Origin: an uncultured Verrucomicrobiales bacterium
GTDB taxonomy: Bacteria; Verrucomicrobiota; Verrucomicrobiia; Verrucomicrobiales; Akkermansiaceae
Assembly (NCBI GenBank): GCA_937928545.1
Contig: CALGJQ010000007.1
Coordinates: 124,001 to 188,000 of the forward strand
DNA: 64,000 nucleotides
Direction of reading: 5' to 3'
A program made the translations under genes and the position numbers. Shown piece after piece: positions 1 to 64,000 of this stretch (positions within the stretch are counted from its first letter, which is position 1; the number at the start of each line of letters is the position of its first letter). The notes under the pieces were generated by a model. The model did no database searches. It was not told the DNA's origin and saw nothing but the letters and a program-made list of their open reading frames with translations.

Positions 1-228
1 CGGGTTCACGGGCGTGAATGTTGTCGTTTAGGTCCTGCACGGTAAGGAAAGTGAGTAAGAGGTTCTTTGGGACTCTTCGTTACGCCACGATTAGGGGTTA
101 TTGCATCAATCCAGATTCAGCGATATTTTGTTGATTCACATGCCCCGTGGAGATAATCGTGCTGGGTCATTTGTGGTTTCATTTCCAGTCAGTGTTACTA
201 CTGAAATTTTAGAAGAGAGTTTAATTTG
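1..228. other. Left edge of window, no gene recognised
   Basis: No reading frame of useful length or recognisable content is visible on either strand in this stretch. It could hold the tail of a gene that begins outside the window, plus the promoter region of the SUI1-like gene that follows. An AGAGAG stretch lies a few bases before the ATG at 229 and could serve as a weak ribosome binding site. Confidence 0.4.
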
Positions 229-639
229 ATGAGCCGAAGAAAAGAGAAAGCCGCCCGCTTGAAAGCGGAGCAAGAGAAGGAGTTGAAAATTCCAAATCCT
301 TTCGCGGCGGGTGCCTTAGATGCGCTGGGTGATTTGCCAGATGGGCCGGAGGAGGTTCCGGAAAGGACTTCAAAACGTGGGCAGAAAAACATGAAGCGTG
401 GTCGAGTGGATATTGTTCGGCAGACTGCGCATCGAGGCGGAAAGGCGGTGACGGTGGTGAAAAATTTTACGGGAATTGGTCTTCCTGAAAAAAAGGAACT
501 CGCGAAGAAAATACAGAAAGCCTGTGGGGTGGGTGGAACCGTGAAGGACGGTTGCATCGAGATCCAGGGCGACAAGCGCGAGGAGGCGAAACGGATTTTG
601 GAGGAGGAGGGATTTCAGCCCGTCTTTGCGGGTGGTTAG
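229..639 (+). CDS. SUI1/eIF1-family translation factor (YciH-like)
   Basis: This 136-aa protein has a lysine/arginine-rich N-terminal half and a C-terminal SUI1 domain (about residues 63-136). Seen directly: the block AVTVVKNFTGIG, then a helix rich in Lys, then CGVGGTVKDGCIEIQG, the usual SUI1 ending pattern. Bacterial SUI1 proteins (YciH) resemble eukaryotic eIF1 and are thought to influence initiation-codon selection on the small ribosomal subunit; that role is inferred from the family. An in-frame TTG lies directly before the ATG; I chose the ATG at 229. The basic N-terminal extension is longer than in E. coli YciH and probably unstructured. Confidence 0.9.
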   Translation: MSRRKEKAARLKAEQEKELKIPNPFAAGALDALGDLPDGPEEVPERTSKRGQKNMKRGRVDIVRQTAHRGGKAVTVVKNFTGIGLPEKKELAKKIQKACGVGGTVKDGCIEIQGDKREEAKRILEEEGFQPVFAGG

Positions 640-1037
640 AGAGCTTTTGACCTCTCAGGGAGTGAGTAGCGCTCGTTTCGGAAACAGATCTTTCCATCAA
701 AGACGAGTTGTTGCTCAGTGCGGGCTGGTTTTGTTTTTTCCAGTGATTGAGGAATAGATGGAGTGGTCTTTTCCAACTTCTTGGGGGAGTTCCTTTATGC
801 TGAGAACTTGATCCTCGATGCCGCTCAAGAAGGTGAGGTGGTCAGAGATGAGCTGATGAGAGGGCGTTTTTGAATCAAGTGACATGGCGATGATCCAAGT
901 GCCGAGTAGAATGCTGAGTCTTTGACTAACAATGTAAATTCGGATGCTGCCGGTGAAGTCGCTTTCAAGAAGGGCGGCTCGCGAGGTGACGATGAGATTT
1001 GGTCCGATGATCCAGCGAGCGATTTTCTTGTGTGGTT
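640..1037. other. Intergenic region with a possible small minus-strand ORF
   Basis: About 400 bases lie between two convergent genes. On the minus strand one frame stays open from inside the end of the exonuclease gene down to a stop at 715-717. Its translation looks protein-like, with an alternating hydrophobic stretch (IRIYIVSQRLSILLGTWIIA). The only ATG in that frame is at 885, giving a 56-aa product (715-885, minus). I do not recognise it and cannot tell whether it is a real small gene, the decayed end of one, or chance. Confidence 0.3.
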
Positions 1038-1730
1038 TTAGTGTCCTTTTAGGTCTTGTGCGCTGAAGCGTTCGTCTTGCTGTAAGCCTTCCAAGATTTT
1101 GAGGGCGGCATAGGCATCGTTCGCGGCGTAGGTGAGTTGTTTGTCGCTGAGTTCTTCAAGAGCCCAGTTGCTGGTGGTGGTGGATTTCGATTTCTTGAAG
1201 CAGAGATTGAGGAGGACGCCCATCGCGCCGCGCACTCCGATTTGTCCAGCGTAGCCGATTTTTCGGAAGACCTGATCGAGGTCGAGGACTTGGCTGAGGT
1301 CTATTCCGAAACGTCCTCGGATTTGCTTGTGGTCGTTTCTGAGGCCGAAGCCAACTTTGAGGACTTCCTTTGAAGCGATGATCTTGGCCGAGGCCTTTTC
1401 GCATTCGTCGCGATGCAGTTGAAAGATGAATGCTTTGTCGGTGAGGGAAAATTGCACGACATGAGGGCCATCGCATTTCTGGCCTTTTCGAAAGGTCGGT
1501 TTGGCTTCGGTGTCAAATCCGGTGATGCCAGCGGCGAAGATCTCTTCGACGGCGGCTTGGCATTCCTCCGCGTTCTTTGGGACGATTATTTTGTCCAAGG
1601 CTAGTCCGGGGAAAGGTTGGAGTAGCGCGGTTTCGGCTTTGGTTGGACCTAAGATTCTTTTTGGTTTGTCGGGTTTAGATGAACGCCGCCGGCGTGTTTT
1701 TTTTCTGGGGCTAGGGTCGGAATCGCTCAT
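1038..1730 (-). CDS. RNase D-like 3'-5' exonuclease (DEDDy)
   Basis: This 230-aa protein has a basic, low-complexity N-terminus (residues 1-30, many Arg/Lys/Ser) followed by one DEDD exonuclease domain. Catalytic residues are readable: Asp73 and Glu75 in GFDTEA (Exo I), Asp133 in FGLRNDHKQI (Exo II), and Tyr201 with Asp205 in LTYAANDAYAALKI (Exo III). The YxxxD arrangement puts it in the DEDDy group of RNase D and WRN-type nucleases. It lacks the HRDC domains of full-length RNase D, so it belongs to the short exonuclease-only group, which probably trims RNA or DNA 3' ends. It is transcribed alone or with the kinase-like gene upstream; 51 bases separate them. Confidence 0.85.
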   Translation of the reverse strand: MSDSDPSPRKKTRRRRSSKPDKPKRILGPTKAETALLQPFPGLALDKIIVPKNAEECQAAVEEIFAAGITGFDTEAKPTFRKGQKCDGPHVVQFSLTDKAFIFQLHRDECEKASAKIIASKEVLKVGFGLRNDHKQIRGRFGIDLSQVLDLDQVFRKIGYAGQIGVRGAMGVLLNLCFKKSKSTTTSNWALEELSDKQLTYAANDAYAALKILEGLQQDERFSAQDLKGH

Positions 1731-1781
1731 CGTTTTGGGACGTCAGGAGATCTTTGCTTAAGTCGAGCGGTTCTGCAAACT

Positions 1782-2753
1782 TTAGAGCGAGGCAAGGACC
1801 TGTCGGCAAAGGCGTTCGCTGTATGAGTTGATTTTCCAATGCCCCGGACTCCAACCTTTGAGAAAGCGATGGAAGTCGGTCCATGCGATCGGGTAGAGGG
1901 CACGCCACTCGTTTTCAACTTCGTCAGGATCAATGGCTGGGTGTTTTTGAGTGAGGGATTGGCGAAGGGTGGCGAAGTAGTGAGCAAGGAGGTCGGACTC
2001 TAGTTCTTCGCAGGCGGATTCGTCGAGACATGAGCCGATGAAGTAGGCGAGGTCTTTCATGCCACAGCCGCCTCCGACGTATTGAAAGTCGACGGCAGCG
2101 ACGGCATCGCCTGATTGCGAGAAACAGAAGTTGGCGAGCTTGGCATCACCGTGGACGATGCTTTGAAAGCGGGCGTTAGTGAGGAGGTCGTCGAGGGTGG
2201 GTGCGGCTTTTTTGAGGGCGAGGTCGTCGAGGGCTTCCAGTTCTTCACTGCGGGTTGCGAGGTGCCAGTAGGTTCCGTTTTGCCAGAGTTGATCGGGCTC
2301 GGCATTCATGAAGGTGGCGTGGAAATGAGCGAGCCAGTCGAGGCAGGACTTGAGTTGTGATGGGGAGACCGAGCTCAGGCGGACAGCGTATCCGGATGGG
2401 TCGAGGTCTTCGAGGACGAGGAGGGTTTCGCTTTCGTGTTGATCGAAGTGAAGAAAGTTTGGAATGCGCGAGTCTTCTCCGCAGCGATGGCTCCAATTCC
2501 GGTACCATGCGCTTTCGACCTGATAAGATTTGAGCTTTCGTTGGTGGCCAAGGTTTGAATTCCAACCGCGAGGGTGGACTCCCTTGCGTGGAATTTGAAT
2601 GTGCTTAGCAATGACGGTGGCAGGGTGGGTTCCCTCAAGACGGATTCTGAGGATCTGGCCGTATCCGCTCCAGAGTTCCTGAAGGCATCCGACGATTTCA
2701 ATCGAGGAGGATTCAGTGGCGGAGCGTATGGAATCTAGGAAGTATTTTTGCAA
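1782..2753 (-). CDS. Aminoglycoside phosphotransferase-fold kinase (APH/EcKinase-like)
   Basis: The 323-aa protein has the signature of the APH/choline kinase superfamily. Visible features are a nucleotide-binding lysine region (VIAKHI, Lys50), a hinge-like LLVLEDLDP (111-119), the Brenner motif HGDAKLANF (His201, Asp203, Asn208) and the metal-binding VDFQYVGGG (Asp222). The FQ after the Asp and the following [10 protein letters not shown] resemble the ecdysteroid-kinase/DUF1679 branch. It should phosphorylate a small hydroxylated substrate with ATP; the substrate cannot be read from sequence. No ATG fits the N-terminus, so the start is a TTG at 2753. A role in antibiotic resistance is not implied. 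Confidence 0.8.
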
Positions 2754-2874
2754 AGGTGGGGAAGGTTACGGGGCGATGTTGGAAATCGCGAGAAAATCTA
2801 GAATGGTCTCAGCAAGTGAATGATCTTGGTCTACGAAGTTCTGGCTGCTAATAGCTGAGGTCGCTCTCACGCTG

Positions 2875-3954
2875 ATGCCTTTTTCTGCTCTTCAACGACT
2901 CACTGTTTCTGTTTCTCAGCGCATTCGATCTGCTTGTTCTCTTTTGGGGGGGAAGCTACGGGATTCAGCGGGCTTAAGGGCTTGGTTTTACCCTCCTGTG
3001 GAGGTGGAAACTCCTGCGGAGAAGTATCGTCAGTTCAATGAGAACTATTTTGCCGATCTGCACACGCAGGAGCGGATGCTGGCTGATCAGCCCCGAATGA
3101 GCTTCTATCACGAGGCGATCGAGCGGCATATCCAAGAGGGTGACCGAGTGATTGATCTGGGAACTGGGACGGGGATTTTGGCGGCCTTCGCTTCTCGTCG
3201 TGGAGCGGAGAAGGTTTACGCGGTAGATCACTCAAACATCATTGAACACGCGAAACAATTGGCGGCAGAGAATGGCATCGAGAATGTCGATTTTGAGGAC
3301 GTGCATAGCTCGAAGCTCTACTTGGATGAGCCGGTGGATGTCATTGTGCACGAGCAGATGGGAGACTATCTCTTTGATGAGGCAATGATGGTGAACGTTT
3401 GTGATTTGCGGGATCGCTTGCTTAAGCCTGGTGGGCTGATTCTTCCTAGCCAGTTCGAGTTGTTTTGTGAACCCATGACGCTCCATGACGAGCGTCGGGT
3501 GCCTTATATTTGGGAGCTTAACGATGTCTATGGTTTTGACTTTTCAAGTATGGAACGTAGTCGACCTCAAGATTTGGAATACTACCGCTTGGTGAGTTGT
3601 GATTTGGCGGTGGTAAAACACTTTGTCAGTGAGCCAGCGCCGATCATGAAAGTGGATCTCCATACCGTCACGGAATCTAAGCTTCCTTTGCGAGTGAAGT
3701 TTACGCGCAAGGTGACCCAGGCGGGGATTCTCGATGGTCTTGTGATTTATATGAAGGCTAAGGTGGATGACGATCTGGTCTTAAGCTCAAGCCCGCTTGA
3801 TCCGGGAAGAGCACCGCATTGGGGATATCGCATTCTGCGCCTCGATCAGAGCTACGTGGAAGTTGGGACTGAGTTGGAGGTGACCCTTACAGCCGATGAT
3901 TGGAGTGATCCTGATACTTGGGAATGGAACTGCGGGCAGTGGGGGAGCGAATAA
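2875..3954 (+). CDS. PRMT-like class I SAM-dependent methyltransferase
   Basis: This 359-aa protein follows the layout of protein arginine N-methyltransferases. Motif I is VIDLGTGTGIL (93-102), the acidic residue that binds the ribose is Asp118 in YAVDHS, and the 'double-E loop' is HEQMGDYLFDEAM with Glu160 and Glu169. In eukaryotic PRMTs the loop reads SExMGxxLxxExM, and the two glutamates hold the substrate guanidinium. A C-terminal beta-barrel region follows (about 195-359). The first 50 residues are unlike PRMTs and may be a separate helix. PRMT homologues are uncommon in bacteria, so activity on protein arginine is inference from these residues. It is divergent from the kinase gene, 121 bases away. 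Confidence 0.8.
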   Translation: MPFSALQRLTVSVSQRIRSACSLLGGKLRDSAGLRAWFYPPVEVETPAEKYRQFNENYFADLHTQERMLADQPRMSFYHEAIERHIQEGDRVIDLGTGTGILAAFASRRGAEKVYAVDHSNIIEHAKQLAAENGIENVDFEDVHSSKLYLDEPVDVIVHEQMGDYLFDEAMMVNVCDLRDRLLKPGGLILPSQFELFCEPMTLHDERRVPYIWELNDVYGFDFSSMERSRPQDLEYYRLVSCDLAVVKHFVSEPAPIMKVDLHTVTESKLPLRVKFTRKVTQAGILDGLVIYMKAKVDDDLVLSSSPLDPGRAPHWGYRILRLDQSYVEVGTELEVTLTADDWSDPDTWEWNCGQWGSE

Positions 3955-4029
3955 GGAAGGGGTTGGTGAGAGTTTTCGCTTTTCATCAAAAACTCGACCA
4001 AGCCAGCCCCTCTGTGCTTTAGTCAGGAT

Positions 4030-4572
4030 ATGGCCGAAGAAAAAAAATCGATCCCGAAACCGACGATTAAGAATAGTCCGCCGGAGAAGCCTCCGGTGAC
4101 ATCACTCGATTTTGATGAGCCTGAGCCCCAGAAGGTTGAAAAAGAAAAAGATTCTACTTCAGAGCCTGTCGTTCCCTCTGATGGAGTGGAAACTGATTTG
4201 GTAAAGCGTCTGCTTGGCGTGCTGATTGATGGAGTGGTCGCGGGTTTTATCGCCTTCATCGTTTTAAAGATAACGGGGTCGAGCTTTCTGAATTATGCGG
4301 TGATGGGCTTGGTGATGCTCACCCGCGATAGCCTGCCTTTCCTTGAGGGACAGAGCTTGGGTAAGAAGGTTATGAAGACGAAAGCGGTGAAAGAGGATGG
4401 ATCTTCGCTCGCTGGAGATTGGGTGACGGGCGCGACTCGGAATATTCTTTTTGCGGTTCCGGTGGCCGGAGTTGTCGAGTGTTTCACTATGCTCTCACGG
4501 AGTGGAAATGCTGGGGCAGGGAAGCGGCTAGGAGATGATTGGGCGAAGACTAAGGTGATCTCGGTAGACTAG
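4030..4572 (+). CDS. RDD family membrane protein
   Basis: A 180-aa protein with a Pro/Lys/Glu-rich cytoplasmic N-terminus (1-58), then an RDD domain. The diagnostic residues are visible: Arg in VKRLLGVLIDGVVAG, followed by an Asp in the first transmembrane helix, and an Asp before the LEGQSLGKKVMKTKAV loop. Two to three hydrophobic helices are evident (about 66-88, 92-104, 140-158). RDD proteins are small integral membrane proteins, some linked to ion or osmolyte transport, but the substrate is unknown here. It lies between the methyltransferase and prfC and has no obvious operon partner. Confidence 0.8.
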   Translation: MAEEKKSIPKPTIKNSPPEKPPVTSLDFDEPEPQKVEKEKDSTSEPVVPSDGVETDLVKRLLGVLIDGVVAGFIAFIVLKITGSSFLNYAVMGLVMLTRDSLPFLEGQSLGKKVMKTKAVKEDGSSLAGDWVTGATRNILFAVPVAGVVECFTMLSRSGNAGAGKRLGDDWAKTKVISVD

Positions 4573-4673
4573 TTTTCTTAGGTCTGATTCTTTTGCGATC
4601 CTAGGGAGAGTTGCCAATCGCTCTCCTTCAAGCTACCTGTCTTCCAGTTTTGACTACTTCCGCTTCCACAAAC

Positions 4674-6281
4674 ATGGTGCCAGCTTCGGTGGCCGGTGAA
4701 ATTTCGCGCCGTCGAACCTTTGCCATCATTTCTCACCCAGATGCCGGTAAGACGACCTTGACCGAGAAGCTGCTTCTCTACGGAGGTGCTATTGGTCTGG
4801 CTGGAAGTGTGACTTCGAAGAAGAAGCAACAGGCGACTTCGAGTGACTGGATGTCGATGGAGAAAGAGCGGGGGATTTCCGTATCGTCGACCGTTCTCCA
4901 GTTTGAGTATCAAGATTGCTGCGTGAATCTTCTGGATACACCGGGTCACCATGATTTTTCAGAAGATACTTATCGCGTTCTTTCAGCAGTGGATGCGGCG
5001 GTGATGGTGATTGATGCGGGTAAAGGAATTGAGGCTCAAACTCTGAAGTTATTTGAGGTGTGTCGTCGTCGGGGGGTTCCCATCTTCGTGTTCGTGAATA
5101 AAATGGACCGGCCCTCGCGTCCGCCCTTGGAATTAATGGACGAGCTTGAAAAGGTGCTGAAGCTCGCGCCTGCTCCAGTCAATTGGCCCTTGGGTGATGG
5201 TCCGCGCTTCCGTGGGGTCTATGATCGAAAGAAGGGTGAAGTGCACCTCTTTGAGAGGACCACGCATGGTGCTTTTAAGGCGCCGCTTGAGGTTGCCGGT
5301 ATCGAGGATGAAAAAGTTCACGAGTCTCTCGGTGATGAACTTTACGAAACCGTCACTCAGGAAGTGGAGCTGCTTGATGGTCTGACCGAGCCTTTAGATC
5401 TCGAGAGAGTGATCGCGGGTGAGCAAATGCCGATCTACTTCGGAAGTGCGATGAACAATTTCGGGGTGCAGAACATGCTGGAAAGCTTTTTGGAAATGGC
5501 TCCGTCTCCGGTCGGTCGGGTGAGTCAGGATGAATTGGTCGATCCCAACGACGCGAATTTTTCAGGCTTTGTCTTTAAGATCCAGGCCAACATGAATCCG
5601 CGTCACCGTGATCGGGCGGTTTTTGTAAGGATCGTTTCCGGAGTCTTTGAGCGGGACATGCAAGTCATCGATCAACGTTCGGGTAAGAAGGTTCGGCTCG
5701 CGAATGCCCAGAAGCTATTTGGGCAGGATCGTGAAACGCTCGATACGGCTTACGCGGGGGACATTCTGGCCTTGGTGGGGAACTATAATTTTCTAATTGG
5801 TGATACTCTGACAAGCGACCCCAAGGTGGTTTATAATGAGATGCCCCGTTTCACGCCCGAGTGCTTCACCTATATTCTCAACAGCGATACCAAGAATATT
5901 AAGCGCTATCGAGCAGGGATGGAGCAGCTGATGAAGGAGGGCGTGGCGCAAGCTTATCACGTTCATGGGAGTGCACAGGCAGTTCCCTTGTTGGGCGCAG
6001 TGGGACCACTTCAATTTGAAGTGCTGCAGGCTCGTCTTATTTCGGAGTATCAAGTCGAGACTCGATTGGAGCATCCACGTTGGTCGGTGGTTCAGTGGTT
6101 TGAGGAGAACGATAGGGATACCATGAGGAGTGATCGCGAGCCACCAGAGGTTAAGCTCCCATCCGGCTGTGCGGTGGCCCGTGATCAAGATGGACATTGG
6201 GTGGTCTTGCTTTCTTCGCCTTATCTTGTTGAAAATTTGCGGGAGCGGAATGAGCACCTGACATTTCGACCTCATGCCTAA
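4674..6281 (+). CDS. prfC: Peptide chain release factor 3 (RF3)
   Basis: RF3 is the translational GTPase that recycles RF1/RF2 from the ribosome after peptide release. All GTPase motifs are readable: G1 SHPDAGKTT, switch I region with MEKERGISV, G3 DTPGHHDF and G4 NKMDR. They are followed by the elongation-factor-like domains II and III. The LYGGAIGLAGSV and SEDTYRVL segments distinguish RF3 from EF-G. I chose ATG 4674, which leaves 12 residues before RRTFAIISHPDAGKT, as in other RF3 proteins. A TTG at 4611 would add 21 residues with no family resemblance. The length of 535 aa is normal for the family. A small unknown gene follows after 9 bases. Confidence 0.95.
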   Translation: MVPASVAGEISRRRTFAIISHPDAGKTTLTEKLLLYGGAIGLAGSVTSKKKQQATSSDWMSMEKERGISVSSTVLQFEYQDCCVNLLDTPGHHDFSEDTYRVLSAVDAAVMVIDAGKGIEAQTLKLFEVCRRRGVPIFVFVNKMDRPSRPPLELMDELEKVLKLAPAPVNWPLGDGPRFRGVYDRKKGEVHLFERTTHGAFKAPLEVAGIEDEKVHESLGDELYETVTQEVELLDGLTEPLDLERVIAGEQMPIYFGSAMNNFGVQNMLESFLEMAPSPVGRVSQDELVDPNDANFSGFVFKIQANMNPRHRDRAVFVRIVSGVFERDMQVIDQRSGKKVRLANAQKLFGQDRETLDTAYAGDILALVGNYNFLIGDTLTSDPKVVYNEMPRFTPECFTYILNSDTKNIKRYRAGMEQLMKEGVAQAYHVHGSAQAVPLLGAVGPLQFEVLQARLISEYQVETRLEHPRWSVVQWFEENDRDTMRSDREPPEVKLPSGCAVARDQDGHWVVLLSSPYLVENLRERNEHLTFRPHA

Positions 6282-6290
6282 AGAAGGGAT

Positions 6291-6599
6291 ATGAACACTT
6301 TAGAGATTCAGCAATATATCGAGGCTGCGATCGCAGAGAACTTTGAGAGTGTCACTTCCGAGTCGGGAGAAATGATGACGAGCGCTGGTGGTGATGGTCG
6401 CTTCTTTGGGAAGGTGATTGCGACGCGATATTCAGGGCTTCTAGGAGGCGATATTTTCCTCGCGATTGGGCAGAGCGAAAAGGGAGTCCAAATCGTAAAG
6501 CTGGGGAAGTCTGAGTGCTTGAAGCCGGGTTCGGCTGATCTGGACTTACTCCTTTTGAAAGAGTTTGGAATTGAAGTTGAAGAAGCCGGTGAGGAGTGA
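6291..6599 (+). CDS. Conserved-looking small hypothetical protein downstream of prfC
   Basis: I do not recognise this 102-aa acidic protein. It has no signal peptide or membrane segment. The centre alternates beta-like stretches (KVIATRYSGLLGGDIFLAIG) that suggest a compact alpha/beta fold, and the C-terminus is very acidic. It begins 9 bases after the prfC stop and is almost certainly co-transcribed with it. The tRNA-Thr integration site lies 62 bases past its stop codon, so it is the last chromosomal gene before the mobile element. Confidence 0.6.
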   Translation: MNTLEIQQYIEAAIAENFESVTSESGEMMTSAGGDGRFFGKVIATRYSGLLGGDIFLAIGQSEKGVQIVKLGKSECLKPGSADLDLLLLKEFGIEVEEAGEE

Positions 6600-6617
6600 C
6601 GTTTCTGCAGATGGGGA

Positions 6618-6645
6618 TTGTCAGGCTCGATGAGTTTGCTAGGAC
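6618..6645 (+). promoter_or_regulatory. Candidate original tRNA-Thr promoter
   Basis: TTGTCA (6618-6623) and TAGGAC (6640-6645) are separated by 16 bases and end 16 bases before the 5' end of the tRNA half at 6662. That is the position expected of a sigma-70 tRNA promoter. If the element model is right, this was the original promoter of tRNA-Thr and now drives only the truncated 39-nt half. Confidence 0.45.
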
Positions 6646-6661
6646 CTTTTTTGTCGATTAG

Positions 6662-6700
6662 GCCGCTGTAGCTCAGGGGTAGAGCAATTCACTCGTAATG
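6662..6700 (+). repeat. attL: 39-bp 5' half of tRNA-Thr
   Basis: Identical to the first 39 nt of the intact tRNA-Thr at 43067. It covers the acceptor 5' strand, D arm and anticodon loop plus two bases of the 3' anticodon stem. Identity stops exactly at 6700; the next bases do not resemble a tRNA. It cannot fold into a functional tRNA. The crossover was probably within the anticodon stem-loop, a common target of tyrosine integrases. Confidence 0.9.
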
Positions 6701-6748
6701 CATGACGGTGTTTCATTTAGTCATTATTTCATAAGTGTTCTAGAGGTT

Positions 6749-6769
6749 GGGTAACACTTTTGGGTAACA
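6749..6769 (+). promoter_or_regulatory. Left integrase arm-type site
   Basis: A 21-nt sequence made of two copies of GGGTAACA separated by CTTTT. It is identical to 42890-42910 near the other end of the element. Such repeats at both ends, inside the core sites, are typical of arm-binding sites for tyrosine integrases. A weaker half copy (GTGGTAACAG) lies near 6811. Confidence 0.7.
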
Positions 6770-6929
6770 TAATCGCGATTTGCATTACACGAATCTGCAC
6801 GTAAATCGGGGTGGTAACAGTTTCTGGATGTTGGCGAATGAATTTCGGAATGTGTGAGTTAAGAGGATAAAGAAACGGTCACCATCTCTCGACAGCAACC
6901 GCTTTTTAGTTGGATTTCTTGCGGAAAAT

Positions 6930-7586
6930 TCAGCGCTTTCTCATCAGGAAGAAGATGCTTCCTACAAAGGAGAGAAAGAGAGAAGACGGCTCGGGGATAA
7001 ATGCAGTCCTGATTGCAATATTTGGTTCAGATTCGTAGGCCCATCCATTGATAAACCCACCTCGGCCGCGTGGAGGGATGGTGATGTCTAAATATCCGTA
7101 GTGAATCCCATCCGCTGCCTCAAATTCGATCCCTGCAAAAGCCCTTAAAGTTTCAAACCCAGGATAAAAGGAGCCTGAGCATCCACTGTTGAGGCAAGTA
7201 ATTAAAGAAACGAATCCATCACCCTCCTCAGGAGATACAAAACCGTCAGTGACGTCGGTGTTTAGCCAAGCTAATCCACCCGGAAGAATTGGACCAATCA
7301 GAGAGTTTTCTCCCAAAGGCAATATCTCTCCTCCGAGATCAGGGAAGACTGCTGGAACCGCAAGATATTTATTAGCTGCTGAGGTGATCAGGACAGGTCC
7401 GACAATATCTAGTCCACCGATCCGAATATCTTCGATTCCATCAAAATTCAAATCGTATCTGGTATCACTCACTCCTTCGTTTGGAAGTAGCAGCGAATGT
7501 TCCGGCGACTGAAATACGATCACTGACGCGTCGCTTGATTGCGGCATCAGTGAGTAGATTAAGAGGGGTGTGAATCGGAATCGCAT
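6930..7586 (-). CDS. PEP-CTERM sorting-signal exported protein
   Basis: A 218-aa protein with a short hydrophobic N-terminus consistent with a signal peptide (MRFRFTPLLIYSLM). It ends in a classic PEP-CTERM tripartite signal: IPEPSS, a hydrophobic helix, then the basic tail MRKR. In the known exosortase system the C-terminal signal is cut and the protein is attached or released at the cell surface. The body is beta-rich, with Asp/Gly-rich segments (DLNFDGIEDIRIGG) that could bind calcium. It starts one base after the stop of the upstream subtilase-like gene, so the two are probably one transcript. No exosortase gene is in the window. Confidence 0.8.
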   Translation of the reverse strand: MRFRFTPLLIYSLMPQSSDASVIVFQSPEHSLLLPNEGVSDTRYDLNFDGIEDIRIGGLDIVGPVLITSAANKYLAVPAVFPDLGGEILPLGENSLIGPILPGGLAWLNTDVTDGFVSPEEGDGFVSLITCLNSGCSGSFYPGFETLRAFAGIEFEAADGIHYGYLDITIPPRGRGGFINGWAYESEPNIAIRTAFIPEPSSLFLSFVGSIFFLMRKR

Positions 7587-7587
7587 C

Positions 7588-10248
7588 TTATGGGCGCTTT
7601 AGTCTCCAGAACCGACGAACATCAGTGGATTGAGTTGTTACCATAATCGTATTCAATCCTTGTTCTGCTTCGGTCGTATCATCAACAGTCCAATTTACAA
7701 GGTCTGTTGAGGTTTCAATATCGAAATGAGCCCCCGGATCACCGAAATATTCAATGATGAATTCGTTGAGCGTCGGTGAAACTGCAATAGACTGAATGGT
7801 TGCCATGAGAGGGACTGCATTCGAAAGAACTACCGAAACATCCTGTTGTGAGGGAGCTAGACTATTTGCGAGTCCTCCAGAGTGCGTTAGGGTCACTTCG
7901 TAGGTTCCAGCATCTGGGGACTGATTTGTGATACGCTCAACATTGTTGATCGAATCGATTCCTCGTTCGGCGATGTCATCACGCACGCTGCTGTCTTGAT
8001 TCACCAAGTCTGGCTTTAGAACCCAAGGAAGAAGTGTTGTGTTAGTTTCTAAGTGTCGAATCTTCAAATCGATATTATTGACGAGTGCTGGTGTGGTTGT
8101 GTCAGCAGAGCCTGTGTAGGGTTGCCCTATCCCTGCTGGGTCACTCCAAGCCGCAGTAATAGCTAAAGGCTCGTTTCCATCGACCTCGACAAGCCACGAA
8201 ACAGTTTCATTGGGCTGCAAAGTGATTTCCTTAATCGAACTTCCTCGACCGTTCGTATGATCTTCATCAACAAAATTCACAGAAGTTACCGCATTGAAAA
8301 CACCGTGGCCGAAATAGAAATCAGGCCCCTCGCTTCCTAAGTTATCACATCCGTTGATGGCAATCGCTTTTAGAGTGGAGTTCAACCAAAGGTCAGTTGC
8401 TGGTAAATTAGGATATAGTTGAGAGCGTCGCTCTAAAACCAGCGCGATTCCCCCCGTCACTGCTGGGGCAGAAAAGCTGGTCCCTTCACTCAACTCGTCC
8501 TCATAGCTTGTATTGGTCGCAGAAGATGGAGTAACAAGGCCATCCGTGACAGGTATGTTGAAGAGTGATCTGGCAGAGGCTGACGGTCGGCCAACTGCGA
8601 CAAGGTCGGGCTTGATCCTTCCGTCGTCTGTTGGCCCTGCTCCTGATGTTGGAGCAAGGTTGACTACTGCACCTGGGCCAACTCCTGGAACCGTCGTGCC
8701 ATTGTCATTATGGACGATATCTTCAACAGAACCCACAGTGATCACATTTTTAGAGGTTCCGGGAGATGAGACTGAATCATAACCTCCGGCATCACCGTCA
8801 GACCAGTCTTTCGGGAAAAATGCAGGGTTTCTTGGTGCACCAGTAGTTCCCAGAAAGTATCTGTTGGTTTGTAGATTGTTGGGTTTGACTCGAAGGAATG
8901 CATCACCAGGACCTTCGTTGCGGTCATTTCCACATGAATAGACTAGAAGATGATGAGGGGCTTCAGCATTTGAAAAGTGATCAATTTCTACGCAATCAAA
9001 GAGAATTGAAGAAACATCTTCCGTATAACGACCAAATTTGGGGTCAACCAAATCAGCTGGAGCTTGTCCATCTGGACCATACCAGTACCATCTCCATACT
9101 GGTGTGTTTCCAACAAAACTATGGATTTCTTGTCTCCACCCGTTAACCACTCCATAAGAGTGATTACTGAATGTGAGAGCTTGCCCTCCGTATAGTCCTG
9201 AGGCAGCGCTTTCTCTTTCTGTCTTGAAGTTTGCAATATCGAAAGCTTCAACATCTGCCCCGTAGGCTACTCCTGTTGCATTAGGGTTTGTTGAATCAAA
9301 AGCAGCAATGATGCCACAGACTTCTGTGGCATGACTAGCATCCCCAGAATTGAGCTGACCTAGTCCAGCGTTGTCTCTTTGGTTCACGCGAGAACCGAAA
9401 GAGTTGTGTGCTACACGAACTCCTCCTGCGTTTTCCCACATCGACACTGTTTGCCCTGATCCTGTCAAATCTAGTCCAGTAGAACCTGAGGCCCATGGTG
9501 CAGCGGCGGCTGGCCAAAGTTCGTCGGCTGAAATAGAGGCCGCAGCTAATTGATCATGCCCTCCCGAAAAAACGGGGAAGTCATTAGGGGCTCCGATAAA
9601 TCTAAGGGTTTTTCCTCCGGGAGTTTTGGTCAAAATCTCCAGCCCATGCTTTTTCGCTTCTTGTGCCAAGAGGGCTTCTCGATTCCTTCCTTCTTGTGCA
9701 CCAGCTTGAGCTTGTTGCCTCAGAAGCTGAATTTTTTCGGCCATTTTTACGACCCGTTTAGCTTCATTCTCTCGGCCAACTTTTGTTGCTCGCTTCATTC
9801 CTTTCGCGAAAGCTCTTTGCTTTCGAGCTTCCCATTCTTTCTGGGATTTTATCAGGGAGACCTCAGCGTTCTTTTGAGATTGGGCACGATCTTCGGCTGT
9901 AATTCTTTTTGGCAACGGTTCGGCAACCGAAGGGTTACGCATGAGCACCATCTCTTCATAATCGGTTAGGCCGTCACCGTCTGTATCGGTATTCTTTGAG
10001 CGGTGTTGAATCTCTTTTTGGAATAAGCCGCACCAAATGTCGCACCAGCCATCTTGGTCAAAATCGTGGAGAACTCGCTCAGATTGGTAATCTTCAGAAG
10101 AAAATTTTCCAATTTTTTGGTTTCCCTTCGTTTCAACCGTCACACGGCTCGAAGAAGCTTTGTCTCTCGCCTCTCGTTTTTGTTGTCCAAAAGCGGGAAG
10201 AGAGAAACCTATCACGAGGGCGGTCAGTCCAATAGCTACAGATTTCAT
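7588..10248 (-). CDS. Secreted S8 subtilisin-like peptidase with altered Asp motif
   Basis: This 886-aa exported protein has a clear signal peptide from the ATG at 10248 (MKSVAIGLTALVIGF, cleaved near AFGQQ). Next come calcium-binding DFDQDGWCD and DTDGDGLTD loops (about 62-96) and a charged coiled coil (120-200). The S8 peptidase domain spans about 245-650. His306 (SHATEVCGI), the oxyanion Asn441 (SCGNDRNEG) and Ser591 (GTSFSAPAV) are present. The catalytic Asp motif, usually WDGG in this subgroup, reads MWENAGG, so Asp appears replaced. A P-domain-like region and a terminal ETSTDLVNW beta domain follow. A further in-frame ATG lies 24 codons upstream at 10320 and would bury the signal peptide. 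The protease may be active, altered or dead. Confidence 0.8.
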   Translation of the reverse strand: MKSVAIGLTALVIGFSLPAFGQQKREARDKASSSRVTVETKGNQKIGKFSSEDYQSERVLHDFDQDGWCDIWCGLFQKEIQHRSKNTDTDGDGLTDYEEMVLMRNPSVAEPLPKRITAEDRAQSQKNAEVSLIKSQKEWEARKQRAFAKGMKRATKVGRENEAKRVVKMAEKIQLLRQQAQAGAQEGRNREALLAQEAKKHGLEILTKTPGGKTLRFIGAPNDFPVFSGGHDQLAAASISADELWPAAAAPWASGSTGLDLTGSGQTVSMWENAGGVRVAHNSFGSRVNQRDNAGLGQLNSGDASHATEVCGIIAAFDSTNPNATGVAYGADVEAFDIANFKTERESAASGLYGGQALTFSNHSYGVVNGWRQEIHSFVGNTPVWRWYWYGPDGQAPADLVDPKFGRYTEDVSSILFDCVEIDHFSNAEAPHHLLVYSCGNDRNEGPGDAFLRVKPNNLQTNRYFLGTTGAPRNPAFFPKDWSDGDAGGYDSVSSPGTSKNVITVGSVEDIVHNDNGTTVPGVGPGAVVNLAPTSGAGPTDDGRIKPDLVAVGRPSASARSLFNIPVTDGLVTPSSATNTSYEDELSEGTSFSAPAVTGGIALVLERRSQLYPNLPATDLWLNSTLKAIAINGCDNLGSEGPDFYFGHGVFNAVTSVNFVDEDHTNGRGSSIKEITLQPNETVSWLVEVDGNEPLAITAAWSDPAGIGQPYTGSADTTTPALVNNIDLKIRHLETNTTLLPWVLKPDLVNQDSSVRDDIAERGIDSINNVERITNQSPDAGTYEVTLTHSGGLANSLAPSQQDVSVVLSNAVPLMATIQSIAVSPTLNEFIIEYFGDPGAHFDIETSTDLVNWTVDDTTEAEQGLNTIMVTTQSTDVRRFWRLKRP

Positions 10249-10385
10249 CAAGCGAGTGAATACTATCTTCTTCGTATATCTCCAAGGAGTATTTCGGTAG
10301 GGAGGTGTAATATGTTGCAACTCCTAGGTTAAGTCAGCTCATACATCCTTGGTAGTCAATAAATCCAGTCCGAATAGGGGGAGTT

Positions 10386-11081
10386 TTACTTTTTTTTCTT
10401 CGTCTTGTTGTGACACTTCTTACAGAGGGACTCCAATCTGCAATCTTCGTGCGCTGCATCGAATAACTTAGTGATCTTATGCCCCTCAGGGAGAGCAAAA
10501 TCTTTCTTATGGAACCAATTCCAGTCAGATAGGCAGCTTTCGATGTCTAAATCCTCCACATCCACTCGAATGGATTTTGTGAGGTCGATGAAGCTGGGAG
10601 CTGCATGGTGGACCTCCACTGCGGGGGCTGCTTTACAGGCTTCACAAGTTGGGTGAGCAAGCTTGTATGCTGTTTTTACCGGTTCGCACCGATCACGCAT
10701 CGCCCGGATCATTCTATCCCAATCAGTTTGTTCCTTTTTTAGACACTTTGTCCATGAGACAGCGTGCCACTCGATTGGTGGATCAAGTGTATTGTTACTG
10801 AAATCGCCCTCAAATGAGTAGCAGCTGTAAGATTTGATTTTTCGAAACCTGCTAGGCCGAAGCTTATGCTTTGAACAAAAATAGTGACGCTCGAAAATCA
10901 AGTCGCTGATGAGTTCAGATTCGAAGGGCATGTTGAAGGGGTGAACATCAATAATTTCACGGATTTCGAGGATAGCTGCTTTTTGAGTCTGAAAATGTTT
11001 CCAGAAATTTTGTTTTCGAGAACGTTTCATGAGAATATTACTTGGTGTAAAGTAGTAGATACCTTTAATTGATCTAAACAT
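10386..11081 (-). CDS. HNH endonuclease-like protein, possible defence partner
   Basis: The 231-aa protein ends in an HNH-type zinc-finger nuclease module. It shows CEACKAAPAVEVHHAAP (a CxxC pair followed by His-His), then a helical stretch, then LCKKCHNKTKKKK with the second CxxC and the terminal His-Asn. The N-terminal 110 residues are basic and unrecognised, with several aromatic Cys/His positions. The start could also be the Met at 11030. It faces away from the AAA_13 ATPase gene with 30 bases between the starts, so they share a promoter region. ATPase/HNH pairs occur in the Septu defence system, but there the genes are usually co-directional, so I do not assign that name. Confidence 0.65.
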   Translation of the reverse strand: MFRSIKGIYYFTPSNILMKRSRKQNFWKHFQTQKAAILEIREIIDVHPFNMPFESELISDLIFERHYFCSKHKLRPSRFRKIKSYSCYSFEGDFSNNTLDPPIEWHAVSWTKCLKKEQTDWDRMIRAMRDRCEPVKTAYKLAHPTCEACKAAPAVEVHHAAPSFIDLTKSIRVDVEDLDIESCLSDWNWFHKKDFALPEGHKITKLFDAAHEDCRLESLCKKCHNKTKKKK

Positions 11082-11111
11082 AATTAACGATGCCTAAATC
11101 ACTCCCCAAGC

Positions 11112-13355
11112 ATGATCGAAAAAATTCAAATTTGTAACGTAGCTTCTTACGGGGCAATAGCAGAAGAACTGGCTGATCTTCAAAAGATTAACTTCATTTA
11201 TGGGTCAAACGGAACTGGAAAAACAACAGTTTCAAGAGTCGTGGCGGACTGCCAGTCCCATTCACAATGCAAATTAATTTGGAAAGACGGCTCCCAGATG
11301 GAGCGGCTTGTTTATAATCGTGATTTTGTGGACCGTAATTTTAATCAATCTAGTGATTTTAAGGGGATTTTCACCCTTGGGGAGAACGATGACCAGGTTC
11401 TTGGCAAGATTCAGTCGGCGAAGGCCGAACTTGATCAGATCAAGGGAAACATTGTTCGGTTCAATAATGTCTTGGATGGAAATGGTGAACTCACCGGAAA
11501 AAGAGCTCAGTTGGCTACCCTAGAATCAGAGTTCGAAAATCGATGCTGGGACATCAAGAGCAAGTACGATGCGCGTTTTGAGGATGCCTTTGCTGGTGCG
11601 CGAGCTAAAAAAAAGGACTTCAAGAACCGGCTCCTAGCGGAATCCAAATCAAATACGTCATCTTCTGTTCCACTTGTTGAGTTAGAAAAAAAGGCGCAAA
11701 CCGTTTTTGGGGAGGCTCCCGTAACTGCCGACCTATTGATTTTACCGGATGAAGGTGGCATTTTGGCTCACGAGAGCGATGACATTTTAGCGAAGAAAGT
11801 TATCGGTAAGGAAGATGTCGATATTGCGGCCTTGATCCAAAAGCTAGGCAGCAGTGATTGGGTGAAACAGGGCCGAAAGTTTTACGACCCTGATCAGCGA
11901 GTATGTCCATTTTGCCAGCAGGACACACCAGCAACCTTAGAGAGCGACCTGAACCAATACTTTGACGAAATCTTCATCGCCGATACGAAAAAAATTAAGG
12001 AGCTTCATGAGGCCTATAAGATCAAGTCTGATCACCTCTTACAGCGTATCAAAGAGCAGCTTGATGACCCCTCAGAATTTCTGAATGCGGATAAGCTCAA
12101 AGCTGAGCATGCTCGTCTTGAGTCGAAGATTGGAATCAACCTTCAAAGGCTTGGAGAAAAAATTCGAGAATCGAGTAAGCCAATCGCGCTAGAGTCACTT
12201 AAAGATATTTTGGAGGTCATTTTGGTTTTGATGAATAATGCGAATGCCTCGATCAAGAAGCACAACAAAATGGTCGCTGATATAGGCACTGAACGAGAAG
12301 TGTTAAAAGGTCAGGTTTGGCGCAATTTACTCGATAATGAAATCCAAACAGATTTGGCCACTTACAATGGAAAGAAGGCAGGACTTGATGGAGCGATTGA
12401 GAAGCTTGAAAAGAAGATTAAGGAAAGCTCTGAGGAGCAACGCAAGAAGGAGCTAGAAATCCAGACGCTTGAGAAAGACAATACGAGTATTCAGCCAACT
12501 ATTAATGGCATCAATGAACTGCTGCGTTCCTTTGGTTTCACTGGATTTGTGTTGGCAAAGTCTGATCGAGATCGATTTTACCAAATCCAGAGGCCTGATG
12601 GCTCGAATGCAAAGGAGACACTGAGTGAGGGAGAGAAGAGCTTCATCACATTCCTCTACTTCTATCACCTCTTGAAAGGGAGCGAGAACGAAAGCGGGAT
12701 GACATCGGATCGCGTTGTTGTCTTTGATGATCCGGTCTCAAGTCTCGATAGTGACGTCCTCTTTATCGTGAGCAATCTGATCAAAGGGCTATTTGATGAA
12801 GTTAGAGGAGAGGCCGGAACAATCCGGCAAGTCTTTGTATTGACTCATAATGTCTACTTCCACAAAGAAGTGTCCTTTAACCCAAGGCGATGTGCAGATA
12901 CCCGATTAAGAGATGAAACCTTCTGGACGGTTAGAAAGACAAGCCAACAGTCGAAGATAAAAAGTCACGACACGAACCCTGTAAAGACGTCATACGAGTT
13001 GCTCTGGATCGAGATTCGCGAACCTGAGCGAGATAGCCTTGCTATTCAGAATACGATGCGCCGCATTTTGGAGAACTATTTCAAGATTCTTGGGAATGTG
13101 GACCCTGATGATATTTGCGGATATTTTGAGGGGAACGAAAAACTCATTTGTCGCTCTCTATTTTCCTGGGCTAACGATGGCTCCCATTTTGCCCATGATT
13201 CGCTTTTTGTTTCCATCGACGACTCAATGGTCGAGATCTATTCAAATGTTTTTAAGCGGATATTCGAAAAGACTGACCATATTGCTCACTACAACATGAT
13301 GATGGGAGATTCTCTTTCCGGTGAGCAAATTGAACCCACGGAACTGGCCTCTTGA
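11112..13355 (+). CDS. AAA_13 ATPase resembling RloC/PrrC anticodon nucleases
   Basis: A 747-aa SMC/ABC-like ATPase. Walker A is GSNGTGKTT (31-39), followed by coiled coil. A zinc-hook-like VCPFCQQ lies near residue 265, with more coiled coil beyond it. The head closes with signature LSEGEKSF, Walker B VVVFDDPVSSLD and the H-loop VLTHN. The C-terminal region has MRRILENYF and, 38 residues after that Glu, NDGSH. This resembles the Arg-x3-Glu...His triad of the PrrC and RloC anticodon nucleases. RloC also carries a zinc hook and is about this size. Those proteins cut tRNA in response to phage or DNA damage. Function here is inferred from architecture; the triad assignment is tentative. It is divergent from the HNH gene. 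Confidence 0.7.
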   Translation: MIEKIQICNVASYGAIAEELADLQKINFIYGSNGTGKTTVSRVVADCQSHSQCKLIWKDGSQMERLVYNRDFVDRNFNQSSDFKGIFTLGENDDQVLGKIQSAKAELDQIKGNIVRFNNVLDGNGELTGKRAQLATLESEFENRCWDIKSKYDARFEDAFAGARAKKKDFKNRLLAESKSNTSSSVPLVELEKKAQTVFGEAPVTADLLILPDEGGILAHESDDILAKKVIGKEDVDIAALIQKLGSSDWVKQGRKFYDPDQRVCPFCQQDTPATLESDLNQYFDEIFIADTKKIKELHEAYKIKSDHLLQRIKEQLDDPSEFLNADKLKAEHARLESKIGINLQRLGEKIRESSKPIALESLKDILEVILVLMNNANASIKKHNKMVADIGTEREVLKGQVWRNLLDNEIQTDLATYNGKKAGLDGAIEKLEKKIKESSEEQRKKELEIQTLEKDNTSIQPTINGINELLRSFGFTGFVLAKSDRDRFYQIQRPDGSNAKETLSEGEKSFITFLYFYHLLKGSENESGMTSDRVVVFDDPVSSLDSDVLFIVSNLIKGLFDEVRGEAGTIRQVFVLTHNVYFHKEVSFNPRRCADTRLRDETFWTVRKTSQQSKIKSHDTNPVKTSYELLWIEIREPERDSLAIQNTMRRILENYFKILGNVDPDDICGYFEGNEKLICRSLFSWANDGSHFAHDSLFVSIDDSMVEIYSNVFKRIFEKTDHIAHYNMMMGDSLSGEQIEPTELAS

Positions 13356-13424
13356 AAGGTCTGATTTTGACATGCCAAGAGCTAGGAGATAGCATGATCG
13401 GCGTTGAAAGTAGAAATCGATCTT

Positions 13425-13955
13425 ATGGAAGAAGATAACCGAGAGGCTTGTCTGATTCAGGCGATGGATCGTTATGGTCGCTTCATCCTCTGGTATTTGA
13501 ACGGCCTGTGCCGAGATGGCGGAATTGCTGAGGATCTTTCTCAGAAGCTTTGGGTTTACGTTTTTCAAAAATTCGAAACCAAAGATTTTGAGCACGCGGG
13601 ATTCTTGAAGAGAAAGGCTCGTCAGCTCTATATCGATGAAATGAGGAGACTGGATTCGCGGCCTGACATCACCTTCATGGACGAAATGCCTGCTCCTCAA
13701 GAAAGACCAGTCACAGGAGAGCCTCTTGATTCACGACAAGAGCAAGGGCTGTTCAGCGACTTTTGGAGTCGATTTGATTCGCTTTCATTTAGTGATGACC
13801 AGAAATTGATCTTCTGGCTTCATGCTCGTTACGGCTTCACCATGAAAGAAGTGGGTGAGCGGGTCGGGATGGCATCTTCAACAGCGTACGATCAGCTCAA
13901 ACAAGTCAAAGAAGCCTGTCTCAATCATCTCAACACTAATTCTGATAAAGTATGA
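13425..13955 (+). CDS. ECF-type sigma-70 family factor
   Basis: A 176-aa protein with sigma region 2 (RFILWYLNGLCRDGGIAEDLSQKLWVYVFQ, with the DL/W core-binding pattern) and region 4 (YGFTMKEVGERVGMASSTAYDQLKQV, a helix-turn-helix). Between them is a variable Pro/Glu linker. This is the two-domain ECF layout common in planctomycetes and verrucomicrobia. An upstream TTG at 13404 would add 7 residues; the ATG at 13425 gives the better N-terminus. It heads a three-gene overlapping operon with a 66-aa protein and a large PDZ-type exported protein, which may be its regulator or output. No zinc anti-sigma motif is seen. Confidence 0.75.
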   Translation: MEEDNREACLIQAMDRYGRFILWYLNGLCRDGGIAEDLSQKLWVYVFQKFETKDFEHAGFLKRKARQLYIDEMRRLDSRPDITFMDEMPAPQERPVTGEPLDSRQEQGLFSDFWSRFDSLSFSDDQKLIFWLHARYGFTMKEVGERVGMASSTAYDQLKQVKEACLNHLNTNSDKV

Positions 13956-14152
13956 CCACGGACCCAGATAAACTCACGGAAAGTGAATTGGAAGCTCTCG
14001 CGAGAGAGTTCGGAAAACCTGTGCCTGAAAAACTAAAACAAGGCGTCTTGGATGAGATTCAGAGAAAAAAGGAAAAGGGGAGGGCATCTGACCTTGAAAA
14101 GCATCTCGACGAAATGGAATCTGACAAAGAATCACCTGATTTAGAGCGATGA
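13952..14152 (+). CDS. Small charged protein in sigma-factor operon
   Basis: This 66-aa protein overlaps the sigma gene by 4 bases (ATGA-type) and overlaps the next gene by 4 bases, so its translation is coupled to both. It is mostly charged helix (TESELEALAREFGKPVPEKLKQGVLDEIQ) with no membrane segment and no Cys/His. I do not recognise a family. Position suggests an anti-sigma or adaptor role, but nothing in the sequence proves it. Confidence 0.55.
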   Translation: MTTDPDKLTESELEALAREFGKPVPEKLKQGVLDEIQRKKEKGRASDLEKHLDEMESDKESPDLER

Positions 14153-16521
14153 GAACTACCTATCCCATTATTACTGGCCTTGTTTGCTGCCTTTTCCCGC
14201 TGGGGAAATTGGCCGGTAAAAAAATCACCCTGTCAGATTTTTGTGAGCAACTCAAGACTGAGAGTGTCGTTGATGGACGGCGCTTATCCAAATTTACTTA
14301 TCACCCTGTCATTGATAACGATAGTCGGAAGCTGACTTGGACTTGGGATGATAAGCATTTTAAGCTTCCTGGAATGCTTTCGGCTGAACCGATTCTACGA
14401 AAGCGGTTAATTGTAACGCTGGATCAGGGCTTTGAGGTCAGGTCTATATCTTATACGGCCTATCTGAATAGTCTTTCAGGAAAGGTAGATGGGCGAATGC
14501 TTAAGCAGTTTGGACACCAAAAATTCAAAGCTCTGGTGACCTCGGCAACCGATGAGGTCGCTAGTGAAATAAACGGTTTTGTGAATGCATTTGCTCTGCA
14601 TATGGGATATCCAAGCCCCAGTGACAAAGATGGTGTTTTCACCCTTCAGAGTGAAAGTATGGGGGCGCTTGAATTTGGAGGTAGAAAATTTGAGCCTTCT
14701 AAATTTGGGAAGCTCATTAAGGTTACGGCTCACCCCGAAAAATCACCCGAAGGATCCGCCTATCTCATTAGAACTCGAAATGAGAGTATTGAAACATCCT
14801 TACAGAGAGGTTCTGAAAATCAAACGATCGATGGCGTAGTTACCCCCCAATCAGTTTTTGAGTTTGAGAGTCGAACGACTTTTTTCGTCGAACTTCTGAG
14901 TGAGGATGCTGTGAAACAAAGTGTGAATGTCGAAGGGGCTATCGATGGTAATGTCATTCGACGAATCCGGAAAGAAGAGCCCACCATTCGGGGAGGGCTC
15001 AAGAAAATGAGGCTACAAACAGTCCCTGAGAATTCCATTGCTCACTTTCTCAAAACCTACTTTGTGCCTGAAGAATTTAAGAGCCGGGTGATGGTGATGT
15101 CGGGAAACCTAGACCACAGACTAAACTACAAAAACGGTGACCTCATACAGTCCATTGAAGGGAAACCCGTTCGCAATAAAGAGCAACTGCAGGCCTTCCT
15201 AAATACTCCGCCGGAGAAACTCGGTGAATCCGTCAAAGTTGTCATTCTTTCCAAATCGTCCACCTACGGCACGAATTCGGGATACTGGGAGCTCAAGGAA
15301 TTTGATCTCGCACCCGATCATCGTGAAATGGAGCGGCAACGTGCCCTGATTGCGGAACAGGCTAAGATCGAAGAGAATGCCCGCCAGTCCGTCATTACTC
15401 TTCACGAAAAAGAAAGAGCTGAAATCGCCAAGAACCTTATCGAATTCAGGAAAGAAGCGGAACTTGAGGTTCTGAAAACAAAAGAGGGGATCATGCGCTT
15501 GGTTCGCTCCAAGACACAGCCAGCCACCAAGAAATTCGTGGACGAACTCGCCAAAGAAAACCCTCTCGCCGCCATCAGCTACCTTAAATACTTGGCCGAC
15601 GTTTTGCCTGATGCCCTCTCCGAAATTCAGCGAGCAAAACTCTATGGCGTGGTGTGGCTGGAACAGGACACCCGCTTCGACAGCTACGCTCATATTGACC
15701 CTAAGGCTCCCAATGCCATGTCTCTGCTCACCGAACACGGACTGCAACTCACCGCTCATAATTCCAAACCCACGAAAGTCACCTTGGCGAAGGGTGAAAT
15801 GGTTTACCATGAGGGCCATCATTACCTCCCGCTCGACCACCCCGAAGTTCTTCTCGCCTACATCATGGACGAAGACCGGAAAGCTCTCACCCCCTTGAAC
15901 GCCTTCCAGATTTCCGACTGTGGTATTTGCACTTCTAGCAAGTATTTCTACTTTCCCGATAGCCAGAAAACCGTCTACGAGAATCTGGCCGTATCTGGAA
16001 GCCGGCCCACGCTCGCCGCTTATCAAGAAATCATCGTTTCGATGCCGCGCCAGTATGAAAGCTTCGAAGTTCCCAAGCCAAAGAAGAGAACCCTAACTGG
16101 ACTCATGGCCAAAGGATGGCTCGCAGCCACCGTTGGAGCCAATACCCTTTTGCTCGGTGCAGAATTTGCCGGAGTAGATACCAATGACCTCCTCGATCGA
16201 GCTCAAAAAGCTTCCTACGGCCCCAAGCCAAAACCAGCTAGTAAAGTCTCCGTCATCAAGATGACGGAGCAGCGGGAAGCGAAATCAAACTGGACAGGGA
16301 AGAGAAAAGGAGAAGTTCAAACCTTGAAGCTGAGTGATGGAAGAACGATCAAAATTCAGAAATCCGACGAGAAGAACGGATCGGTGACCTGGATGGCTTC
16401 GGGCTGGACCTTGAATTGGAAAACCGCGCAAGAATTGCATCTCAGTTCTGAGAAATACTTCAAAACGAAAGACGAGCTTCTTGCTTGGGCGAATGAGCGA
16501 CTCAACGCCTCAAGGAAATAG
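14149..16521 (+). CDS. Large exported PDZ-like protein of sigma-factor operon
   Basis: A 790-aa protein with a likely signal peptide (IITGLVCCLFPLGKLAG). The N-terminal 280 residues are unrecognised and beta-rich. A PDZ-like module lies around 300-380 (HRLNYKNGDLIQSIEGKPV and following), then a long charged coiled coil (about 385-450). A globular region with scattered Cys follows, and the final 75 residues contain an LSDGRTIKIQ segment reminiscent of SHD1-type domains. It is the last gene of the operon with the sigma factor and the 66-aa protein. PDZ proteins in such operons often sense or pass on envelope signals; that is inference. The second half reads more GC-rich than the first, which could mean a fusion of differently sourced parts. 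Confidence 0.6.
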   Translation: MRTTYPIITGLVCCLFPLGKLAGKKITLSDFCEQLKTESVVDGRRLSKFTYHPVIDNDSRKLTWTWDDKHFKLPGMLSAEPILRKRLIVTLDQGFEVRSISYTAYLNSLSGKVDGRMLKQFGHQKFKALVTSATDEVASEINGFVNAFALHMGYPSPSDKDGVFTLQSESMGALEFGGRKFEPSKFGKLIKVTAHPEKSPEGSAYLIRTRNESIETSLQRGSENQTIDGVVTPQSVFEFESRTTFFVELLSEDAVKQSVNVEGAIDGNVIRRIRKEEPTIRGGLKKMRLQTVPENSIAHFLKTYFVPEEFKSRVMVMSGNLDHRLNYKNGDLIQSIEGKPVRNKEQLQAFLNTPPEKLGESVKVVILSKSSTYGTNSGYWELKEFDLAPDHREMERQRALIAEQAKIEENARQSVITLHEKERAEIAKNLIEFRKEAELEVLKTKEGIMRLVRSKTQPATKKFVDELAKENPLAAISYLKYLADVLPDALSEIQRAKLYGVVWLEQDTRFDSYAHIDPKAPNAMSLLTEHGLQLTAHNSKPTKVTLAKGEMVYHEGHHYLPLDHPEVLLAYIMDEDRKALTPLNAFQISDCGICTSSKYFYFPDSQKTVYENLAVSGSRPTLAAYQEIIVSMPRQYESFEVPKPKKRTLTGLMAKGWLAATVGANTLLLGAEFAGVDTNDLLDRAQKASYGPKPKPASKVSVIKMTEQREAKSNWTGKRKGEVQTLKLSDGRTIKIQKSDEKNGSVTWMASGWTLNWKTAQELHLSSEKYFKTKDELLAWANERLNASRK

Positions 16522-16534
16522 TCCTCGGAAAATC

Positions 16535-17335
16535 CTATTGGCCGTCATCAAAGACCTTGATGTCGTCGATTTGGAGTCCAGGTGCACTACTGTTTCTTGA
16601 ATCGGCGCAAATGTAAGCGAAAGAGAGGTGAATTTTTTTATCCTTAGGAGCACCAGAGAATTCGAATTCAACTTCTTTCCATCCCTCCGTATTCTCCGTA
16701 ACTCTTCCCACTGTTTCGAAAGAGTTTAGATCACCGCCTTCAGGGTAGTAGCCGATGATAAACATGCCTCCTGGGCGTGATTCTCGTTCTCTTTTGCTAG
16801 GAGTTCGCAAATTAATCGATGCGCTCACCGCGGGGAGCGTGAGACTAGAGAGAGAAATTGCTTCTTTGGTCGAGAAGTAATGCACAGCCCTCCAATCAAG
16901 AACGACATTGTGCGCTACGTTGGCTGAACTGTTGACGATCACCACATCTTTTTCTTGAGATGCAGCGGTCAAAAATCTTTTCCCTTCGATCGGCTCGATT
17001 GGGCCTTCACTGGTCTTGAGTTCCTTGGCTGTTCGGAACTTTTCCCAAGAATGAATTTGAAGGTGTCCCTTATTTACGGCCCACATGTTTTCAGGTTGCA
17101 TGTAGCGTATTTCCTCAAGCCAACCCACAACACCCTTTTCGAAGCCTTCATGGAACAGCAAGTTTTGCTTCTCGGAGCTTTCCTTGTCTTCAACTGAGGA
17201 TTGTTTCTTTTCTGCTTCCAATTCAGCGACTCGTTTTTCAAGCGCCGCCAACCTCTCTTCTAGAGTAGGTTCACCGAAACTATTCGATGCTAATAATGCT
17301 AATAATGCTGATAAGATGAAGTATCTTTTAATCAT
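16535..17335 (-). CDS. Exported coiled-coil protein with beta-sandwich-like domain
   Basis: The 266-aa protein begins with a signal peptide (MIKRYFILSALLALLA, cut near SFG). A short heptad coiled coil follows (LEERLAALEKRVAELEAE). From about residue 60 the sequence looks like a lectin-type jelly-roll often seen in extracellular proteins: it opens with LFHEGFEKGVVGW, contains WKEVEFEFSGAPKDKKIHLSF, and closes with LQIDDIKVF. That opening and ending are typical of carbohydrate-binding or F5/8-like modules. The ligand is unknown. It is convergent with the large PDZ-like gene; their stops are 13 bases apart. Confidence 0.6.
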   Translation of the reverse strand: MIKRYFILSALLALLASNSFGEPTLEERLAALEKRVAELEAEKKQSSVEDKESSEKQNLLFHEGFEKGVVGWLEEIRYMQPENMWAVNKGHLQIHSWEKFRTAKELKTSEGPIEPIEGKRFLTAASQEKDVVIVNSSANVAHNVVLDWRAVHYFSTKEAISLSSLTLPAVSASINLRTPSKRERESRPGGMFIIGYYPEGGDLNSFETVGRVTENTEGWKEVEFEFSGAPKDKKIHLSFAYICADSRNSSAPGLQIDDIKVFDDGQ

Positions 17336-17374
17336 GATTTCATTTCAAGAAAATGGGTGTGGGGCGTCAAGGCT

Positions 17375-18088
17375 CTATCGACCAGCAGGTGATTCTTTGA
17401 GCGCTCGATTGATCGCCTTCGTTTTTTCTTCGGCGATGACCTGAAATTCCTCGCCGAGGTGGGACACTCGGTCCGGGTGGTATTTTTGAATCAAGGAGCG
17501 ATAGGCCTTCTTAATTGCTGCGACATCTGCATCCGCAGAGATCCCCAAAACTTTCCACCAAGGTTTCTTGGAAGACGTGGAGGGGGGAGGAGAGGGTTCG
17601 GATTTCTTTTGTGGTTCTGGTTCAGGGCGGGGCGGTCGGTCGGCTTGCGGCCGTTCTTGCTTTGATTCGCTTTTATTTGATCGTTGTCGTTGCCGCTTTT
17701 GAAATTCCTCCTGTCGTTTCTGGTGTGTGTCTCGACGATCTGCGCGGTTTGGTTCTGACCCTGGAGCTTGCTGACCTTGAGAGGCGGGAGGTGGTGGATT
17801 CTGAAGGCGATTTCGAATCCCTTGAGCAATGTTTGAGAGCAAAGCTCCTCCACCGATCTTTTGGAAAGCATAGCCAGCCCATCCACAATAAACCCATCCC
17901 AAGGCAAGAGTCCATTGAGTCCCGTTTGCCCATTGAGTGACAGCATAGCTTGCGAAGAAAATGCAAAGGCCAACCTGCCAGAGAGGATTCGCTTTGAGCG
18001 CGACAAAATAAGCCAAGGCAAAGGCTATCATCAGCGTGAACACGAAGCCTGGTTCAGCAAAACCACTGAGAAACTCGGTAAAGGTCAT
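17375..18088 (-). CDS. Membrane-anchored J-domain protein
   Basis: A 237-aa protein with three hydrophobic N-terminal segments (about 14-32, 37-51, 60-75). A disordered, Gln/Arg/Pro-rich linker follows (95-172), then a C-terminal J domain (176-235). The Hsp70-activating HPD is intact at 204-206 in YHPDRVSHLG. Unlike DnaJ the J domain is at the C-terminus, and there is no Gly/Phe or zinc-finger region. It starts 12 bases after the KAP NTPase stop and ends the mobilization operon. It probably recruits DnaK to a membrane complex, perhaps that NTPase or the coupling protein. Confidence 0.8.
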   Translation of the reverse strand: MTFTEFLSGFAEPGFVFTLMIAFALAYFVALKANPLWQVGLCIFFASYAVTQWANGTQWTLALGWVYCGWAGYAFQKIGGGALLSNIAQGIRNRLQNPPPPASQGQQAPGSEPNRADRRDTHQKRQEEFQKRQRQRSNKSESKQERPQADRPPRPEPEPQKKSEPSPPPSTSSKKPWWKVLGISADADVAAIKKAYRSLIQKYHPDRVSHLGEEFQVIAEEKTKAINRALKESPAGR

Positions 18089-18100
18089 TGGTTCTGGCGT

Positions 18101-19483
18101 CTAAGAAGCAAACCTTTTGACCTCTTCAGTAAATTCATAGATTTCTACGAATAGAGGTTTATCCCATGTGTCTCGGTCATCAAAATATCGGCCAAGGCCG
18201 CTCGCATCTTGTTTCCAATCTTCGGGCGTAATTTTGTTATCGAGAAGGGTTCCTTCTACGAGATCAGAACGAAATTGCTCAATAGAGTAATTCTCCTGAG
18301 AAAATATGCCGAAATACAAAACTTGCCCCCACCATAGCTTGCCTTTTTCTTTAACGATCACTGATCGGTCTCGAAGAAATTGAACGAAATCTACACCACT
18401 GAGGGTCCGTTGCCCGATGGCATGATACAGGGTTGTTTCGGAGACACTCAAGAGTGTCATGAAGATCGTTCCAATCTCCCAAGTCCACTTCATGGTATTG
18501 TTGCTTTCCTTGCTTCTCCTTAGGAGGTGAGCTTGAAGGCGATATGCTTCATGAAGCTGACGAGGCCCAATTTTAAATTCTTGGCAAAGTTCTTGGAGGT
18601 TACTGGTTTTATACGATTCACTTCTTCTGTAACTGAACCGCCCAGATTTTTGTAGAATTTTGGAGCTAATATATTGCGTATAAAGGGCCTCGCAAAGAGT
18701 TCCGTAGCTATGAGGCTGAATATTCGGAAAATCGATATTCCGGTGAGCAAATTTACGGTAATACTCATCGAAATTTAACGACTCACCAAACATTGCGCGG
18801 ACAGAGGAAGCGAGATTCGTTTTATCTACTCCGAGAACAAAAACGAGATGAGGGATGTCGAAGATGTGCTTGATTACTTCAAGGTATTCGACGGCGTAGT
18901 CGGGACGACAACGGTCGAGTTCATCAACCATCACGATGATTGGAAGCGGTGAGTCGTTAACGAATTTTTCCAACATCTCTTTGAGTTCCTTGAAAGTCTT
19001 CTTCCGATCTTCAAATACTTCGAAACATGCCTTTCCCATTAGTCCAGGCTTTCGAGGCTCGGCAGCTTTTCCTGCTTTTTGGATATCCATTCCTGAGGCT
19101 TTTTTGACGATGTCATTGCCAAGAGACATAGCCATTTTTCCAATTTTCCCGGCTTTTGACTTAAGTTCTTCAGTGTCCAGTTTTGGATCGACCAATTTAA
19201 AGTGTGCCGCGAAGCCACTCACAATGGAAAGCAAAGCATCGTGCAGGAAATCAGCATCCCAAGCATTGAGATGAATAGTGGAGAAGCGCTGAGGATCTTC
19301 TGTCTCTAGAAGCTGTCGCCACATTTCGAAGAACGTGGATTTTCCGCAACCAAAGGAACCATTGAGGCTGAGAATGAGCGCTCCTTCAAGGAAGTCGCGG
19401 TCGGTATGAATGAAGCTCGTGAGCCTTTCAGCAAATGGTTTGAGCTCAAGCTTGTCGAATTCAGTAAAAGTCTTTGGTGTCAT
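18101..19483 (-). CDS. KAP family P-loop NTPase
   Basis: A 460-aa protein. Walker A is GSFGCGKST (42-50), followed by the KAP-typical IHLNAWDADF and Walker B IIVMVDELDRCRPDYAVEYLE (Asp187, Glu188); the next stretch HLVFVLGVDKTNLASSVRAMFG is also diagnostic. Many KAP NTPases have membrane helices inserted between the Walker motifs; this one has only a charged helical insert. KAP proteins are scattered in bacteria, several on mobile elements and some in phage exclusion (F-plasmid PifA). ATG 19483 lies 5 bases after the coupling-protein stop; an upstream in-frame ATG at 19558 would overlap that gene. The J-domain gene follows at once. Confidence 0.8.
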   Translation of the reverse strand: MTPKTFTEFDKLELKPFAERLTSFIHTDRDFLEGALILSLNGSFGCGKSTFFEMWRQLLETEDPQRFSTIHLNAWDADFLHDALLSIVSGFAAHFKLVDPKLDTEELKSKAGKIGKMAMSLGNDIVKKASGMDIQKAGKAAEPRKPGLMGKACFEVFEDRKKTFKELKEMLEKFVNDSPLPIIVMVDELDRCRPDYAVEYLEVIKHIFDIPHLVFVLGVDKTNLASSVRAMFGESLNFDEYYRKFAHRNIDFPNIQPHSYGTLCEALYTQYISSKILQKSGRFSYRRSESYKTSNLQELCQEFKIGPRQLHEAYRLQAHLLRRSKESNNTMKWTWEIGTIFMTLLSVSETTLYHAIGQRTLSGVDFVQFLRDRSVIVKEKGKLWWGQVLYFGIFSQENYSIEQFRSDLVEGTLLDNKITPEDWKQDASGLGRYFDDRDTWDKPLFVEIYEFTEEVKRFAS

Positions 19484-19487
19484 GGAA

Positions 19488-20984
19488 TTAAGAAAGAGGA
19501 ATGAAATGAAGAGAATCAGAGGGAAGGGGAGAAGGGAGAGGATGTGGGTGACGGTCAAGAAGGCTCTTCAAACCCGAATTTTGGTAACTTGGGAGCGTTT
19601 CCAAAATCACCGGCTCCTGATTGGCCGTGATACAAAGAGCCTGATCGGCCGACATGCGACGAATACGATCTGCGTTCATCAGATTCTCCTCGCGGGAAGA
19701 ACTGTGTCCCCCGGTTTTGTAATCGAACTTCACCCGTCCCAGCATTTCCTCCACCATTCGGGATGTCTCAGTGTCGAGACCTGAATAGAAGAGCTTCGTC
19801 CTCATCCCTCCCGAGAGAATCGTCTTGGCTGCTTGATCGCCATAGCGTTCTCGAAGCTGCCCGAAATCTTGAAGAATGATCGAAAGTGACACCCGATACT
19901 TTCTGATCGTCGTTGCTACCGTATCGAAGTTTGGAATCATCGAATGTCCGAACTCGTCATAGAGAACGTAGATGGGAAGTCCGGAATTGGTGTATTCCAA
20001 CTTCTTCTGAGAGGCGAAAAATTGCGTGTAGAAGAGATTGAGAATGAAACTGTAAAACTCCGCATCTGTTTCCGGCACGATGAGATAGAGCACCGTCTTT
20101 CTTCTTCGCAGGGCATGAAAATCGATCTCATCCCGGCTGAGGAGTGCGGCAATGTCGGGATTGTTCACCGCCCGAAGCGCATTGCGCCCCATCGTGATAA
20201 AGGATGAAAGCATCTTCTCATTGCCGGAGACAAAGCCCTTGAACTGATTCACCGTCGCCTCATCAGGAGCGTAGCGAGCAATGAATTTCACCAGAGGTCG
20301 CCCATTCTTGCCGAAGTTCTGCAAAAGATGCTGAACGTTGTGGAGGTTCATCCATTCAGGCTCCTCCGTATTCTTGAGGCAGCGGATCAGAATCGACATG
20401 AGATTCTGTGGCTCCGAATACCAAATCTCGTCACCCGGCTTCGTCACCGGATTAGCCGACTTCATGATCACCTGAGCCAGCTTGTCGATCTCCGTATAAG
20501 ACGAAACGTGAGAAATCGGATTGTAGCCCAAACTCGTGGCAGGGTCGGCGAGATTCAAAACCTGCACCTCAAAACCTCGTTGGGCCATTGCGCCGGAAGT
20601 CTTCTCATAGAGTTCACCGCTTGGATCAGTCACAATCGTCGAACAATCATCAAGAGTCAGAAGATTAGGAGCGATGTAACGAGTCGTCTTTCCCGCTCCC
20701 GTTGGACTAATCACCGCAACATGCTCGAAACTGTCTTGTGCGCTGAGGCGTTTGCCTCCTCGACCATCGAGCACGAGCCCCTGATTCCGGGGATTCAAGA
20801 AACGTGCACTTTCTCGATCATTCTGGAAACGTGCGCCTGACTGCTTTTCCTGATCAAAGATTTTCGAAAACAAGCGAGGAACCCATGACTGAATCCGGGA
20901 AGCACCCGGAACATTCTGCCCCAACCAACCCATGCACCAAGCGGCGAAGAGAATCAGGATGAAGAGAAAGATAAGAGCTTCCAT
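19488..20984 (-). CDS. VirD4/TraG-type conjugative coupling protein
   Basis: A 498-aa ATPase that would bring the relaxase-DNA complex to a type IV secretion channel. One N-terminal membrane helix (EALIFLFILILFAAWCMGWL) is followed by Walker A SPTGAGKTT (93-101). The family signatures IVTDPSGELYEKTSG and PIYVLYDEFGHS (Walker B) follow, then a Gln-rich arginine-finger region (IILQDFGQLRERYG). Start is ATG 20984; an ATG at 21140 in the same frame would add 52 residues that overlap the relaxase gene. The protein is shorter than VirD4 (about 650 aa) and seems to lack part of the all-alpha domain. It sits between relaxase and KAP NTPase on the same strand. Confidence 0.88.
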   Translation of the reverse strand: MEALIFLFILILFAAWCMGWLGQNVPGASRIQSWVPRLFSKIFDQEKQSGARFQNDRESARFLNPRNQGLVLDGRGGKRLSAQDSFEHVAVISPTGAGKTTRYIAPNLLTLDDCSTIVTDPSGELYEKTSGAMAQRGFEVQVLNLADPATSLGYNPISHVSSYTEIDKLAQVIMKSANPVTKPGDEIWYSEPQNLMSILIRCLKNTEEPEWMNLHNVQHLLQNFGKNGRPLVKFIARYAPDEATVNQFKGFVSGNEKMLSSFITMGRNALRAVNNPDIAALLSRDEIDFHALRRRKTVLYLIVPETDAEFYSFILNLFYTQFFASQKKLEYTNSGLPIYVLYDEFGHSMIPNFDTVATTIRKYRVSLSIILQDFGQLRERYGDQAAKTILSGGMRTKLFYSGLDTETSRMVEEMLGRVKFDYKTGGHSSSREENLMNADRIRRMSADQALCITANQEPVILETLPSYQNSGLKSLLDRHPHPLPSPLPSDSLHFIPLS

Positions 20985-21072
20985 AAGATGAGAACTGAAA
21001 ATGAAGAGAATATTTCTCCCGACAGATTGATAAGTTATCGAGTCTTTAGAGATGATCCAGAAATTCTCATTT

Positions 21073-21918
21073 TTACTCCGTCGGATGGATCTCCGGGTTG
21101 GATTCTTCCGCTTCCGTGTAATAGGCCTCCAAATCCTCAAGTCGAGTCATCTCCTTATCGATCTCCGATTCAGTGAACTCCGAAGCACGAGAGGGAGTGA
21201 AGAAACGGTCTCCATCGAGACCTAGGGTCGAAAAACGATACCTCTTGCCGTGATGCTCCACTCCCGGCGTGCGGCCTCGGCGATAGAGGACAAAACCCTT
21301 TTCCTTGAGAACCGACTCCAAATCCTGCGGATTTGTCTCCTTCAAGATATCTTCCAATATCCGGCGAAGCTCCTCATGGGAGAGAGGCTTCTCTTGAGCG
21401 TTTTCGGGACTTTGAGCTCTGGCGCGAGAACGGTCGTAGATGATCGGCTGCTTGAGATCGGGATAAACCTCATGGAGATACTGCTCACAGCGTTGCTGGA
21501 TTTCTCGATACGATCCCTTACTCAAGCGAAAGCGACGCGCCTGATTCAGCTCATTGGATGAAAGCATCAAATGAACGTGAAGATGACCCTGCTCCAAATG
21601 AATGCGACCGTAGCCCAAAAGATGAGGAGCGCGGATCGAAAGATACTGCCGCGTCAGGTCCTGGAGAGCCTGCATTTGGCGTTGTAAAGGAACCTCCGAG
21701 TAGAACTTCAAAGAAATGATCTCGTGATAAAGGACATTTCCCTTCGCGTGAGTCCGCAAAAGATCGGAATTCTCGTAGAACTGCTCCAAAACCTGCTCGC
21801 GGTTTTCAACTGGCCGCAGATTCCAAGGCATGAATCCCACCATCCCATCATCCCGATTCATGTAATCGTAGAGCTGGGAAAAACTGCGGGACTTGCGTGA
21901 CATACTCTTAATGATCAC
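21073..21918 (-). CDS. MobP/VirD2-like relaxase
   Basis: A 281-aa DNA-nicking enzyme for mobilization. The three-histidine metal site is plain: His107, His112, His114 and His116 in RIHLEQGHLHVHLMLSSNE. The likely nicking tyrosines are Tyr17 and Tyr19 in SFSQLYDYMNRD. YHEIISL (about 64-70) is the usual strand before the His motif. The C-terminus is acidic. It is short compared with plasmid relaxases that carry a primase or helicase tail. MobC overlaps its start by 4 bases, and the putative oriT lies just beyond MobC. The HxxxxHxHxH pattern and the MobC partner favour the MOB-P class. Confidence 0.85.
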   Translation of the reverse strand: MIIKSMSRKSRSFSQLYDYMNRDDGMVGFMPWNLRPVENREQVLEQFYENSDLLRTHAKGNVLYHEIISLKFYSEVPLQRQMQALQDLTRQYLSIRAPHLLGYGRIHLEQGHLHVHLMLSSNELNQARRFRLSKGSYREIQQRCEQYLHEVYPDLKQPIIYDRSRARAQSPENAQEKPLSHEELRRILEDILKETNPQDLESVLKEKGFVLYRRGRTPGVEHHGKRYRFSTLGLDGDRFFTPSRASEFTESEIDKEMTRLEDLEAYYTEAEESNPEIHPTE

Positions 21919-22325
21919 GACAATTTCTTCGAAATAAGAACCTCCAACTGAACCAAACCCTCGTGGATTTTAGTTAGGATTTCAGCGCCCTCCTGAGGAG
22001 ACTTTGATTGATTCAAAAAGCCCACCTCCAAATTACAGGCATGAGCGATCTGATTCACATTATTGCTGCTCGCCCTAAGCAAGCGCGTCACCTCGTCCAA
22101 GGCAGAAATTGTCGTGGGTGACAACGATGGGATGCCATCAAGCTGAGAAAGTGCCAATGACAGCAAGGCTGTCGCGACAGAAAGCCCGCTATCCTTGGCA
22201 TAAGCCTCTAGCTTTCGAAACTGAGCAATCGTCAGCGTCACCTTGACCGCTTGGTGCGTCTTTCGCCGCTTCGCGTCATAAGCCCGCTGATAGCTCTTCT
22301 TATCCTGATCGTCTCGGTAAGGCAT
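21915..22325 (-). CDS. MobC-like relaxosome accessory protein
   Basis: A 136-aa protein. The N-terminal half is basic and ribbon-helix-helix-like (VKVTLTIAQFRKLEAYAKDSG). The C-terminal half carries the MobC hallmark LLRASSNNVNQIAHACN, which in MobC proteins reads GNNxNQIARxxN. MobC helps open the origin of transfer for the relaxase. The ATG at 22325 is preferred; the frame stays open upstream through the palindromic oriT candidate but that part is not protein-like. It is translationally coupled to the relaxase through a 4-base overlap. Confidence 0.82.
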   Translation of the reverse strand: MPYRDDQDKKSYQRAYDAKRRKTHQAVKVTLTIAQFRKLEAYAKDSGLSVATALLSLALSQLDGIPSLSPTTISALDEVTRLLRASSNNVNQIAHACNLEVGFLNQSKSPQEGAEILTKIHEGLVQLEVLISKKLS

Positions 22326-22675
22326 TCTGCGGGGAACTACGGTCCTGGAGCCAGTGCCATCCGGTAGCGGTGCATTTTTTAAAGGGGTCGAGGGGAATCC
22401 CCCCGCAAGTTGTCCTTTGGGAACGGTTCCAATCCCGGGCCGCGAAGTGGTTCGGATGGGACTGGAGCCAAAAGGCAAACTTGCTCCGCCTCGCCACCCT
22501 GCGGGAGAGAGCGGAAACCGGTTCCGGCAAATCACCTCCTTAGGAATTCGTTTCACCAAGAACAGAACCCACCAAATACAAGCGTGAGAAAAGACGGCTT
22601 GAGAAAGAATAAAAGGGGAGAGCGATAAAACCGAGAAGGCCGGATAGCAGGGCTTATGGAATCGCAGTTTCCAGC
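22326..22675. other. Putative oriT region
   Basis: This non-coding stretch separates divergent mobC and the DUF2637-like gene. It contains an imperfect inverted repeat: GCAAGTTGTCCTTTGG (22405-22420) and its near-complement CCAAAAGGCAAACTTGC (22468-22484). Further weaker pairing occurs inside, and a GGGGAATCCCCC tract lies just before the left arm. A long inverted repeat directly upstream of mobC-relaxase genes is the usual layout of an origin of transfer. The nick site cannot be fixed from sequence alone. Confidence 0.5.
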
Positions 22676-23353
22676 ATGACAGACAAGCGACACCATAATG
22701 ACGACGATAACCTAAGAATGATCGCCTCCATATCCTGGCTCAGTTCCGGACTGGTCGGACTGCTGGCATTGGCGTCATTCAGCCTGTCATTTGAAGCCCT
22801 GCGTGGATTGGCAGTCGAAACCGGAGTTGTCAGCGTCAAGCTGGGATGGATCTTCCCGCTTATTGTCGATGGCGCCATTGTCGTCTTTTCCCTGAGCGCA
22901 TTGCGAGCGTCACTTCGAAAAGAAAGAACCGCATGGCTCAGAGGACTCGTCATTTTTGCCACCTGTGCGAGTATCTTCTTCAATATCGCCCATGTCGAAA
23001 TCCAGTGGCTCGCCATGATTCTTGCGGCCACTCCTCCCGTTCTCCTGTTTCTGTCCTTTGAAGCCCTCATGCACTCCATCCAGGCCGAAATGCAACGAGT
23101 CATCGAAACTGACCTTCAATCGAATGATTCAACCAACGACTTGAAGGAAAAGAAACTGAAGAGAGCAGCCAAACACGCCAAGAAAACGAATGCCAGGAAA
23201 TCGGACCGCTTGGAGAAAGTGAAGAAACTGCATGAACAAGGACTGAGCCCCGCACAAATCGTCGAGCAACTGGACAACGTTTCCTTACGCACCGTCCAAC
23301 GAGACCTAGCGGCGATCTGCCAAAAGGGGGATTCCCCAGAGGGTGACCGTTAA
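22676..23353 (+). CDS. DUF2637-like membrane protein with C-terminal HTH
   Basis: A 225-aa protein with four hydrophobic helices in the first 125 residues (starting SISWLSSGLVGLLALASF; including GWIFPLIVDGAIVVFSLSAL and ILAATPPVLLFLSFEALM). A basic linker follows (KRAAKHAKKTNARK), and then a helix-turn-helix (VKKLHEQGLSPAQIVEQLD with VSLRTVQRDLAAI). This matches the layout of DUF2637 proteins, best known from actinobacterial plasmids and ICEs, where they accompany transfer genes. It could tie element DNA or transcription to the membrane. It is divergent from mobC across the putative oriT. Confidence 0.65.
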   Translation: MTDKRHHNDDDNLRMIASISWLSSGLVGLLALASFSLSFEALRGLAVETGVVSVKLGWIFPLIVDGAIVVFSLSALRASLRKERTAWLRGLVIFATCASIFFNIAHVEIQWLAMILAATPPVLLFLSFEALMHSIQAEMQRVIETDLQSNDSTNDLKEKKLKRAAKHAKKTNARKSDRLEKVKKLHEQGLSPAQIVEQLDNVSLRTVQRDLAAICQKGDSPEGDR

Positions 23354-23597
23354 GAGTTGGCCTCCCCAAGTTCCGGGGCCAGAGGCTCCCGTGACTTGTC
23401 GACTTTGGTTCTTTGGCGAAACAAAGAAGGGAGGGAGAGAGTTTGTGATCGTGAGCAGAGGGGAGGGGCGTGAGGCAGGAGCAAGCTAATCCCCGCAAAC
23501 AGGTCACAATCTCTCGGGTGGGAATTTCCGGATCCAAGATGATGAGTCTGGCGTTCTGATCAAATACGCTGAGAACGGTTTCGAAGAGAAAGAGGAT
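23354..23597. other. Intergenic region with hairpin
   Basis: A perfect 7-bp hairpin, TTCTTTG/CAAAGAA with loop GCGAAA, lies at 23409-23428. It could act as a terminator for the DUF2637-like gene, although no clear T-run follows. Otherwise nothing is recognised in this stretch between two convergent genes. Confidence 0.35.
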
Positions 23598-23951
23598 TTA
23601 GGCCCCCCTCAGTTTTTCAATATCTTTGTAGGAACATTCGATGCCAAAGAGGGCCTTAATTAGTTCTGGGTAGACGTAGAGATCGTAGTGACTCCCAAAG
23701 CTGGTGATTCCGACCCAGCATCCATAATCTGAATCTACCACGGGAATATTGGCCGTAATTAGATGGTCAAGATCGATGCTCGAGAAACGAGGGAAGACCA
23801 GCCACTGGTAAATCTCGGTATCGCTTTCAGCGCCTTCGATGTCCTCAAAGGAAATGCCATCTGGAATGGTAAAAAGAAATTCAACCAAGAATGTCTGGTT
23901 CAAGTGTTGAGAAACGTAGTCGAGATGATGCCGAGATAGAGAGTCCTGCAT
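23598..23951 (-). CDS. Hypothetical small acidic protein
   Basis: I do not recognise this 117-aa protein. It is acidic, with no signal or membrane segment, and has alternating strand/helix character (VEFLFTIPDGISFEDIEG, then YQWLVFPRFSS, then SHYDLYVYPELIKALFG). Such small acidic single-domain proteins are often immunity or antirestriction-like, but there is no adjacent toxin on this strand. It has long non-coding flanks (about 245 and 250 bases), and the flank at 23952-24201 holds nothing I can identify. Confidence 0.45.
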   Translation of the reverse strand: MQDSLSRHHLDYVSQHLNQTFLVEFLFTIPDGISFEDIEGAESDTEIYQWLVFPRFSSIDLDHLITANIPVVDSDYGCWVGITSFGSHYDLYVYPELIKALFGIECSYKDIEKLRGA

Positions 23952-24201
23952 GATGTGAGAAAATTAAGAAATACATCAGCAAGGAGATCACTTCCGTGAT
24001 CAGAGAAAAATCCAACTGGAGTCGCAAAGGAGTGAGAAGCAGTTTGAATTTTCACTGGCGGAAGTATGGAGCTACCGATGTATTTTCTTTTTTCACAAGC
24101 AGGACATCGAGTTAGAGATCGGCAAAATCTCTAGAGTGTTGTTCTTCACTTTCAGAGTCTCGAAGGTTTCAGAATAGGACCATTTTTTGAGAAAATGGAG
24201 A

Positions 24202-24816
24202 TCACTCAAAGAGACAGATGCTCTCTGCGATTTCCAGAGCTTCTTCCTCACTGACTCCTAGATATTCTTGAGCGGCGGCGAGAGTGCTTTGGCCGAGGAG
24301 AAGCTGAACCTTGGCCGGATCGAGGGTTTGAGAAAAAACCATTACAGCCTTGGTCCGGCGTAGGCTGTGAGTTCCATAGTTCTCTTCGGGAAGGTCGAGT
24401 CGCCGGACCCACGATTTAACGATGTCTTGAAACTGGCGGCGGCAGAGATGCCTTCCTGGGTTGTTACCGGAGAAGAGAAAGTCACCGGGGCGCAGGTCTT
24501 CTTGATTAATCCAAATCAGGGTTGCTTGACGAGCCTTCGGGCCAAGAGCACACACAACTCTTCGCTTTGTCTTCTGCTGCTTCACATGGATGCGTTTACG
24601 CATCTTTCCTTTGCTGTCCTGCACCATGCTGACCTTGAGGCTGAGAAGATCACTGGCTCGAAGCATCGAGTCCACGGCAAGCGTGAACATCGCCATCTCG
24701 CGAATTCTCCTATCCCGATCCAAATGGGAAAATAGCTCCTGAGCTTGAGCCAGGGTGAAAGGCTGTTTCTTCCCCACCGAAAGACCTGCATTCCACGGTG
24801 GATGTGGATCATTCAT
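24202..24816 (-). CDS. Short tyrosine recombinase (catalytic domain)
   Basis: A 204-aa site-specific recombinase. Catalytic residues: Arg in DSMLRASDLL, Lys in VKQQKTKRR, the His-Leu-Arg box as THSLRRTKAV, and the nucleophile Tyr in AAAQEYLGVS. The third-position His/Trp is not obvious (LLGQSTLAA replaces LLGHSSI). The start at 24816 is supported by GGAGGAG nine bases upstream. Earlier in-frame starts up to 25089 would overlap the divergent lipoprotein gene. There is essentially no N-terminal core-binding domain, so it is shorter than XerC/D. It resembles the DNA-invertase-like short integrases of plasmids and may resolve or invert element DNA. Confidence 0.75.
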   Translation of the reverse strand: MNDPHPPWNAGLSVGKKQPFTLAQAQELFSHLDRDRRIREMAMFTLAVDSMLRASDLLSLKVSMVQDSKGKMRKRIHVKQQKTKRRVVCALGPKARQATLIWINQEDLRPGDFLFSGNNPGRHLCRRQFQDIVKSWVRRLDLPEENYGTHSLRRTKAVMVFSQTLDPAKVQLLLGQSTLAAAQEYLGVSEEEALEIAESICLFE

Positions 24817-24856
24817 CAGAGTTGTCTCCTCCGCTTTGTCCATAACCGGAGGTCTC

Positions 24857-25294
24857 ATGAAATTCCACATCACCGCCAGTCTACCAAATCCCTCTCGATT
24901 CTCCAAATTCGTCTGCCTTTTACTTCTCATTTCGATGTCGACTCTATCCTCATGTAAAGAGAGCAGAGCTAACGGAAAGACATCTGAGAAAGCAGAAGAG
25001 GAGAACAAAATGACTCTCTTGGAGCGGGAGATTGAGAGAATGCTCCTGACCAAAAGAGACGATCCCAAGAAGCTCTTGAAGCTCGTCAAAGGGAAACCTT
25101 GGAAAGGGCTCTTGGAGTTGTGTATGAAGATTGAGAAGTCTGTTCAGCCAAGACCCAATAAAGACCGTATAGTCTGGGTTCGGTTAAAAATTCGAGCTTC
25201 GTTTCTCGACTCCCAAAAAGCTGCAAATCTCGAAAGGCTCAAGAAAGAGCTGGAAGAGATGGCCAAAGATGAGGGGTTGAAAACTCACGACTGA
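24857..25294 (+). CDS. Putative lipoprotein
   Basis: A 145-aa protein with a signal sequence and lipobox: FVCLLLLISMSTLSSCKES, with the Cys at about residue 28, so probably anchored in the outer or inner membrane. The mature part is a charged helical segment (TLLEREIERMLLTKRDDPKKLLKLVKG) with no recognised fold. The ATG at 24857 leaves 40 bases to the divergent recombinase start. Another ATG at 24755 would overlap that gene. It may be transcribed with the 431-aa gene 28 bases downstream. Confidence 0.55.
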   Translation: MKFHITASLPNPSRFSKFVCLLLLISMSTLSSCKESRANGKTSEKAEEENKMTLLEREIERMLLTKRDDPKKLLKLVKGKPWKGLLELCMKIEKSVQPRPNKDRIVWVRLKIRASFLDSQKAANLERLKKELEEMAKDEGLKTHD

Positions 25295-25322
25295 TTTGCT
25301 TGATCCTGAATAATTTGGTAAA

Positions 25323-26618
25323 ATGGAAAGAATGGTAAATGTCGAAAGACCGGTTACTGATGAGTCGATTCCCCAGGATGAGACAAGAGAGCAAGTTATC
25401 CAGACTGCTTCTGACGAGCTGAATTTGCTCGGATACGAGATTGATCATGAGGAGTTTTCTGCGGTCTTTCCGGACTTCGAAGTTGATCAGGTTGACGGAG
25501 GTGAAGCTTTAGAAACTCTCGAAGCCAATTCGAGGAAAGTAGAGGAGATGAAGGTCACTGAAAAAATGGTAAATTTCCTGAGGGAAATGAGATCGGAGAG
25601 AGTTTCGCTAAAGGACTCTCTTGCAGCTCTGCGGATCGAGTTCAAAGACAATATCGATAAGGAAACCGATGCTGTTCTAGCTCAGTATGAAGCCCTTTTT
25701 TCTCCAGACCTAATTCCGGATGTGAAAGAGCGGAAAGCCGTGGAGTCCCTTTTCCATGCTGAGGGAGTTTCCTCGTTCACCCCAGCAGTGTTCTCAGGGT
25801 TCCTCGATACGATCTATGAGCAGTCTGATGAGGTAATCTCGGAAGAGACAAAGGAACGAATTCGAGAGCGGTTCAAAAAGCCTAAACAGCGGATCGAAAC
25901 TGCCGACGAACTTCGGCGTGAAGCATTTAGGAAGAATGACAATGGAGCATTCGAGTATGATTCTCCTGAGAATGCTCTGGCGCTAGAAAACGGGATGAGC
26001 GCGTATGCTCATTCCAACGGGCAGATGGCCGTGACATTTGAATCTCCTGGGCAATCGGAGGTGGAGTGGATTTACGTCAAGATTCATAAAACGTGGGTCA
26101 GTGAAAGAATCGCAAGAATATTGAATTACACTGCGGTTCACCGTGAAATCTACAAATCGTTTGATGGCCTGACAGGTCTTTTCGGTGGGAAGAAGGTTGG
26201 CCCTGCTTGGCCGCGTGAGAGACGTGAAGAAGCGATGGATAAAACAGAAAGGTTCGTGCGATGTTTCATCGGTCCTGCGATGGAGCCTCACCAGATGCTC
26301 CAAGTGGAGCACATGCATGTTCTCCGTTCTTCTTTGAAGACTCTTGTGAATCCACTTAACGCGTCGGCATCAGAGAATCTTAACGACCTTCGTGAGCTGG
26401 GCGTTCTGAACGGCAATCATTTCAATTGGAGTAGATTAGGGATAGTAGGGGATATTCTTCGGGAAAACCGCTACTTTAGGGCCCAAGCGATCAAGAATCC
26501 GACCCTTCCTCATCAATTGCTCAAAGAGGAATTGGCTAAGCGAGATCAGAAATCATACCCGGAAAACCTGCGACCGACAGGACTGACTTCCGCTACTGGA
26601 CAAAGCGGAGGTCGTTGA
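25323..26618 (+). CDS. Hypothetical 431-aa cytoplasmic protein
   Basis: I do not recognise this protein. It is highly charged and largely helical, with no signal peptide or membrane helix. The first 100 residues are acidic. A central region has several Trp/His positions (VEWIYVKIHKTWVSERIARILNY), then GPAWPRERREEAMD and a helical C-terminus ending in GGR. A second Met at residue 4 could be the start. It follows the lipoprotein gene after 28 bases and converges on the putative immunity gene. Island location suggests cargo of unknown use. Confidence 0.5.
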   Translation: MERMVNVERPVTDESIPQDETREQVIQTASDELNLLGYEIDHEEFSAVFPDFEVDQVDGGEALETLEANSRKVEEMKVTEKMVNFLREMRSERVSLKDSLAALRIEFKDNIDKETDAVLAQYEALFSPDLIPDVKERKAVESLFHAEGVSSFTPAVFSGFLDTIYEQSDEVISEETKERIRERFKKPKQRIETADELRREAFRKNDNGAFEYDSPENALALENGMSAYAHSNGQMAVTFESPGQSEVEWIYVKIHKTWVSERIARILNYTAVHREIYKSFDGLTGLFGGKKVGPAWPRERREEAMDKTERFVRCFIGPAMEPHQMLQVEHMHVLRSSLKTLVNPLNASASENLNDLRELGVLNGNHFNWSRLGIVGDILRENRYFRAQAIKNPTLPHQLLKEELAKRDQKSYPENLRPTGLTSATGQSGGR

Positions 26619-26651
26619 CAAGGCCGATCGGGAATCATGCAGTTTTTTTGA

Positions 26652-27098
26652 CTAAAACTCCATCTCTGATTCCTCAATTTTCCGAGAACCATAGAGAGGT
26701 GTATTCTCCACTAATTCTCTGAGGCTGGTTGATATGAGGTGTTTTTTGAAATTAGGGTGATCTCCGTAGACCTCTAAGTAATGCCTTTCGAGATTTTGAA
26801 ATAAATTTGTTCGGTCATAGTATTGAGTCCAGCCGTCGGGGGAGACGTGTTCGATTCTGTCGAAAACTCGATTCATTTCCTCCTCATTTCTCTCTAACAG
26901 AGCGCGTTCAATTCTCTCTTGCAAAGGACTCGACTCATGTGGAGAAAACCCAAGTTTGGTTAAGTCAACATTACGGCTGTTTGCGATATATTCAGAAAAA
27001 GTGATCTCTGGTTGAGATGCTTGAGGGCAAAGAACTTGAAAAATAGATTGTTCTCTTGTTGCTATAAAAGAGGGGTCGATGGACGGAGGTCTTTTCAT
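26652..27098 (-). CDS. Putative immunity protein for the adjacent toxin
   Basis: A 148-aa soluble, acidic, helical protein with no recognised family. It starts 7 bases after the stop of the 1434-aa protein that ends in an RNase-like toxin domain, on the same strand. In contact-dependent and polymorphic toxin loci the gene immediately downstream of the toxin almost always encodes the cognate immunity protein, which tends to be small, acidic and poorly conserved. The call rests on that position and size alone. Stretches such as LQERIERALLERNEEEMN suggest a helical bundle. Confidence 0.5.
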   Translation of the reverse strand: MKRPPSIDPSFIATREQSIFQVLCPQASQPEITFSEYIANSRNVDLTKLGFSPHESSPLQERIERALLERNEEEMNRVFDRIEHVSPDGWTQYYDRTNLFQNLERHYLEVYGDHPNFKKHLISTSLRELVENTPLYGSRKIEESEMEF

Positions 27099-27105
27099 GA
27101 TGTTA

Positions 27106-30100
27106 TCATAATGAAGGATAAGCAGTTAGCAAGAACCACCCTCCCTTTCCATCTGGAGAGAGTATTACTGTCACTTTGTCGATTAAGGAGGTGACATTTT
27201 CTAATTTTTGAGTGGAGGTTGCGGAGAATCCCATCCCAAAATCATCTACGCTTGAAATTAAAACTGTGGATGGAGAGGGCAAAACCAAACCCACGGCTTC
27301 GGCGCTTTCTCGATTGGTGATTCCCCTTGAGCTGAGTTCTTTTATGGCTTCAATGTATGGACTCGATTGGGGGCTGTTAAACCATTCCTCAAGCGCCAAG
27401 TTCATCTTAGCCTCGTCCGTAAACGCAGTTATTGGGGGGGTGGTTCTCTGTTCTCTCTTTGCTTTCAATATCGCTTCTTGGGCTAGAGAGTCACTTGTCC
27501 GGTTTAGGTGACGAATTTTAGTATGGCCTATACTACTTTCATTAACGGTAAATCCTTCAGACCTCCAGACAAGCTCATAGATGTTGTTGACTGAAGCCGG
27601 ACCATCGCTAAGTTTCCGTGACAATTTTAGAATTGAATCTTTGTTATTCCTAACAGAGAGCACAACAAGCCCGATCCAATCCCTTAGATGATTCCTCCCG
27701 GTTTTGGTGTATGACTGATTTCCGCTTTTTAAGTCAACCAATACAGCGGCCAGGGTCAGCGCTGCAGTAATGTTTTTGAAACTCCTCTCATTCGAGTGCT
27801 CAACCTCAGTAAGGAATCGGTCGATATCGTCGATTTGGCGTATTAGTCGGTCCAGTGCGTTGCGGCCAGGTTGAGTTTCTGCGATTTTAGAAATTGTGTC
27901 TTCTAAGATTTGGGTGGCATGTTCATCAAGGGAAGTGGGAGGAATTACACTACTTATCGACGAAGATAGAATCTTGGCCGAGGCAGCACTCACGCGAAGA
28001 GCGAATTCATTCCCGTTTATCTCCCCGTTTTTTAGCCTCTCAAGGTCAAGACTAACTACCCCCAGAACATCTAGAATTTCATTTGGGAGAGAAGCAATGT
28101 TCTCAGACCACTCCACCGCAAATTCTCCGTTTGTTAGGCCGAAAGTGAGTCCTTGTCCAAAGCTATCCGCTGAGTCTCCCCACTCTTTTAAAAAGGCGAT
28201 TGCGAAATCCCTCTTGAAGTTCGCAGTGATTGCCAAAGAGATTTGTTGGCTATTCTTATTCTGAACAAACCGCATATAATCTGCGTAATATTGTGGTTCA
28301 GATAGCGAAGTGTATTTCAGCTTCCATCGACGGTAGTCGTTGAAGGGTATTCCCTCAGCGTTAACCATCCACTGCCCGTGATAATTCCAAGTAAACAGAG
28401 ATTCTCGAATAAGTATTTTCACTTTTTCTGGAAACTGATGAATTAGGTTCAGGGATTCTGGAGAGGGTCCAATTTGGGGGCGTAAATTAACCTCGTAATT
28501 CTCCGCAGCTGGCTTTGAAGCTGAATGATAAAACTCGAATTCAGAGCCAACAAAAATTCCCCCAGTCGCATCCTTATTCTCGTTATCTAAAGCGACGAGA
28601 TTAACCCCAAAGGCGGTATCCTGATCTCTCTGGTCCTGCTCTTCTTCGGAAACTTCTTCCTCGCTTCCAACAGTAAAATCTTCAAAGCCCTCTGGTTCTG
28701 GTTGTTCGAGAGAGGGGTAGAATCCAGATTGCGCTCTAGCGATCATCCATCGTGAGATTTCGCCGGCGTCGTTGAAGAACCGGTCATCGTCTTTATACTT
28801 TTCGTAAAAATACCCATCCGGCTCATACATGAGTTCAGAATCCAAGTGCCGCTGATACAGAGTTACTTGTCTTCCTTGAGGAGAGGCGAAGTAACGCAAT
28901 GTGTTCAGCCTTCTTTCAAGGTCCACCACAGGACTAAGGTAGAGATCGGGCTTCGGCAGTGTCTTGTGGGTCTGAGCCTTCATGAACGCCAAAAACAGCA
29001 CATCGTTGATTTTAGTCTCAAGATCTTGCAGGAATGCTCCAAGAGGTTCTAGTGTGAAATCAGGCCCTGGACCGCTGGTCTGGGGATCAGATAGAGCCCA
29101 TTGATGGAGGTTCCATAACCAATCTTGGTGACCTGACTGGTAGTCACTCAGGGAATCCAGAGACTCCTCCACAGAGGATGCGTAAAGCTGCGCAGAATCT
29201 CGGAGGATGTTCAACTGATCTTGGGCATGTTTCTGATCCCGTTGCACCACCATGGGATTTGCGGAAAAGCCTTCGGCGGTCGCCATGTTAGCGTAGGCAG
29301 CCACCATCGAGTCATGCGCCGCATAAATTAAACGACTGAGTGTTTGAGCGATGTCGTCACGATACGGTGTTCTGTTCGATGTTAGTGATGTCCAATACTG
29401 GTCTAGTTGCTCCTGGTTGAATGAATCCCGCGCTTGGCGAATCAGTCGAGTTTGCTGATCATGAAAAGTGTGATGGGCAGAACGGATCGTGTTTTGGGAA
29501 GCACCGGGATTACGCCTGAGCAAATCATTGTATAAATAATCCTCCCAATCTTGCAGGTAAGTGAGGCTGTTGGCGTAGTTTGCTATCCGTTCAATGTCCG
29601 CATCCCATGGCATCCTTCGCTCTTTTTGATCTGAAAGAGAGTCTTGGACAGTCTGGAGAGAAGAATGAATTAGGATTCCTTCTTCGCCCAAAAAATCGGC
29701 AAAAGCCCGGATTTTATCTCGAAGGGGGACGATTTCCCGAGTTGCCTCATATTGCTCTCTTCTGTGGTTTATTTTGAAGCGGAAGTCGTCCGCTGCTTGT
29801 GGAAGCTCAAAGTTCACGAAGTGAAATATTTGATTGCTGCGCCCGCTTATATCTTGAAACCCTTTCAGAGCTACGGGGTAATCAGCATCTGTTCTTGGAA
29901 GCACTCCGATCCAAGTAGCCCACAAAGGTGACTGCTGTTGTAGGTAATGCTGCCGGATCTGTTGCGACCACTCGAGGAAGCCATCCGGGTAGTCAAAGAA
30001 CACCTGCTTCGCGGTAAGTAATTCTTCTACCAATAAGGGAAGGGCTGTATTAAGCGTTTGAATCCCTTGATCGATTTCTTCGAGCTTTGCTTCTTTTTGC

Positions 30101-31410
30101 TCTGCTTTCTGCACGAGCAAATGACCTGCAAGTGCATGGCCGGCTCCGTTGAGCTTATAGAACCCTCCGGAATAATATGTCCCATTTTTATAGGCCTCAA
30201 AAATTGTCCCATGATAATCAAACTTTCTGATATTATTCCGAGCGAGTAAAACCTGCTCGCTATCGAGTTCGGGAATCTCTTCCCACGAGATTTTTTGGCG
30301 AGTGAATTGATAAAGCTCTGACTCCTTTTCGATCCAACTATCGGCTAGTGTCTCAAATTCTTGTTGGGCTTCTTGTATGGCTTGTTCCGATAGGGCCAAT
30401 ACAGGGACTAATTGTTCCAACGGTGTATGCTTGTCTACCTCCTGATCGACAGCTAAGGCTGATCGGAAGTTGTAGATGATGCGGCTTACTTTATATTGTT
30501 CGAGTTCGTCGAGTAAATCATTCCGCCGTCGTTGTTCTTCGTCTCTCCAGTAATCATCGTCATGCTCCTGACGGAATCCTCCCATCTTTTGGATTTCGAT
30601 ATCGTAGGTGTTTCGCATGGGATCAGTATTCAGGTAGTGCAACTTGTCTGGTCCGTATCCCTTTCCTGGGAACCATACTGCTAAAGCCCTGACCGCCGCA
30701 GTATCCGAGATGGACCTGTTGGCTTGTTGAGCTGACGCCTCGTGACGCAGGCGATCTCCCAAAATCTGATCTGGAATCAAGGAAATTGCGGCCTGTGTTT
30801 GAGCTTCCTTGTCTGCGATGGAAAGTTGAAGTTCAGGGTTTTCTTCCACTGAAAAAGTCCCAGTCAAGACTTCCTGTTGCTCTTGAACCGATAGATGAAC
30901 ATGAAAGGCTCCCATGAAGTCCCTAAAATCCTGTTCCGACAATGCGAATGAAGAGTCTAACTGAGCGGCTATGGTTTCCGCTACCCGGAAGAAATACTGA
31001 TTGTGCTGTGAAATTCCCCCAATCTCGACTCCCGCCGGTATTCCTTGGGCTTCTCTTACGGTGAATTCCGCCCCTTCGAGAGTTTCCCAGTTTACCAAAT
31101 CAGGAGACATTTCGACCCAATATCTATGCCCAATTTTCGTATTCCAGCTTAGAAAACCTTGGTTTTCAGAAAGAATTTGGAAGCCTTGAGTCGTTTTAGG
31201 TTCGTCCAATTCGGAGATTGACGAGGAATCGAAAAGCCGCTGCACAGATGGTGTATCAATCTGCCCGAGTGCCAGAGATGGCGAGAGGGTATAGACCATC
31301 ACCTCTTTGTTGCAAATCTTGGAAAGGGAAGATGCAAATAGTCTTGCACAGTGGATGCATTGTTGGAGTGTCAAAAGCCCAACGGGCGAATCTCTCGGAG
31401 CATTTTTCAT
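27106..31410 (-). CDS. Giant polymorphic-toxin-like protein with RNase A/BECR C-terminal domain
   Basis: This 1434-aa protein starts with a weak export-type segment. Next (about residues 62-145) is a verrucomicrobial extracellular-type beta domain (VEMSPDLVNWETLEG with NQYFFRVAE). A long, mostly helical body of roughly 900 residues follows. The last 146 residues look like a toxin domain of the RNase A-like/BECR class: GHTKIRHLNRTSD (His1301), ITAFTDEAKMNLALEEWF, and a C-terminal GGWFLLTAYP (Tyr1431). In CdiA-CT RNase A-like toxins the same order appears: an H-containing motif, an sTFtD-type motif, and a final LTaYP. No FHA, RHS, TPS or PEP-CTERM module is seen, so the delivery route is unclear. 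A putative immunity gene follows. Confidence 0.65.
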   Translation of the reverse strand: MKNAPRDSPVGLLTLQQCIHCARLFASSLSKICNKEVMVYTLSPSLALGQIDTPSVQRLFDSSSISELDEPKTTQGFQILSENQGFLSWNTKIGHRYWVEMSPDLVNWETLEGAEFTVREAQGIPAGVEIGGISQHNQYFFRVAETIAAQLDSSFALSEQDFRDFMGAFHVHLSVQEQQEVLTGTFSVEENPELQLSIADKEAQTQAAISLIPDQILGDRLRHEASAQQANRSISDTAAVRALAVWFPGKGYGPDKLHYLNTDPMRNTYDIEIQKMGGFRQEHDDDYWRDEEQRRRNDLLDELEQYKVSRIIYNFRSALAVDQEVDKHTPLEQLVPVLALSEQAIQEAQQEFETLADSWIEKESELYQFTRQKISWEEIPELDSEQVLLARNNIRKFDYHGTIFEAYKNGTYYSGGFYKLNGAGHALAGHLLVQKAEQKEAKLEEIDQGIQTLNTALPLLVEELLTAKQVFFDYPDGFLEWSQQIRQHYLQQQSPLWATWIGVLPRTDADYPVALKGFQDISGRSNQIFHFVNFELPQAADDFRFKINHRREQYEATREIVPLRDKIRAFADFLGEEGILIHSSLQTVQDSLSDQKERRMPWDADIERIANYANSLTYLQDWEDYLYNDLLRRNPGASQNTIRSAHHTFHDQQTRLIRQARDSFNQEQLDQYWTSLTSNRTPYRDDIAQTLSRLIYAAHDSMVAAYANMATAEGFSANPMVVQRDQKHAQDQLNILRDSAQLYASSVEESLDSLSDYQSGHQDWLWNLHQWALSDPQTSGPGPDFTLEPLGAFLQDLETKINDVLFLAFMKAQTHKTLPKPDLYLSPVVDLERRLNTLRYFASPQGRQVTLYQRHLDSELMYEPDGYFYEKYKDDDRFFNDAGEISRWMIARAQSGFYPSLEQPEPEGFEDFTVGSEEEVSEEEQDQRDQDTAFGVNLVALDNENKDATGGIFVGSEFEFYHSASKPAAENYEVNLRPQIGPSPESLNLIHQFPEKVKILIRESLFTWNYHGQWMVNAEGIPFNDYRRWKLKYTSLSEPQYYADYMRFVQNKNSQQISLAITANFKRDFAIAFLKEWGDSADSFGQGLTFGLTNGEFAVEWSENIASLPNEILDVLGVVSLDLERLKNGEINGNEFALRVSAASAKILSSSISSVIPPTSLDEHATQILEDTISKIAETQPGRNALDRLIRQIDDIDRFLTEVEHSNERSFKNITAALTLAAVLVDLKSGNQSYTKTGRNHLRDWIGLVVLSVRNNKDSILKLSRKLSDGPASVNNIYELVWRSEGFTVNESSIGHTKIRHLNRTSDSLAQEAILKAKREQRTTPPITAFTDEAKMNLALEEWFNSPQSSPYIEAIKELSSRGITNRESAEAVGLVLPSPSTVLISSVDDFGMGFSATSTQKLENVTSLIDKVTVILSPDGKGGWFLLTAYPSL

Positions 31411-31495
31411 TACAATTTTTTTAACTACTTAGGATCATTGGTAGGTCATGAATAATCAAGTAGAATCCATTCATTTTTCTTAAAATTTACCTATT

Positions 31496-31534
31496 GCGCC
31501 AACTGGCGGGGTGATCCTCCGTGACAGTTTGCGC
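31496..31534. repeat. Short palindrome upstream of PD-(D/E)XK gene
   Basis: GCGCCAACTG (31496-31505) pairs with CAGTTTGCGC (31525-31534) with one mismatch, giving a hairpin with a 19-nt loop. The left arm begins with the same GCGCCAAC as the outer arm of the larger palindrome at 33197, so the two sites frame the 31621-33111 gene. Confidence 0.5.
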
Positions 31535-31620
31535 TTTAGAGGCCGGTTTAAGCCACTCTTGAACTCATAGCATTGTATTTCGGTTGACCGGTTGTTTACT
31601 TCTCCAGACTATTCGCAGCG

Positions 31621-33111
31621 GTGAAGAATGGACAGGACCAAAAATATACAGCTCTCCGAAAACGCATCGATATACAGTTGAGGAGATACAGTCTTCCTAG
31701 CATCGTGAATCAGGCCCGAGATGTTCTGTTTAGATGTCAGAACGGTGGAAACTATGCCCCGTGGCACGCCTCTTTACTCATCGAGTTTGCCTTTCTTGCA
31801 AAGTCTCAAGCTACCCGAAACGTGACCTCCTCAGAATTTAGAAAACTCTACCAACTGATGGACTCCCTTGCATCCGCGACGAAGCGAATTAGGGATTTAC
31901 CTGGATTTCACTTTTGGATGAGGAGGATGGCTTTTCAGCAGTTCCCCTACAAATATTCTCACCAGCCTGAGTTCATTGCTCGTCAACATTTTCTCTTTGG
32001 CGATAGGGACAACCCTCGTCTATCGCAGAAATTCCAAGAGCTCCACGGAATGACCATCGAGGAGTTTTCTCAGTGGGCTTTCTGCTTGATGGGATTCTCT
32101 TACGCCGAATCAACCAACACATTTACGCCACTCTGGTTTAAGACACTCGACAAATTTGATGATCCAAACGGACCATTGGTTAAGATTCTCAGAGCCCTTT
32201 CAGTTGATCAGCAAACGCTTGAAAAGGTCATTGAGGTGAAGCACCAAAAGGAACGTGGAGAACGAGTTCATTTCGAGGAGTCCGTGTTTTTTCGACACCC
32301 ACTCTATACCCAGAAGCCGAAAGGCCTGTGGCACTTCCAAGAATACTCCTATTTCCATACCGGATTCCTACAAAGAAGGTTGATAGATTTTGCCTACGAT
32401 TCTTTGCGAGAGAACGATGCGAATGAATTCATGGGGCATTTCGGCCCAGGGTTAGAGCGATACGTCAAACGTTTGTTGGACTACGCGAGAGTAGATCATT
32501 TGGGAGAAAAAGAGCTGAAACAAAAGATCACGAAGGCGGGACGGGTTGCCGACTTCGTAATCGAGGAGGATGATTCCAGAATCATTCTTGAAGTAAAAGG
32601 GGTGGAACCTTCGACTACCGCCAAAACAACTGCACTCTCTCATATTCTGGCAAGCGATCTCAGGAAATCGACCCTTCATGCTATTACCCAAGGACAAAGA
32701 ACGGCGAAAGCACTTCTGGATTCTGAATCGTCAAAGAAGAAAATTTTCCACCTCATTCTAACCTACAAGCAACACTATCTTTCAACTGGCGAGATACTGG
32801 AATCGTGCATTGGCAAGGAGTTCTTGGATGCCGTTCTCGTTGATGAGAATGGAGTGGAGCAATTCGGAAGAGATGATTTATTTCTCATCAGCCTCGATGA
32901 ATTTGAGTCGCTCATCGAGGGAGTAAGCAAAGGTGAAACCACTTTTGGCACGTTCCTGAGAAAAGTTCAAAAAAGTCAAAAAGAATCAGAGAACATGGCC
33001 TTCGTTCTGAGACAGCATCTCGCGAAGCAAGGGATTGGAGGTTTTCCGGAGTTTTTCAAAACTGCTGTCGATGCGTCTTTTGATGAACTGATTTCTCGGG
33101 TCTCAGAATAG
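31621..33111 (+). CDS. Putative PD-(D/E)XK nuclease-like protein
   Basis: This 496-aa protein starts with GTG at 31621. The first 300 residues are a helical region I do not recognise, rich in aromatic and basic residues. Around residues 305-325 is a PD-(D/E)XK-type core: GRVADFVIEEDDSRIILEVKG, in which Asp (ADF) and Glu-x-Lys (EVK) sit on adjacent strands as in restriction enzymes. The final 150 residues are helical. Proteins of this plan are common as stand-alone nucleases or effectors in defence islands; that role is inferred. It stands alone, with palindromes 87 bases before the start and 86 bases after the stop, which suggests a self-contained cassette. Confidence 0.6.
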   Translation: MKNGQDQKYTALRKRIDIQLRRYSLPSIVNQARDVLFRCQNGGNYAPWHASLLIEFAFLAKSQATRNVTSSEFRKLYQLMDSLASATKRIRDLPGFHFWMRRMAFQQFPYKYSHQPEFIARQHFLFGDRDNPRLSQKFQELHGMTIEEFSQWAFCLMGFSYAESTNTFTPLWFKTLDKFDDPNGPLVKILRALSVDQQTLEKVIEVKHQKERGERVHFEESVFFRHPLYTQKPKGLWHFQEYSYFHTGFLQRRLIDFAYDSLRENDANEFMGHFGPGLERYVKRLLDYARVDHLGEKELKQKITKAGRVADFVIEEDDSRIILEVKGVEPSTTAKTTALSHILASDLRKSTLHAITQGQRTAKALLDSESSKKKIFHLILTYKQHYLSTGEILESCIGKEFLDAVLVDENGVEQFGRDDLFLISLDEFESLIEGVSKGETTFGTFLRKVQKSQKESENMAFVLRQHLAKQGIGGFPEFFKTAVDASFDELISRVSE

Positions 33112-33196
33112 CCCCCGCTCAATCAAGCGAGAGTAGCCGCTTGCGATCCTCCCTGTGAAAAGAAAAATCACCCCGATTCGTTTCCAGTTCCCCGTT

Positions 33197-33395
33197 GCGC
33201 CAACCGTTGGGGGTGAATTGTCTTTGAGGAACTAGGATCACAGAGTGCGGAGATTTTCCGCCCTCTGCTGACTCCCCTCAAAGCCGCCGCCGACTGACAC
33301 CAACAGAAAGCGGATAGCGTCCCTTATCAGGTTCCCCTGATATAGGTGTGGAGTGGTGTCAGTCGGGGGTGGGACACTCCCCGAACGGTTGGCGC
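33197..33395. repeat. Nested triple palindrome (~200 bp)
   Basis: Three inverted repeats are nested. Outer: GCGCCAACCGTT (33197-33208) with AACGGTTGGCGC (33384-33395), perfect over 12 bp and, after one mismatch, continuing for 3-4 G:C pairs. Middle: CCGACTGACACCA (33290-33302) with TGGTGTCAGTCGG (33354-33366), perfect. Inner: TATCAGG (33325-33331) with CCTGATA (33336-33342), 4-nt loop. The structure could form a long cruciform, a structured RNA, or a recombination or transposition end. No open reading frame of note lies within it. Confidence 0.65.
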
Positions 33396-33500
33396 TCTTG
33401 AAGCCGTTACACTTTTTCTGGAACCGTTTTGAGGTGTCTCTTGGAGACTCTCAAAGTGTTGAGTGGGGTATTGACCCCGAGCAACACCTGATGAGGCAGG

Positions 33501-34838
33501 TCAATCGAGAGGCATTTGCTCATGGAGCTTCCGAGTAGCACGAAGGAGTCTCTCGTATTGTTTTCCTGCGCGGTTGAAATTGCTGAAAACAATGTAGCCC
33601 AGCCGATAGGATTCTTCTTGGGATGGGTTTTCGGGCGATGAATACCAATAGATTTGACGAAGGTCTGCACTGAACATCCGCAGCTCTTGGTCGAAGTATT
33701 CGGCAATGATAGGGGCGCGGTCCAACTCATCAATTCGCTGGCGAACTTCGGAAACCTCCTCCCACTTTGAAATCAAGAATTTCTCTAAGACGGGGGGAAC
33801 TTGAGTTTCGTCTGAGAACTCAGAAAATGCTTCAGTAGTGGATTCCCAGAGTGAATCGAGGTGTTCATGTAAAGGGGCGGTGTCTTGTAGGTAGTCTTCG
33901 AGAGAAGCGTAACGCACTTCTCCTCCGAACAGGGTGGGTTCCGGCCAGATAAAATCCCTTGAATCATTGTTTTCTGGGTCCTTAAGACACTCTTTCAGGG
34001 CGGTGAAAAGACCGTCAACTTGAGAGTGTAATTTTAAATCATCGGTTTTCCTACAGAGCAGTTGACCCATGCGATTGACGCGAGATGCATTGACGTGCCC
34101 TGTTCTCAAGATTTTTACAGTCGTGTAAAATCTGATACTTCGTTCCTGCCATCGCTTGAGTTCAATCCTCCTGAACAAAGAATCATACGCAACGTTGATA
34201 GCGACTAGATACGCGAAGGGGAGTGTCCAAAAGATGAGGGCAATCGGTAAGAGGAAGGTTTTAGCTGTTTGAACAGAGAACAGCTGCGATGGCGTCTTGA
34301 AGATACTCCAAGCAACTCCAGCTAGTAGAACCCATCCTAGGACTTCTAAGAGCCCCTCAAGGAACCTCGTGGCTAGCTGGTGTTTTTCGTCTAATTTAGA
34401 GACTTCTAAGCTTAGTCCAGTGAGGACCATCAAGGCGATAAGGGGTAGTTCGATCAATAATGGAAAGCTGATGAGGTTTATGAAAAATGAGAGTGCTACG
34501 GCCCATTTAAATTGCTTGCTGAGATTTTCACCAAAGCTTCGATTGGGCTCCTTAGAGGCCGCAACATCGAAGAGTAGAGCTACTCCTGTAAAGAGAGACC
34601 ACATGATGGTTTCCTTGAGAAGTGATGGGTCCCATAAACCGAGGCGTTCCAGCAAAAATACTCCAAAGGAAATCCACAAACCGATGAGAACGACTGGAAT
34701 AAATAGTGATGGGTTAAGAGCGGTCTTTGCGATTGATTTCAGTGAGCTCCGCACTGGTTTGAATCGAATTGCCCAGGAGCAAAATCCAGCGATTAGAATC
34801 GCAATCGCAATTTCACGGTTGGTGAATGGAATTTCCAT
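33501..34838 (-). CDS. Multi-pass membrane protein with helical cytoplasmic domain
   Basis: A 445-aa protein of unknown function. About seven hydrophobic segments fill the first 240 residues (IAIAILIAGFCSWAIRF, FIPVVLIGLWISFGVFLL, LPLIALMVLTGLSL, FLLPIALIFWTLPFAYLVAI and others). The remaining 200 residues are soluble and helical (LEKFLISKWEEVSEVRQRID). I prefer ATG 34838; an in-frame TTG at 34895 would add 19 residues. It stands alone between the nested palindrome and the DUF3768-type genes. Membrane proteins with a helical tail of this sort occur as effectors in defence loci, but there is no sensor partner here and I make no functional claim. Confidence 0.5.
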   Translation of the reverse strand: MEIPFTNREIAIAILIAGFCSWAIRFKPVRSSLKSIAKTALNPSLFIPVVLIGLWISFGVFLLERLGLWDPSLLKETIMWSLFTGVALLFDVAASKEPNRSFGENLSKQFKWAVALSFFINLISFPLLIELPLIALMVLTGLSLEVSKLDEKHQLATRFLEGLLEVLGWVLLAGVAWSIFKTPSQLFSVQTAKTFLLPIALIFWTLPFAYLVAINVAYDSLFRRIELKRWQERSIRFYTTVKILRTGHVNASRVNRMGQLLCRKTDDLKLHSQVDGLFTALKECLKDPENNDSRDFIWPEPTLFGGEVRYASLEDYLQDTAPLHEHLDSLWESTTEAFSEFSDETQVPPVLEKFLISKWEEVSEVRQRIDELDRAPIIAEYFDQELRMFSADLRQIYWYSSPENPSQEESYRLGYIVFSNFNRAGKQYERLLRATRKLHEQMPLD

Positions 34839-35152
34839 GTTCGTCACGAGTGTAGAGAAAAATTGGTTAAAACCCGATTGCACTTTCAGGCTCAATTTGT
34901 AGAGGTTGGATTTTTAGTTTTGGAAACCTCTCCAATCCCACTGATTTGTGGTCTTTCCTACCGAGAACGGAAGATCACCTCCAGACAGAACGATGGGCGG
35001 ATCGAATCTACGTTTGGCACGCTTCGATTTGAGGCCCAGAATTCTGCCCGTGCCGGGGAAGTGTCACGTCCCACGTGAAGCGGGGAGAAGAAAACCCAAC
35101 CGTGAGGGCTGGGTTGGCGGGAAAGATGATTGGAGAGGACTATCGATTCTAA
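34839..35152. other. Intergenic region, only small hairpins
   Basis: About 310 bases without a supported gene. A 6-bp hairpin (CCAACC ... GGTTGG, about 35098-35120) and the short palindrome CAGAATTCTG (about 35038) are visible. No promoter or RNA gene can be assigned with confidence. Confidence 0.35.
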
Positions 35153-35578
35153 TCAGGCAGTTTGATTTGGCAAATCGGTCCACCATTCTTCTTCGAGTAG
35201 AATCATCATGTGGCGCTGGGTGAGATCAAGGTTGGCGGGATTGGGAGATTCGCTCCGGCAATCTTTATCGGAACAGTAAATTTCCCAAGCGACGGTTTCT
35301 CCGTCATAATCAAAAGTGCCTCGATTGTGGAGATACTGTGGGTCGTTTTTCTCGTTGAAAGTGCGGTAAGAACGCACTCGATTGAGAATGGTCTCTTGGT
35401 CCTCAATGCCGAACTTAAGAATGCCTGGAGAGCAGTAGAGTTCGGTTGAGGTGAAACATAGGCGAAAGGCATCGTTGAGAGACTGGATGCAGCGTGTCCA
35501 GTCCTCGACGTCAGCAATAGAGGCTTGGAGTTTGATCGGTCGTAGGAAAGAGCGGTTTTTTGTTAAAAGAAGGGTCAT
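35153..35578 (-). CDS. Divergent DUF3768-like protein
   Basis: A 141-aa protein, a diverged paralogue of the gene upstream. It shares the order SLNDAFR, then FNEKNDPQYLHNRGTFDYDG, then VAWEIYC, then a terminal TQRHMMILLEEEW. The corresponding DUF3768 motifs are LNDxxR, DNDPxGEHDFG, WKIDYYD and TxRVLTIML. The GEHD acidic-His core of the family is lost (LHNR). Start is ATG 35578. The two genes lie head to tail 31 bases apart on the minus strand, evidently a local duplication in which this copy diverged. Function of the family is unknown; members are frequent on plasmids and integrated elements. Confidence 0.65.
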   Translation of the reverse strand: MTLLLTKNRSFLRPIKLQASIADVEDWTRCIQSLNDAFRLCFTSTELYCSPGILKFGIEDQETILNRVRSYRTFNEKNDPQYLHNRGTFDYDGETVAWEIYCSDKDCRSESPNPANLDLTQRHMMILLEEEWWTDLPNQTA

Positions 35579-35609
35579 GTGTGTTTGTGTTAAGTGTAAA
35601 TAATGGGGG

Positions 35610-36029
35610 TCAATACTCGGAAGTGAGCATGATGGTGAGGACGCGAGTCGTGACATCTGAGTCGGCGGGGTCTTCCGAACCGTAGTGGATGGCTTTATCG
35701 TAGTAGTCTATTTTCCACGCAATACGGCGTCCTTCGAATCCGAACGATCCATAGTCATGTTCTCCGTGCGGATCGTTGTCGGGAGTGAAGTTGGAGAAGG
35801 TCTGAACCTGTTTAGTGACTTCGTATTGCTGAATCGCGCTCATTGCGGCGATTCCTGAAGTCATTACAACTTGTCCTCCGACAAAGGTTGTTCTGAGGAG
35901 GTCGTTGAGGGTTCTGATTTTGTTACGACGGATTTTTTCTTCCACCTTTGTAAGAGTCGGTGGCGAAGATTGGACAGGTGTTTCTCTTTCACGGTGATCT
36001 TCAGGAGTGCTTGTTTGTTTTTCATTCAT
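35610..36029 (-). CDS. DUF3768 family protein
   Basis: A 139-aa protein with all the family marks: LNDLLRTTF, the strongly conserved DNDPHGEHDYGSF, AWKIDYYDKAIHYGSEDPAD and the ending TRVLTIMLTSEY. The N-terminal 35 residues are an extra, disordered Pro/Glu/Thr segment. DUF3768 proteins are small and found mainly on plasmids and ICEs of proteobacteria, without assigned function. It is 32 bases downstream of the replication-relaxation gene and probably co-transcribed with it, consistent with a plasmid-maintenance role. Confidence 0.8.
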   Translation of the reverse strand: MNEKQTSTPEDHRERETPVQSSPPTLTKVEEKIRRNKIRTLNDLLRTTFVGGQVVMTSGIAAMSAIQQYEVTKQVQTFSNFTPDNDPHGEHDYGSFGFEGRRIAWKIDYYDKAIHYGSEDPADSDVTTRVLTIMLTSEY

Positions 36030-36061
36030 TCAATGGGGTTTAGGGATAGAAATGGAACGGG

Positions 36062-36967
36062 TTAGGAGAGAAGGGAGTGAGGTGGGGGACGTATGGGAAA
36101 CGAGAACACCGGTGCGGCAAGGAGATTGGTTCGTCGATAGCTCCATCCCTTCGCGGTGTGTGGGGAAGTGATCTGGAGATAGCGGGGAAGGCAGGTGAAG
36201 CAGACTCCTTTACGATGACCAATATCGTGAGCGATTAGCCGGAGATTTTCTAAACGAGATTCAGTGAGGCAGACGAACATGACCCTTGAAGAATGGGCTC
36301 CCGCAAACTCGGGGTGCTGTCGAAGACTTCGTCCCAGAGTGCGATAGCTGAGGAGTTTTTGCTGGATGATGGCTTTCCCTTTTCCTCCGATGCCACTGGT
36401 CTGAGTGCTCCGGTCAATTTCCAAGAAGAAGAGAAGGGATTTTCCCCGAATGCGAAGAATCACAGTGCCGTCAGGGATGAGGCGCTTTCCATCAATACGG
36501 AAGACACACTGTCCGTCCCTATGAAAATCTAAAACTGGAATCTGGAGCTTCCGGGAATCGCTCAGAAACTTAATCCAAAATTGAGAGAGCATGAACTCAT
36601 GCGCTTGGACGTTGAGGCCAACTGGAGCGCAAGCACGGGAAGGAACGATGATGCCATCGGTCTCGGAAAGGTAAGAAGCTCCTCGTCGGCTGAGGAAGTA
36701 GTAGAACTCTCCATTGAAGAGCATTCGATCACGCTGAATAAGTCCTGCGGTCCTGAGTTTATCGAGACGACGATAAAGGGTCTGAGAGCTAGCGAAGGGA
36801 AGTTGATTGGCGATACAGATTTCCGCTGCCAGTCGAGTGGTCAGAGTGAAACGTGAGATGGATTGCAAGAGAAGTCGGTCTCGCTCCGTGATTCGGAAAT
36901 TAGATGTGAATAAGCAAGGAGGTGAAGAGGTAGAAAGTCCCAACTCGATTTGCTGGAAAAACAGCAA
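36062..36967 (-). CDS. Replication-relaxation family protein
   Basis: A protein of about 301 aa with an N-terminal winged helix (ITERDRLLLQSISRFTL, then LYRRLDKLRTAGLIQRDRM) and a C-terminal domain. Its RLIPDGTVILRI is followed by LLFFLEIDRSTQ, which recall the PD-(D/E)XK-like core of the replication-relaxation family. Such proteins are encoded on conjugative and mobilizable elements and are thought to take part in replication or processing of the element's DNA. No ATG fits the start; a TTG at 36967 or another nearby TTG/GTG is used. It is divergent from the primase gene, with a hairpin-rich region between. Confidence 0.7.
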   Translation of the reverse strand: MLFFQQIELGLSTSSPPCLFTSNFRITERDRLLLQSISRFTLTTRLAAEICIANQLPFASSQTLYRRLDKLRTAGLIQRDRMLFNGEFYYFLSRRGASYLSETDGIIVPSRACAPVGLNVQAHEFMLSQFWIKFLSDSRKLQIPVLDFHRDGQCVFRIDGKRLIPDGTVILRIRGKSLLFFLEIDRSTQTSGIGGKGKAIIQQKLLSYRTLGRSLRQHPEFAGAHSSRVMFVCLTESRLENLRLIAHDIGHRKGVCFTCLPRYLQITSPHTAKGWSYRRTNLLAAPVFSFPIRPPPHSLLS

Positions 36968-36969
36968 TA

Positions 36970-37117
36970 GGGTAAAAAGTATTACCCCAAAGTCAGAAAA
37001 ATTTCAAATGACTTTGGGACTTTAGCAGGAGTTCTTTTTTACAACCGGCTTTCTGACCGGATTTACTGAGCCCTTCGTCGGATACGTCTCCTGATTGAGG
37101 CGCATTTTTTGTGCCTC
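36970..37117. other. Hairpin-rich region between replication genes, possible origin
   Basis: Three hairpins lie in a row: GGGTAA/TTACCC (36970-36987), CCCAAAGTCA/TGACTTTGGG (36986-37018, perfect 10 bp) and GAGGCGCA/TGTGCCTC (37097-37117, one G-T pair). They fill the gap between the divergent replication-relaxation and primase genes. Such a place and structure fit a replication origin or priming site for the excised element. This is inference from layout. Confidence 0.4.
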
Positions 37118-37146
37118 TGCACTTCTAACCCATATCCAAAAAACCA

Positions 37147-38142
37147 ATGAAAAAACAAAATAGCTGGGTCGATTATCGCGACCTCAAATCCAGAATCAGT
37201 GTTCTCGATGTCATGAAGCACTTCGGTGTCGAGTTGACCACGCAGAATGGAATCCAATACCACGGGCCATGCCCTCTACCGGGTCATTCCGGTAATGGGG
37301 ATAATCCCAATGCCTTCTCAATGAATATCGAGAAGAATGCTTGGCGCTGTCTGACTCACTGTGGCTCTGGTAACGTCATCGATCTTCATCTCAGGATGAA
37401 TGGAGGAGACCCTGAGAACAAAGGACTCTTTCGTGAAACCGCTCTGACCATGCAGGAAATATTCCTCGGAGGAGAGATGACGATGCCTTCGACTCCAAGC
37501 AAGAAGCTGTTGGTATGTCCCCCAAAGAATCTCGAACCCAACGAGCAATTGAAGTTCTCACTCAACGTGAAATCCGATATTCCCTATCTTACGAACGAGA
37601 AGAGATTCGATTCAGAATTACTCTCCTCACTCGGCATTGGCTGGGTAGGAAAGGGGATGTTCTCTGGCCGCGTGGTTGTTCCGATTCATAATCGAGAAGG
37701 ACAGCTTGTCGCTTACGCTGGAAGAGGTCTCAAAGAAACGGACATCAAAAAGCGTGGGCGTTGGTTGCTTCCGAAGAATTTCCACAAGAGTCTGGAATTA
37801 TTCAACCAGCATCGAGCGTTGGAGTGCGACCTTGAGTCTGACGGTCTTGTCGTCGTCGAAGGATTCTGGTCAACGCTCCGCTGGCATCAGGCAGGGTTTC
37901 CGGCTGTTGGACTCATGGGATCGTCTCTAAGCAATCAGCAGCTGGGGCAAATCGCCACCATGACTTCGATTGTCTGGCTCATGCTGGACAACGATGAAGC
38001 CGGAAAGAAAGCCCGTGAAAAAGTGGTCCTTCAACTGGCTGAGAAAGTTGCCGTGCGTCTCGTGAATTATCCCGAGGACTCTCCGCACACTCAACCGGAA
38101 GATTTCACGCCGGAGGAGCTTTTGAAGCTTCTACCGAAGTGA
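37147..38142 (+). CDS. DNA primase, CHC2 zinc finger plus Toprim
   Basis: A 331-aa short primase. The zinc-binding residues are Cys42, His47, Cys68 and Cys72 (CPLPGH ... WRCLTHCGSGN). A linker contains the DnaG-like GWVGKGMFSGRVVVPIHNREGQLVAYAGRGL, the RNA-polymerase basic motif region. The Toprim fold follows, with GLVVVEGFWS (catalytic Glu) and IVWLMLDNDEAGKKAREK (the DxD-type motif). It lacks the DnaB-interaction C-terminal domain of DnaG. It probably primes replication of the element after transfer or excision. It is divergent from the replication-relaxation gene, and a membrane-protein gene converges on it 5 bases away. Confidence 0.85.
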   Translation: MKKQNSWVDYRDLKSRISVLDVMKHFGVELTTQNGIQYHGPCPLPGHSGNGDNPNAFSMNIEKNAWRCLTHCGSGNVIDLHLRMNGGDPENKGLFRETALTMQEIFLGGEMTMPSTPSKKLLVCPPKNLEPNEQLKFSLNVKSDIPYLTNEKRFDSELLSSLGIGWVGKGMFSGRVVVPIHNREGQLVAYAGRGLKETDIKKRGRWLLPKNFHKSLELFNQHRALECDLESDGLVVVEGFWSTLRWHQAGFPAVGLMGSSLSNQQLGQIATMTSIVWLMLDNDEAGKKAREKVVLQLAEKVAVRLVNYPEDSPHTQPEDFTPEELLKLLPK

Positions 38143-38147
38143 GTCGA

Positions 38148-38846
38148 TCAAGCTTCTTCCTGTCTTTCTGGGGAAGGGGCTTTTTCTTTCGAATAGATTT
38201 TCCCGATGTTTGCTCCATTGGCCGAATGCAGTTTGAAGTGGACCACTATGAGGAAGATCAGTGTAGCTAGAAGACAAGGAAATATAACAAACATTACTGT
38301 TTTCAGACTGCCACCCCAATCTGTTGAAGGATACCAGAAAAAGAGCCCGACGAGACCAAGAAAGCTAATTCCGCAATTCAAATATGTAGCTAGCGGTTGA
38401 AAAAATCTGACAACTTTACTGTCCAATGGAGTTGCCCATTCAACACCTAGCATAAATCCACATTCTAGCACTTTTTGTCCTTCAGGTAGAAGAGGTTGGA
38501 TTCTTCTCACCGCTAAGAATTTCGTATACCGGAAGAGTTGAAGGTAGACACTCAGTTGGTAGATCCAGTTCGCGAGAGTCATCTGTGTGAAAAGAGAATG
38601 GAGAACCAGAATAATCAATGCGACGCTAAAGCAACTATCGATCCTGAATTCGGAGGGGACTTCTTTAAGGCAATAACCAATGCCGGCACTGGCAACAGTT
38701 CCAGCTAAAACTGTAAGCGATAGCGCTCGTTGAGTCATTAGATTCTGAAGGTTAATCCGAGTTTGCATTTCACTACTCACTTGAGCGTAATCAGCGAGGT
38801 AAACTTCCAGCGCATTCTCTCTTTTTTCTGTCTGACCCCGTTCCAT
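38148..38846 (-). CDS. Hypothetical four-helix membrane protein
   Basis: A 232-aa protein with about four membrane segments (TQRALSLTVLAGTVASAGIG, VALIILVLHSLFTQ, NCGISFLGLVGLFFW and VMFVIFPCLLATLIFLIVV) and a charged C-terminal tail. I do not recognise a family. The short extramembrane parts resemble effector-type membrane proteins more than transporters. It is convergent with the primase gene and followed after a 160-base gap by a recombinase gene on the other strand. Confidence 0.45.
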   Translation of the reverse strand: MERGQTEKRENALEVYLADYAQVSSEMQTRINLQNLMTQRALSLTVLAGTVASAGIGYCLKEVPSEFRIDSCFSVALIILVLHSLFTQMTLANWIYQLSVYLQLFRYTKFLAVRRIQPLLPEGQKVLECGFMLGVEWATPLDSKVVRFFQPLATYLNCGISFLGLVGLFFWYPSTDWGGSLKTVMFVIFPCLLATLIFLIVVHFKLHSANGANIGKIYSKEKAPSPERQEEA

Positions 38847-39009
38847 CCAGAAATGAATACAAAATATTTTTGTTTAGGTGAAGGAAATCTCTGAGAGCTA
38901 AGTCAATGACGATAGAGAATAGGATTTGTGTGAAAATCAAGTCAGTCTGATTTGTGTTTTTCAGGAAAGTCTGTTAGAAAGGAAGACTCTACTTTTTATC
39001 TCAATCAAT

Positions 39010-39900
39010 ATGCCTGAATTTGCTTCTTTGGAGCAATCCTATCGCCGATACGCCCTTTACGAAAAGGGACAAAGAAGAACTACTGTTACCCAAACTTTGC
39101 GGATGGTTAGATTAGTTTGTGAGTTTGCTCGAACATCTGAAATCCGTTCCCTCGACACTCCACTTATCCGAGAGTTTCTTCAAGTTGAACGAGAAAGAAA
39201 GGGGTGGTCTGCAAAGACTTTTAGGCTCTATCGACAATACCTCAAAACATTCTTTGATTGGACTGTTTCTCAGAGGTGGATCAAGACTAACCCAGTAAGT
39301 GAGATTCAATCGCCGAGACTGCCTAATCCACTTCCTCGATGTTTGTCGAAAGATGATGCTCTGAAACTTCTCTCTCATGTCCATTGGCATCCATGGCGAT
39401 ATGAGTTGGAGGGGAGTCGGAACAAAGCCATCATCGCGACTTTCCTTTTTACGGGGATTCGAATGAGTGAACTTCTCGATCTGAGGACGATCGATATTGA
39501 TTTGGAAAATGGGGAACTCCAAATCCTATCTGGAAAAAATGAGAAAGGACGTTCTTTGGCGATTCATCCTCAACTTCTGCCGATTTTGAGGGAATATCGA
39601 GCTTCTCGTCTACGTCTTGGAGTTCCTTCTCAATGGTTCTTTCCGAGTGTGAAGTCTGAAAAGCGCTTAACCGTGAAGAATCTTCACGAAGTTTTCAGGA
39701 AGCTTTCTGTGTCTACGGGAACCAAAGTCACCCCCCATATGCTTCGTCACACATTTGGGCGGTTGAGTGTGGAGTCCAATATCAATCTGAGAATCATCCA
39801 AGGAATGATGGGGCATTCTAGTATTCGAACGACCCAAAACTACACTTTCGTTTCGACTAAGGCGATGAAGAGAGCTCTGGCGGAAACTTCGTTGATTTAG
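39010..39900 (+). CDS. Tyrosine recombinase, XerC/D-like (first of a convergent pair)
   Basis: A 296-aa recombinase with an N-terminal SAM-like core-binding domain (1-120) and a catalytic domain. Catalytic residues: Arg in FTGIRMSELLDL, Lys in SGKNEKGR, the box HMLRHTFGRL, GHSSIRTTQNY with the Tyr nucleophile, and the intervening His in MMGHSSI. The preferred start is ATG 39010; an upstream in-frame Met at 38926 would add 28 unlike residues. It is paralogous to the next gene, with which it overlaps tail to tail by 4 bases. Such paired integrases often act together on an element. Confidence 0.85.
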   Translation: MPEFASLEQSYRRYALYEKGQRRTTVTQTLRMVRLVCEFARTSEIRSLDTPLIREFLQVERERKGWSAKTFRLYRQYLKTFFDWTVSQRWIKTNPVSEIQSPRLPNPLPRCLSKDDALKLLSHVHWHPWRYELEGSRNKAIIATFLFTGIRMSELLDLRTIDIDLENGELQILSGKNEKGRSLAIHPQLLPILREYRASRLRLGVPSQWFFPSVKSEKRLTVKNLHEVFRKLSVSTGTKVTPHMLRHTFGRLSVESNINLRIIQGMMGHSSIRTTQNYTFVSTKAMKRALAETSLI

Positions 39901-40706
39901 ACATCGAACCCTTTAGCAAGAACCTGCTCCTTAAGTCTCTCTCCCGTTACCGAGAGGTAGATCGCGGTGGTCTTCATATCGGCATGTCCCATCAGTTCCT
40001 GGACTTCCCGAATGTGGAGACCGCTCTCGAGCATCCTGGTCGCGTAAGTATGTCTCAGAACGTGAGGCGTGAAATGAATACCCGATTTGTCTCGGAGCCT
40101 CTTCACGAGCCTTTGAATGACTTTCTCTCCCATCTTTGCGTCATACTTCAGCGACGCAAAAAAGTAGGGGCAGTGTTTTTTGAGGCGAACCCGCTCAGCT
40201 ACATATTCTTCTAGGATTCGCGTGAGAGAATAGCGAAACGGTATCTTGCGGTCCTTGCCACCTTTTCCAGCCCTAACGAAGAGTTCTTGGCGGGTGAGGT
40301 CGATATCATCCATTTTGAGGTCGAAAAGTTCAGACCTCCGAATTCCCGTCCCCATAAAGGTGGCGACAATTGCGATTGCCCTTTTCTTTTCGTAGCGGTA
40401 GTCGAACGGAAAGCTTTTCACCCAAGAGAGAAGGCGGTCTGCTTGTTCTCCAGACAGAGATCGAGGGAGAGTTCTAGGGAGCCGAGGGCGATCAATATCT
40501 TTAATTTGATTTGCGTCGAGGTGCCCGTTCTTGACGCACCAGTCGGCAAATAGGCTGAGATAACAGAGGTAAAGTCGAATTGTTTTCGGAGACCATTCTC
40601 GATGGAGCTTTCCGTGTATGATCCAGTCTTCGATTGAATGTCTGGTAAATTCCTGAATAGAAGTGATTTTTGAAAAATGACGGTAGCCATTGAAGGCGAC
40701 GGTCAT
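39897..40706 (-). CDS. Tyrosine recombinase, XerC/D-like (second of a convergent pair)
   Basis: A 269-aa recombinase with the same layout as the preceding gene. Catalytic residues: Arg in GTGIRRSELFDL, Lys in AGKGGKDRK, HVLRHTYATRML, and GHADMKTTAIYLSV with the His and Tyr. The two share motifs such as the PRLPxxLPRxLS linker and diverge elsewhere. It is read towards the other recombinase, and the stop codons overlap by 4 bases. A tRNA-Asn 3' fragment lies 175 bases upstream of its start, on the same strand, and is a plausible att site for this pair. Confidence 0.85.
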   Translation of the reverse strand: MTVAFNGYRHFSKITSIQEFTRHSIEDWIIHGKLHREWSPKTIRLYLCYLSLFADWCVKNGHLDANQIKDIDRPRLPRTLPRSLSGEQADRLLSWVKSFPFDYRYEKKRAIAIVATFMGTGIRRSELFDLKMDDIDLTRQELFVRAGKGGKDRKIPFRYSLTRILEEYVAERVRLKKHCPYFFASLKYDAKMGEKVIQRLVKRLRDKSGIHFTPHVLRHTYATRMLESGLHIREVQELMGHADMKTTAIYLSVTGERLKEQVLAKGFDV

Positions 40707-40880
40707 AGATTTTATCGTGCCTTTTGCGTTGCCCTTCAGGGTGAAGGAATGATCAAGGAAACGAAGCTGAAGCCGATGGAAATTTTCTATGTCGGTGACC
40801 GGTTAGTAAAACTAATAGGTCATTGAGTCCTGAATTTTCTTAAATGCACACACCGTAAATCCTTTTCAGGACTGGGGTGC

Positions 40881-40925
40881 TGGCTCCCGAGGTCGGATTT
40901 GAACCGACGACCGATTGGTTAACAG
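40881..40925 (-). pseudogene. 3' fragment of tRNA-Asn(GTT), likely att site
   Basis: Read on the minus strand it gives the anticodon loop CTGTTAA (40919-40925), then CCAAT, a 5-nt variable loop, a perfect T arm (GTCGG/CCGAC with TTCAAAT), the 3' acceptor strand, G73 and CCA (40881-40883). The preceding bases do not pair with CCAAT, so the 5' half is missing. Crossover-type truncation at the anticodon loop is typical of tRNA-targeting tyrosine integrases, and a recombinase gene starts 175 bases away. The surrounding 40707-41075 contains nothing else I can assign. Confidence 0.75.
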
Positions 40926-41075
40926 TTACTTCATTGCTGAAAAACACCCTGTTTGTCCGGTCCGGGAAAAGGTTTGAAGGCTCAATCAGCAAGGGATTGG
41001 CGACAAACTCAATGACCTAGTGGTATCAGAATACTCAGTGGTGATATCGTGTCAAAATTTGTTCCATTTTGAGCG

Positions 41076-41477
41076 CTAGACATTGATGATGGCGAATAGC
41101 ATCAAAGCCGAAATTCCAACCGGGAAACAAGTGTTCATGACCTTGGCCAACCAATTGAAAACTGGATGACATCCTGAGTAAAACTGGCTGTCTCCTCGTG
41201 CAATCGCTTTAACTGCACGGATGGCTGAGGACGCTTGGGCACGATGTAAAAACACACCGGAGATTCCACTTAGTCCAAGGGAGAGCCACGCAATTTGAAG
41301 GAGCCAGACAAGATCAGGTGATTCTCCGATCAGTGATGTCTTAAAAGTGATTGAGAACGCCAATGCCGCGGTTGATACGGTTATGATTCGGTCTGTGTAT
41401 CGATCAAGCGACGTGATTTTGATGTCGTTCATCTCTTTCAGAGTTGACGGGGTCATGCGGGTATTAAATGAGGTCAT
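41076..41477 (-). CDS. Small hypothetical membrane protein
   Basis: A 133-aa protein with three hydrophobic segments (IITVSTAALAFSITF, LVWLLQIAWLSLGLSGISGVF and TCFPVGISALMLFAIINV) separated by a short basic, Ala-rich loop. An internal Met at residue 8 could be the start. No family is recognised. It sits between the tRNA-Asn fragment and the 77-aa gene. Confidence 0.4.
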   Translation of the reverse strand: MTSFNTRMTPSTLKEMNDIKITSLDRYTDRIITVSTAALAFSITFKTSLIGESPDLVWLLQIAWLSLGLSGISGVFLHRAQASSAIRAVKAIARGDSQFYSGCHPVFNWLAKVMNTCFPVGISALMLFAIINV

Positions 41478-41572
41478 TCCCCGATTCTATCGCAGTCGAT
41501 TGGGTTGCCCCGCTGTAAAAAGCATCTATTTTTGTAGTCATACAGGCTTGGTCGATTTTTCTGAATTCCCGG

Positions 41573-41806
41573 ATGAACCCCCACGACGATACGAAGTTCA
41601 GGGTAGAAATGGACAAGGCGATTTTATCTACCAAAGAAGTATGGGGCTATGTGGGTAACCGTATGGTCTGGGAAGAGCTGAAACAAAAATACGGTTCTGA
41701 GTTGGTTCCGTTTCGGCAGACCGCACGAGGAGATTCCTTCTGGCATCGAAACGTTATTGATTCGCTGCTTATGAGGGCGCAGCTTGAAGGTTCACTAAGA
41801 CCGTAG
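41573..41806 (+). CDS. Hypothetical 77-aa protein next to integrase
   Basis: A small soluble protein with a helix-turn-helix-like centre (LSTKEVWGYVGNRMVWEELKQKYG), reminiscent of excisionase or winged-helix proteins where an N-terminal VW/Y turn contacts DNA. It overlaps the integrase stop by 12 bases tail to tail. Next to an integrase a directionality factor would be logical, but similarity is weak and this is a guess from position. Confidence 0.4.
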   Translation: MNPHDDTKFRVEMDKAILSTKEVWGYVGNRMVWEELKQKYGSELVPFRQTARGDSFWHRNVIDSLLMRAQLEGSLRP

Positions 41807-42856
41807 TTTCGAGATCACGTCATTTGAAACAGGGGAAAAGCCAACATAGTGCTCCTCCACAACCCGTATTTCGTCCCCAAGGAGGGCGGCGATGTCTCTC
41901 ATCGCGACATTTTCCATCGCTAGATGAGTCGCGAAGCTGTGCCGGAGAGTATGGTAGGTAACGAATGCTGCTCTCGATTTCTCGGCATGATTGGCGAGTT
42001 GCTTCTTGGGATTGAAGCGATAAGCGGGAGCTGTCTTCCACTCGGCTTTGTGAGGTGCTAGCATGAAAGGCTTTCTCCGACCATAGCGCTTGAAGAATTC
42101 GAGCAAGCGAGGGTGAAGGGGGATGGTGCGGATTTCCTTGTCCTTCGGTTTCCAATGATTGGTTTCCTGGACGACGATATTACCATGTTTTTCATCAGGG
42201 GAAATAAAGAGCCAATGATCCTCCATTGCCAACATTTCACCGAATCGAAGTCCGGCAAAAAAGCCTACGTGGAGGATGAAGTCGAGTTCTTGGGAAGGTG
42301 GGCATTCGAGGAGCGCGTCACGTTGCTCATAGGTGCAAAAGTCCTGTCGCTTAGTGCGCTTGATTCGTCCCATCTTAATATTTGCCATCGGATGATTCGG
42401 GATGCGGTTGGTGCGGTGGCACCAACTCAAAAATCCTTTAAGAATTCTCATGTAACCTCCAATGGATGAATCACTCATCAGTTGTCCTTTGCGTCCTGGC
42501 TGTTGGGCAATCCAATTGCGCCATTGAAGGACAGCAGCTTCGTCAATGACGCTGAGAAGGGGATTATCCCAATATTTACAAATTCCTCGGAGAACAATTC
42601 CGCTGGTGGCTTGTGTGCGCTCGGTATGCTCTCCAGATGCTTTCTTGGCTGCAAGGTAGGCTTTGATCTCTAGTTCCATTCGGCCTTTTGAAATGGCACT
42701 CTGGAGTTGTTGCTTTTGTTGCAGCTCAAAAACCTTGGTGACCGCCTCGTTTTCGGCCTGAGTCCGGAGTGCAATGGCTTTCGGGCGAACGCCATCTTTC
42801 TGGGGTGGTCGCCAATAGAACCAGTCTCGTTTTTGGAAGAGTCCTTTGATTTTCAT
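41795..42856 (-). CDS. int: Tyrosine integrase of the tRNA-Thr element
   Basis: A 353-aa phage-type integrase. An N-terminal arm-binding-like basic region (GLFQKRDWFYWRPPQKDG) leads to a SAM-like domain and the catalytic domain. Catalytic residues: Arg in FAGLRFGEML, Lys in WKPKDKEIR, YHTLRHSFATHLA, and EEHYVGF with the nucleophile. I place the start at ATG 42856. The open frame runs on to 42922, but that extension crosses the GGGTAACA repeats. It lies 210 bases from attR, its promoter facing the tRNA. One inverted arm site begins 2 bases upstream of the ATG, so the enzyme may repress its own gene. Confidence 0.9.
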   Translation of the reverse strand: MKIKGLFQKRDWFYWRPPQKDGVRPKAIALRTQAENEAVTKVFELQQKQQLQSAISKGRMELEIKAYLAAKKASGEHTERTQATSGIVLRGICKYWDNPLLSVIDEAAVLQWRNWIAQQPGRKGQLMSDSSIGGYMRILKGFLSWCHRTNRIPNHPMANIKMGRIKRTKRQDFCTYEQRDALLECPPSQELDFILHVGFFAGLRFGEMLAMEDHWLFISPDEKHGNIVVQETNHWKPKDKEIRTIPLHPRLLEFFKRYGRRKPFMLAPHKAEWKTAPAYRFNPKKQLANHAEKSRAAFVTYHTLRHSFATHLAMENVAMRDIAALLGDEIRVVEEHYVGFSPVSNDVISKLRS

Positions 42857-42857
42857 T

Positions 42858-42910
42858 AAAGTGTTACCCAAGTGAGTGAATTGCTCGTAGGGTAACACTT
42901 TTGGGTAACA
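42858..42910. promoter_or_regulatory. Right integrase arm-type sites
   Basis: A 21-nt repeat identical to the left site lies at 42890-42910 (two GGGTAACA units). A 12-nt inverted copy, AAAGTGTTACCC, lies at 42858-42869 directly before the integrase ATG. Together with the left site they define three or more binding positions outside the core, the layout seen in bipartite tyrosine-integrase att sites. Confidence 0.7.
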
Positions 42911-43066
42911 CTTCGAGTTCAAATTAACGTAAAATCAAGTGAAACTGCGTGCTTCTCAAAAATCACGTTTGCCAAGTGGACCGTGTTTGCTAAGAAACGG
43001 CTGTCGGAGGAATTCATTGATTTATCGATGGTTTTGGCGACACTCACCCGCTTTTCTTGTGTAAAA

Positions 43067-43105
43067 GCCGCTGTAGCTCAGGGGTAGAGCAATTCACTCG
43101 TAATG
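43067..43105 (+). repeat. attR: 39-bp repeat within intact tRNA-Thr
   Basis: Perfect second copy of the 39-bp repeat at 6662-6700, forming the 5' half of the intact tRNA-Thr. Sequence upstream of 43067 differs from that upstream of 6662, so the 5' side of the working tRNA appears to have come from the element. Confidence 0.9.
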
Positions 43106-43141
43106 AATAGGTCGCCGGTTCAATTCCGGCCAGCGGCTCCA
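43067..43141 (+). tRNA. tRNA-Thr (anticodon CGT), CCA encoded
   Basis: Complete cloverleaf: acceptor GCCGCTG/CAGCGGC (43067-43073 with 43131-43137), D arm GCTC/GAGC, and anticodon stem ATTCA/TGAAT with loop CTCGTAA (43097-43103; CGT at 43099-43101). A 5-nt variable loop, T arm GCCGG/CCGGC with loop TTCAATT, discriminator T at 43138 and CCA at 43139-43141 complete it. It reads ACG (Thr). It is the integration target of the 36-kb element. Confidence 0.97.
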
Positions 43142-43207
43142 CGCGATGTGGAGAGGGGGTTGAAGGTGGTGTTATTTCGTAGGGGGCAGTCAGCAGAGCC
43201 GAAGTGC

Positions 43208-43471
43208 TTAACGTCCCTCTAGAATCTTTTTCAGGTTCTCCGCATTTTCCTCGGAGGCCTTAATTTCGGCGTTAATTTCGTCCTTCATTTTCTTTGCGTT
43301 GGAGATTGTTTCACTCTGTTTGGCTGCGGCTTCTTCAAAGGCGGGGTCAACGGCAATGTCTTGGAGTGTGAGTGGTTCTTTCTCGGTCTGTGGTTCGGCT
43401 TCTTGCTTGCAGGAGACGAGGGTAAAGCAGCCAAAAACGAGTGAGCCTAGAACTGGATTGAGTTTCTTCAT
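43208..43471 (-). CDS. Small putative lipoprotein
   Basis: An 87-aa protein with a lipobox signal (LGSLVFGCFTLVSCKQE, Cys at 21). The mature part is entirely charged helix, rich in Glu/Lys/Ala and probably a coiled coil (SETISNAKKMKDEINAEIK). I do not recognise it beyond that; it resembles small verrucomicrobial lipoproteins. It is the first chromosomal gene right of the element. The 220 bases to the next gene hold nothing identified. Confidence 0.65.
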   Translation of the reverse strand: MKKLNPVLGSLVFGCFTLVSCKQEAEPQTEKEPLTLQDIAVDPAFEEAAAKQSETISNAKKMKDEINAEIKASEENAENLKKILEGR

Positions 43472-43691
43472 CGCGGGGGAATCTTAATGAATCTTTCTAA
43501 GATAGGCAATTGGAAAACTAAAAGAGATGTCTTGTAACTCACTTTCGTATAATGATTAAAGTGGTCTCACCTGCTTTCTCTCGGCCTTTTTTTCGCCGTC
43601 CGATGAAGCGAAGGATAGATCGTCCTTAGAGGAGGTATATCATGTCGCGAGTGGTGAATTGCGGGCCAGAGGGGGGAGTTTTTGCTTTGGG

Positions 43692-45803
43692 CTACTCGGT
43701 GTCCATGAGCTTGCGGAATTTGACGTCGTCGCCGTGGTCTTGGAGGAGGATGGGGCCGGGGGCGCGGGTGAAGTTGGGCTTGTCCTTGAATTTGCTCTTT
43801 TTGAAGGCTTCCTGCCATTCTTCGGAGCCGTATTCGATCTCCATGACGAGGTCTCCGTTGAGCCAATGTTGAATGCTGTTGCCGACGGCGACGATGCGGC
43901 CGCTGTTCCATTCTTTGCCAACGGCTTTGGCCTTTTTATCGGGGGAGGCGGCCTTGAGGTTGTAGAGGGAGGCGAGGCTGTTTTTTGAGACCTTGGCGGT
44001 GGCGTCGTCGTGGATTTGGTATTCGAATCCGACGGTTTCGGAGTCAACGCGGTACTTCACGCCGCTGTTGCCTTCCTTGCTAATGAGGAACTCGAATTGG
44101 AGTTCGAAGTCGAAGTAAGTTGCGTCTTTGGTGATGATTTGTCCGCCGCGGCCTTTCTTGCTTTTGTCGAGGGTGAGGACGCCGTCTTTGAGGGACCATT
44201 GTTCTCCGATTTCGGTGACTTTTTCGCGCTTGTGTTTGGAGCCGTTGCGCCAGAGGGCGAGGCTGTCGCCGGCGAGGAGGTCGATCCATTCGAAGTTGCC
44301 ATCGGCTGCTTCCGAGGTGGCGCCGGATGGGATTTCGCGGACGGTGTAGCAGAGGAGGGGGTTGAGGGACATGGGGAAGCTGAACTCGTAACAGAAGTCC
44401 TTTTTGTGGGGCTGCGCGAGGGTGACTTTGAATTTCTTTCCGGAGTCATCAGCGGCGGTGAATTCGAGGGCGACCGTTTCTTTGTCAATTTGCTTGGAGC
44501 CGTAAGAGGAGTGGTAGTCGAAGGTGTATCGGCTCAGGGTGGCTTCGGTAAGGGCGGTGGGATCGGGGATTTTTTCGAGGAATTCTACGAGGAAGCCCGT
44601 GGGGGTGATCTTGATGTCTTTGACGTCCTGAAAGGGGGCCTTGCCATGATGGGTGATGCGGGACATGCCCTCGCCGCCGGCCCAAGAGAGGTGGCTGTTG
44701 CCAATGATGAGGCTGCCATCGGGGTGGAAGGCGAGGCGGTTGATGCCCATGTCGAGGCCGTTGCCATCGATGAAGGGGGAGCAGGCTCCTTGGGTGGTGC
44801 CGTTGACTTCTTCGAGGATGAGGCGGACGATACGGGGCTTGTTCATCTCGCCAATGAGCATTTGGCCTCCGAAGGGGCCGAAGCCTTCGGGAATGAGGAG
44901 GGGTTGAGTGGGGGAGTTGGCCATGGTGCTTTGGGTGAACCAGACGGCGGCAGTGGTGCGGAGTCGTTCGAGTTCGGTGGTTTTGATTTCGAGTGGAGCG
45001 GGGCCTTGATATCCTTCGGTCCAGGGAAGGCTGGCGGGGTGGCCATAGAAGTTTCCTTTTTCGATATGATACAGCTTGCTGGTGCCGAGCCAGTCGCCCT
45101 GGTTATCGGAGACGTAGAGTTTTCCTTCGGCATCGAAGCCGAGGCCATTGGGCGAGCGGAGGCCGGAGGCCCAAGGGGTCATCTCTCCGGATTCGGAGTC
45201 GATTTTGAGAACCCATCCACGGTAGGGAACGCGGGAATACATCCGGCCGGCCTTCTTTTTATAGCCGCTTTTCCATTCTTCGCTTGAGACGTAAAAGTCT
45301 TTACGTGGGAGGCCGAGGTTCAGCCACTCACCTCGGATCTCGTCTCGGATTGAAGCTCCATTGGAGGCGACGTTGAGTGCGACGAAGTAGTCTCCATTTT
45401 GGTCGCGGACGGGGCCGAAGGAAAATTCATGGTAGTTGCCGCTCATGCCAAAGTCATCGCAAATGGTGGTGTAGGAATCAGCGGTGCCGTCGTGATCGGT
45501 ATCGGAGATGCGGGTGAGCTCGGGGCGCTGCATCACGACGAGGGTGTGGTCGTCTTCGGCGATGAGGCCGAGAGGCTCGTGAAGGCCGGAAGCGAAGAGA
45601 GTCCAAGTTTTGGTCTTGAGGTCGTAAAGACGGATTTCGCCTTCATGAAAGGCGACGGCAACTTTGCCGTTGGGGAGGATGTCGATGCCGCCGACTTGGG
45701 GGTCATTGGTGTTGCCGAGTGGAATCGATTCGACGTCGAAGGCTGGGTGCTTGGCGGTGGCGGCGAGAGTGAGCGAGATGAAAAATAAGAGTGGGCGTTT
45801 CAT
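43692..45803 (-). CDS. Beta-propeller/DUF1080 (3-keto-disaccharide hydrolase-like) fusion
   Basis: A 703-aa exported protein with a short signal peptide (LLFFISLTLAATA). Residues about 25-385 form an NHL/sorbosone-dehydrogenase-like propeller as in planctomycetal PVC proteins: GIDILPNGKVAVAFHEGE, later LRSPNGLGFDAEGKLYVSDNQ. A linker follows. Residues about 510-700 form a DUF1080 domain (FEWIDLLAGDSLALWRNGS, LISKEGNSGVKYRV, and FRKLMDTE at the end). DUF1080 proteins are now linked to cleavage of 3-keto-glycosides. The gene starts 4 bases after the stop of the cupredoxin gene, so they form an operon, probably for periplasmic sugar or polysaccharide oxidation. No haem c motif is seen. Confidence 0.82.
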   Translation of the reverse strand: MKRPLLFFISLTLAATAKHPAFDVESIPLGNTNDPQVGGIDILPNGKVAVAFHEGEIRLYDLKTKTWTLFASGLHEPLGLIAEDDHTLVVMQRPELTRISDTDHDGTADSYTTICDDFGMSGNYHEFSFGPVRDQNGDYFVALNVASNGASIRDEIRGEWLNLGLPRKDFYVSSEEWKSGYKKKAGRMYSRVPYRGWVLKIDSESGEMTPWASGLRSPNGLGFDAEGKLYVSDNQGDWLGTSKLYHIEKGNFYGHPASLPWTEGYQGPAPLEIKTTELERLRTTAAVWFTQSTMANSPTQPLLIPEGFGPFGGQMLIGEMNKPRIVRLILEEVNGTTQGACSPFIDGNGLDMGINRLAFHPDGSLIIGNSHLSWAGGEGMSRITHHGKAPFQDVKDIKITPTGFLVEFLEKIPDPTALTEATLSRYTFDYHSSYGSKQIDKETVALEFTAADDSGKKFKVTLAQPHKKDFCYEFSFPMSLNPLLCYTVREIPSGATSEAADGNFEWIDLLAGDSLALWRNGSKHKREKVTEIGEQWSLKDGVLTLDKSKKGRGGQIITKDATYFDFELQFEFLISKEGNSGVKYRVDSETVGFEYQIHDDATAKVSKNSLASLYNLKAASPDKKAKAVGKEWNSGRIVAVGNSIQHWLNGDLVMEIEYGSEEWQEAFKKSKFKDKPNFTRAPGPILLQDHGDDVKFRKLMDTE

Positions 45804-45807
45804 GGGG

Positions 45808-46857
45808 TTACTTGGCCGGGATGGTGAGAATGATGTTGGAGGCGTCTTTTGCCGGAACGATGATGTAGTCGCCGTCGCGCTTGCCGACGTTGGAGCTGAC
45901 CTTGCCCTTGGCGTAGATTTTCACGGGGGCCTGAGCGTTGGAAATATTGATGGTGTTGATCAGGGCTTCGGAGGTGGAAGTGATGAGTTCGGTGACAGTG
46001 AGGGAAGCGAGTTGGTAGGTGAATTGGGGGAGGCCTTTGACGAGGCGGTAGCCTTTGAAGTCGGGCTTGAGCTTGGGGTCGTCGGTTTGGATGGTGTAGG
46101 TCGTCTCGTCACCTGCGCCGTTCCAGAATTCCTTGCCGAGGGGTTGGGCTTGGCGGTTGCCATTGGAGCGGGCGTTTTTTGTCAGGTCGATGAAGTCGCC
46201 TGACCAAGCGTAGCGGAGTCGGCAGTTTCCGGCGTCCCAGCAGTAGTTTAGGTCGTTCTCCAGCGCGACGGCGATCGCGGCGGGGCCGGACTTTGGGAGG
46301 AAGAAGCGTTTGAGGTAGGGTCGGGCGAGAGGCTGAGGGGTTTTTTGTTTTTTGGCGCGCGAGCGCGCGAGATCGGGGACGTTTTGATCTTTCTCGAGAG
46401 GCCCCCAATCGGTGCCGACGTAGAGGGCACCATACATGAGTTGGGCGTGACCGGGGAAGGTGCAGATGTAGTGGTAGATGCCGGGTTCCTTTGGGGCGGT
46501 GAAGACAAATTCGTCGCCTTCATCTGAGTGGAGGAGTTTGGTGGCCGCGAGGACGGCGTCGTGATCGGGAACGTAGTTGCGCTCGATGAGGGCTTGGTCG
46601 ATATTCGTCGAGGCCTTTTGGATTTCGGCAAGGGTTCCCGGTTTAATAAGGAGGAGATTGTGAGAAAGGTCGCTGGGGTCGCGGTTGAGAATGCGGAAGC
46701 GGACGGTCTGGCCGGGGTCCATTTTGGTGCGCGGCGGGTCGAATTGGAGGCCTTCGACAGCCCGGATGGTGATGGGGCGCTTGCTTTCCTGCTGCTGGGC
46801 GATGGAAGGAGAGAGGAGAAGCCCGAAGAGGCAAAGTCGGAGAATGGAGTGGATCAT
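45808..46857 (-). CDS. Exported azurin/plastocyanin-like copper protein
   Basis: A 349-aa protein. From ATG 46857 it starts with a signal peptide (MIHSILRLCLFGLLLSPSIA). The blue-copper fold fills about 28-150 with all type 1 ligands: His66 (DLSHNLL), Cys132 and His137 (YICTFPGHA), and Met141 (QLMYG). The C-terminal 190 residues are an extra beta-type domain, not needed for copper binding, with no clear homology. The frame is open for a further 62 codons upstream but lacks signal character. As electron carrier it could serve the propeller/DUF1080 partner encoded 4 bases downstream. Confidence 0.85.
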   Translation of the reverse strand: MIHSILRLCLFGLLLSPSIAQQQESKRPITIRAVEGLQFDPPRTKMDPGQTVRFRILNRDPSDLSHNLLLIKPGTLAEIQKASTNIDQALIERNYVPDHDAVLAATKLLHSDEGDEFVFTAPKEPGIYHYICTFPGHAQLMYGALYVGTDWGPLEKDQNVPDLARSRAKKQKTPQPLARPYLKRFFLPKSGPAAIAVALENDLNYCWDAGNCRLRYAWSGDFIDLTKNARSNGNRQAQPLGKEFWNGAGDETTYTIQTDDPKLKPDFKGYRLVKGLPQFTYQLASLTVTELITSTSEALINTINISNAQAPVKIYAKGKVSSNVGKRDGDYIIVPAKDASNIILTIPAK

Positions 46858-47202
46858 CGTGTCTTGTGTCTGATTAAACGAGGTCTTGAAGGAGAAAGTT
46901 TCAAGTTTGTGGGGATCTTTGCTTACGAAGACACTGGGTTTTCCGACGATGGGGAAGGAGTGTTTAATTCCGCCTTCTGATTTTTGGGTGCCAAAGCTTG
47001 GAGCGTTTTCGCGAGTGAACTGCGGAGGATGAGGGGTGAGCAAAGAACTCCTCCAAAAGGTCTAAAAGTATTCTTTTTTAAGCGGGCTTATTAGGGGCTG
47101 TCGATTTGTTCAAAGCAGCTCTCCATGGTCCGAATCCACATAGAAACTCGGTTCTTCCATTTGTAGGACCGTTTTCTATGGTGGCGTCCGTTCGATTATC
47201 CC
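46858..47202. promoter_or_regulatory. Divergent intergenic region, cupredoxin and rnhB promoters
   Basis: About 345 bases between divergent genes. No repeat, RNA gene or clear operator is seen. Promoters for both directions must lie here; none is strong enough to place by eye. Confidence 0.4.
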
Positions 47203-47838
47203 ATGCCCGATCTAGAGTTTGAAAAACGTTTTGCGGAGCTTGGGATTGTGATTGGGGTGGATGAAGCCGGGCGAGGGCCTTTGGCGGGGCCGGTTTCGGT
47301 GGGGGCGGCGATTTTACCTGAGGGGTTTTCTCATCCGGTGATCAATGATTCGAAAAAGTTGACCGAGAAAAAGCGGGAGGCCTTGTTTGATGAACTTTGT
47401 GAAGATAAGACGATTCAATGGGCGGTGAGTCTGGTAGAGGCTGATGAAGTGGATGAGGTCAATGTGCTGAAGGCGACTCATCTCGGGATGGCGCGAGCGG
47501 TAGAAGCTTTGGGAGTGGAGCCGGGGATGTGTTTGATCGATGGCTTGGCGGTTCCGAATTTTCCATACCCGCATGAGGGGATTGTGAAGGGAGATTCGAA
47601 GAGTCTTTCGATTGCGACGGCGAGTATTTTTGCCAAAGTGACTCGTGACCGGATCATGCGGGAAGCGGCGGTTCGCTATCCCGGATATGGATTCGAAAAA
47701 CACAAAGGCTATGGAACCAAAGGACATCTCGAAGCGCTTCGGACTCTGGGTCCGTGTCCAATCCACCGTCGCTCGTTCCAGCCGGTTGCTCAACTCGGTC
47801 TCCCGCTTGGAGGGAATGAGGAGTCAGGAGATCGGTGA
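47203..47838 (+). CDS. rnhB: Ribonuclease HII
   Basis: A 211-aa enzyme that cuts the RNA strand of RNA-DNA hybrids and removes single ribonucleotides from DNA. The first catalytic motif is VIGVDEAGRGPLAGPV (Asp-Glu pair). Third and fourth acidic positions are CLIDG and the DRIMREAA segment preceded by ASIFAKVTR. The GYGTKGHLEAL block is also diagnostic of RNase HII. Length is normal. The last 23 bases overlap the start of the YraN-like gene, which suggests coupled translation. Confidence 0.95.
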   Translation: MPDLEFEKRFAELGIVIGVDEAGRGPLAGPVSVGAAILPEGFSHPVINDSKKLTEKKREALFDELCEDKTIQWAVSLVEADEVDEVNVLKATHLGMARAVEALGVEPGMCLIDGLAVPNFPYPHEGIVKGDSKSLSIATASIFAKVTRDRIMREAAVRYPGYGFEKHKGYGTKGHLEALRTLGPCPIHRRSFQPVAQLGLPLGGNEESGDR

Positions 47839-48214
47839 TTTGGGAGAAAAGATCGCGGCGAAGTATCTTCAGTCGATCGGTTGGAAGCTCCTCTATCGGA
47901 ACTTCCGCGCGCCGAAGGGTGGGGAGGTTGACTTGGTGTTTCGAGGAGGAGATGAGCGGGATCTTTTGATCTTTGCGGAGGTGAAGACGCGGACGCGTCG
48001 TGATTTTGGACGGCCGATGCGAGCGGTGAATCAGGAGAAGAAAGCGCTCATTACGAGAGGGGCGACGGAGTGGCTTCGCTTGCTGGGTAAAGAAGTGGAT
48101 CCGGAAACGAAGCAAGACATTCGCCGTCAGATCTCGTGGCGATACGATGTTGTGGAGATCGTTTTAGAGGAGGGGAAGAAGCCGGATATCAATCTTGTGG
48201 AGCAGGCTTTTTAG
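47816..48214 (+). CDS. YraN/UPF0102 family putative endonuclease
   Basis: A 132-aa protein of the UPF0102 family, a small restriction-endonuclease-like fold often adjacent to rnhB, as here. Seen: GDLGEKIAAKYLQSIGW, RNFRAPKGGEVDLVF (with the conserved GEVDLV), IFAEVKTRTRRDFG (the E-V-K catalytic pattern) and WRYDVVEI. The start at 47816 follows GGAGGGA directly and lies inside the end of rnhB. Its 3' end overlaps the tail of the opposite-strand arginase-like gene by 26 bases. The role in the family is unsettled; a Holliday-junction-type function has been proposed. Confidence 0.88.
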   Translation: MRSQEIGDLGEKIAAKYLQSIGWKLLYRNFRAPKGGEVDLVFRGGDERDLLIFAEVKTRTRRDFGRPMRAVNQEKKALITRGATEWLRLLGKEVDPETKQDIRRQISWRYDVVEIVLEEGKKPDINLVEQAF

Positions 48215-49022
48215 CGAGGGAAAGAATGATTTCGCGGGCGGCCTTGGCGGCTACGAGATGAGAGAGGCCGGTGTGGTCACCTGAGGGTTGGAGGCCGACG
48301 AGGTCACACGCTTTGACACGATCCCAGGGAATGAGCGCGATCATTTTACTGAATTCTTCCCAATTCAGGCCACCGGGTTCAGGAGAGGTGACTCCGGGCG
48401 CGGTATGTGGGTCGAAGATGCTGAGATGGAAGCTGAGATAGATGCCGTTTTTTCCGAGATGGGGGAGTTCTTCGGCGGTGATCGCGGTATCGCCTTCTTT
48501 GAGGAGGTCAAATTCCTCTTTTTTTCCGCTGCGGACTCCGAGGTGTTTGATCTGCTGAATGGGAAGGCGATCAAGGCAGCGTTTCATCGCGCAGCGAGCA
48601 TGCCATTTGTTGTTTTCAAATTCCTCAAGGAGGTTGGGTCGTGCGCCGAGTTGGATGGCGGTGATTTCGGGAAAGCGGTCGGCGGTGGCGCGAACGGCGG
48701 AGGCGGTGAAGCGGGAGTCGCGTGCCAAAAAGAAGGGAATGGCTCCAGTATTCACGATGGCCTTGCAGGCATCTCCGACAAGGCGGGTGCTTTCTTCGCT
48801 TTGCTTGGCTTTGAAATTGAGGTTTCCGTAGTCGGTGAAGATGGCCTCATTGAGATCTGCGTCGAGCTGGGGGGAGTAGCGATCGAGCCGATGAGCAGCT
48901 TCCCTGATGTGATCAGGAACTCTGGCAATGACGGGAAGTCCCAAAATCGCGGGGGCGGCGGCGTGAGTTTGGTCTGTGGCGCCGGGAAAAGGGGCCGAAG
49001 CAGGGGTCACTTCAAGGGGCAT
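48189..49022 (-). CDS. Degenerate ureohydrolase (arginase/agmatinase-fold) protein
   Basis: A 277-aa protein with the size and order of the arginase/agmatinase family. It keeps the family's DP-x-x-APG-x-x-x-PEPGGL ending of the third motif (SIFDPHTAPGVTSPEPGGL). However, the metal ligands are gone. GGDHS is ARDSR in FFLARDSRF, DAHxD is GARPN in IQLGARPNL, and SxDxDxxDP is SFHLSIFDP. With no Asp/His ligands it cannot bind the dinuclear manganese in the usual way. It may be regulatory, may bind substrate, or may have a new activity. Start is ATG 49022; 49115 is an alternative. Confidence 0.7.
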   Translation of the reverse strand: MPLEVTPASAPFPGATDQTHAAAPAILGLPVIARVPDHIREAAHRLDRYSPQLDADLNEAIFTDYGNLNFKAKQSEESTRLVGDACKAIVNTGAIPFFLARDSRFTASAVRATADRFPEITAIQLGARPNLLEEFENNKWHARCAMKRCLDRLPIQQIKHLGVRSGKKEEFDLLKEGDTAITAEELPHLGKNGIYLSFHLSIFDPHTAPGVTSPEPGGLNWEEFSKMIALIPWDRVKACDLVGLQPSGDHTGLSHLVAAKAAREIILSLAKKPAPQD

Positions 49023-49166
49023 CAGCTTGTGATTTTGGAGGTTGAAGCGACCATAAGAGTGAAATCTTACTTTGCGGAAGGAAAATCCCGTTGGTTTTTC
49101 GAAAAGAACCGACAACTTTTCGTTCGATCAGCGTTTTAATCAATGTAACTTCGACTCAACGGAATC

Positions 49167-49619
49167 ATGAAAATTCAAACTAAAGAAAATAAACAAGTCA
49201 CTCCGCGTATGGCTCGCGGTTTCAGTCTCTTCGAAATGGTGATCGTGATGGGAATCATCGGTCTCATTCTTGGTGGAGCGATTTTCAGTATGGGGAAGAT
49301 TAAGAACTCTGCCGCGATTGGTGCAGCCGATTCGGACATGAATAGTTTCGAGTCCGTATTGGAGCAATATAAGAACATCGGGGGGATGTATCCGACAACT
49401 TCGCAAGGGCTGGAAGCCCTCATTAAGAAGCCGACTGATTCACCCCGACCACGCCGTTGGACCCAATCGCTTGATGATGAGGAAGCGCTTCTCGATCCAT
49501 GGGGCACGAAATACAAATATGAGTATCCAGGTAAGCAGGATCCAAGCCGTCCCGAGATTATCTCTGCTGGTCCGGATGCAGAATTCGGCACGGACGATGA
49601 TCAAAGTAATCAGGACTAA
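49167..49619 (+). CDS. gspG: Type II secretion major pseudopilin GspG-like
   Basis: A 150-aa pseudopilin, first gene of the secretion operon. A prepilin site (ARGFSLFEMVIVMGIIGLI; cleavage between G and F, Glu at +5) is followed by the hydrophobic helix. The mature domain has the GspG marks DPWGTKYKYEYPG and the calcium-loop-like FGTDDDQSNQD at the end. GspG subunits build the pseudopilus that drives export. The N-terminal leader is long (about 17 residues before the site) and basic. It is divergent from the arginase-like gene. Confidence 0.9.
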   Translation: MKIQTKENKQVTPRMARGFSLFEMVIVMGIIGLILGGAIFSMGKIKNSAAIGAADSDMNSFESVLEQYKNIGGMYPTTSQGLEALIKKPTDSPRPRRWTQSLDDEEALLDPWGTKYKYEYPGKQDPSRPEIISAGPDAEFGTDDDQSNQD

Positions 49620-49640
49620 TTTTATTTCGCCACTTCTTTG

Positions 49641-50231
49641 ATGAAGGTCCTATCCTCTCAAAAATCAACCTTTCAGAGCCCCGCTGGGTTCTCATTGATT
49701 GAGTTGATTTTTGTGATGGGGATTACGGCGATTATTTTTGGAGCAGCGGCTTACATGATCGCCACTCCCAAAATCGAGCAGGAGATTCGCGAGACTCACT
49801 CGGGGATCGAGGGTTTGGCTCTGCAAGCTCGAGCCATGTCTTATTCCTATCAGCAGCCCTTTGTCATTGAACTGAGAGAAGGGGAAGCTCGCATGATGCC
49901 CTTGGCGAAACCGGAAGATGAATTGGCAGAAGAAGTGGAAGAAGAAGTTGGGACTCCTCCTTCTTTGAAGCCTCTTGATAGCATGTCATGGCCTCGGGTC
50001 TTTAAGATCGACCCTCAATACGAACTTTGGGTGAGACGTTGGAACAGTGACAACTATAAACTGGTCCGCAATGATACGGTCGAGAGCTGGATCCATCAGC
50101 CAAATAGTCCATGTGAGCCATTGGCGATTCAGTTGATCACGGAGGACGGGACCGCTCTTCTTTCTCGTAGTTTTCATCCGCTTACGGCCAAAGCGGTTGA
50201 TGAAGAAATGGCAATCGGCAAACCGGAATGA
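49641..50231 (+). CDS. gspH: GspH-like minor pseudopilin
   Basis: A 196-aa pseudopilin with prepilin site AGFSLIELIFVMGITAII (G/F cleavage, Glu +5) and an acidic loop (EDELAEEVEEEVGTPP). Its place right after gspG and its size fit GspH, the tip-region pseudopilin. The C-terminal part is diverged from proteobacterial GspH. It begins 21 bases after gspG and overlaps the next gene by 4 bases. Confidence 0.75.
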   Translation: MKVLSSQKSTFQSPAGFSLIELIFVMGITAIIFGAAAYMIATPKIEQEIRETHSGIEGLALQARAMSYSYQQPFVIELREGEARMMPLAKPEDELAEEVEEEVGTPPSLKPLDSMSWPRVFKIDPQYELWVRRWNSDNYKLVRNDTVESWIHQPNSPCEPLAIQLITEDGTALLSRSFHPLTAKAVDEEMAIGKPE

Positions 50232-50638
50232 AGATCCAAGCGCCACTTAGAACACGAAAGGGCTTCATGTTTATGGAGGTCATCTTGGCCTTGTTCATCT
50301 TTGCGGTGGTTTCTACCTCTTTTACAAAAGCCTTGAATGCTCTTTGGCGGAATACCTCCTATGTGAAAGAGGAGTTGGTCATCACGCAAATTTTAGACAG
50401 TGCCCTTCACGAAACGCTCTATCTGAGTCAACTCGAAGAGGGGACAACTGAAATCTATATTCCGGAACGAGACGTGGATTTGGAAACCCAAGTCATTCCT
50501 CTGGAATTAGAAAACGAAGAAGGAAATATTCTTCAGCAAATGTGGGAGGTTCGTGTGATCGCCCGCTTTGAACAAGACGGTATCGACCAAGAACGCGTCG
50601 TTCGAGGTTGGCGTTACCTCCCCCTTTATCGACCATGA
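50228..50638 (+). CDS. gspI: GspI-like minor pseudopilin
   Basis: A 136-aa pseudopilin. The N-terminal leader ends in RKGFMFMEVILALFIFAVVST, with cleavage before FMFMEV and Glu at +5. The order (after gspH, before gspJ) and the small size are those of GspI, which forms the tip complex with GspJ and GspK. Both ends overlap their neighbours by 4 bases, so translation is coupled along the operon. Homology beyond the helix is low. Confidence 0.75.
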   Translation: MKIQAPLRTRKGFMFMEVILALFIFAVVSTSFTKALNALWRNTSYVKEELVITQILDSALHETLYLSQLEEGTTEIYIPERDVDLETQVIPLELENEEGNILQQMWEVRVIARFEQDGIDQERVVRGWRYLPLYRP

Positions 50639-51339
50639 TGCAACTCCGTCATTCATCCATTCGCGCAAGCAAGGGCTTTACTCTTTTTGAGTTAGTCTTG
50701 GCTCTGGGGATTGCAGGCTTGGTGTTGACCTCGATTTTTAAAATTGCCGATGGTGCGGTCCGATCAACTTCAACGATGGTCGACATGCAAAATGAAGATA
50801 TTTCCCGCGATGCCTTCTTTTCTTTCTTGCGGAATCACTTCGACAGTCTTCCTGGGAATGCCGTTCTTGATCTCAGAAATACTAGTAGCACTGAGCCTTA
50901 TCTCTCTGAGATGACCTTCCAGAATACTCCGGTTTCGTTCAACTGGGGAGGGGTGCCGATTGCCGCGGAAGCGACTCGCCTCATCACGGTGCCGACGATT
51001 ACGAATGGAATTGATATCGTCTTAGAATATTATGATGAAGCGATTTTAGACAGTGATGAAGGGCCTGCGGAACGGGGGATTGAGCCCATTGCTTCCATCG
51101 TTCTTCTTAATGATGTGCGTCTCTTCGAATGGAGTGTAATTCGAGGGACGGAGTATAGCCCTGATCGCAACGACTGGGAGTATCAATGGACTGATACGAG
51201 GAATCGCCCAACTTTCGTGGAACTAAAGGTTATTTTTGAAAATGACGATCCTCCGATCACGCGTTTGTTCTGGATCCCTAAGAAGGCGAATCCTCAGACC
51301 ACGATGAATGCTCTGCGGAATAAAGCGGCAAATCCCTAA
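50635..51339 (+). CDS. gspJ: GspJ-like minor pseudopilin
   Basis: A 234-aa pseudopilin with prepilin site SKGFTLFELVLALGIAGLVL. GspJ is usually around 200 aa and larger than GspI, as here. The body contains typical beta-strand stretches (VRLFEWSVIRGTEYSP and the ending EDDPPITRLFWIP-like region). ATG 50635 overlaps the gspI stop; a second ATG follows directly. An earlier in-frame start at 50608 would be inside gspI. The next gene starts 26 bases on. Confidence 0.78.
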   Translation: MMQLRHSSIRASKGFTLFELVLALGIAGLVLTSIFKIADGAVRSTSTMVDMQNEDISRDAFFSFLRNHFDSLPGNAVLDLRNTSSTEPYLSEMTFQNTPVSFNWGGVPIAAEATRLITVPTITNGIDIVLEYYDEAILDSDEGPAERGIEPIASIVLLNDVRLFEWSVIRGTEYSPDRNDWEYQWTDTRNRPTFVELKVIFENDDPPITRLFWIPKKANPQTTMNALRNKAANP

Positions 51340-51365
51340 GGCACTGTTAGGTAGTAAGGCAAAGA

Positions 51366-52295
51366 ATGATGAAGATTTCAACCCGTCATAACCTGAAACG
51401 AGGCGCGACCTTGATCGCGGTCTTTTGGATCATGGCGGTTATGGGCTTAGCTCTCGTGGCGACCGTGAAAATTTCCCGCTATCAATCTGACGTTGCGGGT
51501 TCTCAGATCAATGGCATCGAGGCCCGTCAATATGCGGAAATGGGGATCAACTTGGCGGCAAATCCTGCGGTGGAGGAATGGGACTTTATGCTGCGGCAGA
51601 CTTTTGAGAATGACGCGGGCTTTGAAGCAAAGATTCTCTCCGAAGGTGGGCGCTTCAATATTAACTATATTCTTTTCCAAGAGGACAAGAAGCTCTTGCG
51701 TGATATTTTCCAAAAGTGGGGGATCGATTTCGACGTGGCCTCAGAAATCGCTGACGCGCTCACCGACTGGATCGATACGGATGATGATGTCGCCTTGAAC
51801 GGTGCCGAGTATGAGTATTATGAAGGGCAGGGTTTTTATAACCGACCTTTCAATCGTCCCTTCTATGAACTTGACGAAATGCGCTTGGTCCGCGGGATGG
51901 ATTTGGTTGAAGCCGCAAATCCGCGTTGGCGTGATTGGTTTACGGTTTGGAGCAGTGGAGGGCTGGATGTGAGCGAGGCACCTGCAGAATTCATCGCGAT
52001 GGCTGCCGAGACCAATATCGAAGCAGCGCAGGCGCTGGTGGAGATCGTCGATGGAGCTGATGGGATCAGGAATACGGAAGACGATCAACCTCTCTCAGTG
52101 CAAGATGCCCTTGCCAATATGGGTATCATTGACGAATCCGGAGTCATTCCGGGTCGCTTGAATTCTGATGACCCCGTAAAACGTATCGAAAGCGTTGGCT
52201 ATGCGGGCTCGGTTAAGCGTAAAGTCGTCCTCATCATCAGCAGTCGGGCACAAAACCCCCAGATTCTGGATCGGAAAGAAGTCATCATACAATGA
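51366..52295 (+). CDS. gspK: GspK-like minor pseudopilin
   Basis: A 309-aa protein. GspK has an N-terminal helix without the conserved Glu+5, matching RGATLIAVFWIMAVMGLAL here. The large periplasmic domain includes the family pattern ALTDWIDTDDDVALNGAEYEYY (GspK calcium-loop region) and FYELDEMRLVRGMD. It caps the pseudopilus with GspI and GspJ. ATG 51366 is followed by another ATG. Its stop overlaps gspL by 4 bases. Confidence 0.85.
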   Translation: MMKISTRHNLKRGATLIAVFWIMAVMGLALVATVKISRYQSDVAGSQINGIEARQYAEMGINLAANPAVEEWDFMLRQTFENDAGFEAKILSEGGRFNINYILFQEDKKLLRDIFQKWGIDFDVASEIADALTDWIDTDDDVALNGAEYEYYEGQGFYNRPFNRPFYELDEMRLVRGMDLVEAANPRWRDWFTVWSSGGLDVSEAPAEFIAMAAETNIEAAQALVEIVDGADGIRNTEDDQPLSVQDALANMGIIDESGVIPGRLNSDDPVKRIESVGYAGSVKRKVVLIISSRAQNPQILDRKEVIIQ

Positions 52296-53593
52296 GCGGA
52301 AAAAAAGGAGATCTTAATTTATTGCTTCCCGGGGCCGATGGCTGGGAGATTTGGACGGGGTCCAATGCCTCGGGCTTAAGTCTGCATAAGTCGAGCGAGC
52401 ACATGCGAGCTTTGGATGTGACGGGATTTCGCTCTGGAGCGATCCAGATGGCAATTCCAGTGAGGCAGATTTCGGCAGTTCCTTTTCGAGCTCAGACCGA
52501 TGATCTCGCCCTTCTCGGTGATTTGGCTGCGATGCAGTTGGAGAAAAATGGCACGCGCCCCGCACTCGATGGAGGTCAGCTGACGGATCACTTTGTATTT
52601 GGCACCGCGCCCGAGGAAACGCACCTCACCGCGATTGTCATGAATCCTCCAAGCGAGGGACAACTTCCGCGGAGAAGTCCGCAGGCTTTTGATATTTCCC
52701 CGCGTTGTTTGCCGCTTCCTTCCGGGAAGGTGGTGGTTTGGCGGGAACTCGGGCGCTGGGTCTTTGGAATCGGCAAGCCGGGCCACGCTCTCTATTTCCA
52801 AGTTCTCTCTGGCGAACGTCTCGATGGCCGTGCAGGCAATGAGATCCGTCTCGCCTTGACCCAGCTTCAGATGCAGGGACTTCTCCCTGAGATGCCTGAA
52901 GAAGCGGTGATCTGGACTCATGGTTCGGTGACCGATGCTCGGCCTGAAGAATACGAGGCTTTTTCAAGAGGCGTGGATCTTACCGTGACCTCGGGACCCA
53001 AACCTGCTCCCACTTGGCCCTCACCGCCGAGTCGTCTGCTGCCAGCCGATGTGCGGGCGGAGAGATTGGCGAAAAAGGGGAAGCGGAACCGTAATTTACT
53101 TATTGCGGCCTTGTTCTTGGCCTATCTCGGAGTGGCGGCTTACTTCTATATGGATTTGCAAAAAGCGAAGGATGCCGCAAAGCAAGCGAAGCGTGATGCT
53201 GGTGGGATTTCTGAAGAAGCTGATTTTCTCCTCGCTCACCAATCAAAGTGGGACGAGCTCCGACCGGTCGTGGAAGATGAATTTCACCCCTTTGAGATCT
53301 ATCTGGCGGGTTACCGAGCCCTGCCAAATACCAAGGACGGTCGTTTTGTTCGTCTGACAAAAGTCTCCATGGTGAACCAATTTCGCGAGATCGATAGCGA
53401 GCTCCGCGTGGCGCGTGAGGTTGTCTTCGAAGGGCAAGCTGATCAGGAACAGCAGCCAAAAATTCCTGTTTTCTCCGGGAATTTAAAGAAGAGCCAGGAA
53501 CTCGAAAGCTATCGATGGGAATTTCCTCCAGAAACTATAGACAGAAGAAGCGGGAAACTGACTTTTATCTTTACTGGAAACGCAACCGAGTAA
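52292..53593 (+). CDS. gspL: GspL-like inner-membrane assembly protein
   Basis: A 433-aa protein with an N-terminal cytoplasmic actin-like part (about 1-255; LLLPGADGWEIWTG opens it), a single membrane helix around residues 272-287 (NLLIAALFLAYLGVAAYFYM) and a periplasmic tail with coiled coil. This is the GspL/PilM-N layout, in which the cytoplasmic part recruits the ATPase GspE. No gspE lies in the window. It overlaps gspK by 4 bases and precedes gspM by 12 bases. Confidence 0.72.
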   Translation: MSGKKGDLNLLLPGADGWEIWTGSNASGLSLHKSSEHMRALDVTGFRSGAIQMAIPVRQISAVPFRAQTDDLALLGDLAAMQLEKNGTRPALDGGQLTDHFVFGTAPEETHLTAIVMNPPSEGQLPRRSPQAFDISPRCLPLPSGKVVVWRELGRWVFGIGKPGHALYFQVLSGERLDGRAGNEIRLALTQLQMQGLLPEMPEEAVIWTHGSVTDARPEEYEAFSRGVDLTVTSGPKPAPTWPSPPSRLLPADVRAERLAKKGKRNRNLLIAALFLAYLGVAAYFYMDLQKAKDAAKQAKRDAGGISEEADFLLAHQSKWDELRPVVEDEFHPFEIYLAGYRALPNTKDGRFVRLTKVSMVNQFREIDSELRVAREVVFEGQADQEQQPKIPVFSGNLKKSQELESYRWEFPPETIDRRSGKLTFIFTGNATE

Positions 53594-53605
53594 GCCCAGA
53601 CTAAA

Positions 53606-54136
53606 ATGACTCCACGTGAAAAAAACCTTCTTGCCCTTCTTGGCATCGCCTTGCTGGTGATTCTGAGCTTTGTAGGATTCAGTAGTTTGTATCTCCCCGC
53701 GCTTCGTAAAGCCGAGAGTGAGAAGAAGATTGCGGAGCAGAAGCTCAAGCAAGCAGAGCAGGTCCTCTCACTGGGCGAAGAACTCGACCCTGAGATTACG
53801 TGGCTGGAACGTTCCGGCACGGCCCAAAGTTCTCCGCAAGATGCTCAGTCTAAGCTGCAAGCCCTCCTTCGTAAGCAAGCAAGTGCTCGCAATCTCGATA
53901 TCCGCGACTCCCGCATTCTTCCTTTCCAAACCGGCGAACACTTCGACCGCGTGCGTGTTCTTTTCAAAGTCACTGGCATGGAGCGCGATGTTTTTTCCTG
54001 GCTCACCAGTATTCATCTCGCGAACCAGCGTCAGGTCGTGACCAAGATGGAAATTAAACCACAAAACAATGATCTCACTCGGGTTGAAGTCGAGGTCGAG
54101 GTTGAGAAGTGGATCATCCCCCCTGACGAAGTTTAA
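53606..54136 (+). CDS. gspM: GspM-like protein
   Basis: A 176-aa protein with a short cytoplasmic N-terminus, one membrane helix (LLALLGIALLVILSFVGFSSL) and a periplasmic ferredoxin-like coiled part (AEKKIAEQKLKQ-type charged helix, later GEHFDRVRVLFKVTGMERD). Gene order after gspL and single-pass topology support GspM, the partner of GspL in the inner-membrane platform. Sequence identity within the family is always low. Confidence 0.72.
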   Translation: MTPREKNLLALLGIALLVILSFVGFSSLYLPALRKAESEKKIAEQKLKQAEQVLSLGEELDPEITWLERSGTAQSSPQDAQSKLQALLRKQASARNLDIRDSRILPFQTGEHFDRVRVLFKVTGMERDVFSWLTSIHLANQRQVVTKMEIKPQNNDLTRVEVEVEVEKWIIPPDEV

Positions 54137-54156
54137 ACCCCGAAAGCAAAACCCCG

Positions 54157-54822
54157 ATGAAAATGATCAATCACCTTTTACTGACTCTTTTTACGAGCAG
54201 CCTCGTCCTCGCTGCTCCGCCGCAGAATCATCGTTCGGATCGCTACAAGGATCTTTACCTCAATTCTCCGATGACGGATGAACCTATCAAGGAGGATCCA
54301 ATCCCAGAAGTCGATGAACTCCCCGATTGGGTCCTCGTCGGGGTTACGAAGTATGTCAATAGCACGAAAGTTCAGATCATGAATATCAAAGATCGGACTC
54401 GTTTGGTGATTCCAAGTAAGGAGGCAAGTGAAGCAGGATTCTCGGTCAAGGAAGTGGTTCAAGACCGCAACTATCTCAAGAATACGGTCGTGACCCTTCA
54501 GAAGGGAAAAAGCACGGGTGAAGTGCGCTTCGATCCCAAGTTTCTCGTTCTTAAGAAAGTTGCCGGACCGACTGCCGCCAAGAGTCAGCGCCCTGGGGGA
54601 ACTCAGAATAAAAAGACCACAGCGAATGCTCGGACAGGCAATCAACCACCGACTCCTCCGGGAGTGCGGACTTCCACGAACAAGGCGAATGGAGGTAGAA
54701 CCAGCCCGGCAAAACCAGGAACGGTCCCGCAGCCTACAACATCGACAACGACGAAAAAGCCGTCAACGTCCAGCTCCTCCTCAACCAAGCGCACTCGTTA
54801 CGTTCCGCGTCCCAAGAAATAA
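54157..54822 (+). CDS. Exported low-complexity protein of the secretion operon
   Basis: A 221-aa protein with a signal peptide (MKMINHLLLTLFTSSLVLA) and a small N-terminal beta domain (WVLVGVTKYVNSTKVQIMN with KDRTRLVIPSKEASEAGF). A disordered, basic Pro/Thr/Ser-rich tail of about 95 residues follows. The position, between gspM and gspD, and the small domain could make it a divergent GspC/HR-like connector or pilotin, but I cannot confirm that. It ends 23 bases before gspD. Confidence 0.55.
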   Translation: MKMINHLLLTLFTSSLVLAAPPQNHRSDRYKDLYLNSPMTDEPIKEDPIPEVDELPDWVLVGVTKYVNSTKVQIMNIKDRTRLVIPSKEASEAGFSVKEVVQDRNYLKNTVVTLQKGKSTGEVRFDPKFLVLKKVAGPTAAKSQRPGGTQNKKTTANARTGNQPPTPPGVRTSTNKANGGRTSPAKPGTVPQPTTSTTTKKPSTSSSSSTKRTRYVPRPKK

Positions 54823-54845
54823 TTTTCTCTTTTCACATTTTCTTC

Positions 54846-57200
54846 ATGAAACATACTTTGACATTCCTCATCGGTCTTTCGCTGACCGCCTTGGCTCAGG
54901 AGCCTCCTCTTCCGGGAGCGCCAGGCCCTCAACCGGGCGTGCCGACTCCGGTTCCAGGCATTCAGCCTGCTGAGCCAGCGCTCATCCCAGATTCTTTTAT
55001 TCGCGGAAGAAAAGTCGATCCGAATGCGCTCGTGATCCCAGCTTCTGGAAGCATGAATGAGGCAAATATCACCGCTCTGGCGGCTGCTCAGCTTTATGAG
55101 GACCACAGTGGTAAGCGGGTCATCATGAGCAATGCCGTGGCTCAGTCTGAGGTCTCTTTCACGATGCGTGGACCTCTCACGAATGGCGATATTGCGAAGT
55201 TTCTCAAGCTCACCCTTCTTGCTGAAGGCTTGGCGATGATCCCCATCCCCGGTGAGCCCGATATTGTCAGGCTGGTACCTTCAGGACCCATCACTTCGGT
55301 GAGTGCCATTCCAAAGGATTTCTATACGAATCAATTTGACCTTCCTTCCGACGATCAATTGGTCAGTTATCAAATGCTTCTGCGTTATTTGAAACCGGAA
55401 GAAGCGCTCAAGGTTCTTCAATCGGCGATTGGACAACTGAGTGCCTCCGGAAATATTTCGGCGGTTCCCAATGCTTCTTCGCTTATCATTACCGAGAATT
55501 CCTCGCTGATTCGTCAGATGATTAAGATCAAGGATGCCATCGATGTTCCCACCGCGGTCGGCGAGAAATGGGTGGAAGTCACATACGGTGATGTCGATGA
55601 GATTGCTGAGCGCATGAATGAGATTTACAACGAGCAGGCTTCGGGGCGGCAGACCACTCGGACCACTCGGACGAATACTCCTCCGAATCCCGGATCAGTT
55701 CCGGGGGCTTCCACCTCTGGAGAAGAAATCCCCATTAAGATTATCGGAGTGCGACGCACGAGTCGGATTCTCTTAGTGGGTCGCCCAGCCGATCTCATCG
55801 CGGCCGAAGCGATGGTGAAAAGTTTTGACCAACCGAGTAGTGGAAACACTCGTAAGACCTTCCGTCTTCGCTATTTGCGAGTGGGTGACTTCCTGCAAAT
55901 CGCTGAAAATGCGATCACGGTGACCTTGGGTGATAGTACTCCTGGTCAGGGTGGAGGGCGACAGCTCGCCGGACAGAATAATAATACTCGGACTAACAAC
56001 ACGAACCGAAATAACCAAACGACGGGACAGCAAGGCGGTCAAGGGGCGGGCAATCGCGCAACGATCCAAGAGCAAGATATCCCAACGGCTCCAGAATCGG
56101 TCCTCGTAGGGAATACTCTTTTAGTGGGAGATAACGTGGCGAATACCATTATCGTGAACGGGCCTCCGCATCATATCGAGATCATCCGGGACCTCATTCA
56201 AGACCTCGATTCAGAGTCTCAACAAGTGGCCCTCTCCGCCGTGGTGGGAAGCTATGGTCTCAGTGATGGCTTGAACTTCGGGATCGATCTTGCTCGGGCC
56301 ATCAGTCAAGGTGGAAGCAGCTTCCGCGCAGGTGGAGCAGCGGCCTTTGCGAATGGTGTGATCGATCCGGATATTTTGGGAGATCTAGGAGGGATTCTGA
56401 CTGCCAATGGGGCAGGTGGATCAGGCGTTTCGGTTTATGGAGAGATCAATGATGATTTCGCCTTCTTCGTGAATGCTCTTGAAACCGAGACTCGCTTCAA
56501 AACCTTAGAGCGCACGGTCTTAACCACTCGAAATAACCGCGTCGCCAGTCTTTCCACGGGACAAAGAATTGCGGTTCCTTCGAGCACTTTCCAAGGGAAC
56601 AATGCTAACGGAGGGCAGACCACCAACGTGGAATATCGTGATGTTACTTTGGAACTCCAGATTCAGCCTCTGATCAACTCGGATAATCAGATTACCCTTG
56701 AGATTGCCTTGGTCCGCGATTCGATTGGTAATGATCGACCTGTCGGAGAATTGGTCGTGCCAGATATTAATACCGAACAACTGACGACCTCGGTCACGGT
56801 TGAAGATGGTTCCGCTGTTATTTTAGGTGGAATTATCACCACGACGGATCGCAATACGCGAAATGGTATTCCCATTCTGAGCCGGATCCCAGGGATTGGA
56901 AAACTCTTTGGGCGCACCGTTGATAGTGGGGTCAAATCTGAGCTCATCATTATGATTCAGCCACGGATTTTGCCAACTCAGGGTTCCCTTAAAGGATTCC
57001 AACATGACTATGAGCAGACCTCGAGTCATGCCGGAGAAGTTGCTCGCTCTTTCCCTCAAAATAGCGGCGTTCTTCCCCAACAGGGAACGATGACTCAGTA
57101 TGAGCCAGAGCCAAAAGGGGGGATCTTCTCAGATCCCGATGATTCAAATAGAGCTCGGAAGTCAAAGATCCGTAGGAAGACAGGTCGTCCCGGTCGTTAG
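54846..57200 (+). CDS. gspD: Type II secretion secretin GspD-like
   Basis: A 784-aa outer-membrane secretin. After a signal peptide (MKHTLTFLIGLSLTALAQ) and a Pro-rich linker come N0-type and N1-N3 ring-building domains. Among them are inserts rich in Asn, Gln and Thr (about 255-300 and 370-415), likely flexible loops. The secretin C domain is clear (about 455-720): VEYRDVTLELQIQP, VPDINTEQLTTSVTVEDG, and the signature IPILSRIPGIGKLFG, ending in SELIIMIQPRIL. The C-terminal tail is basic and charged. Gene order and motifs make this the exit channel of the operon. Confidence 0.92.
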   Translation: MKHTLTFLIGLSLTALAQEPPLPGAPGPQPGVPTPVPGIQPAEPALIPDSFIRGRKVDPNALVIPASGSMNEANITALAAAQLYEDHSGKRVIMSNAVAQSEVSFTMRGPLTNGDIAKFLKLTLLAEGLAMIPIPGEPDIVRLVPSGPITSVSAIPKDFYTNQFDLPSDDQLVSYQMLLRYLKPEEALKVLQSAIGQLSASGNISAVPNASSLIITENSSLIRQMIKIKDAIDVPTAVGEKWVEVTYGDVDEIAERMNEIYNEQASGRQTTRTTRTNTPPNPGSVPGASTSGEEIPIKIIGVRRTSRILLVGRPADLIAAEAMVKSFDQPSSGNTRKTFRLRYLRVGDFLQIAENAITVTLGDSTPGQGGGRQLAGQNNNTRTNNTNRNNQTTGQQGGQGAGNRATIQEQDIPTAPESVLVGNTLLVGDNVANTIIVNGPPHHIEIIRDLIQDLDSESQQVALSAVVGSYGLSDGLNFGIDLARAISQGGSSFRAGGAAAFANGVIDPDILGDLGGILTANGAGGSGVSVYGEINDDFAFFVNALETETRFKTLERTVLTTRNNRVASLSTGQRIAVPSSTFQGNNANGGQTTNVEYRDVTLELQIQPLINSDNQITLEIALVRDSIGNDRPVGELVVPDINTEQLTTSVTVEDGSAVILGGIITTTDRNTRNGIPILSRIPGIGKLFGRTVDSGVKSELIIMIQPRILPTQGSLKGFQHDYEQTSSHAGEVARSFPQNSGVLPQQGTMTQYEPEPKGGIFSDPDDSNRARKSKIRRKTGRPGR

Positions 57201-57253
57201 GGCATCGCGAAGTTTCGCTTTCGCAAATAGTCGAGACGTGGCATCGTATTCTT

Positions 57254-57982
57254 ATGAAAGTCGTTTCAACCATTGCTTTAGCAGCTTTTTGCTCCTGTGC
57301 TTCGTCTCTTTTTGCAGACGAAGCTCCTTTGCTAGAACTCACTAAGGGGGACTCATGGGAATACGAAGTTACCGTGGAAGCTCCGCGCGGCGCCACGATG
57401 CCCGGAGGGGAGGGTGTCGCGATTAAGAGGACCGCCGATGGAATTCGTGCGTCGTTCAAGAAGACCCGAGTCTATGCAGGGAAGACAAAGCCTAAGGCTG
57501 ACAGCGGGGAGCTGGATACCTTCCAAATGGTGAGATCTGGAAAGATTGTGGAATTCGAGTTTAGCGATTTTCGCAAAGACGCGATTTACGCTCTCGGTTC
57601 AAAGGATACCACGAAGAAGGACAGTCAGGTGATTATTTTGAATCAACCTCTCCTTGTTTATTCCACAGCGAACAAGCCTGGCGATCAATGGGAGATTAAA
57701 TCTGGCGATGAAAAAACTTCACCGCTCTTTACTCGGAAGTTTCGGGTTTATGGAGAAGAAGAAGTGAAGGTTCCGGCGGGAACTTTCAATGCGGTACGTA
57801 TCGTGATGACTGGCCAGTCTGGTCCGACAGAAATCAAGCGGACGGTGTGGTTTTCGAAGGGAAATGGTTTTGTGAAAGAGGAGAAAACTTATTACTCCGA
57901 TAGTAAACGACTCATTCACCAAGTGATGCAATTGAGCAAATTCACAAAGGGTAAGGCTGTTGTCAAAAAGAAGGCCGAGTAG
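57254..57982 (+). CDS. Exported hypothetical protein after gspD
   Basis: A 242-aa protein with a signal peptide (MKVVSTIALAAFCSCASSLFA). The body is a beta-type fold reminiscent of DUF3108-like periplasmic proteins (GDSWEYEVTV; later FRVYGEEEVKVPAGTFNAVRIVM and TVWFSKGNGFVKEEKTYYSD). It follows gspD after 53 bases and may be a substrate or accessory of the secretion system. No catalytic motif is seen. Confidence 0.6.
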   Translation: MKVVSTIALAAFCSCASSLFADEAPLLELTKGDSWEYEVTVEAPRGATMPGGEGVAIKRTADGIRASFKKTRVYAGKTKPKADSGELDTFQMVRSGKIVEFEFSDFRKDAIYALGSKDTTKKDSQVIILNQPLLVYSTANKPGDQWEIKSGDEKTSPLFTRKFRVYGEEEVKVPAGTFNAVRIVMTGQSGPTEIKRTVWFSKGNGFVKEEKTYYSDSKRLIHQVMQLSKFTKGKAVVKKKAE

Positions 57983-57995
57983 CCTGAAAAAAGGG

Positions 57996-58883
57996 CTATC
58001 CGCGCGGGTGGAAGTTTTTGTGAACCGCTTTGAGCCGCTTTTGATCGACGTGAGTGTAGATCTGGGTGGTGGCAATGTCGGCATGGCCGAGGAGTTCCTG
58101 AATGACGCGGAGGTCGGCTCCGTTTTCGAGGAGGTGGGTCGCGAAGGAGTGGCGTAGGAGGTGCGGGTAGATGTTTTGCTCGATGCCCGCTTGCTTGGCT
58201 CGTTCTTTAACGATTTGCCGGACGCGGTCAGGTGAAAGGGGACCGCCACGAATGGAGAGGAAGATGTGGGACGAGGTCTTTTTGGTAACTAAAGTGGGTC
58301 GCTCGATTGTGAGGTAGTTTTCGAGGGCCTTGAGGGCTTTTTCGCCGACGGGAACGAGGCGGGTTTTGTTCCCCTTACCGGTGATGCGGAGGAAGTGATC
58401 TTCTTGGTCGAGGTATTCTAATCGAGCGCCGCAGATTTCGGAAAGACGAAGGCCGGAGGCGTAAAAGAGTTCGAGCAGGGCGAGGTCTCGACGGCCGAGT
58501 TTCTTCTCTGGGTCGATCGAGGTGAGGAGCTGTTCGACGGTTTGGGCGTTGAGTGTCTCGGGGAGTTTGGCCGAGGTTTTTGGGGCGAGGAGGGGCTCGG
58601 CAGGGTCGATCTCGATGTGGTTCCTTTTCTGCAGAAAGCGGAAGAAGATCTTGAGGTGGACGATGGCGATGCGGAGGGATGAGGCATCGATCTCGCTTTT
58701 GCGGAGATGACTTAAGAAGGAAGAAAGTTCATCGGTCCCCAAGTCTCGCCATTCTTGATGTTTGTATTTTTTGCACCAGGGGAGGAGCTTATCGAGAGTC
58801 TGCCGGACGGAAAGCTGGTATGCGGTCGAGAGCCCTCGCTCGGTCGCGAGATAGAGGATGAAGCTATCGACCTGGAATTCCAT
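57996..58883 (-). CDS. xerD: Tyrosine recombinase XerD-like
   Basis: A 295-aa recombinase of the XerC/XerD class, which resolves chromosome dimers at dif. Core-binding domain 1-100; catalytic residues: Arg in YASGLRLSEICG, Lys in TGKGNKTRL, HLLRHSFATHL, and LGHADIATTQIYTHVD with the His and Tyr. The length and the GADLRVIQELLGHA block are typical of XerD. It lies outside the mobile element and is convergent with the upstream exported gene, so it is a plausible housekeeping enzyme. XerC remains an alternative. Confidence 0.88.
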   Translation of the reverse strand: MEFQVDSFILYLATERGLSTAYQLSVRQTLDKLLPWCKKYKHQEWRDLGTDELSSFLSHLRKSEIDASSLRIAIVHLKIFFRFLQKRNHIEIDPAEPLLAPKTSAKLPETLNAQTVEQLLTSIDPEKKLGRRDLALLELFYASGLRLSEICGARLEYLDQEDHFLRITGKGNKTRLVPVGEKALKALENYLTIERPTLVTKKTSSHIFLSIRGGPLSPDRVRQIVKERAKQAGIEQNIYPHLLRHSFATHLLENGADLRVIQELLGHADIATTQIYTHVDQKRLKAVHKNFHPRG

Positions 58884-58888
58884 TGGGA

Positions 58889-59863
58889 TCAGGAGGCGAG
58901 GCAGCCCGGGCAGTTTTGCACGAAGTGCTCCGGGGCGACTTCAGTGAGCTGCGGGGCTTCGTCGGTGAGGCACAGCGAGGCATCGCCAAGGGTGTTGCGG
59001 GCGTGGAAGGAGCAGGAAGTGGGGGCTTCGGTTAAACTCGGTGGGAGACCGGGGATGGTGTAGAGGGTTTCCCCTTTATCGTGCATGGCGGGGATGCTTT
59101 TCATCAAGGCACGCGTGTAGGCGTGGCGAGGTTTACGAAAAAGCTCACTGGCGGAAGAGGACTCCACGACGCGGCCGGCATACATCACGTTAACCTTATC
59201 ACAGACTTGCGAGACGACGCCGAGGTCGTGAGTCACGAGGATGACGGCGGTGCCGAGCTTTTCCTGTCGATCTTTGATGAGGTCGAGGACTTGCTTTTGC
59301 ACCGTCACGTCGAGCGCGGTGGTGGGTTCATCGGCAATGAGGATGTCGGGTCGGGTGATGAGGGCCATTGCAATCATGACGCGCTGACGCATGCCGCCGG
59401 AGAATTCGTGCGGGTAGGATTGAATACGCTTTTCGGCATCGGGAATGCCGACTTCTTCGAGCGCTTCGATGGCGCGGCGAAGGGCTTCTGGCCCTTTGAT
59501 TCCCTCGTGAAGTTCGAGCGGCTCAGTAAGCTGCGCGGAAATGCGCATCGAGGGATTCAGTGAGGTCATGGGGTCTTGGAAAATCATCGAGATCTTCTTT
59601 CCACGAATTGTGCGGAGAGTTTTCTCGTCCGCTTTCAAAAGATCGGTCCCTTCAAACATCGCTGACCCAGCGTGGATCTTTCCCGGAGGCTGAGGAATGA
59701 GGCCGAGGAGGGAGTAGCAAGTGACGGATTTCCCGGAGCCGGACTCTCCGACGATGCCAAGGGTTTCCCCTTTTTCGAGGGAGAAGGAAACATCATCAAC
59801 GGCGTGAACGATGCCGTTGCGGGTGTGAAATCGAGTGGTGAGGTTTTTAACGTCAAGAATGGC
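58889..59863 (-). CDS. Oligopeptide/dipeptide ABC transporter ATPase (DppD/OppD-like)
   Basis: A 324-aa ABC ATPase. Walker A GESGSGKSV, Q-loop in ISMIFQDPMTSLNPS, signature FSGGMRQR, Walker B ILIADEPTTALD and H-loop VTHDLG are all present. The C-terminal extension contains the oligo_HPY-type region with YTRALMKSIP and a Cys-rich segment (CSFHARN, CLTDE, CPGC) that in DppD/OppD binds an iron-sulphur cluster. The ATG at 59863 fits best (MAILDVKNLTTRF). It probably feeds a peptide or nickel importer whose other genes are outside the window. xerD follows 5 bases later. Confidence 0.88.
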   Translation of the reverse strand, partial: AILDVKNLTTRFHTRNGIVHAVDDVSFSLEKGETLGIVGESGSGKSVTCYSLLGLIPQPPGKIHAGSAMFEGTDLLKADEKTLRTIRGKKISMIFQDPMTSLNPSMRISAQLTEPLELHEGIKGPEALRRAIEALEEVGIPDAEKRIQSYPHEFSGGMRQRVMIAMALITRPDILIADEPTTALDVTVQKQVLDLIKDRQEKLGTAVILVTHDLGVVSQVCDKVNVMYAGRVVESSSASELFRKPRHAYTRALMKSIPAMHDKGETLYTIPGLPPSLTEAPTSCSFHARNTLGDASLCLTDEAPQLTEVAPEHFVQNCPGCLAS

Positions 59864-59925
59864 CATGGAATGGGAGGAGTTTGAGGGACTGGGGGGCAAT
59901 CGGAAGCAAAAAAGTCGGTGGAGGG

Positions 59926-60013
59926 AATATGGAGAGTGGGCTTTTAGCCCGCTTACCCTCCTGAATAAAGCGGGCTGAAAGCACCCAAGGGCATTTTACC
60001 CACTCTCCATATT
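59926..60013. repeat. Nested perfect palindrome (88 bp)
   Basis: Outer arms AATATGGAGAGTGGG (59926-59940) and CCCACTCTCCATATT (59999-60013) are a perfect 15-bp inverted repeat. Inner arms AGCCCGCTT (59946-59954) and AAGCGGGCT (59968-59976) are perfect over 9 bp. It lies between the end of the helicase-C gene and the start of the ABC ATPase, both on minus. It could be a REP/MITE-type dispersed repeat and could act as a terminator or attenuator. Confidence 0.65.
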
Positions 60014-60014
60014 A

Positions 60015-60632
60015 TTATCGTTTGCGGGTCCGGCCGGTTTTGCGGCGGGGGCCTTTGTTTTTTAACTTGGGCTTCTTGTTTTGAAGAGGCTTGGAATTCG
60101 TCTTGTTGGAGGCGTGAGTCTTTTTGATGGGGCCTCGGATTTTGCGAGGTTGGGAATCGTATTTGAAGTCAGTGGCTTGCTTACGGGGGATCGGAGAGCC
60201 GACGAGTTCTTCGAGCGATTTAAGGGCTTTTTGATCGTTTTGGGAGATGAAGGTGCTGACTTCATCGCTGGCGGCTTCGAGGCGAGATTGGTAATCGGCA
60301 TCGAGTTCGTGAGGGGCGAAGTGAATGATTTGTTCGATCCCGCTGAGGTCGGTCTCGCGGAGGATGGCCTCGGTGGCGACGATGACGCGGAGGTTGCCGG
60401 AGAGGAGCTCGCTGAGGGCGCGCTCGCGGAGTTCGGCCTTTTTGCCGCCGGAGATGGAGTCAGCCGCGACATCAGCATGAACGAGTGCGGTGGTGACCGC
60501 TTGGAGGTCTTCGCGACTGCGGACGAAGACGAGGGCCTTTTGATAGCCTTCTTCTTGGGTGAAGAGATGAAGGAGAAGGTCGGTCTTTTGATGATCAAAG
60601 ACTTCGTAAATCGATTGCGAGCAGGCGGCCAT
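60015..60632 (-). CDS. Stand-alone helicase C-terminal (RecA2) domain protein
   Basis: A 205-aa protein corresponding to the second RecA domain of a DEAD-box RNA helicase plus a basic tail. Seen: QKTDLLLHLF and ALVFVRSREDLQAV (motif IV region), RVIVATEAILRETDLSGIEQIIHFAPH (motif V region) and DYQSRLEAAS, where the usual HRxGRxxR of motif VI is degenerate. No first RecA domain with Walker A or DEAD precedes it; an HD-domain gene ends 13 bases upstream. The tail (130-205) is strongly Lys/Arg-rich. It is either a remnant of a helicase or an RNA-binding protein derived from one. Confidence 0.7.
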   Translation of the reverse strand: MAACSQSIYEVFDHQKTDLLLHLFTQEEGYQKALVFVRSREDLQAVTTALVHADVAADSISGGKKAELRERALSELLSGNLRVIVATEAILRETDLSGIEQIIHFAPHELDADYQSRLEAASDEVSTFISQNDQKALKSLEELVGSPIPRKQATDFKYDSQPRKIRGPIKKTHASNKTNSKPLQNKKPKLKNKGPRRKTGRTRKR

Positions 60633-60645
60633 GGCTAGGCGCAGA

Positions 60646-61302
60646 CTAAGCCTCTTTAGGGGCGGAGTCGAGGCAGGTCTCTTTTTTGAGCTGATCGAGA
60701 AATTGACGGAGGAAGTCGCTGCGTTCTTTTGCCAAAGCGCGACCAGCTACGGTTTGCATCGTACTTTCGAGCGTGAGGAGTTTTGCGAAGAAGTGATCGA
60801 CACAGAAGTTGGCATCATCGGGGGGGCGAGATTCACAGAAAGGGTCCTCTGGATTCATGAGAGAGGATCCCATGTGGCCGCCGAGCATCAGGCAGCGGCT
60901 GAGACCGACGGCGCCGAGGGCATCGATCCGGTCGGCGTCTTGGAGGACCTTGGCCTCGATCGTGCGTGGGGTGATTTGCGCGGAGAAGCTGTGGGCCTCG
61001 ATGGCGTGGTGGATGGCGTCGAGGTGTTCGCTAGGATAATCGTGTTTGCGAAGGAAGGCGATGGCGTGATCGGCGGCAAGGACGGAGGCTTTTGAGCGGA
61101 GGGGGGAATCTTTGGCGACGTGGAGGCAGTCGTGCAGCCAAGCGGCGGGGAGGAGGATTTCGAGGCCGAGATTTTCAGCCTTGGCGAGTTGCCGAGTGTT
61201 TAAAACGACGCGCTCGATGTGCTGGAGATCGTGAGCGGGATCGCCTTCTTCCTGAGTGGCGAGGAAGGAACGAAAGAGATCAGTCCAGTGGGCTTCGTTC
61301 AT
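60646..61302 (-). CDS. HD-domain phosphohydrolase
   Basis: A 218-aa metal-dependent phosphohydrolase of the YedJ/PF01966 type. Ligands: His in HDLQHIERV, His-Asp in AAWLHDCLHVA, and the last Asp in LQDADRIDALG, with extra His around IHHAIEAHSFS. Such enzymes hydrolyse nucleotides or phosphodiesters; the substrate is not deducible. Its start overlaps the kptA stop by 4 bases, so it is translated with kptA. Confidence 0.85.
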   Translation of the reverse strand: MNEAHWTDLFRSFLATQEEGDPAHDLQHIERVVLNTRQLAKAENLGLEILLPAAWLHDCLHVAKDSPLRSKASVLAADHAIAFLRKHDYPSEHLDAIHHAIEAHSFSAQITPRTIEAKVLQDADRIDALGAVGLSRCLMLGGHMGSSLMNPEDPFCESRPPDDANFCVDHFFAKLLTLESTMQTVAGRALAKERSDFLRQFLDQLKKETCLDSAPKEA

Positions 61303-61853
61303 GAAATCGTGAAGCGTCGGTTAAGGTAGTCGGGCGGGACTTCATCGGTGAGCCAGATTCCGTTATCGGCGAGGCGGAATTTGAAATCATGGCTGACCAT
61401 GAGGTGGGCGGCGACTTCGAGGATGACGTTTTTTCCGTGGCGCTGAGCATTTTCATGGGCATCGCGCGGATCACGATACAGGTGGACGTGTTGGCGCTTT
61501 CCTTTGAGTAAGCCTAAGATCTCGATCTCATCCATGTGGAGGGAGGCGGTGCCGTGGTAGAGGAACTCGGGCGGGGCGGCCTCGGTGGACTTGAGTTCGA
61601 CTGGGAAGGAGTGGCCTTCGTTCGCGCGAATGAGGCTGCCATCTTCGGATAAGCTAAAGCGTTTTTGAGAGCTTCCGCTGACGATCTTTTCGAGAAGTGG
61701 GCGGTCGAGTCCTTTGCTCTTTTTCTGGAGGCAGGAAAGGAGGGTGGCGACATCAGCCCAGCCCTCTGCATCAAGGGTGAGGCCAACTGAGGCGGGGTCG
61801 TGCCTTAGGACTAAGCTCAGGGTGCGACTGATTTTATTTTCGAGTTTGCCCAT
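61299..61853 (-). CDS. kptA: RNA 2'-phosphotransferase KptA/Tpt1-like
   Basis: A 184-aa enzyme of the family that moves a 2'-phosphate from RNA to NAD+, producing ADP-ribose 1'',2''-cyclic phosphate. Visible: SRTLSLVLRHDP (first Arg-His motif), an N-terminal winged helix (GWADVATLLSCLQ), the NAD-site segment FLYHGTASL, and DEIEILGLLKGKRQHVHL with DPRDA. In eukaryotes it finishes tRNA splicing, but bacteria mostly lack such splice junctions. Here it sits in an operon between der and an HD hydrolase. Confidence 0.92.
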   Translation of the reverse strand: MGKLENKISRTLSLVLRHDPASVGLTLDAEGWADVATLLSCLQKKSKGLDRPLLEKIVSGSSQKRFSLSEDGSLIRANEGHSFPVELKSTEAAPPEFLYHGTASLHMDEIEILGLLKGKRQHVHLYRDPRDAHENAQRHGKNVILEVAAHLMVSHDFKFRLADNGIWLTDEVPPDYLNRRFTIS

Positions 61854-61864
61854 GAGGAGAGTGG

Positions 61865-63277
61865 CTAGCGACCCGGGCGACCGGGCCGGCCGGGACGGTC
61901 CTTTTTGCTACGGGAGCGGAAAGAGATCGGGATGGGGAGACCGTCGGTGGGGTGCTTGTCTTGGATCTGGTTGACGAGGTAGTTTTGGTAGGATTCGACG
62001 ATGAGGTGCTTGTCATTGACGAAGAGAACATACTCGGGGACGGGGATCGCTTGGTAGCGGTCGTTGACGGCGGTGGTGCCGTAGAAGAGTTTGAGGCGCT
62101 TTTTGTGGCGCTTGTGCTCGGGCGGCGGGGTCTTGGCGAAGGCGTTTTGAAGGAGGCGGTTGAGTGGTCCAGTGCCGATGACTTCTTGCGCGTTGTCGCG
62201 GATGCGAGAGATCGTTTTAAAGACATGCTGAATCGCGACGCCCTTCATCGCGGAGACGCAGACGAAGGGGGCGTAGCTGAGGAAGAAGAGTTCTTTGCGG
62301 AGATGTTCTTCGGCCGCTTCGAGGCGAGCTGCTTTTTGGCCCTCGGGGTGGAAGAGGTCGAACTTGTTGGCGATGATGAGACAGGGTTTTTTCTCATCCT
62401 GAATCATGCGAGCAATCTTACGATCCTGCGCGGCGACTCCGGCGGCGAGGTCGACGACGAGGAGGCAAATATCGGCGCGGCGGATGGAGCGCTCGCTGCG
62501 CATCGCGGAGAAGACTTCGATCGAGTCTTCCATGCTGGAGCGCTTTCGGAGACCAGCGGTGTCGATGATGTTGTGTCGCTCATCTCCCCAGACGTAGGGG
62601 ATGTCGACGGCATCGCGAGTGGTTCCGGCGATCTCGGAGACCATGGTGCGTTCGTCTTTGAGGATGGCGTTGATGAGAGAGGATTTGCCGGCGTTGGGTT
62701 TCCCTACGACCGCGATTTTGAGGCCGTCTTTGAGTTCGTCTTCGTCAATCTCGGCTTGTTCTTTGGCCTCGAGTTTTGAGAGCTCTTCATCGACGCGGTC
62801 GAGGAGATCTTGGATGCCGCGTCCGTGTTCGGCAGAGGTTGGCATGCCGTTGCCGAAGCCGAGGCGGGAGAAGTCGGAGGCGGTGTTGTCGTGATCGGCA
62901 CTGTCAGCCTTGTTCATGACGAGGATGACGTTGGGATTCGACTTGCGGAGGAGTTGGGCCACCTCCTCATCGATGGGATTGATGCCGGCGCGGGCATCCA
63001 CTACGAAGACGATGAGGTCCGCAGAATCCATCGCGATAAGGGCCTCGTAAGTGACTTGGTCCGAGAAGCCGTCCTTGTCAAAAGCGCAGATGCCTCCGGT
63101 ATCGATGAGCTCGCAAGGGTTCTCAGTGAGGGTGCAAGGAGCGGCGATGCGGTCGCGAGTCACGCCGGGTTGATCGAGGACGATGGCGATGCGTCGTCCG
63201 GCCAGACGATTAAAGAGAGCGGACTTCCCGACATTGGGACGACCGACGATAGCGACCTGAAATGGACTGGTAGGCAT
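61865..63277 (-). CDS. der: Ribosome-assembly GTPase Der (EngA)
   Basis: A 470-aa double GTPase needed for 50S assembly. First G domain: GRPNVGKSA with DTGG and VMNKADS. Second: GKPNAGKSS with DTAGLRKRSS and IANKFDLFH. The C-terminal KH-like domain (about 350-470) ends in a basic, Gly-Arg-Pro-rich tail (KKDRPGRPGRPGR). Length and order are standard. It is followed by kptA after 11 bases and preceded 46 bases upstream by a zinc-ribbon-like gene. Confidence 0.95.
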   Translation of the reverse strand: MPTSPFQVAIVGRPNVGKSALFNRLAGRRIAIVLDQPGVTRDRIAAPCTLTENPCELIDTGGICAFDKDGFSDQVTYEALIAMDSADLIVFVVDARAGINPIDEEVAQLLRKSNPNVILVMNKADSADHDNTASDFSRLGFGNGMPTSAEHGRGIQDLLDRVDEELSKLEAKEQAEIDEDELKDGLKIAVVGKPNAGKSSLINAILKDERTMVSEIAGTTRDAVDIPYVWGDERHNIIDTAGLRKRSSMEDSIEVFSAMRSERSIRRADICLLVVDLAAGVAAQDRKIARMIQDEKKPCLIIANKFDLFHPEGQKAARLEAAEEHLRKELFFLSYAPFVCVSAMKGVAIQHVFKTISRIRDNAQEVIGTGPLNRLLQNAFAKTPPPEHKRHKKRLKLFYGTTAVNDRYQAIPVPEYVLFVNDKHLIVESYQNYLVNQIQDKHPTDGLPIPISFRSRSKKDRPGRPGRPGR

Positions 63278-63323
63278 GACTTTGGAGAAGTTGCTTAGGT
63301 TGCCTTACCCAAAAGAGCAAGGT

Positions 63324-63863
63324 TTAGACGAGGATAGGAACCCCGTCGGGTTTTAGGGCATCGGCGGGAGGTCCCTCGAAGTTGTCGAAGATGAACTTGT
63401 CCCATTGGTCGCGGGTGGATTTGGAGAGGCGTTCTTGGACTTTTTGTTCGCAATTCGAGCAGACCATCATGGGGAAGGGATCGTAGACCATATTCTCTCC
63501 GAAACCCATGCAGGCGACGGAGTAGTCGATGACTTCGGAAAGAGGGGTGCGGCAAGTGGCGCAGTGGCGGGTCCAGTCAGTGTGGTTGCGGGAATCTCCA
63601 ATTTGTTCGCTGCGATTGATGAGGTTGGCGCTTCCTTCGAAGAATTCGCTGATGTTTTTGCGGGATTCTTCGGAGAAGCTTTCGGCCATGTTTTGGCGGC
63701 AGGGGAGGCACATCGCGTATTCGAAGACGCATTCGGGGCCTTTAAACACCTTGGTGACGGTGTATGGGGCGTCGATTTCTTGAAAAGACTGATCGCAAGT
63801 CAGGCAGGACTGGAAAGGCTCATCGTGTTCTAAAGAGTGAAAAAATGGAGGGATATCGCCCAT
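63324..63863 (-). CDS. Hypothetical protein with four CxxC zinc-ribbon-like pairs
   Basis: A 179-aa soluble protein with four CxxC pairs: CLTCDQSF, CLPCRQNM, CATCRTPL and CSNCEQKV. The pattern suggests two treble-clef or zinc-ribbon units, one in each half of the protein. The start at 63863 is an ATG. I do not recognise a family. It stands upstream of der on the same strand, 46 bases away, and is probably in the same transcript. Confidence 0.6.
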   Translation of the reverse strand: MGDIPPFFHSLEHDEPFQSCLTCDQSFQEIDAPYTVTKVFKGPECVFEYAMCLPCRQNMAESFSEESRKNISEFFEGSANLINRSEQIGDSRNHTDWTRHCATCRTPLSEVIDYSVACMGFGENMVYDPFPMMVCSNCEQKVQERLSKSTRDQWDKFIFDNFEGPPADALKPDGVPILV

Positions 63864-64000
63864 AACGGAGGATGATCAGGGGAGAGGAAGGAATCCAAGG
63901 ATTTTTGGTTTGGAAGTAGGGTGGCGAGTTTAGGGTTGATTAAGCGGGGTGAATCGAAAGACTTCGCATCTAGCTTTCGTAATACAACTTAGTAAAATTT
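63864..64000. other. Right edge of window, nothing identified
   Basis: 137 bases upstream of the zinc-ribbon gene. They should contain its promoter and perhaps the edge of another gene, but no feature is legible. Confidence 0.35.

Follow-up and report, generated by a model that had tools for sequence, protein, structure and literature searches.

In the Islander collection, 3760 of 3919 tRNA-gene islands have a 3' tDNA fragment and 159 have a 5' fragment (PMC4383910, in the passages cited here). An earlier note on this DNA had stated that integration at a tRNA gene usually keeps the 3' half in the element, and these counts bear it out. The same passages recognize anticodon-centred crossover as a class among tyrosine-integrase islands. 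For the archaeal elements pTN3 and TKV4, the passages cited describe a shared sequence of about 41 bp that runs through the 5' half of a tRNA as far as the anticodon; in pTN3 the rebuilt tRNA is parted from its original promoter, integration splits the integrase gene, and transcription of the tRNA is said to come from the integrase promoter (PMC5495485, PMC8371274). A review passage on use of the 5' half cites Williams 2002. Divergent tRNA and integrase genes are rare and, together with the SIT arrangement, make up less than 8% of 1273 pairs (PMC2951348). A literature search of partial coverage returned no report of 5'-half elements in Verrucomicrobia.

The repeat and the gene content of the element

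The locus lies in a 64-kb window (the whole stretch of DNA that was analysed) of contig C7 in G000, a metagenome-type assembly of 75 contigs that is 92% complete. Related genomes and the genes themselves point to Verrucomicrobia. ARAGORN identified one tRNA gene in the window, an intact tRNA-Thr(CGT), which matches Rfam RF00005 with 73.1 bits. Nucleotides 1-39 of this gene recur at the left junction with zero mismatches, and the bases beyond differ on both sides. No other perfect direct repeat in the window reaches 24 bp; the offset of this one is 36,405 bp, and the block is bounded as the earlier note had described. The anticodon loop is CTCGTAA, and identity between the copies extends 2 nucleotides past it. 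When the flanks are joined in silico, one intact tRNA-Thr(CGT) results; the predicted circular junction yields none. A DNA search of the whole assembly with the tRNA gave three matches, two of them the full and half copies at the junctions and the third a different tRNA, at 79%. The G+C content is 47.1% in the element, 51.6% in the left flank, and 53.6% in the right flank.

A Pfam scan covered 30 ORFs between the repeats. All four functions previously proposed for the block (integrase, relaxase, coupling protein, and primase) were found there and are listed with the other features in Table 1. No type IV secretion gene other than those for the relaxase, the MobC-like protein, and the coupling protein was named among the 30 ORFs. 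This content fits the earlier designation as an integrative and mobilizable element (IME), one that would be mobilized with the help of a conjugative element. Four tyrosine recombinases are present, the end integrase and three others. The third and fourth are XerC/XerD-like and overlap by 4 bp. The families PDC-S06 and PDC-S20, matched by two cargo proteins, are candidate anti-phage families, and the PDC-S06-matching protein also weakly matches PrrC, an anticodon nuclease. Two neighbouring ORFs at 35153-36029 each match DUF3768.

Table 1. Coordinates of the features of the element and its junctions, in window positions
Feature	Position	Strand	Remarks
Chromosomal promoter motif	6618-6645	+	TTGTCA-N16-TAGGAC, TGC before second box; 44 bp before displaced half
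Displaced 5' half of tRNA-Thr(CGT), nt 1-39, left junction	6662-6700	+	Anticodon loop 6692-6698
Left arm-site pair (probable)	6749-6769	+	GGGTAACA-CTTTT-GGGTAACA
218-aa ORF, left end	6930-7586	-	No Pfam match
Subtilase-family protein, cargo	7588-10320	-	PF00082, 101 bits
AAA_13 protein, cargo	11112-13355	+	AAA_13, 598.6 bits; best match candidate defence family PDC-S06, 935.7 bits
KAP-family NTPase, cargo	18101-19558	-	Pfam and defence-family profiles; candidate defence family PDC-S20
VirD4-like coupling protein	19488-21140	-	PF02534, 188.9 bits; NF045973, 236.6 bits, below cut-off of 250
MobA/VirD2-like relaxase	21073-21918	-	PF03432, 26.2 bits, barely above cut-off of 24.6
MobC/NikA-like mobilization protein	21915-22559	-	PF05713, 25.3 bits, barely above cut-off of 23.2
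Second tyrosine recombinase	24202-25089	-	
Replication-relaxation family protein	36062-36967	-	PF13814, 37.8 bits
DnaG-like primase	37147-38142	+	TIGR01391, 109.4 bits, below cut-off of 283.6
Third tyrosine recombinase	38926-39900	+	
Fourth tyrosine recombinase	39897-40706	-	Converges on third
End integrase, 353 aa from ATG 42856	41795-42856	-	Longest ORF to 42922; PF00589, 31.8 bits, above cut-off
Right arm region (probable)	42862-42910		Directly upstream of integrase start; one GGGTAACA minus (42862-42869), pair plus (42890-42910)
Inverted copy of tRNA nt 21-33, 13 bp	42874-42886	-	Between right arm sites
Element-borne promoter motif	42969-42996	+	TTGCCA-N16-TAAGAA; 98 bp before tRNA
Leader between promoter motif and tRNA	42997-43066	+	Possible hairpin
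Intact tRNA-Thr(CGT), right junction	43067-43141	+	nt 1-39 probably element-derived, 3' part chromosomal; anticodon loop 43097-43103

Probable integrase sites, proposed crossover point and promoter motifs

The end-integrase gene starts 210 bp from the 5' end of the tRNA gene and points away from it. Its R/K/H/R/Y-type columns are invariant in the protein and its kin. It is taken as the integrase that acts at the tRNA site, and its kin adjoin tRNA genes or parts of them.

The sequence GGGTAACA occurs six times in the window against 0.5 expected, and five of the six copies are at the element ends. The pattern GTAnCA-N7-GTAnCA is found exactly twice in the 64 kb, at 6751 and 42892, just inside each end; its background is 2 in 329,497 bp, or 0.0016 per 260-bp stretch. 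These pairs are probable arm sites of the integrase. Of the 25 sites examined, 15 have no strict pattern alongside, and the half-sites of G020 and G040 are among these. The inverted tRNA copy between the right arm sites recurs in G020, and with a single change in G008, again at the right end. By analogy with other integrase genes that overlap att sites (PMC2951348), it may be a core-type binding site for autorepression. Since arm-type sites occupy the region upstream of the integrase gene, the integrase probably represses itself.

Identity to the tRNA stops exactly at the last loop base in G020 and G040. Because identity ends at the loop edge in these two genomes and 2 nucleotides past the loop in the window, the crossover most likely falls inside the anticodon loop, with the element supplying the 5' half.

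Both tRNA copies are preceded by the motif TTG-N16-TG(C/T)TA, a chromosomal one with the displaced half and a second one inside the element end. The left motif differs in type from the right one and has a short leader. The fetched loci hold 63 distinct tRNA contexts, and the motif precedes 17 of them, including contexts of Thr(CGT) (8 of 18), Thr(GGT) (6 of 9), and Thr(TGT) (2 of 3); its background is 0.003 per 150 nucleotides. Its presence before both copies and before other host tRNAs suggests that the element probably brings its own tRNA promoter. A plain sigma-70 scan (TTGACA/TATAAT) found no promoter at either element end. A separate candidate for a general tRNA promoter, TTGCTAAGAA, was rejected; it has 14 occurrences in G000 (control 4), of which one precedes a tRNA.

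Nine upstream regions align well over the promoter block and leader; they were picked by eye from 19, and the other ten, including the G000 left flank, differ. In 10 sequences, 83.9% of the cells of the leader hairpin are paired, compared with 31-62% for slid structures; its covariation was matched by 40 of 500 shuffles, and RNAalifold gave just -0.84 kcal/mol. The data are modestly suggestive of a possible hairpin in the leader before element-type tRNA copies (42997-43066; L093, L095, L097-L101, L103), with most of the pairing preserved despite changes in sequence.

Related sites and related integrases

Among 27 genomes of the genus, 15 have a tRNA-Thr(CGT) that is intact or cut by a contig end, and four (G000, G006, G020, and G040) have a 5' half, each followed by a related left end. 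With G307, of a sister genus, this makes five half-sites that share the same left-end layout. The arm pair fits the strict pattern at three of the five (G000, G006, and G307) and always lies at an offset of 51 from the loop. In G006, a single contig holds the 5' half and, 2.9 kb away and equally oriented, 70 nucleotides of the full tRNA; without an integrase, the site looks like a decayed or cis-mobilizable derivative. The G006, G020, and G008 contigs that carry these sites yielded no integrase domain.

The earlier note had proposed a comparison with related genomes lacking the island. Conservation of the flank was found, with 6 of 6 left-flank genes in the same order in G012 and 5 of 6 in G018; a clean empty site was not. 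No site with both flanks joined turned up when the 27 genomes of the genus were queried with the tRNA and with three flank proteins (RF3 from the left, the 703-aa protein from the right, and RNase HII), or in a further search of 38 relatives. The fetched 20 kb of the G012 and G018 loci contained no tRNA, and no other genome among the 27 combined the left flank with the rnhB side. The rnhB gene keeps its downstream neighbour at 23 of 24 loci, and it shares a contig with a copy or part of tRNA-Thr(CGT), 35-75 kb apart, in G002, G009, G014, and G023. Some 14.4 kb downstream of their intact tRNA-Thr(CGT), G021 (L096:14485-14529) and G003 (L094:7705-7749) carry a degenerate 3' part of this gene, perhaps marking an old 3'-type element.

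The integrase search gave 21 of 386 genomes of the order at E 1e-20 or better, G000 included. The tree has 22 rows, these 21 and G011 from the genus search. G307 repeats the layout of the window at an intact tRNA-Thr(TGT), from which a cousin integrase (about 40%) diverges. Its half copy, on a separate contig, is identical over 51 bp (nt 1-41 and 10 bp of leader), and arm pairs are present at both. The 20 other cousins comprise 16 on the conventional side and four without an assigned side; for most of the 20, one end is visible. In five of the 16 the integrase lies 5' of a displaced 3' part, and in the other 11 it lies 3' of an intact tRNA or of a lone 3' half. Among the 11, G011 is a weaker case because it is some distance from the tRNA. 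G014 has the conventional side at tRNA-Thr(CGT) itself and falls in the same well-supported five-row clade (100/99) as the window integrase. Arm pairs lie on the 3' side of tRNA-Thr(CGT) in G007 and G019, and the G007 arm sequence is nearly that of the window. The distance from arm pair to loop is 72-73 bp at the 3' side of the tRNA versus 51 bp at a 5'-type left end, a difference that would amount to about two helical turns.

Since both polarities occur among integrase kin with like arm sites, a switch of attachment halves within the family is likely. The two 5'-type rows need two changes on the tree, with G338 and G384, which have no assigned side, lying between them; a single origin of the two is not supported by the 22 rows. 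A lone tRNA-Val-like 5' part in G061 (L228) adjoins a cousin integrase, upstream of it and behind a run of N, and is a possible further 5'-type case. Wider searches for kin took in L252 and 57 other viral loci and kept 80 genome loci of 154 relatives; L252 was the locus inspected for an att site. The record of this best viral-contig relative (50%) begins at the integrase ATG, which puts its att site out of view, and GGGTARCA is absent from it. The tRNA core is present in 19 viral contigs.

Interpretation and comparison with described systems

The preferred reading, which we hold with good confidence from the sequence evidence, is that the element is an IME that inserts by a tyrosine-integrase crossover in the anticodon loop and rebuilds tRNA-Thr(CGT) with its own promoter and 5' half. 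The integrase would cross over within the 7-bp loop. Insertion would push the chromosomal promoter and 5' half to the left junction, leaving them there as a dead fragment directed into the element. At the right junction, the tRNA would then combine the promoter and 5' half of the element with the 3' half of the chromosome, and the divergent integrase, with arm-type sites upstream, would probably repress itself. The earlier proposal that the element restores the 5' half of its target gains support from the arm pairs inside both copies, the five similar half-sites, and the two promoter motifs.

The promoter and leader before the tRNA might instead be native, with the half at 6662 stemming from another event (an older element, a tandem insertion, or a rearrangement) and the block not being one unit. 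Element-type promoter and leader do precede tRNA-Thr(CGT) in G003, G021, and G008, with no integrase seen alongside. The half-sites of G006, G020, and G040 have such a leader upstream, as tandem or repeated insertions would give, and the missing empty site and the four recombinases within the block point the same way. We nevertheless regard this reading as improbable: the arm pair occurs nowhere else in the window, G+C is lower across the whole block, the left flank is chromosomal sequence conserved in G012 and G018, and the left promoter is of another type.

It is very unlikely that unrelated contigs were joined at the tRNA sequence during assembly. The metagenome-type assembly and the many relatives' copies of tRNA-Thr(CGT) at contig ends would allow it, but the repeat is internal to a 349-kb contig, and both copies have matching arm sites on their inner sides. 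An ordinary 3'-half element with misread ends would agree with the Islander majority (PMC4383910, passages cited) and with the 16 of 20 other kin on the conventional side. This is scarcely credible here and is already refuted by the sequence, since the repeat begins at tRNA nucleotide 1 and ends at the loop, and no 3' fragment of tRNA-Thr(CGT) is present in the window or among the assembly matches.

Most tRNA-targeting elements leave the host promoter driving the rebuilt tRNA. The window element seems to take the promoter over, which would couple expression of a host tRNA to a mobile element. A broader idea, offered tentatively and more doubtful than not, is that a Verrucomicrobia-type clade switched from the 3' to the 5' half of threonine tRNA genes, keeping core and arm sites, with each insertion swapping the promoter and leader of the host tRNA. 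If so, serial insertion would have repeatedly replaced the tRNA-Thr(CGT) promoter across the genus, and an element-borne promoter with its structured leader would govern the supply of this tRNA. Because one integrase clade has both polarities with like arm sites, a change of att-site half could be studied within one family.

The intS gene of KplE1, one of the tRNA-linked integrase genes with a promoter that overlaps the att site, is similar in that the region upstream of the integrase gene overlaps arm sites, which are probable ones here, and the 210-bp spacing between tRNA and integrase is within the 208-228 bp of autoregulated pairs. In the prophage KplE1, tRNA and integrase share one orientation, whereas the window pair is divergent (PMC2951348, passages cited). 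As in pTN3, the 5' half is shared and the rebuilt tRNA is separated from its original promoter. Unlike in pTN3, the integrase gene is whole and divergent, with a separate tRNA-type promoter motif between it and the tRNA. A suicidal integrase of the pTN3 type does not apply, as ORF 41795-42922 is uninterrupted and ends 144 bp before the tRNA. The locus resembles the 5'-fragment islands of Islander in having an intact tRNA at one end, a displaced 5' fragment in the same orientation upstream, and a tyrosine integrase between them; this likeness is at the level of layout, the cited passages giving no promoter or arm-site anatomy for the 159 islands (PMC4383910). The element thus belongs to a known, rare class of 5'-half islands, with an unusually clear promoter replacement.
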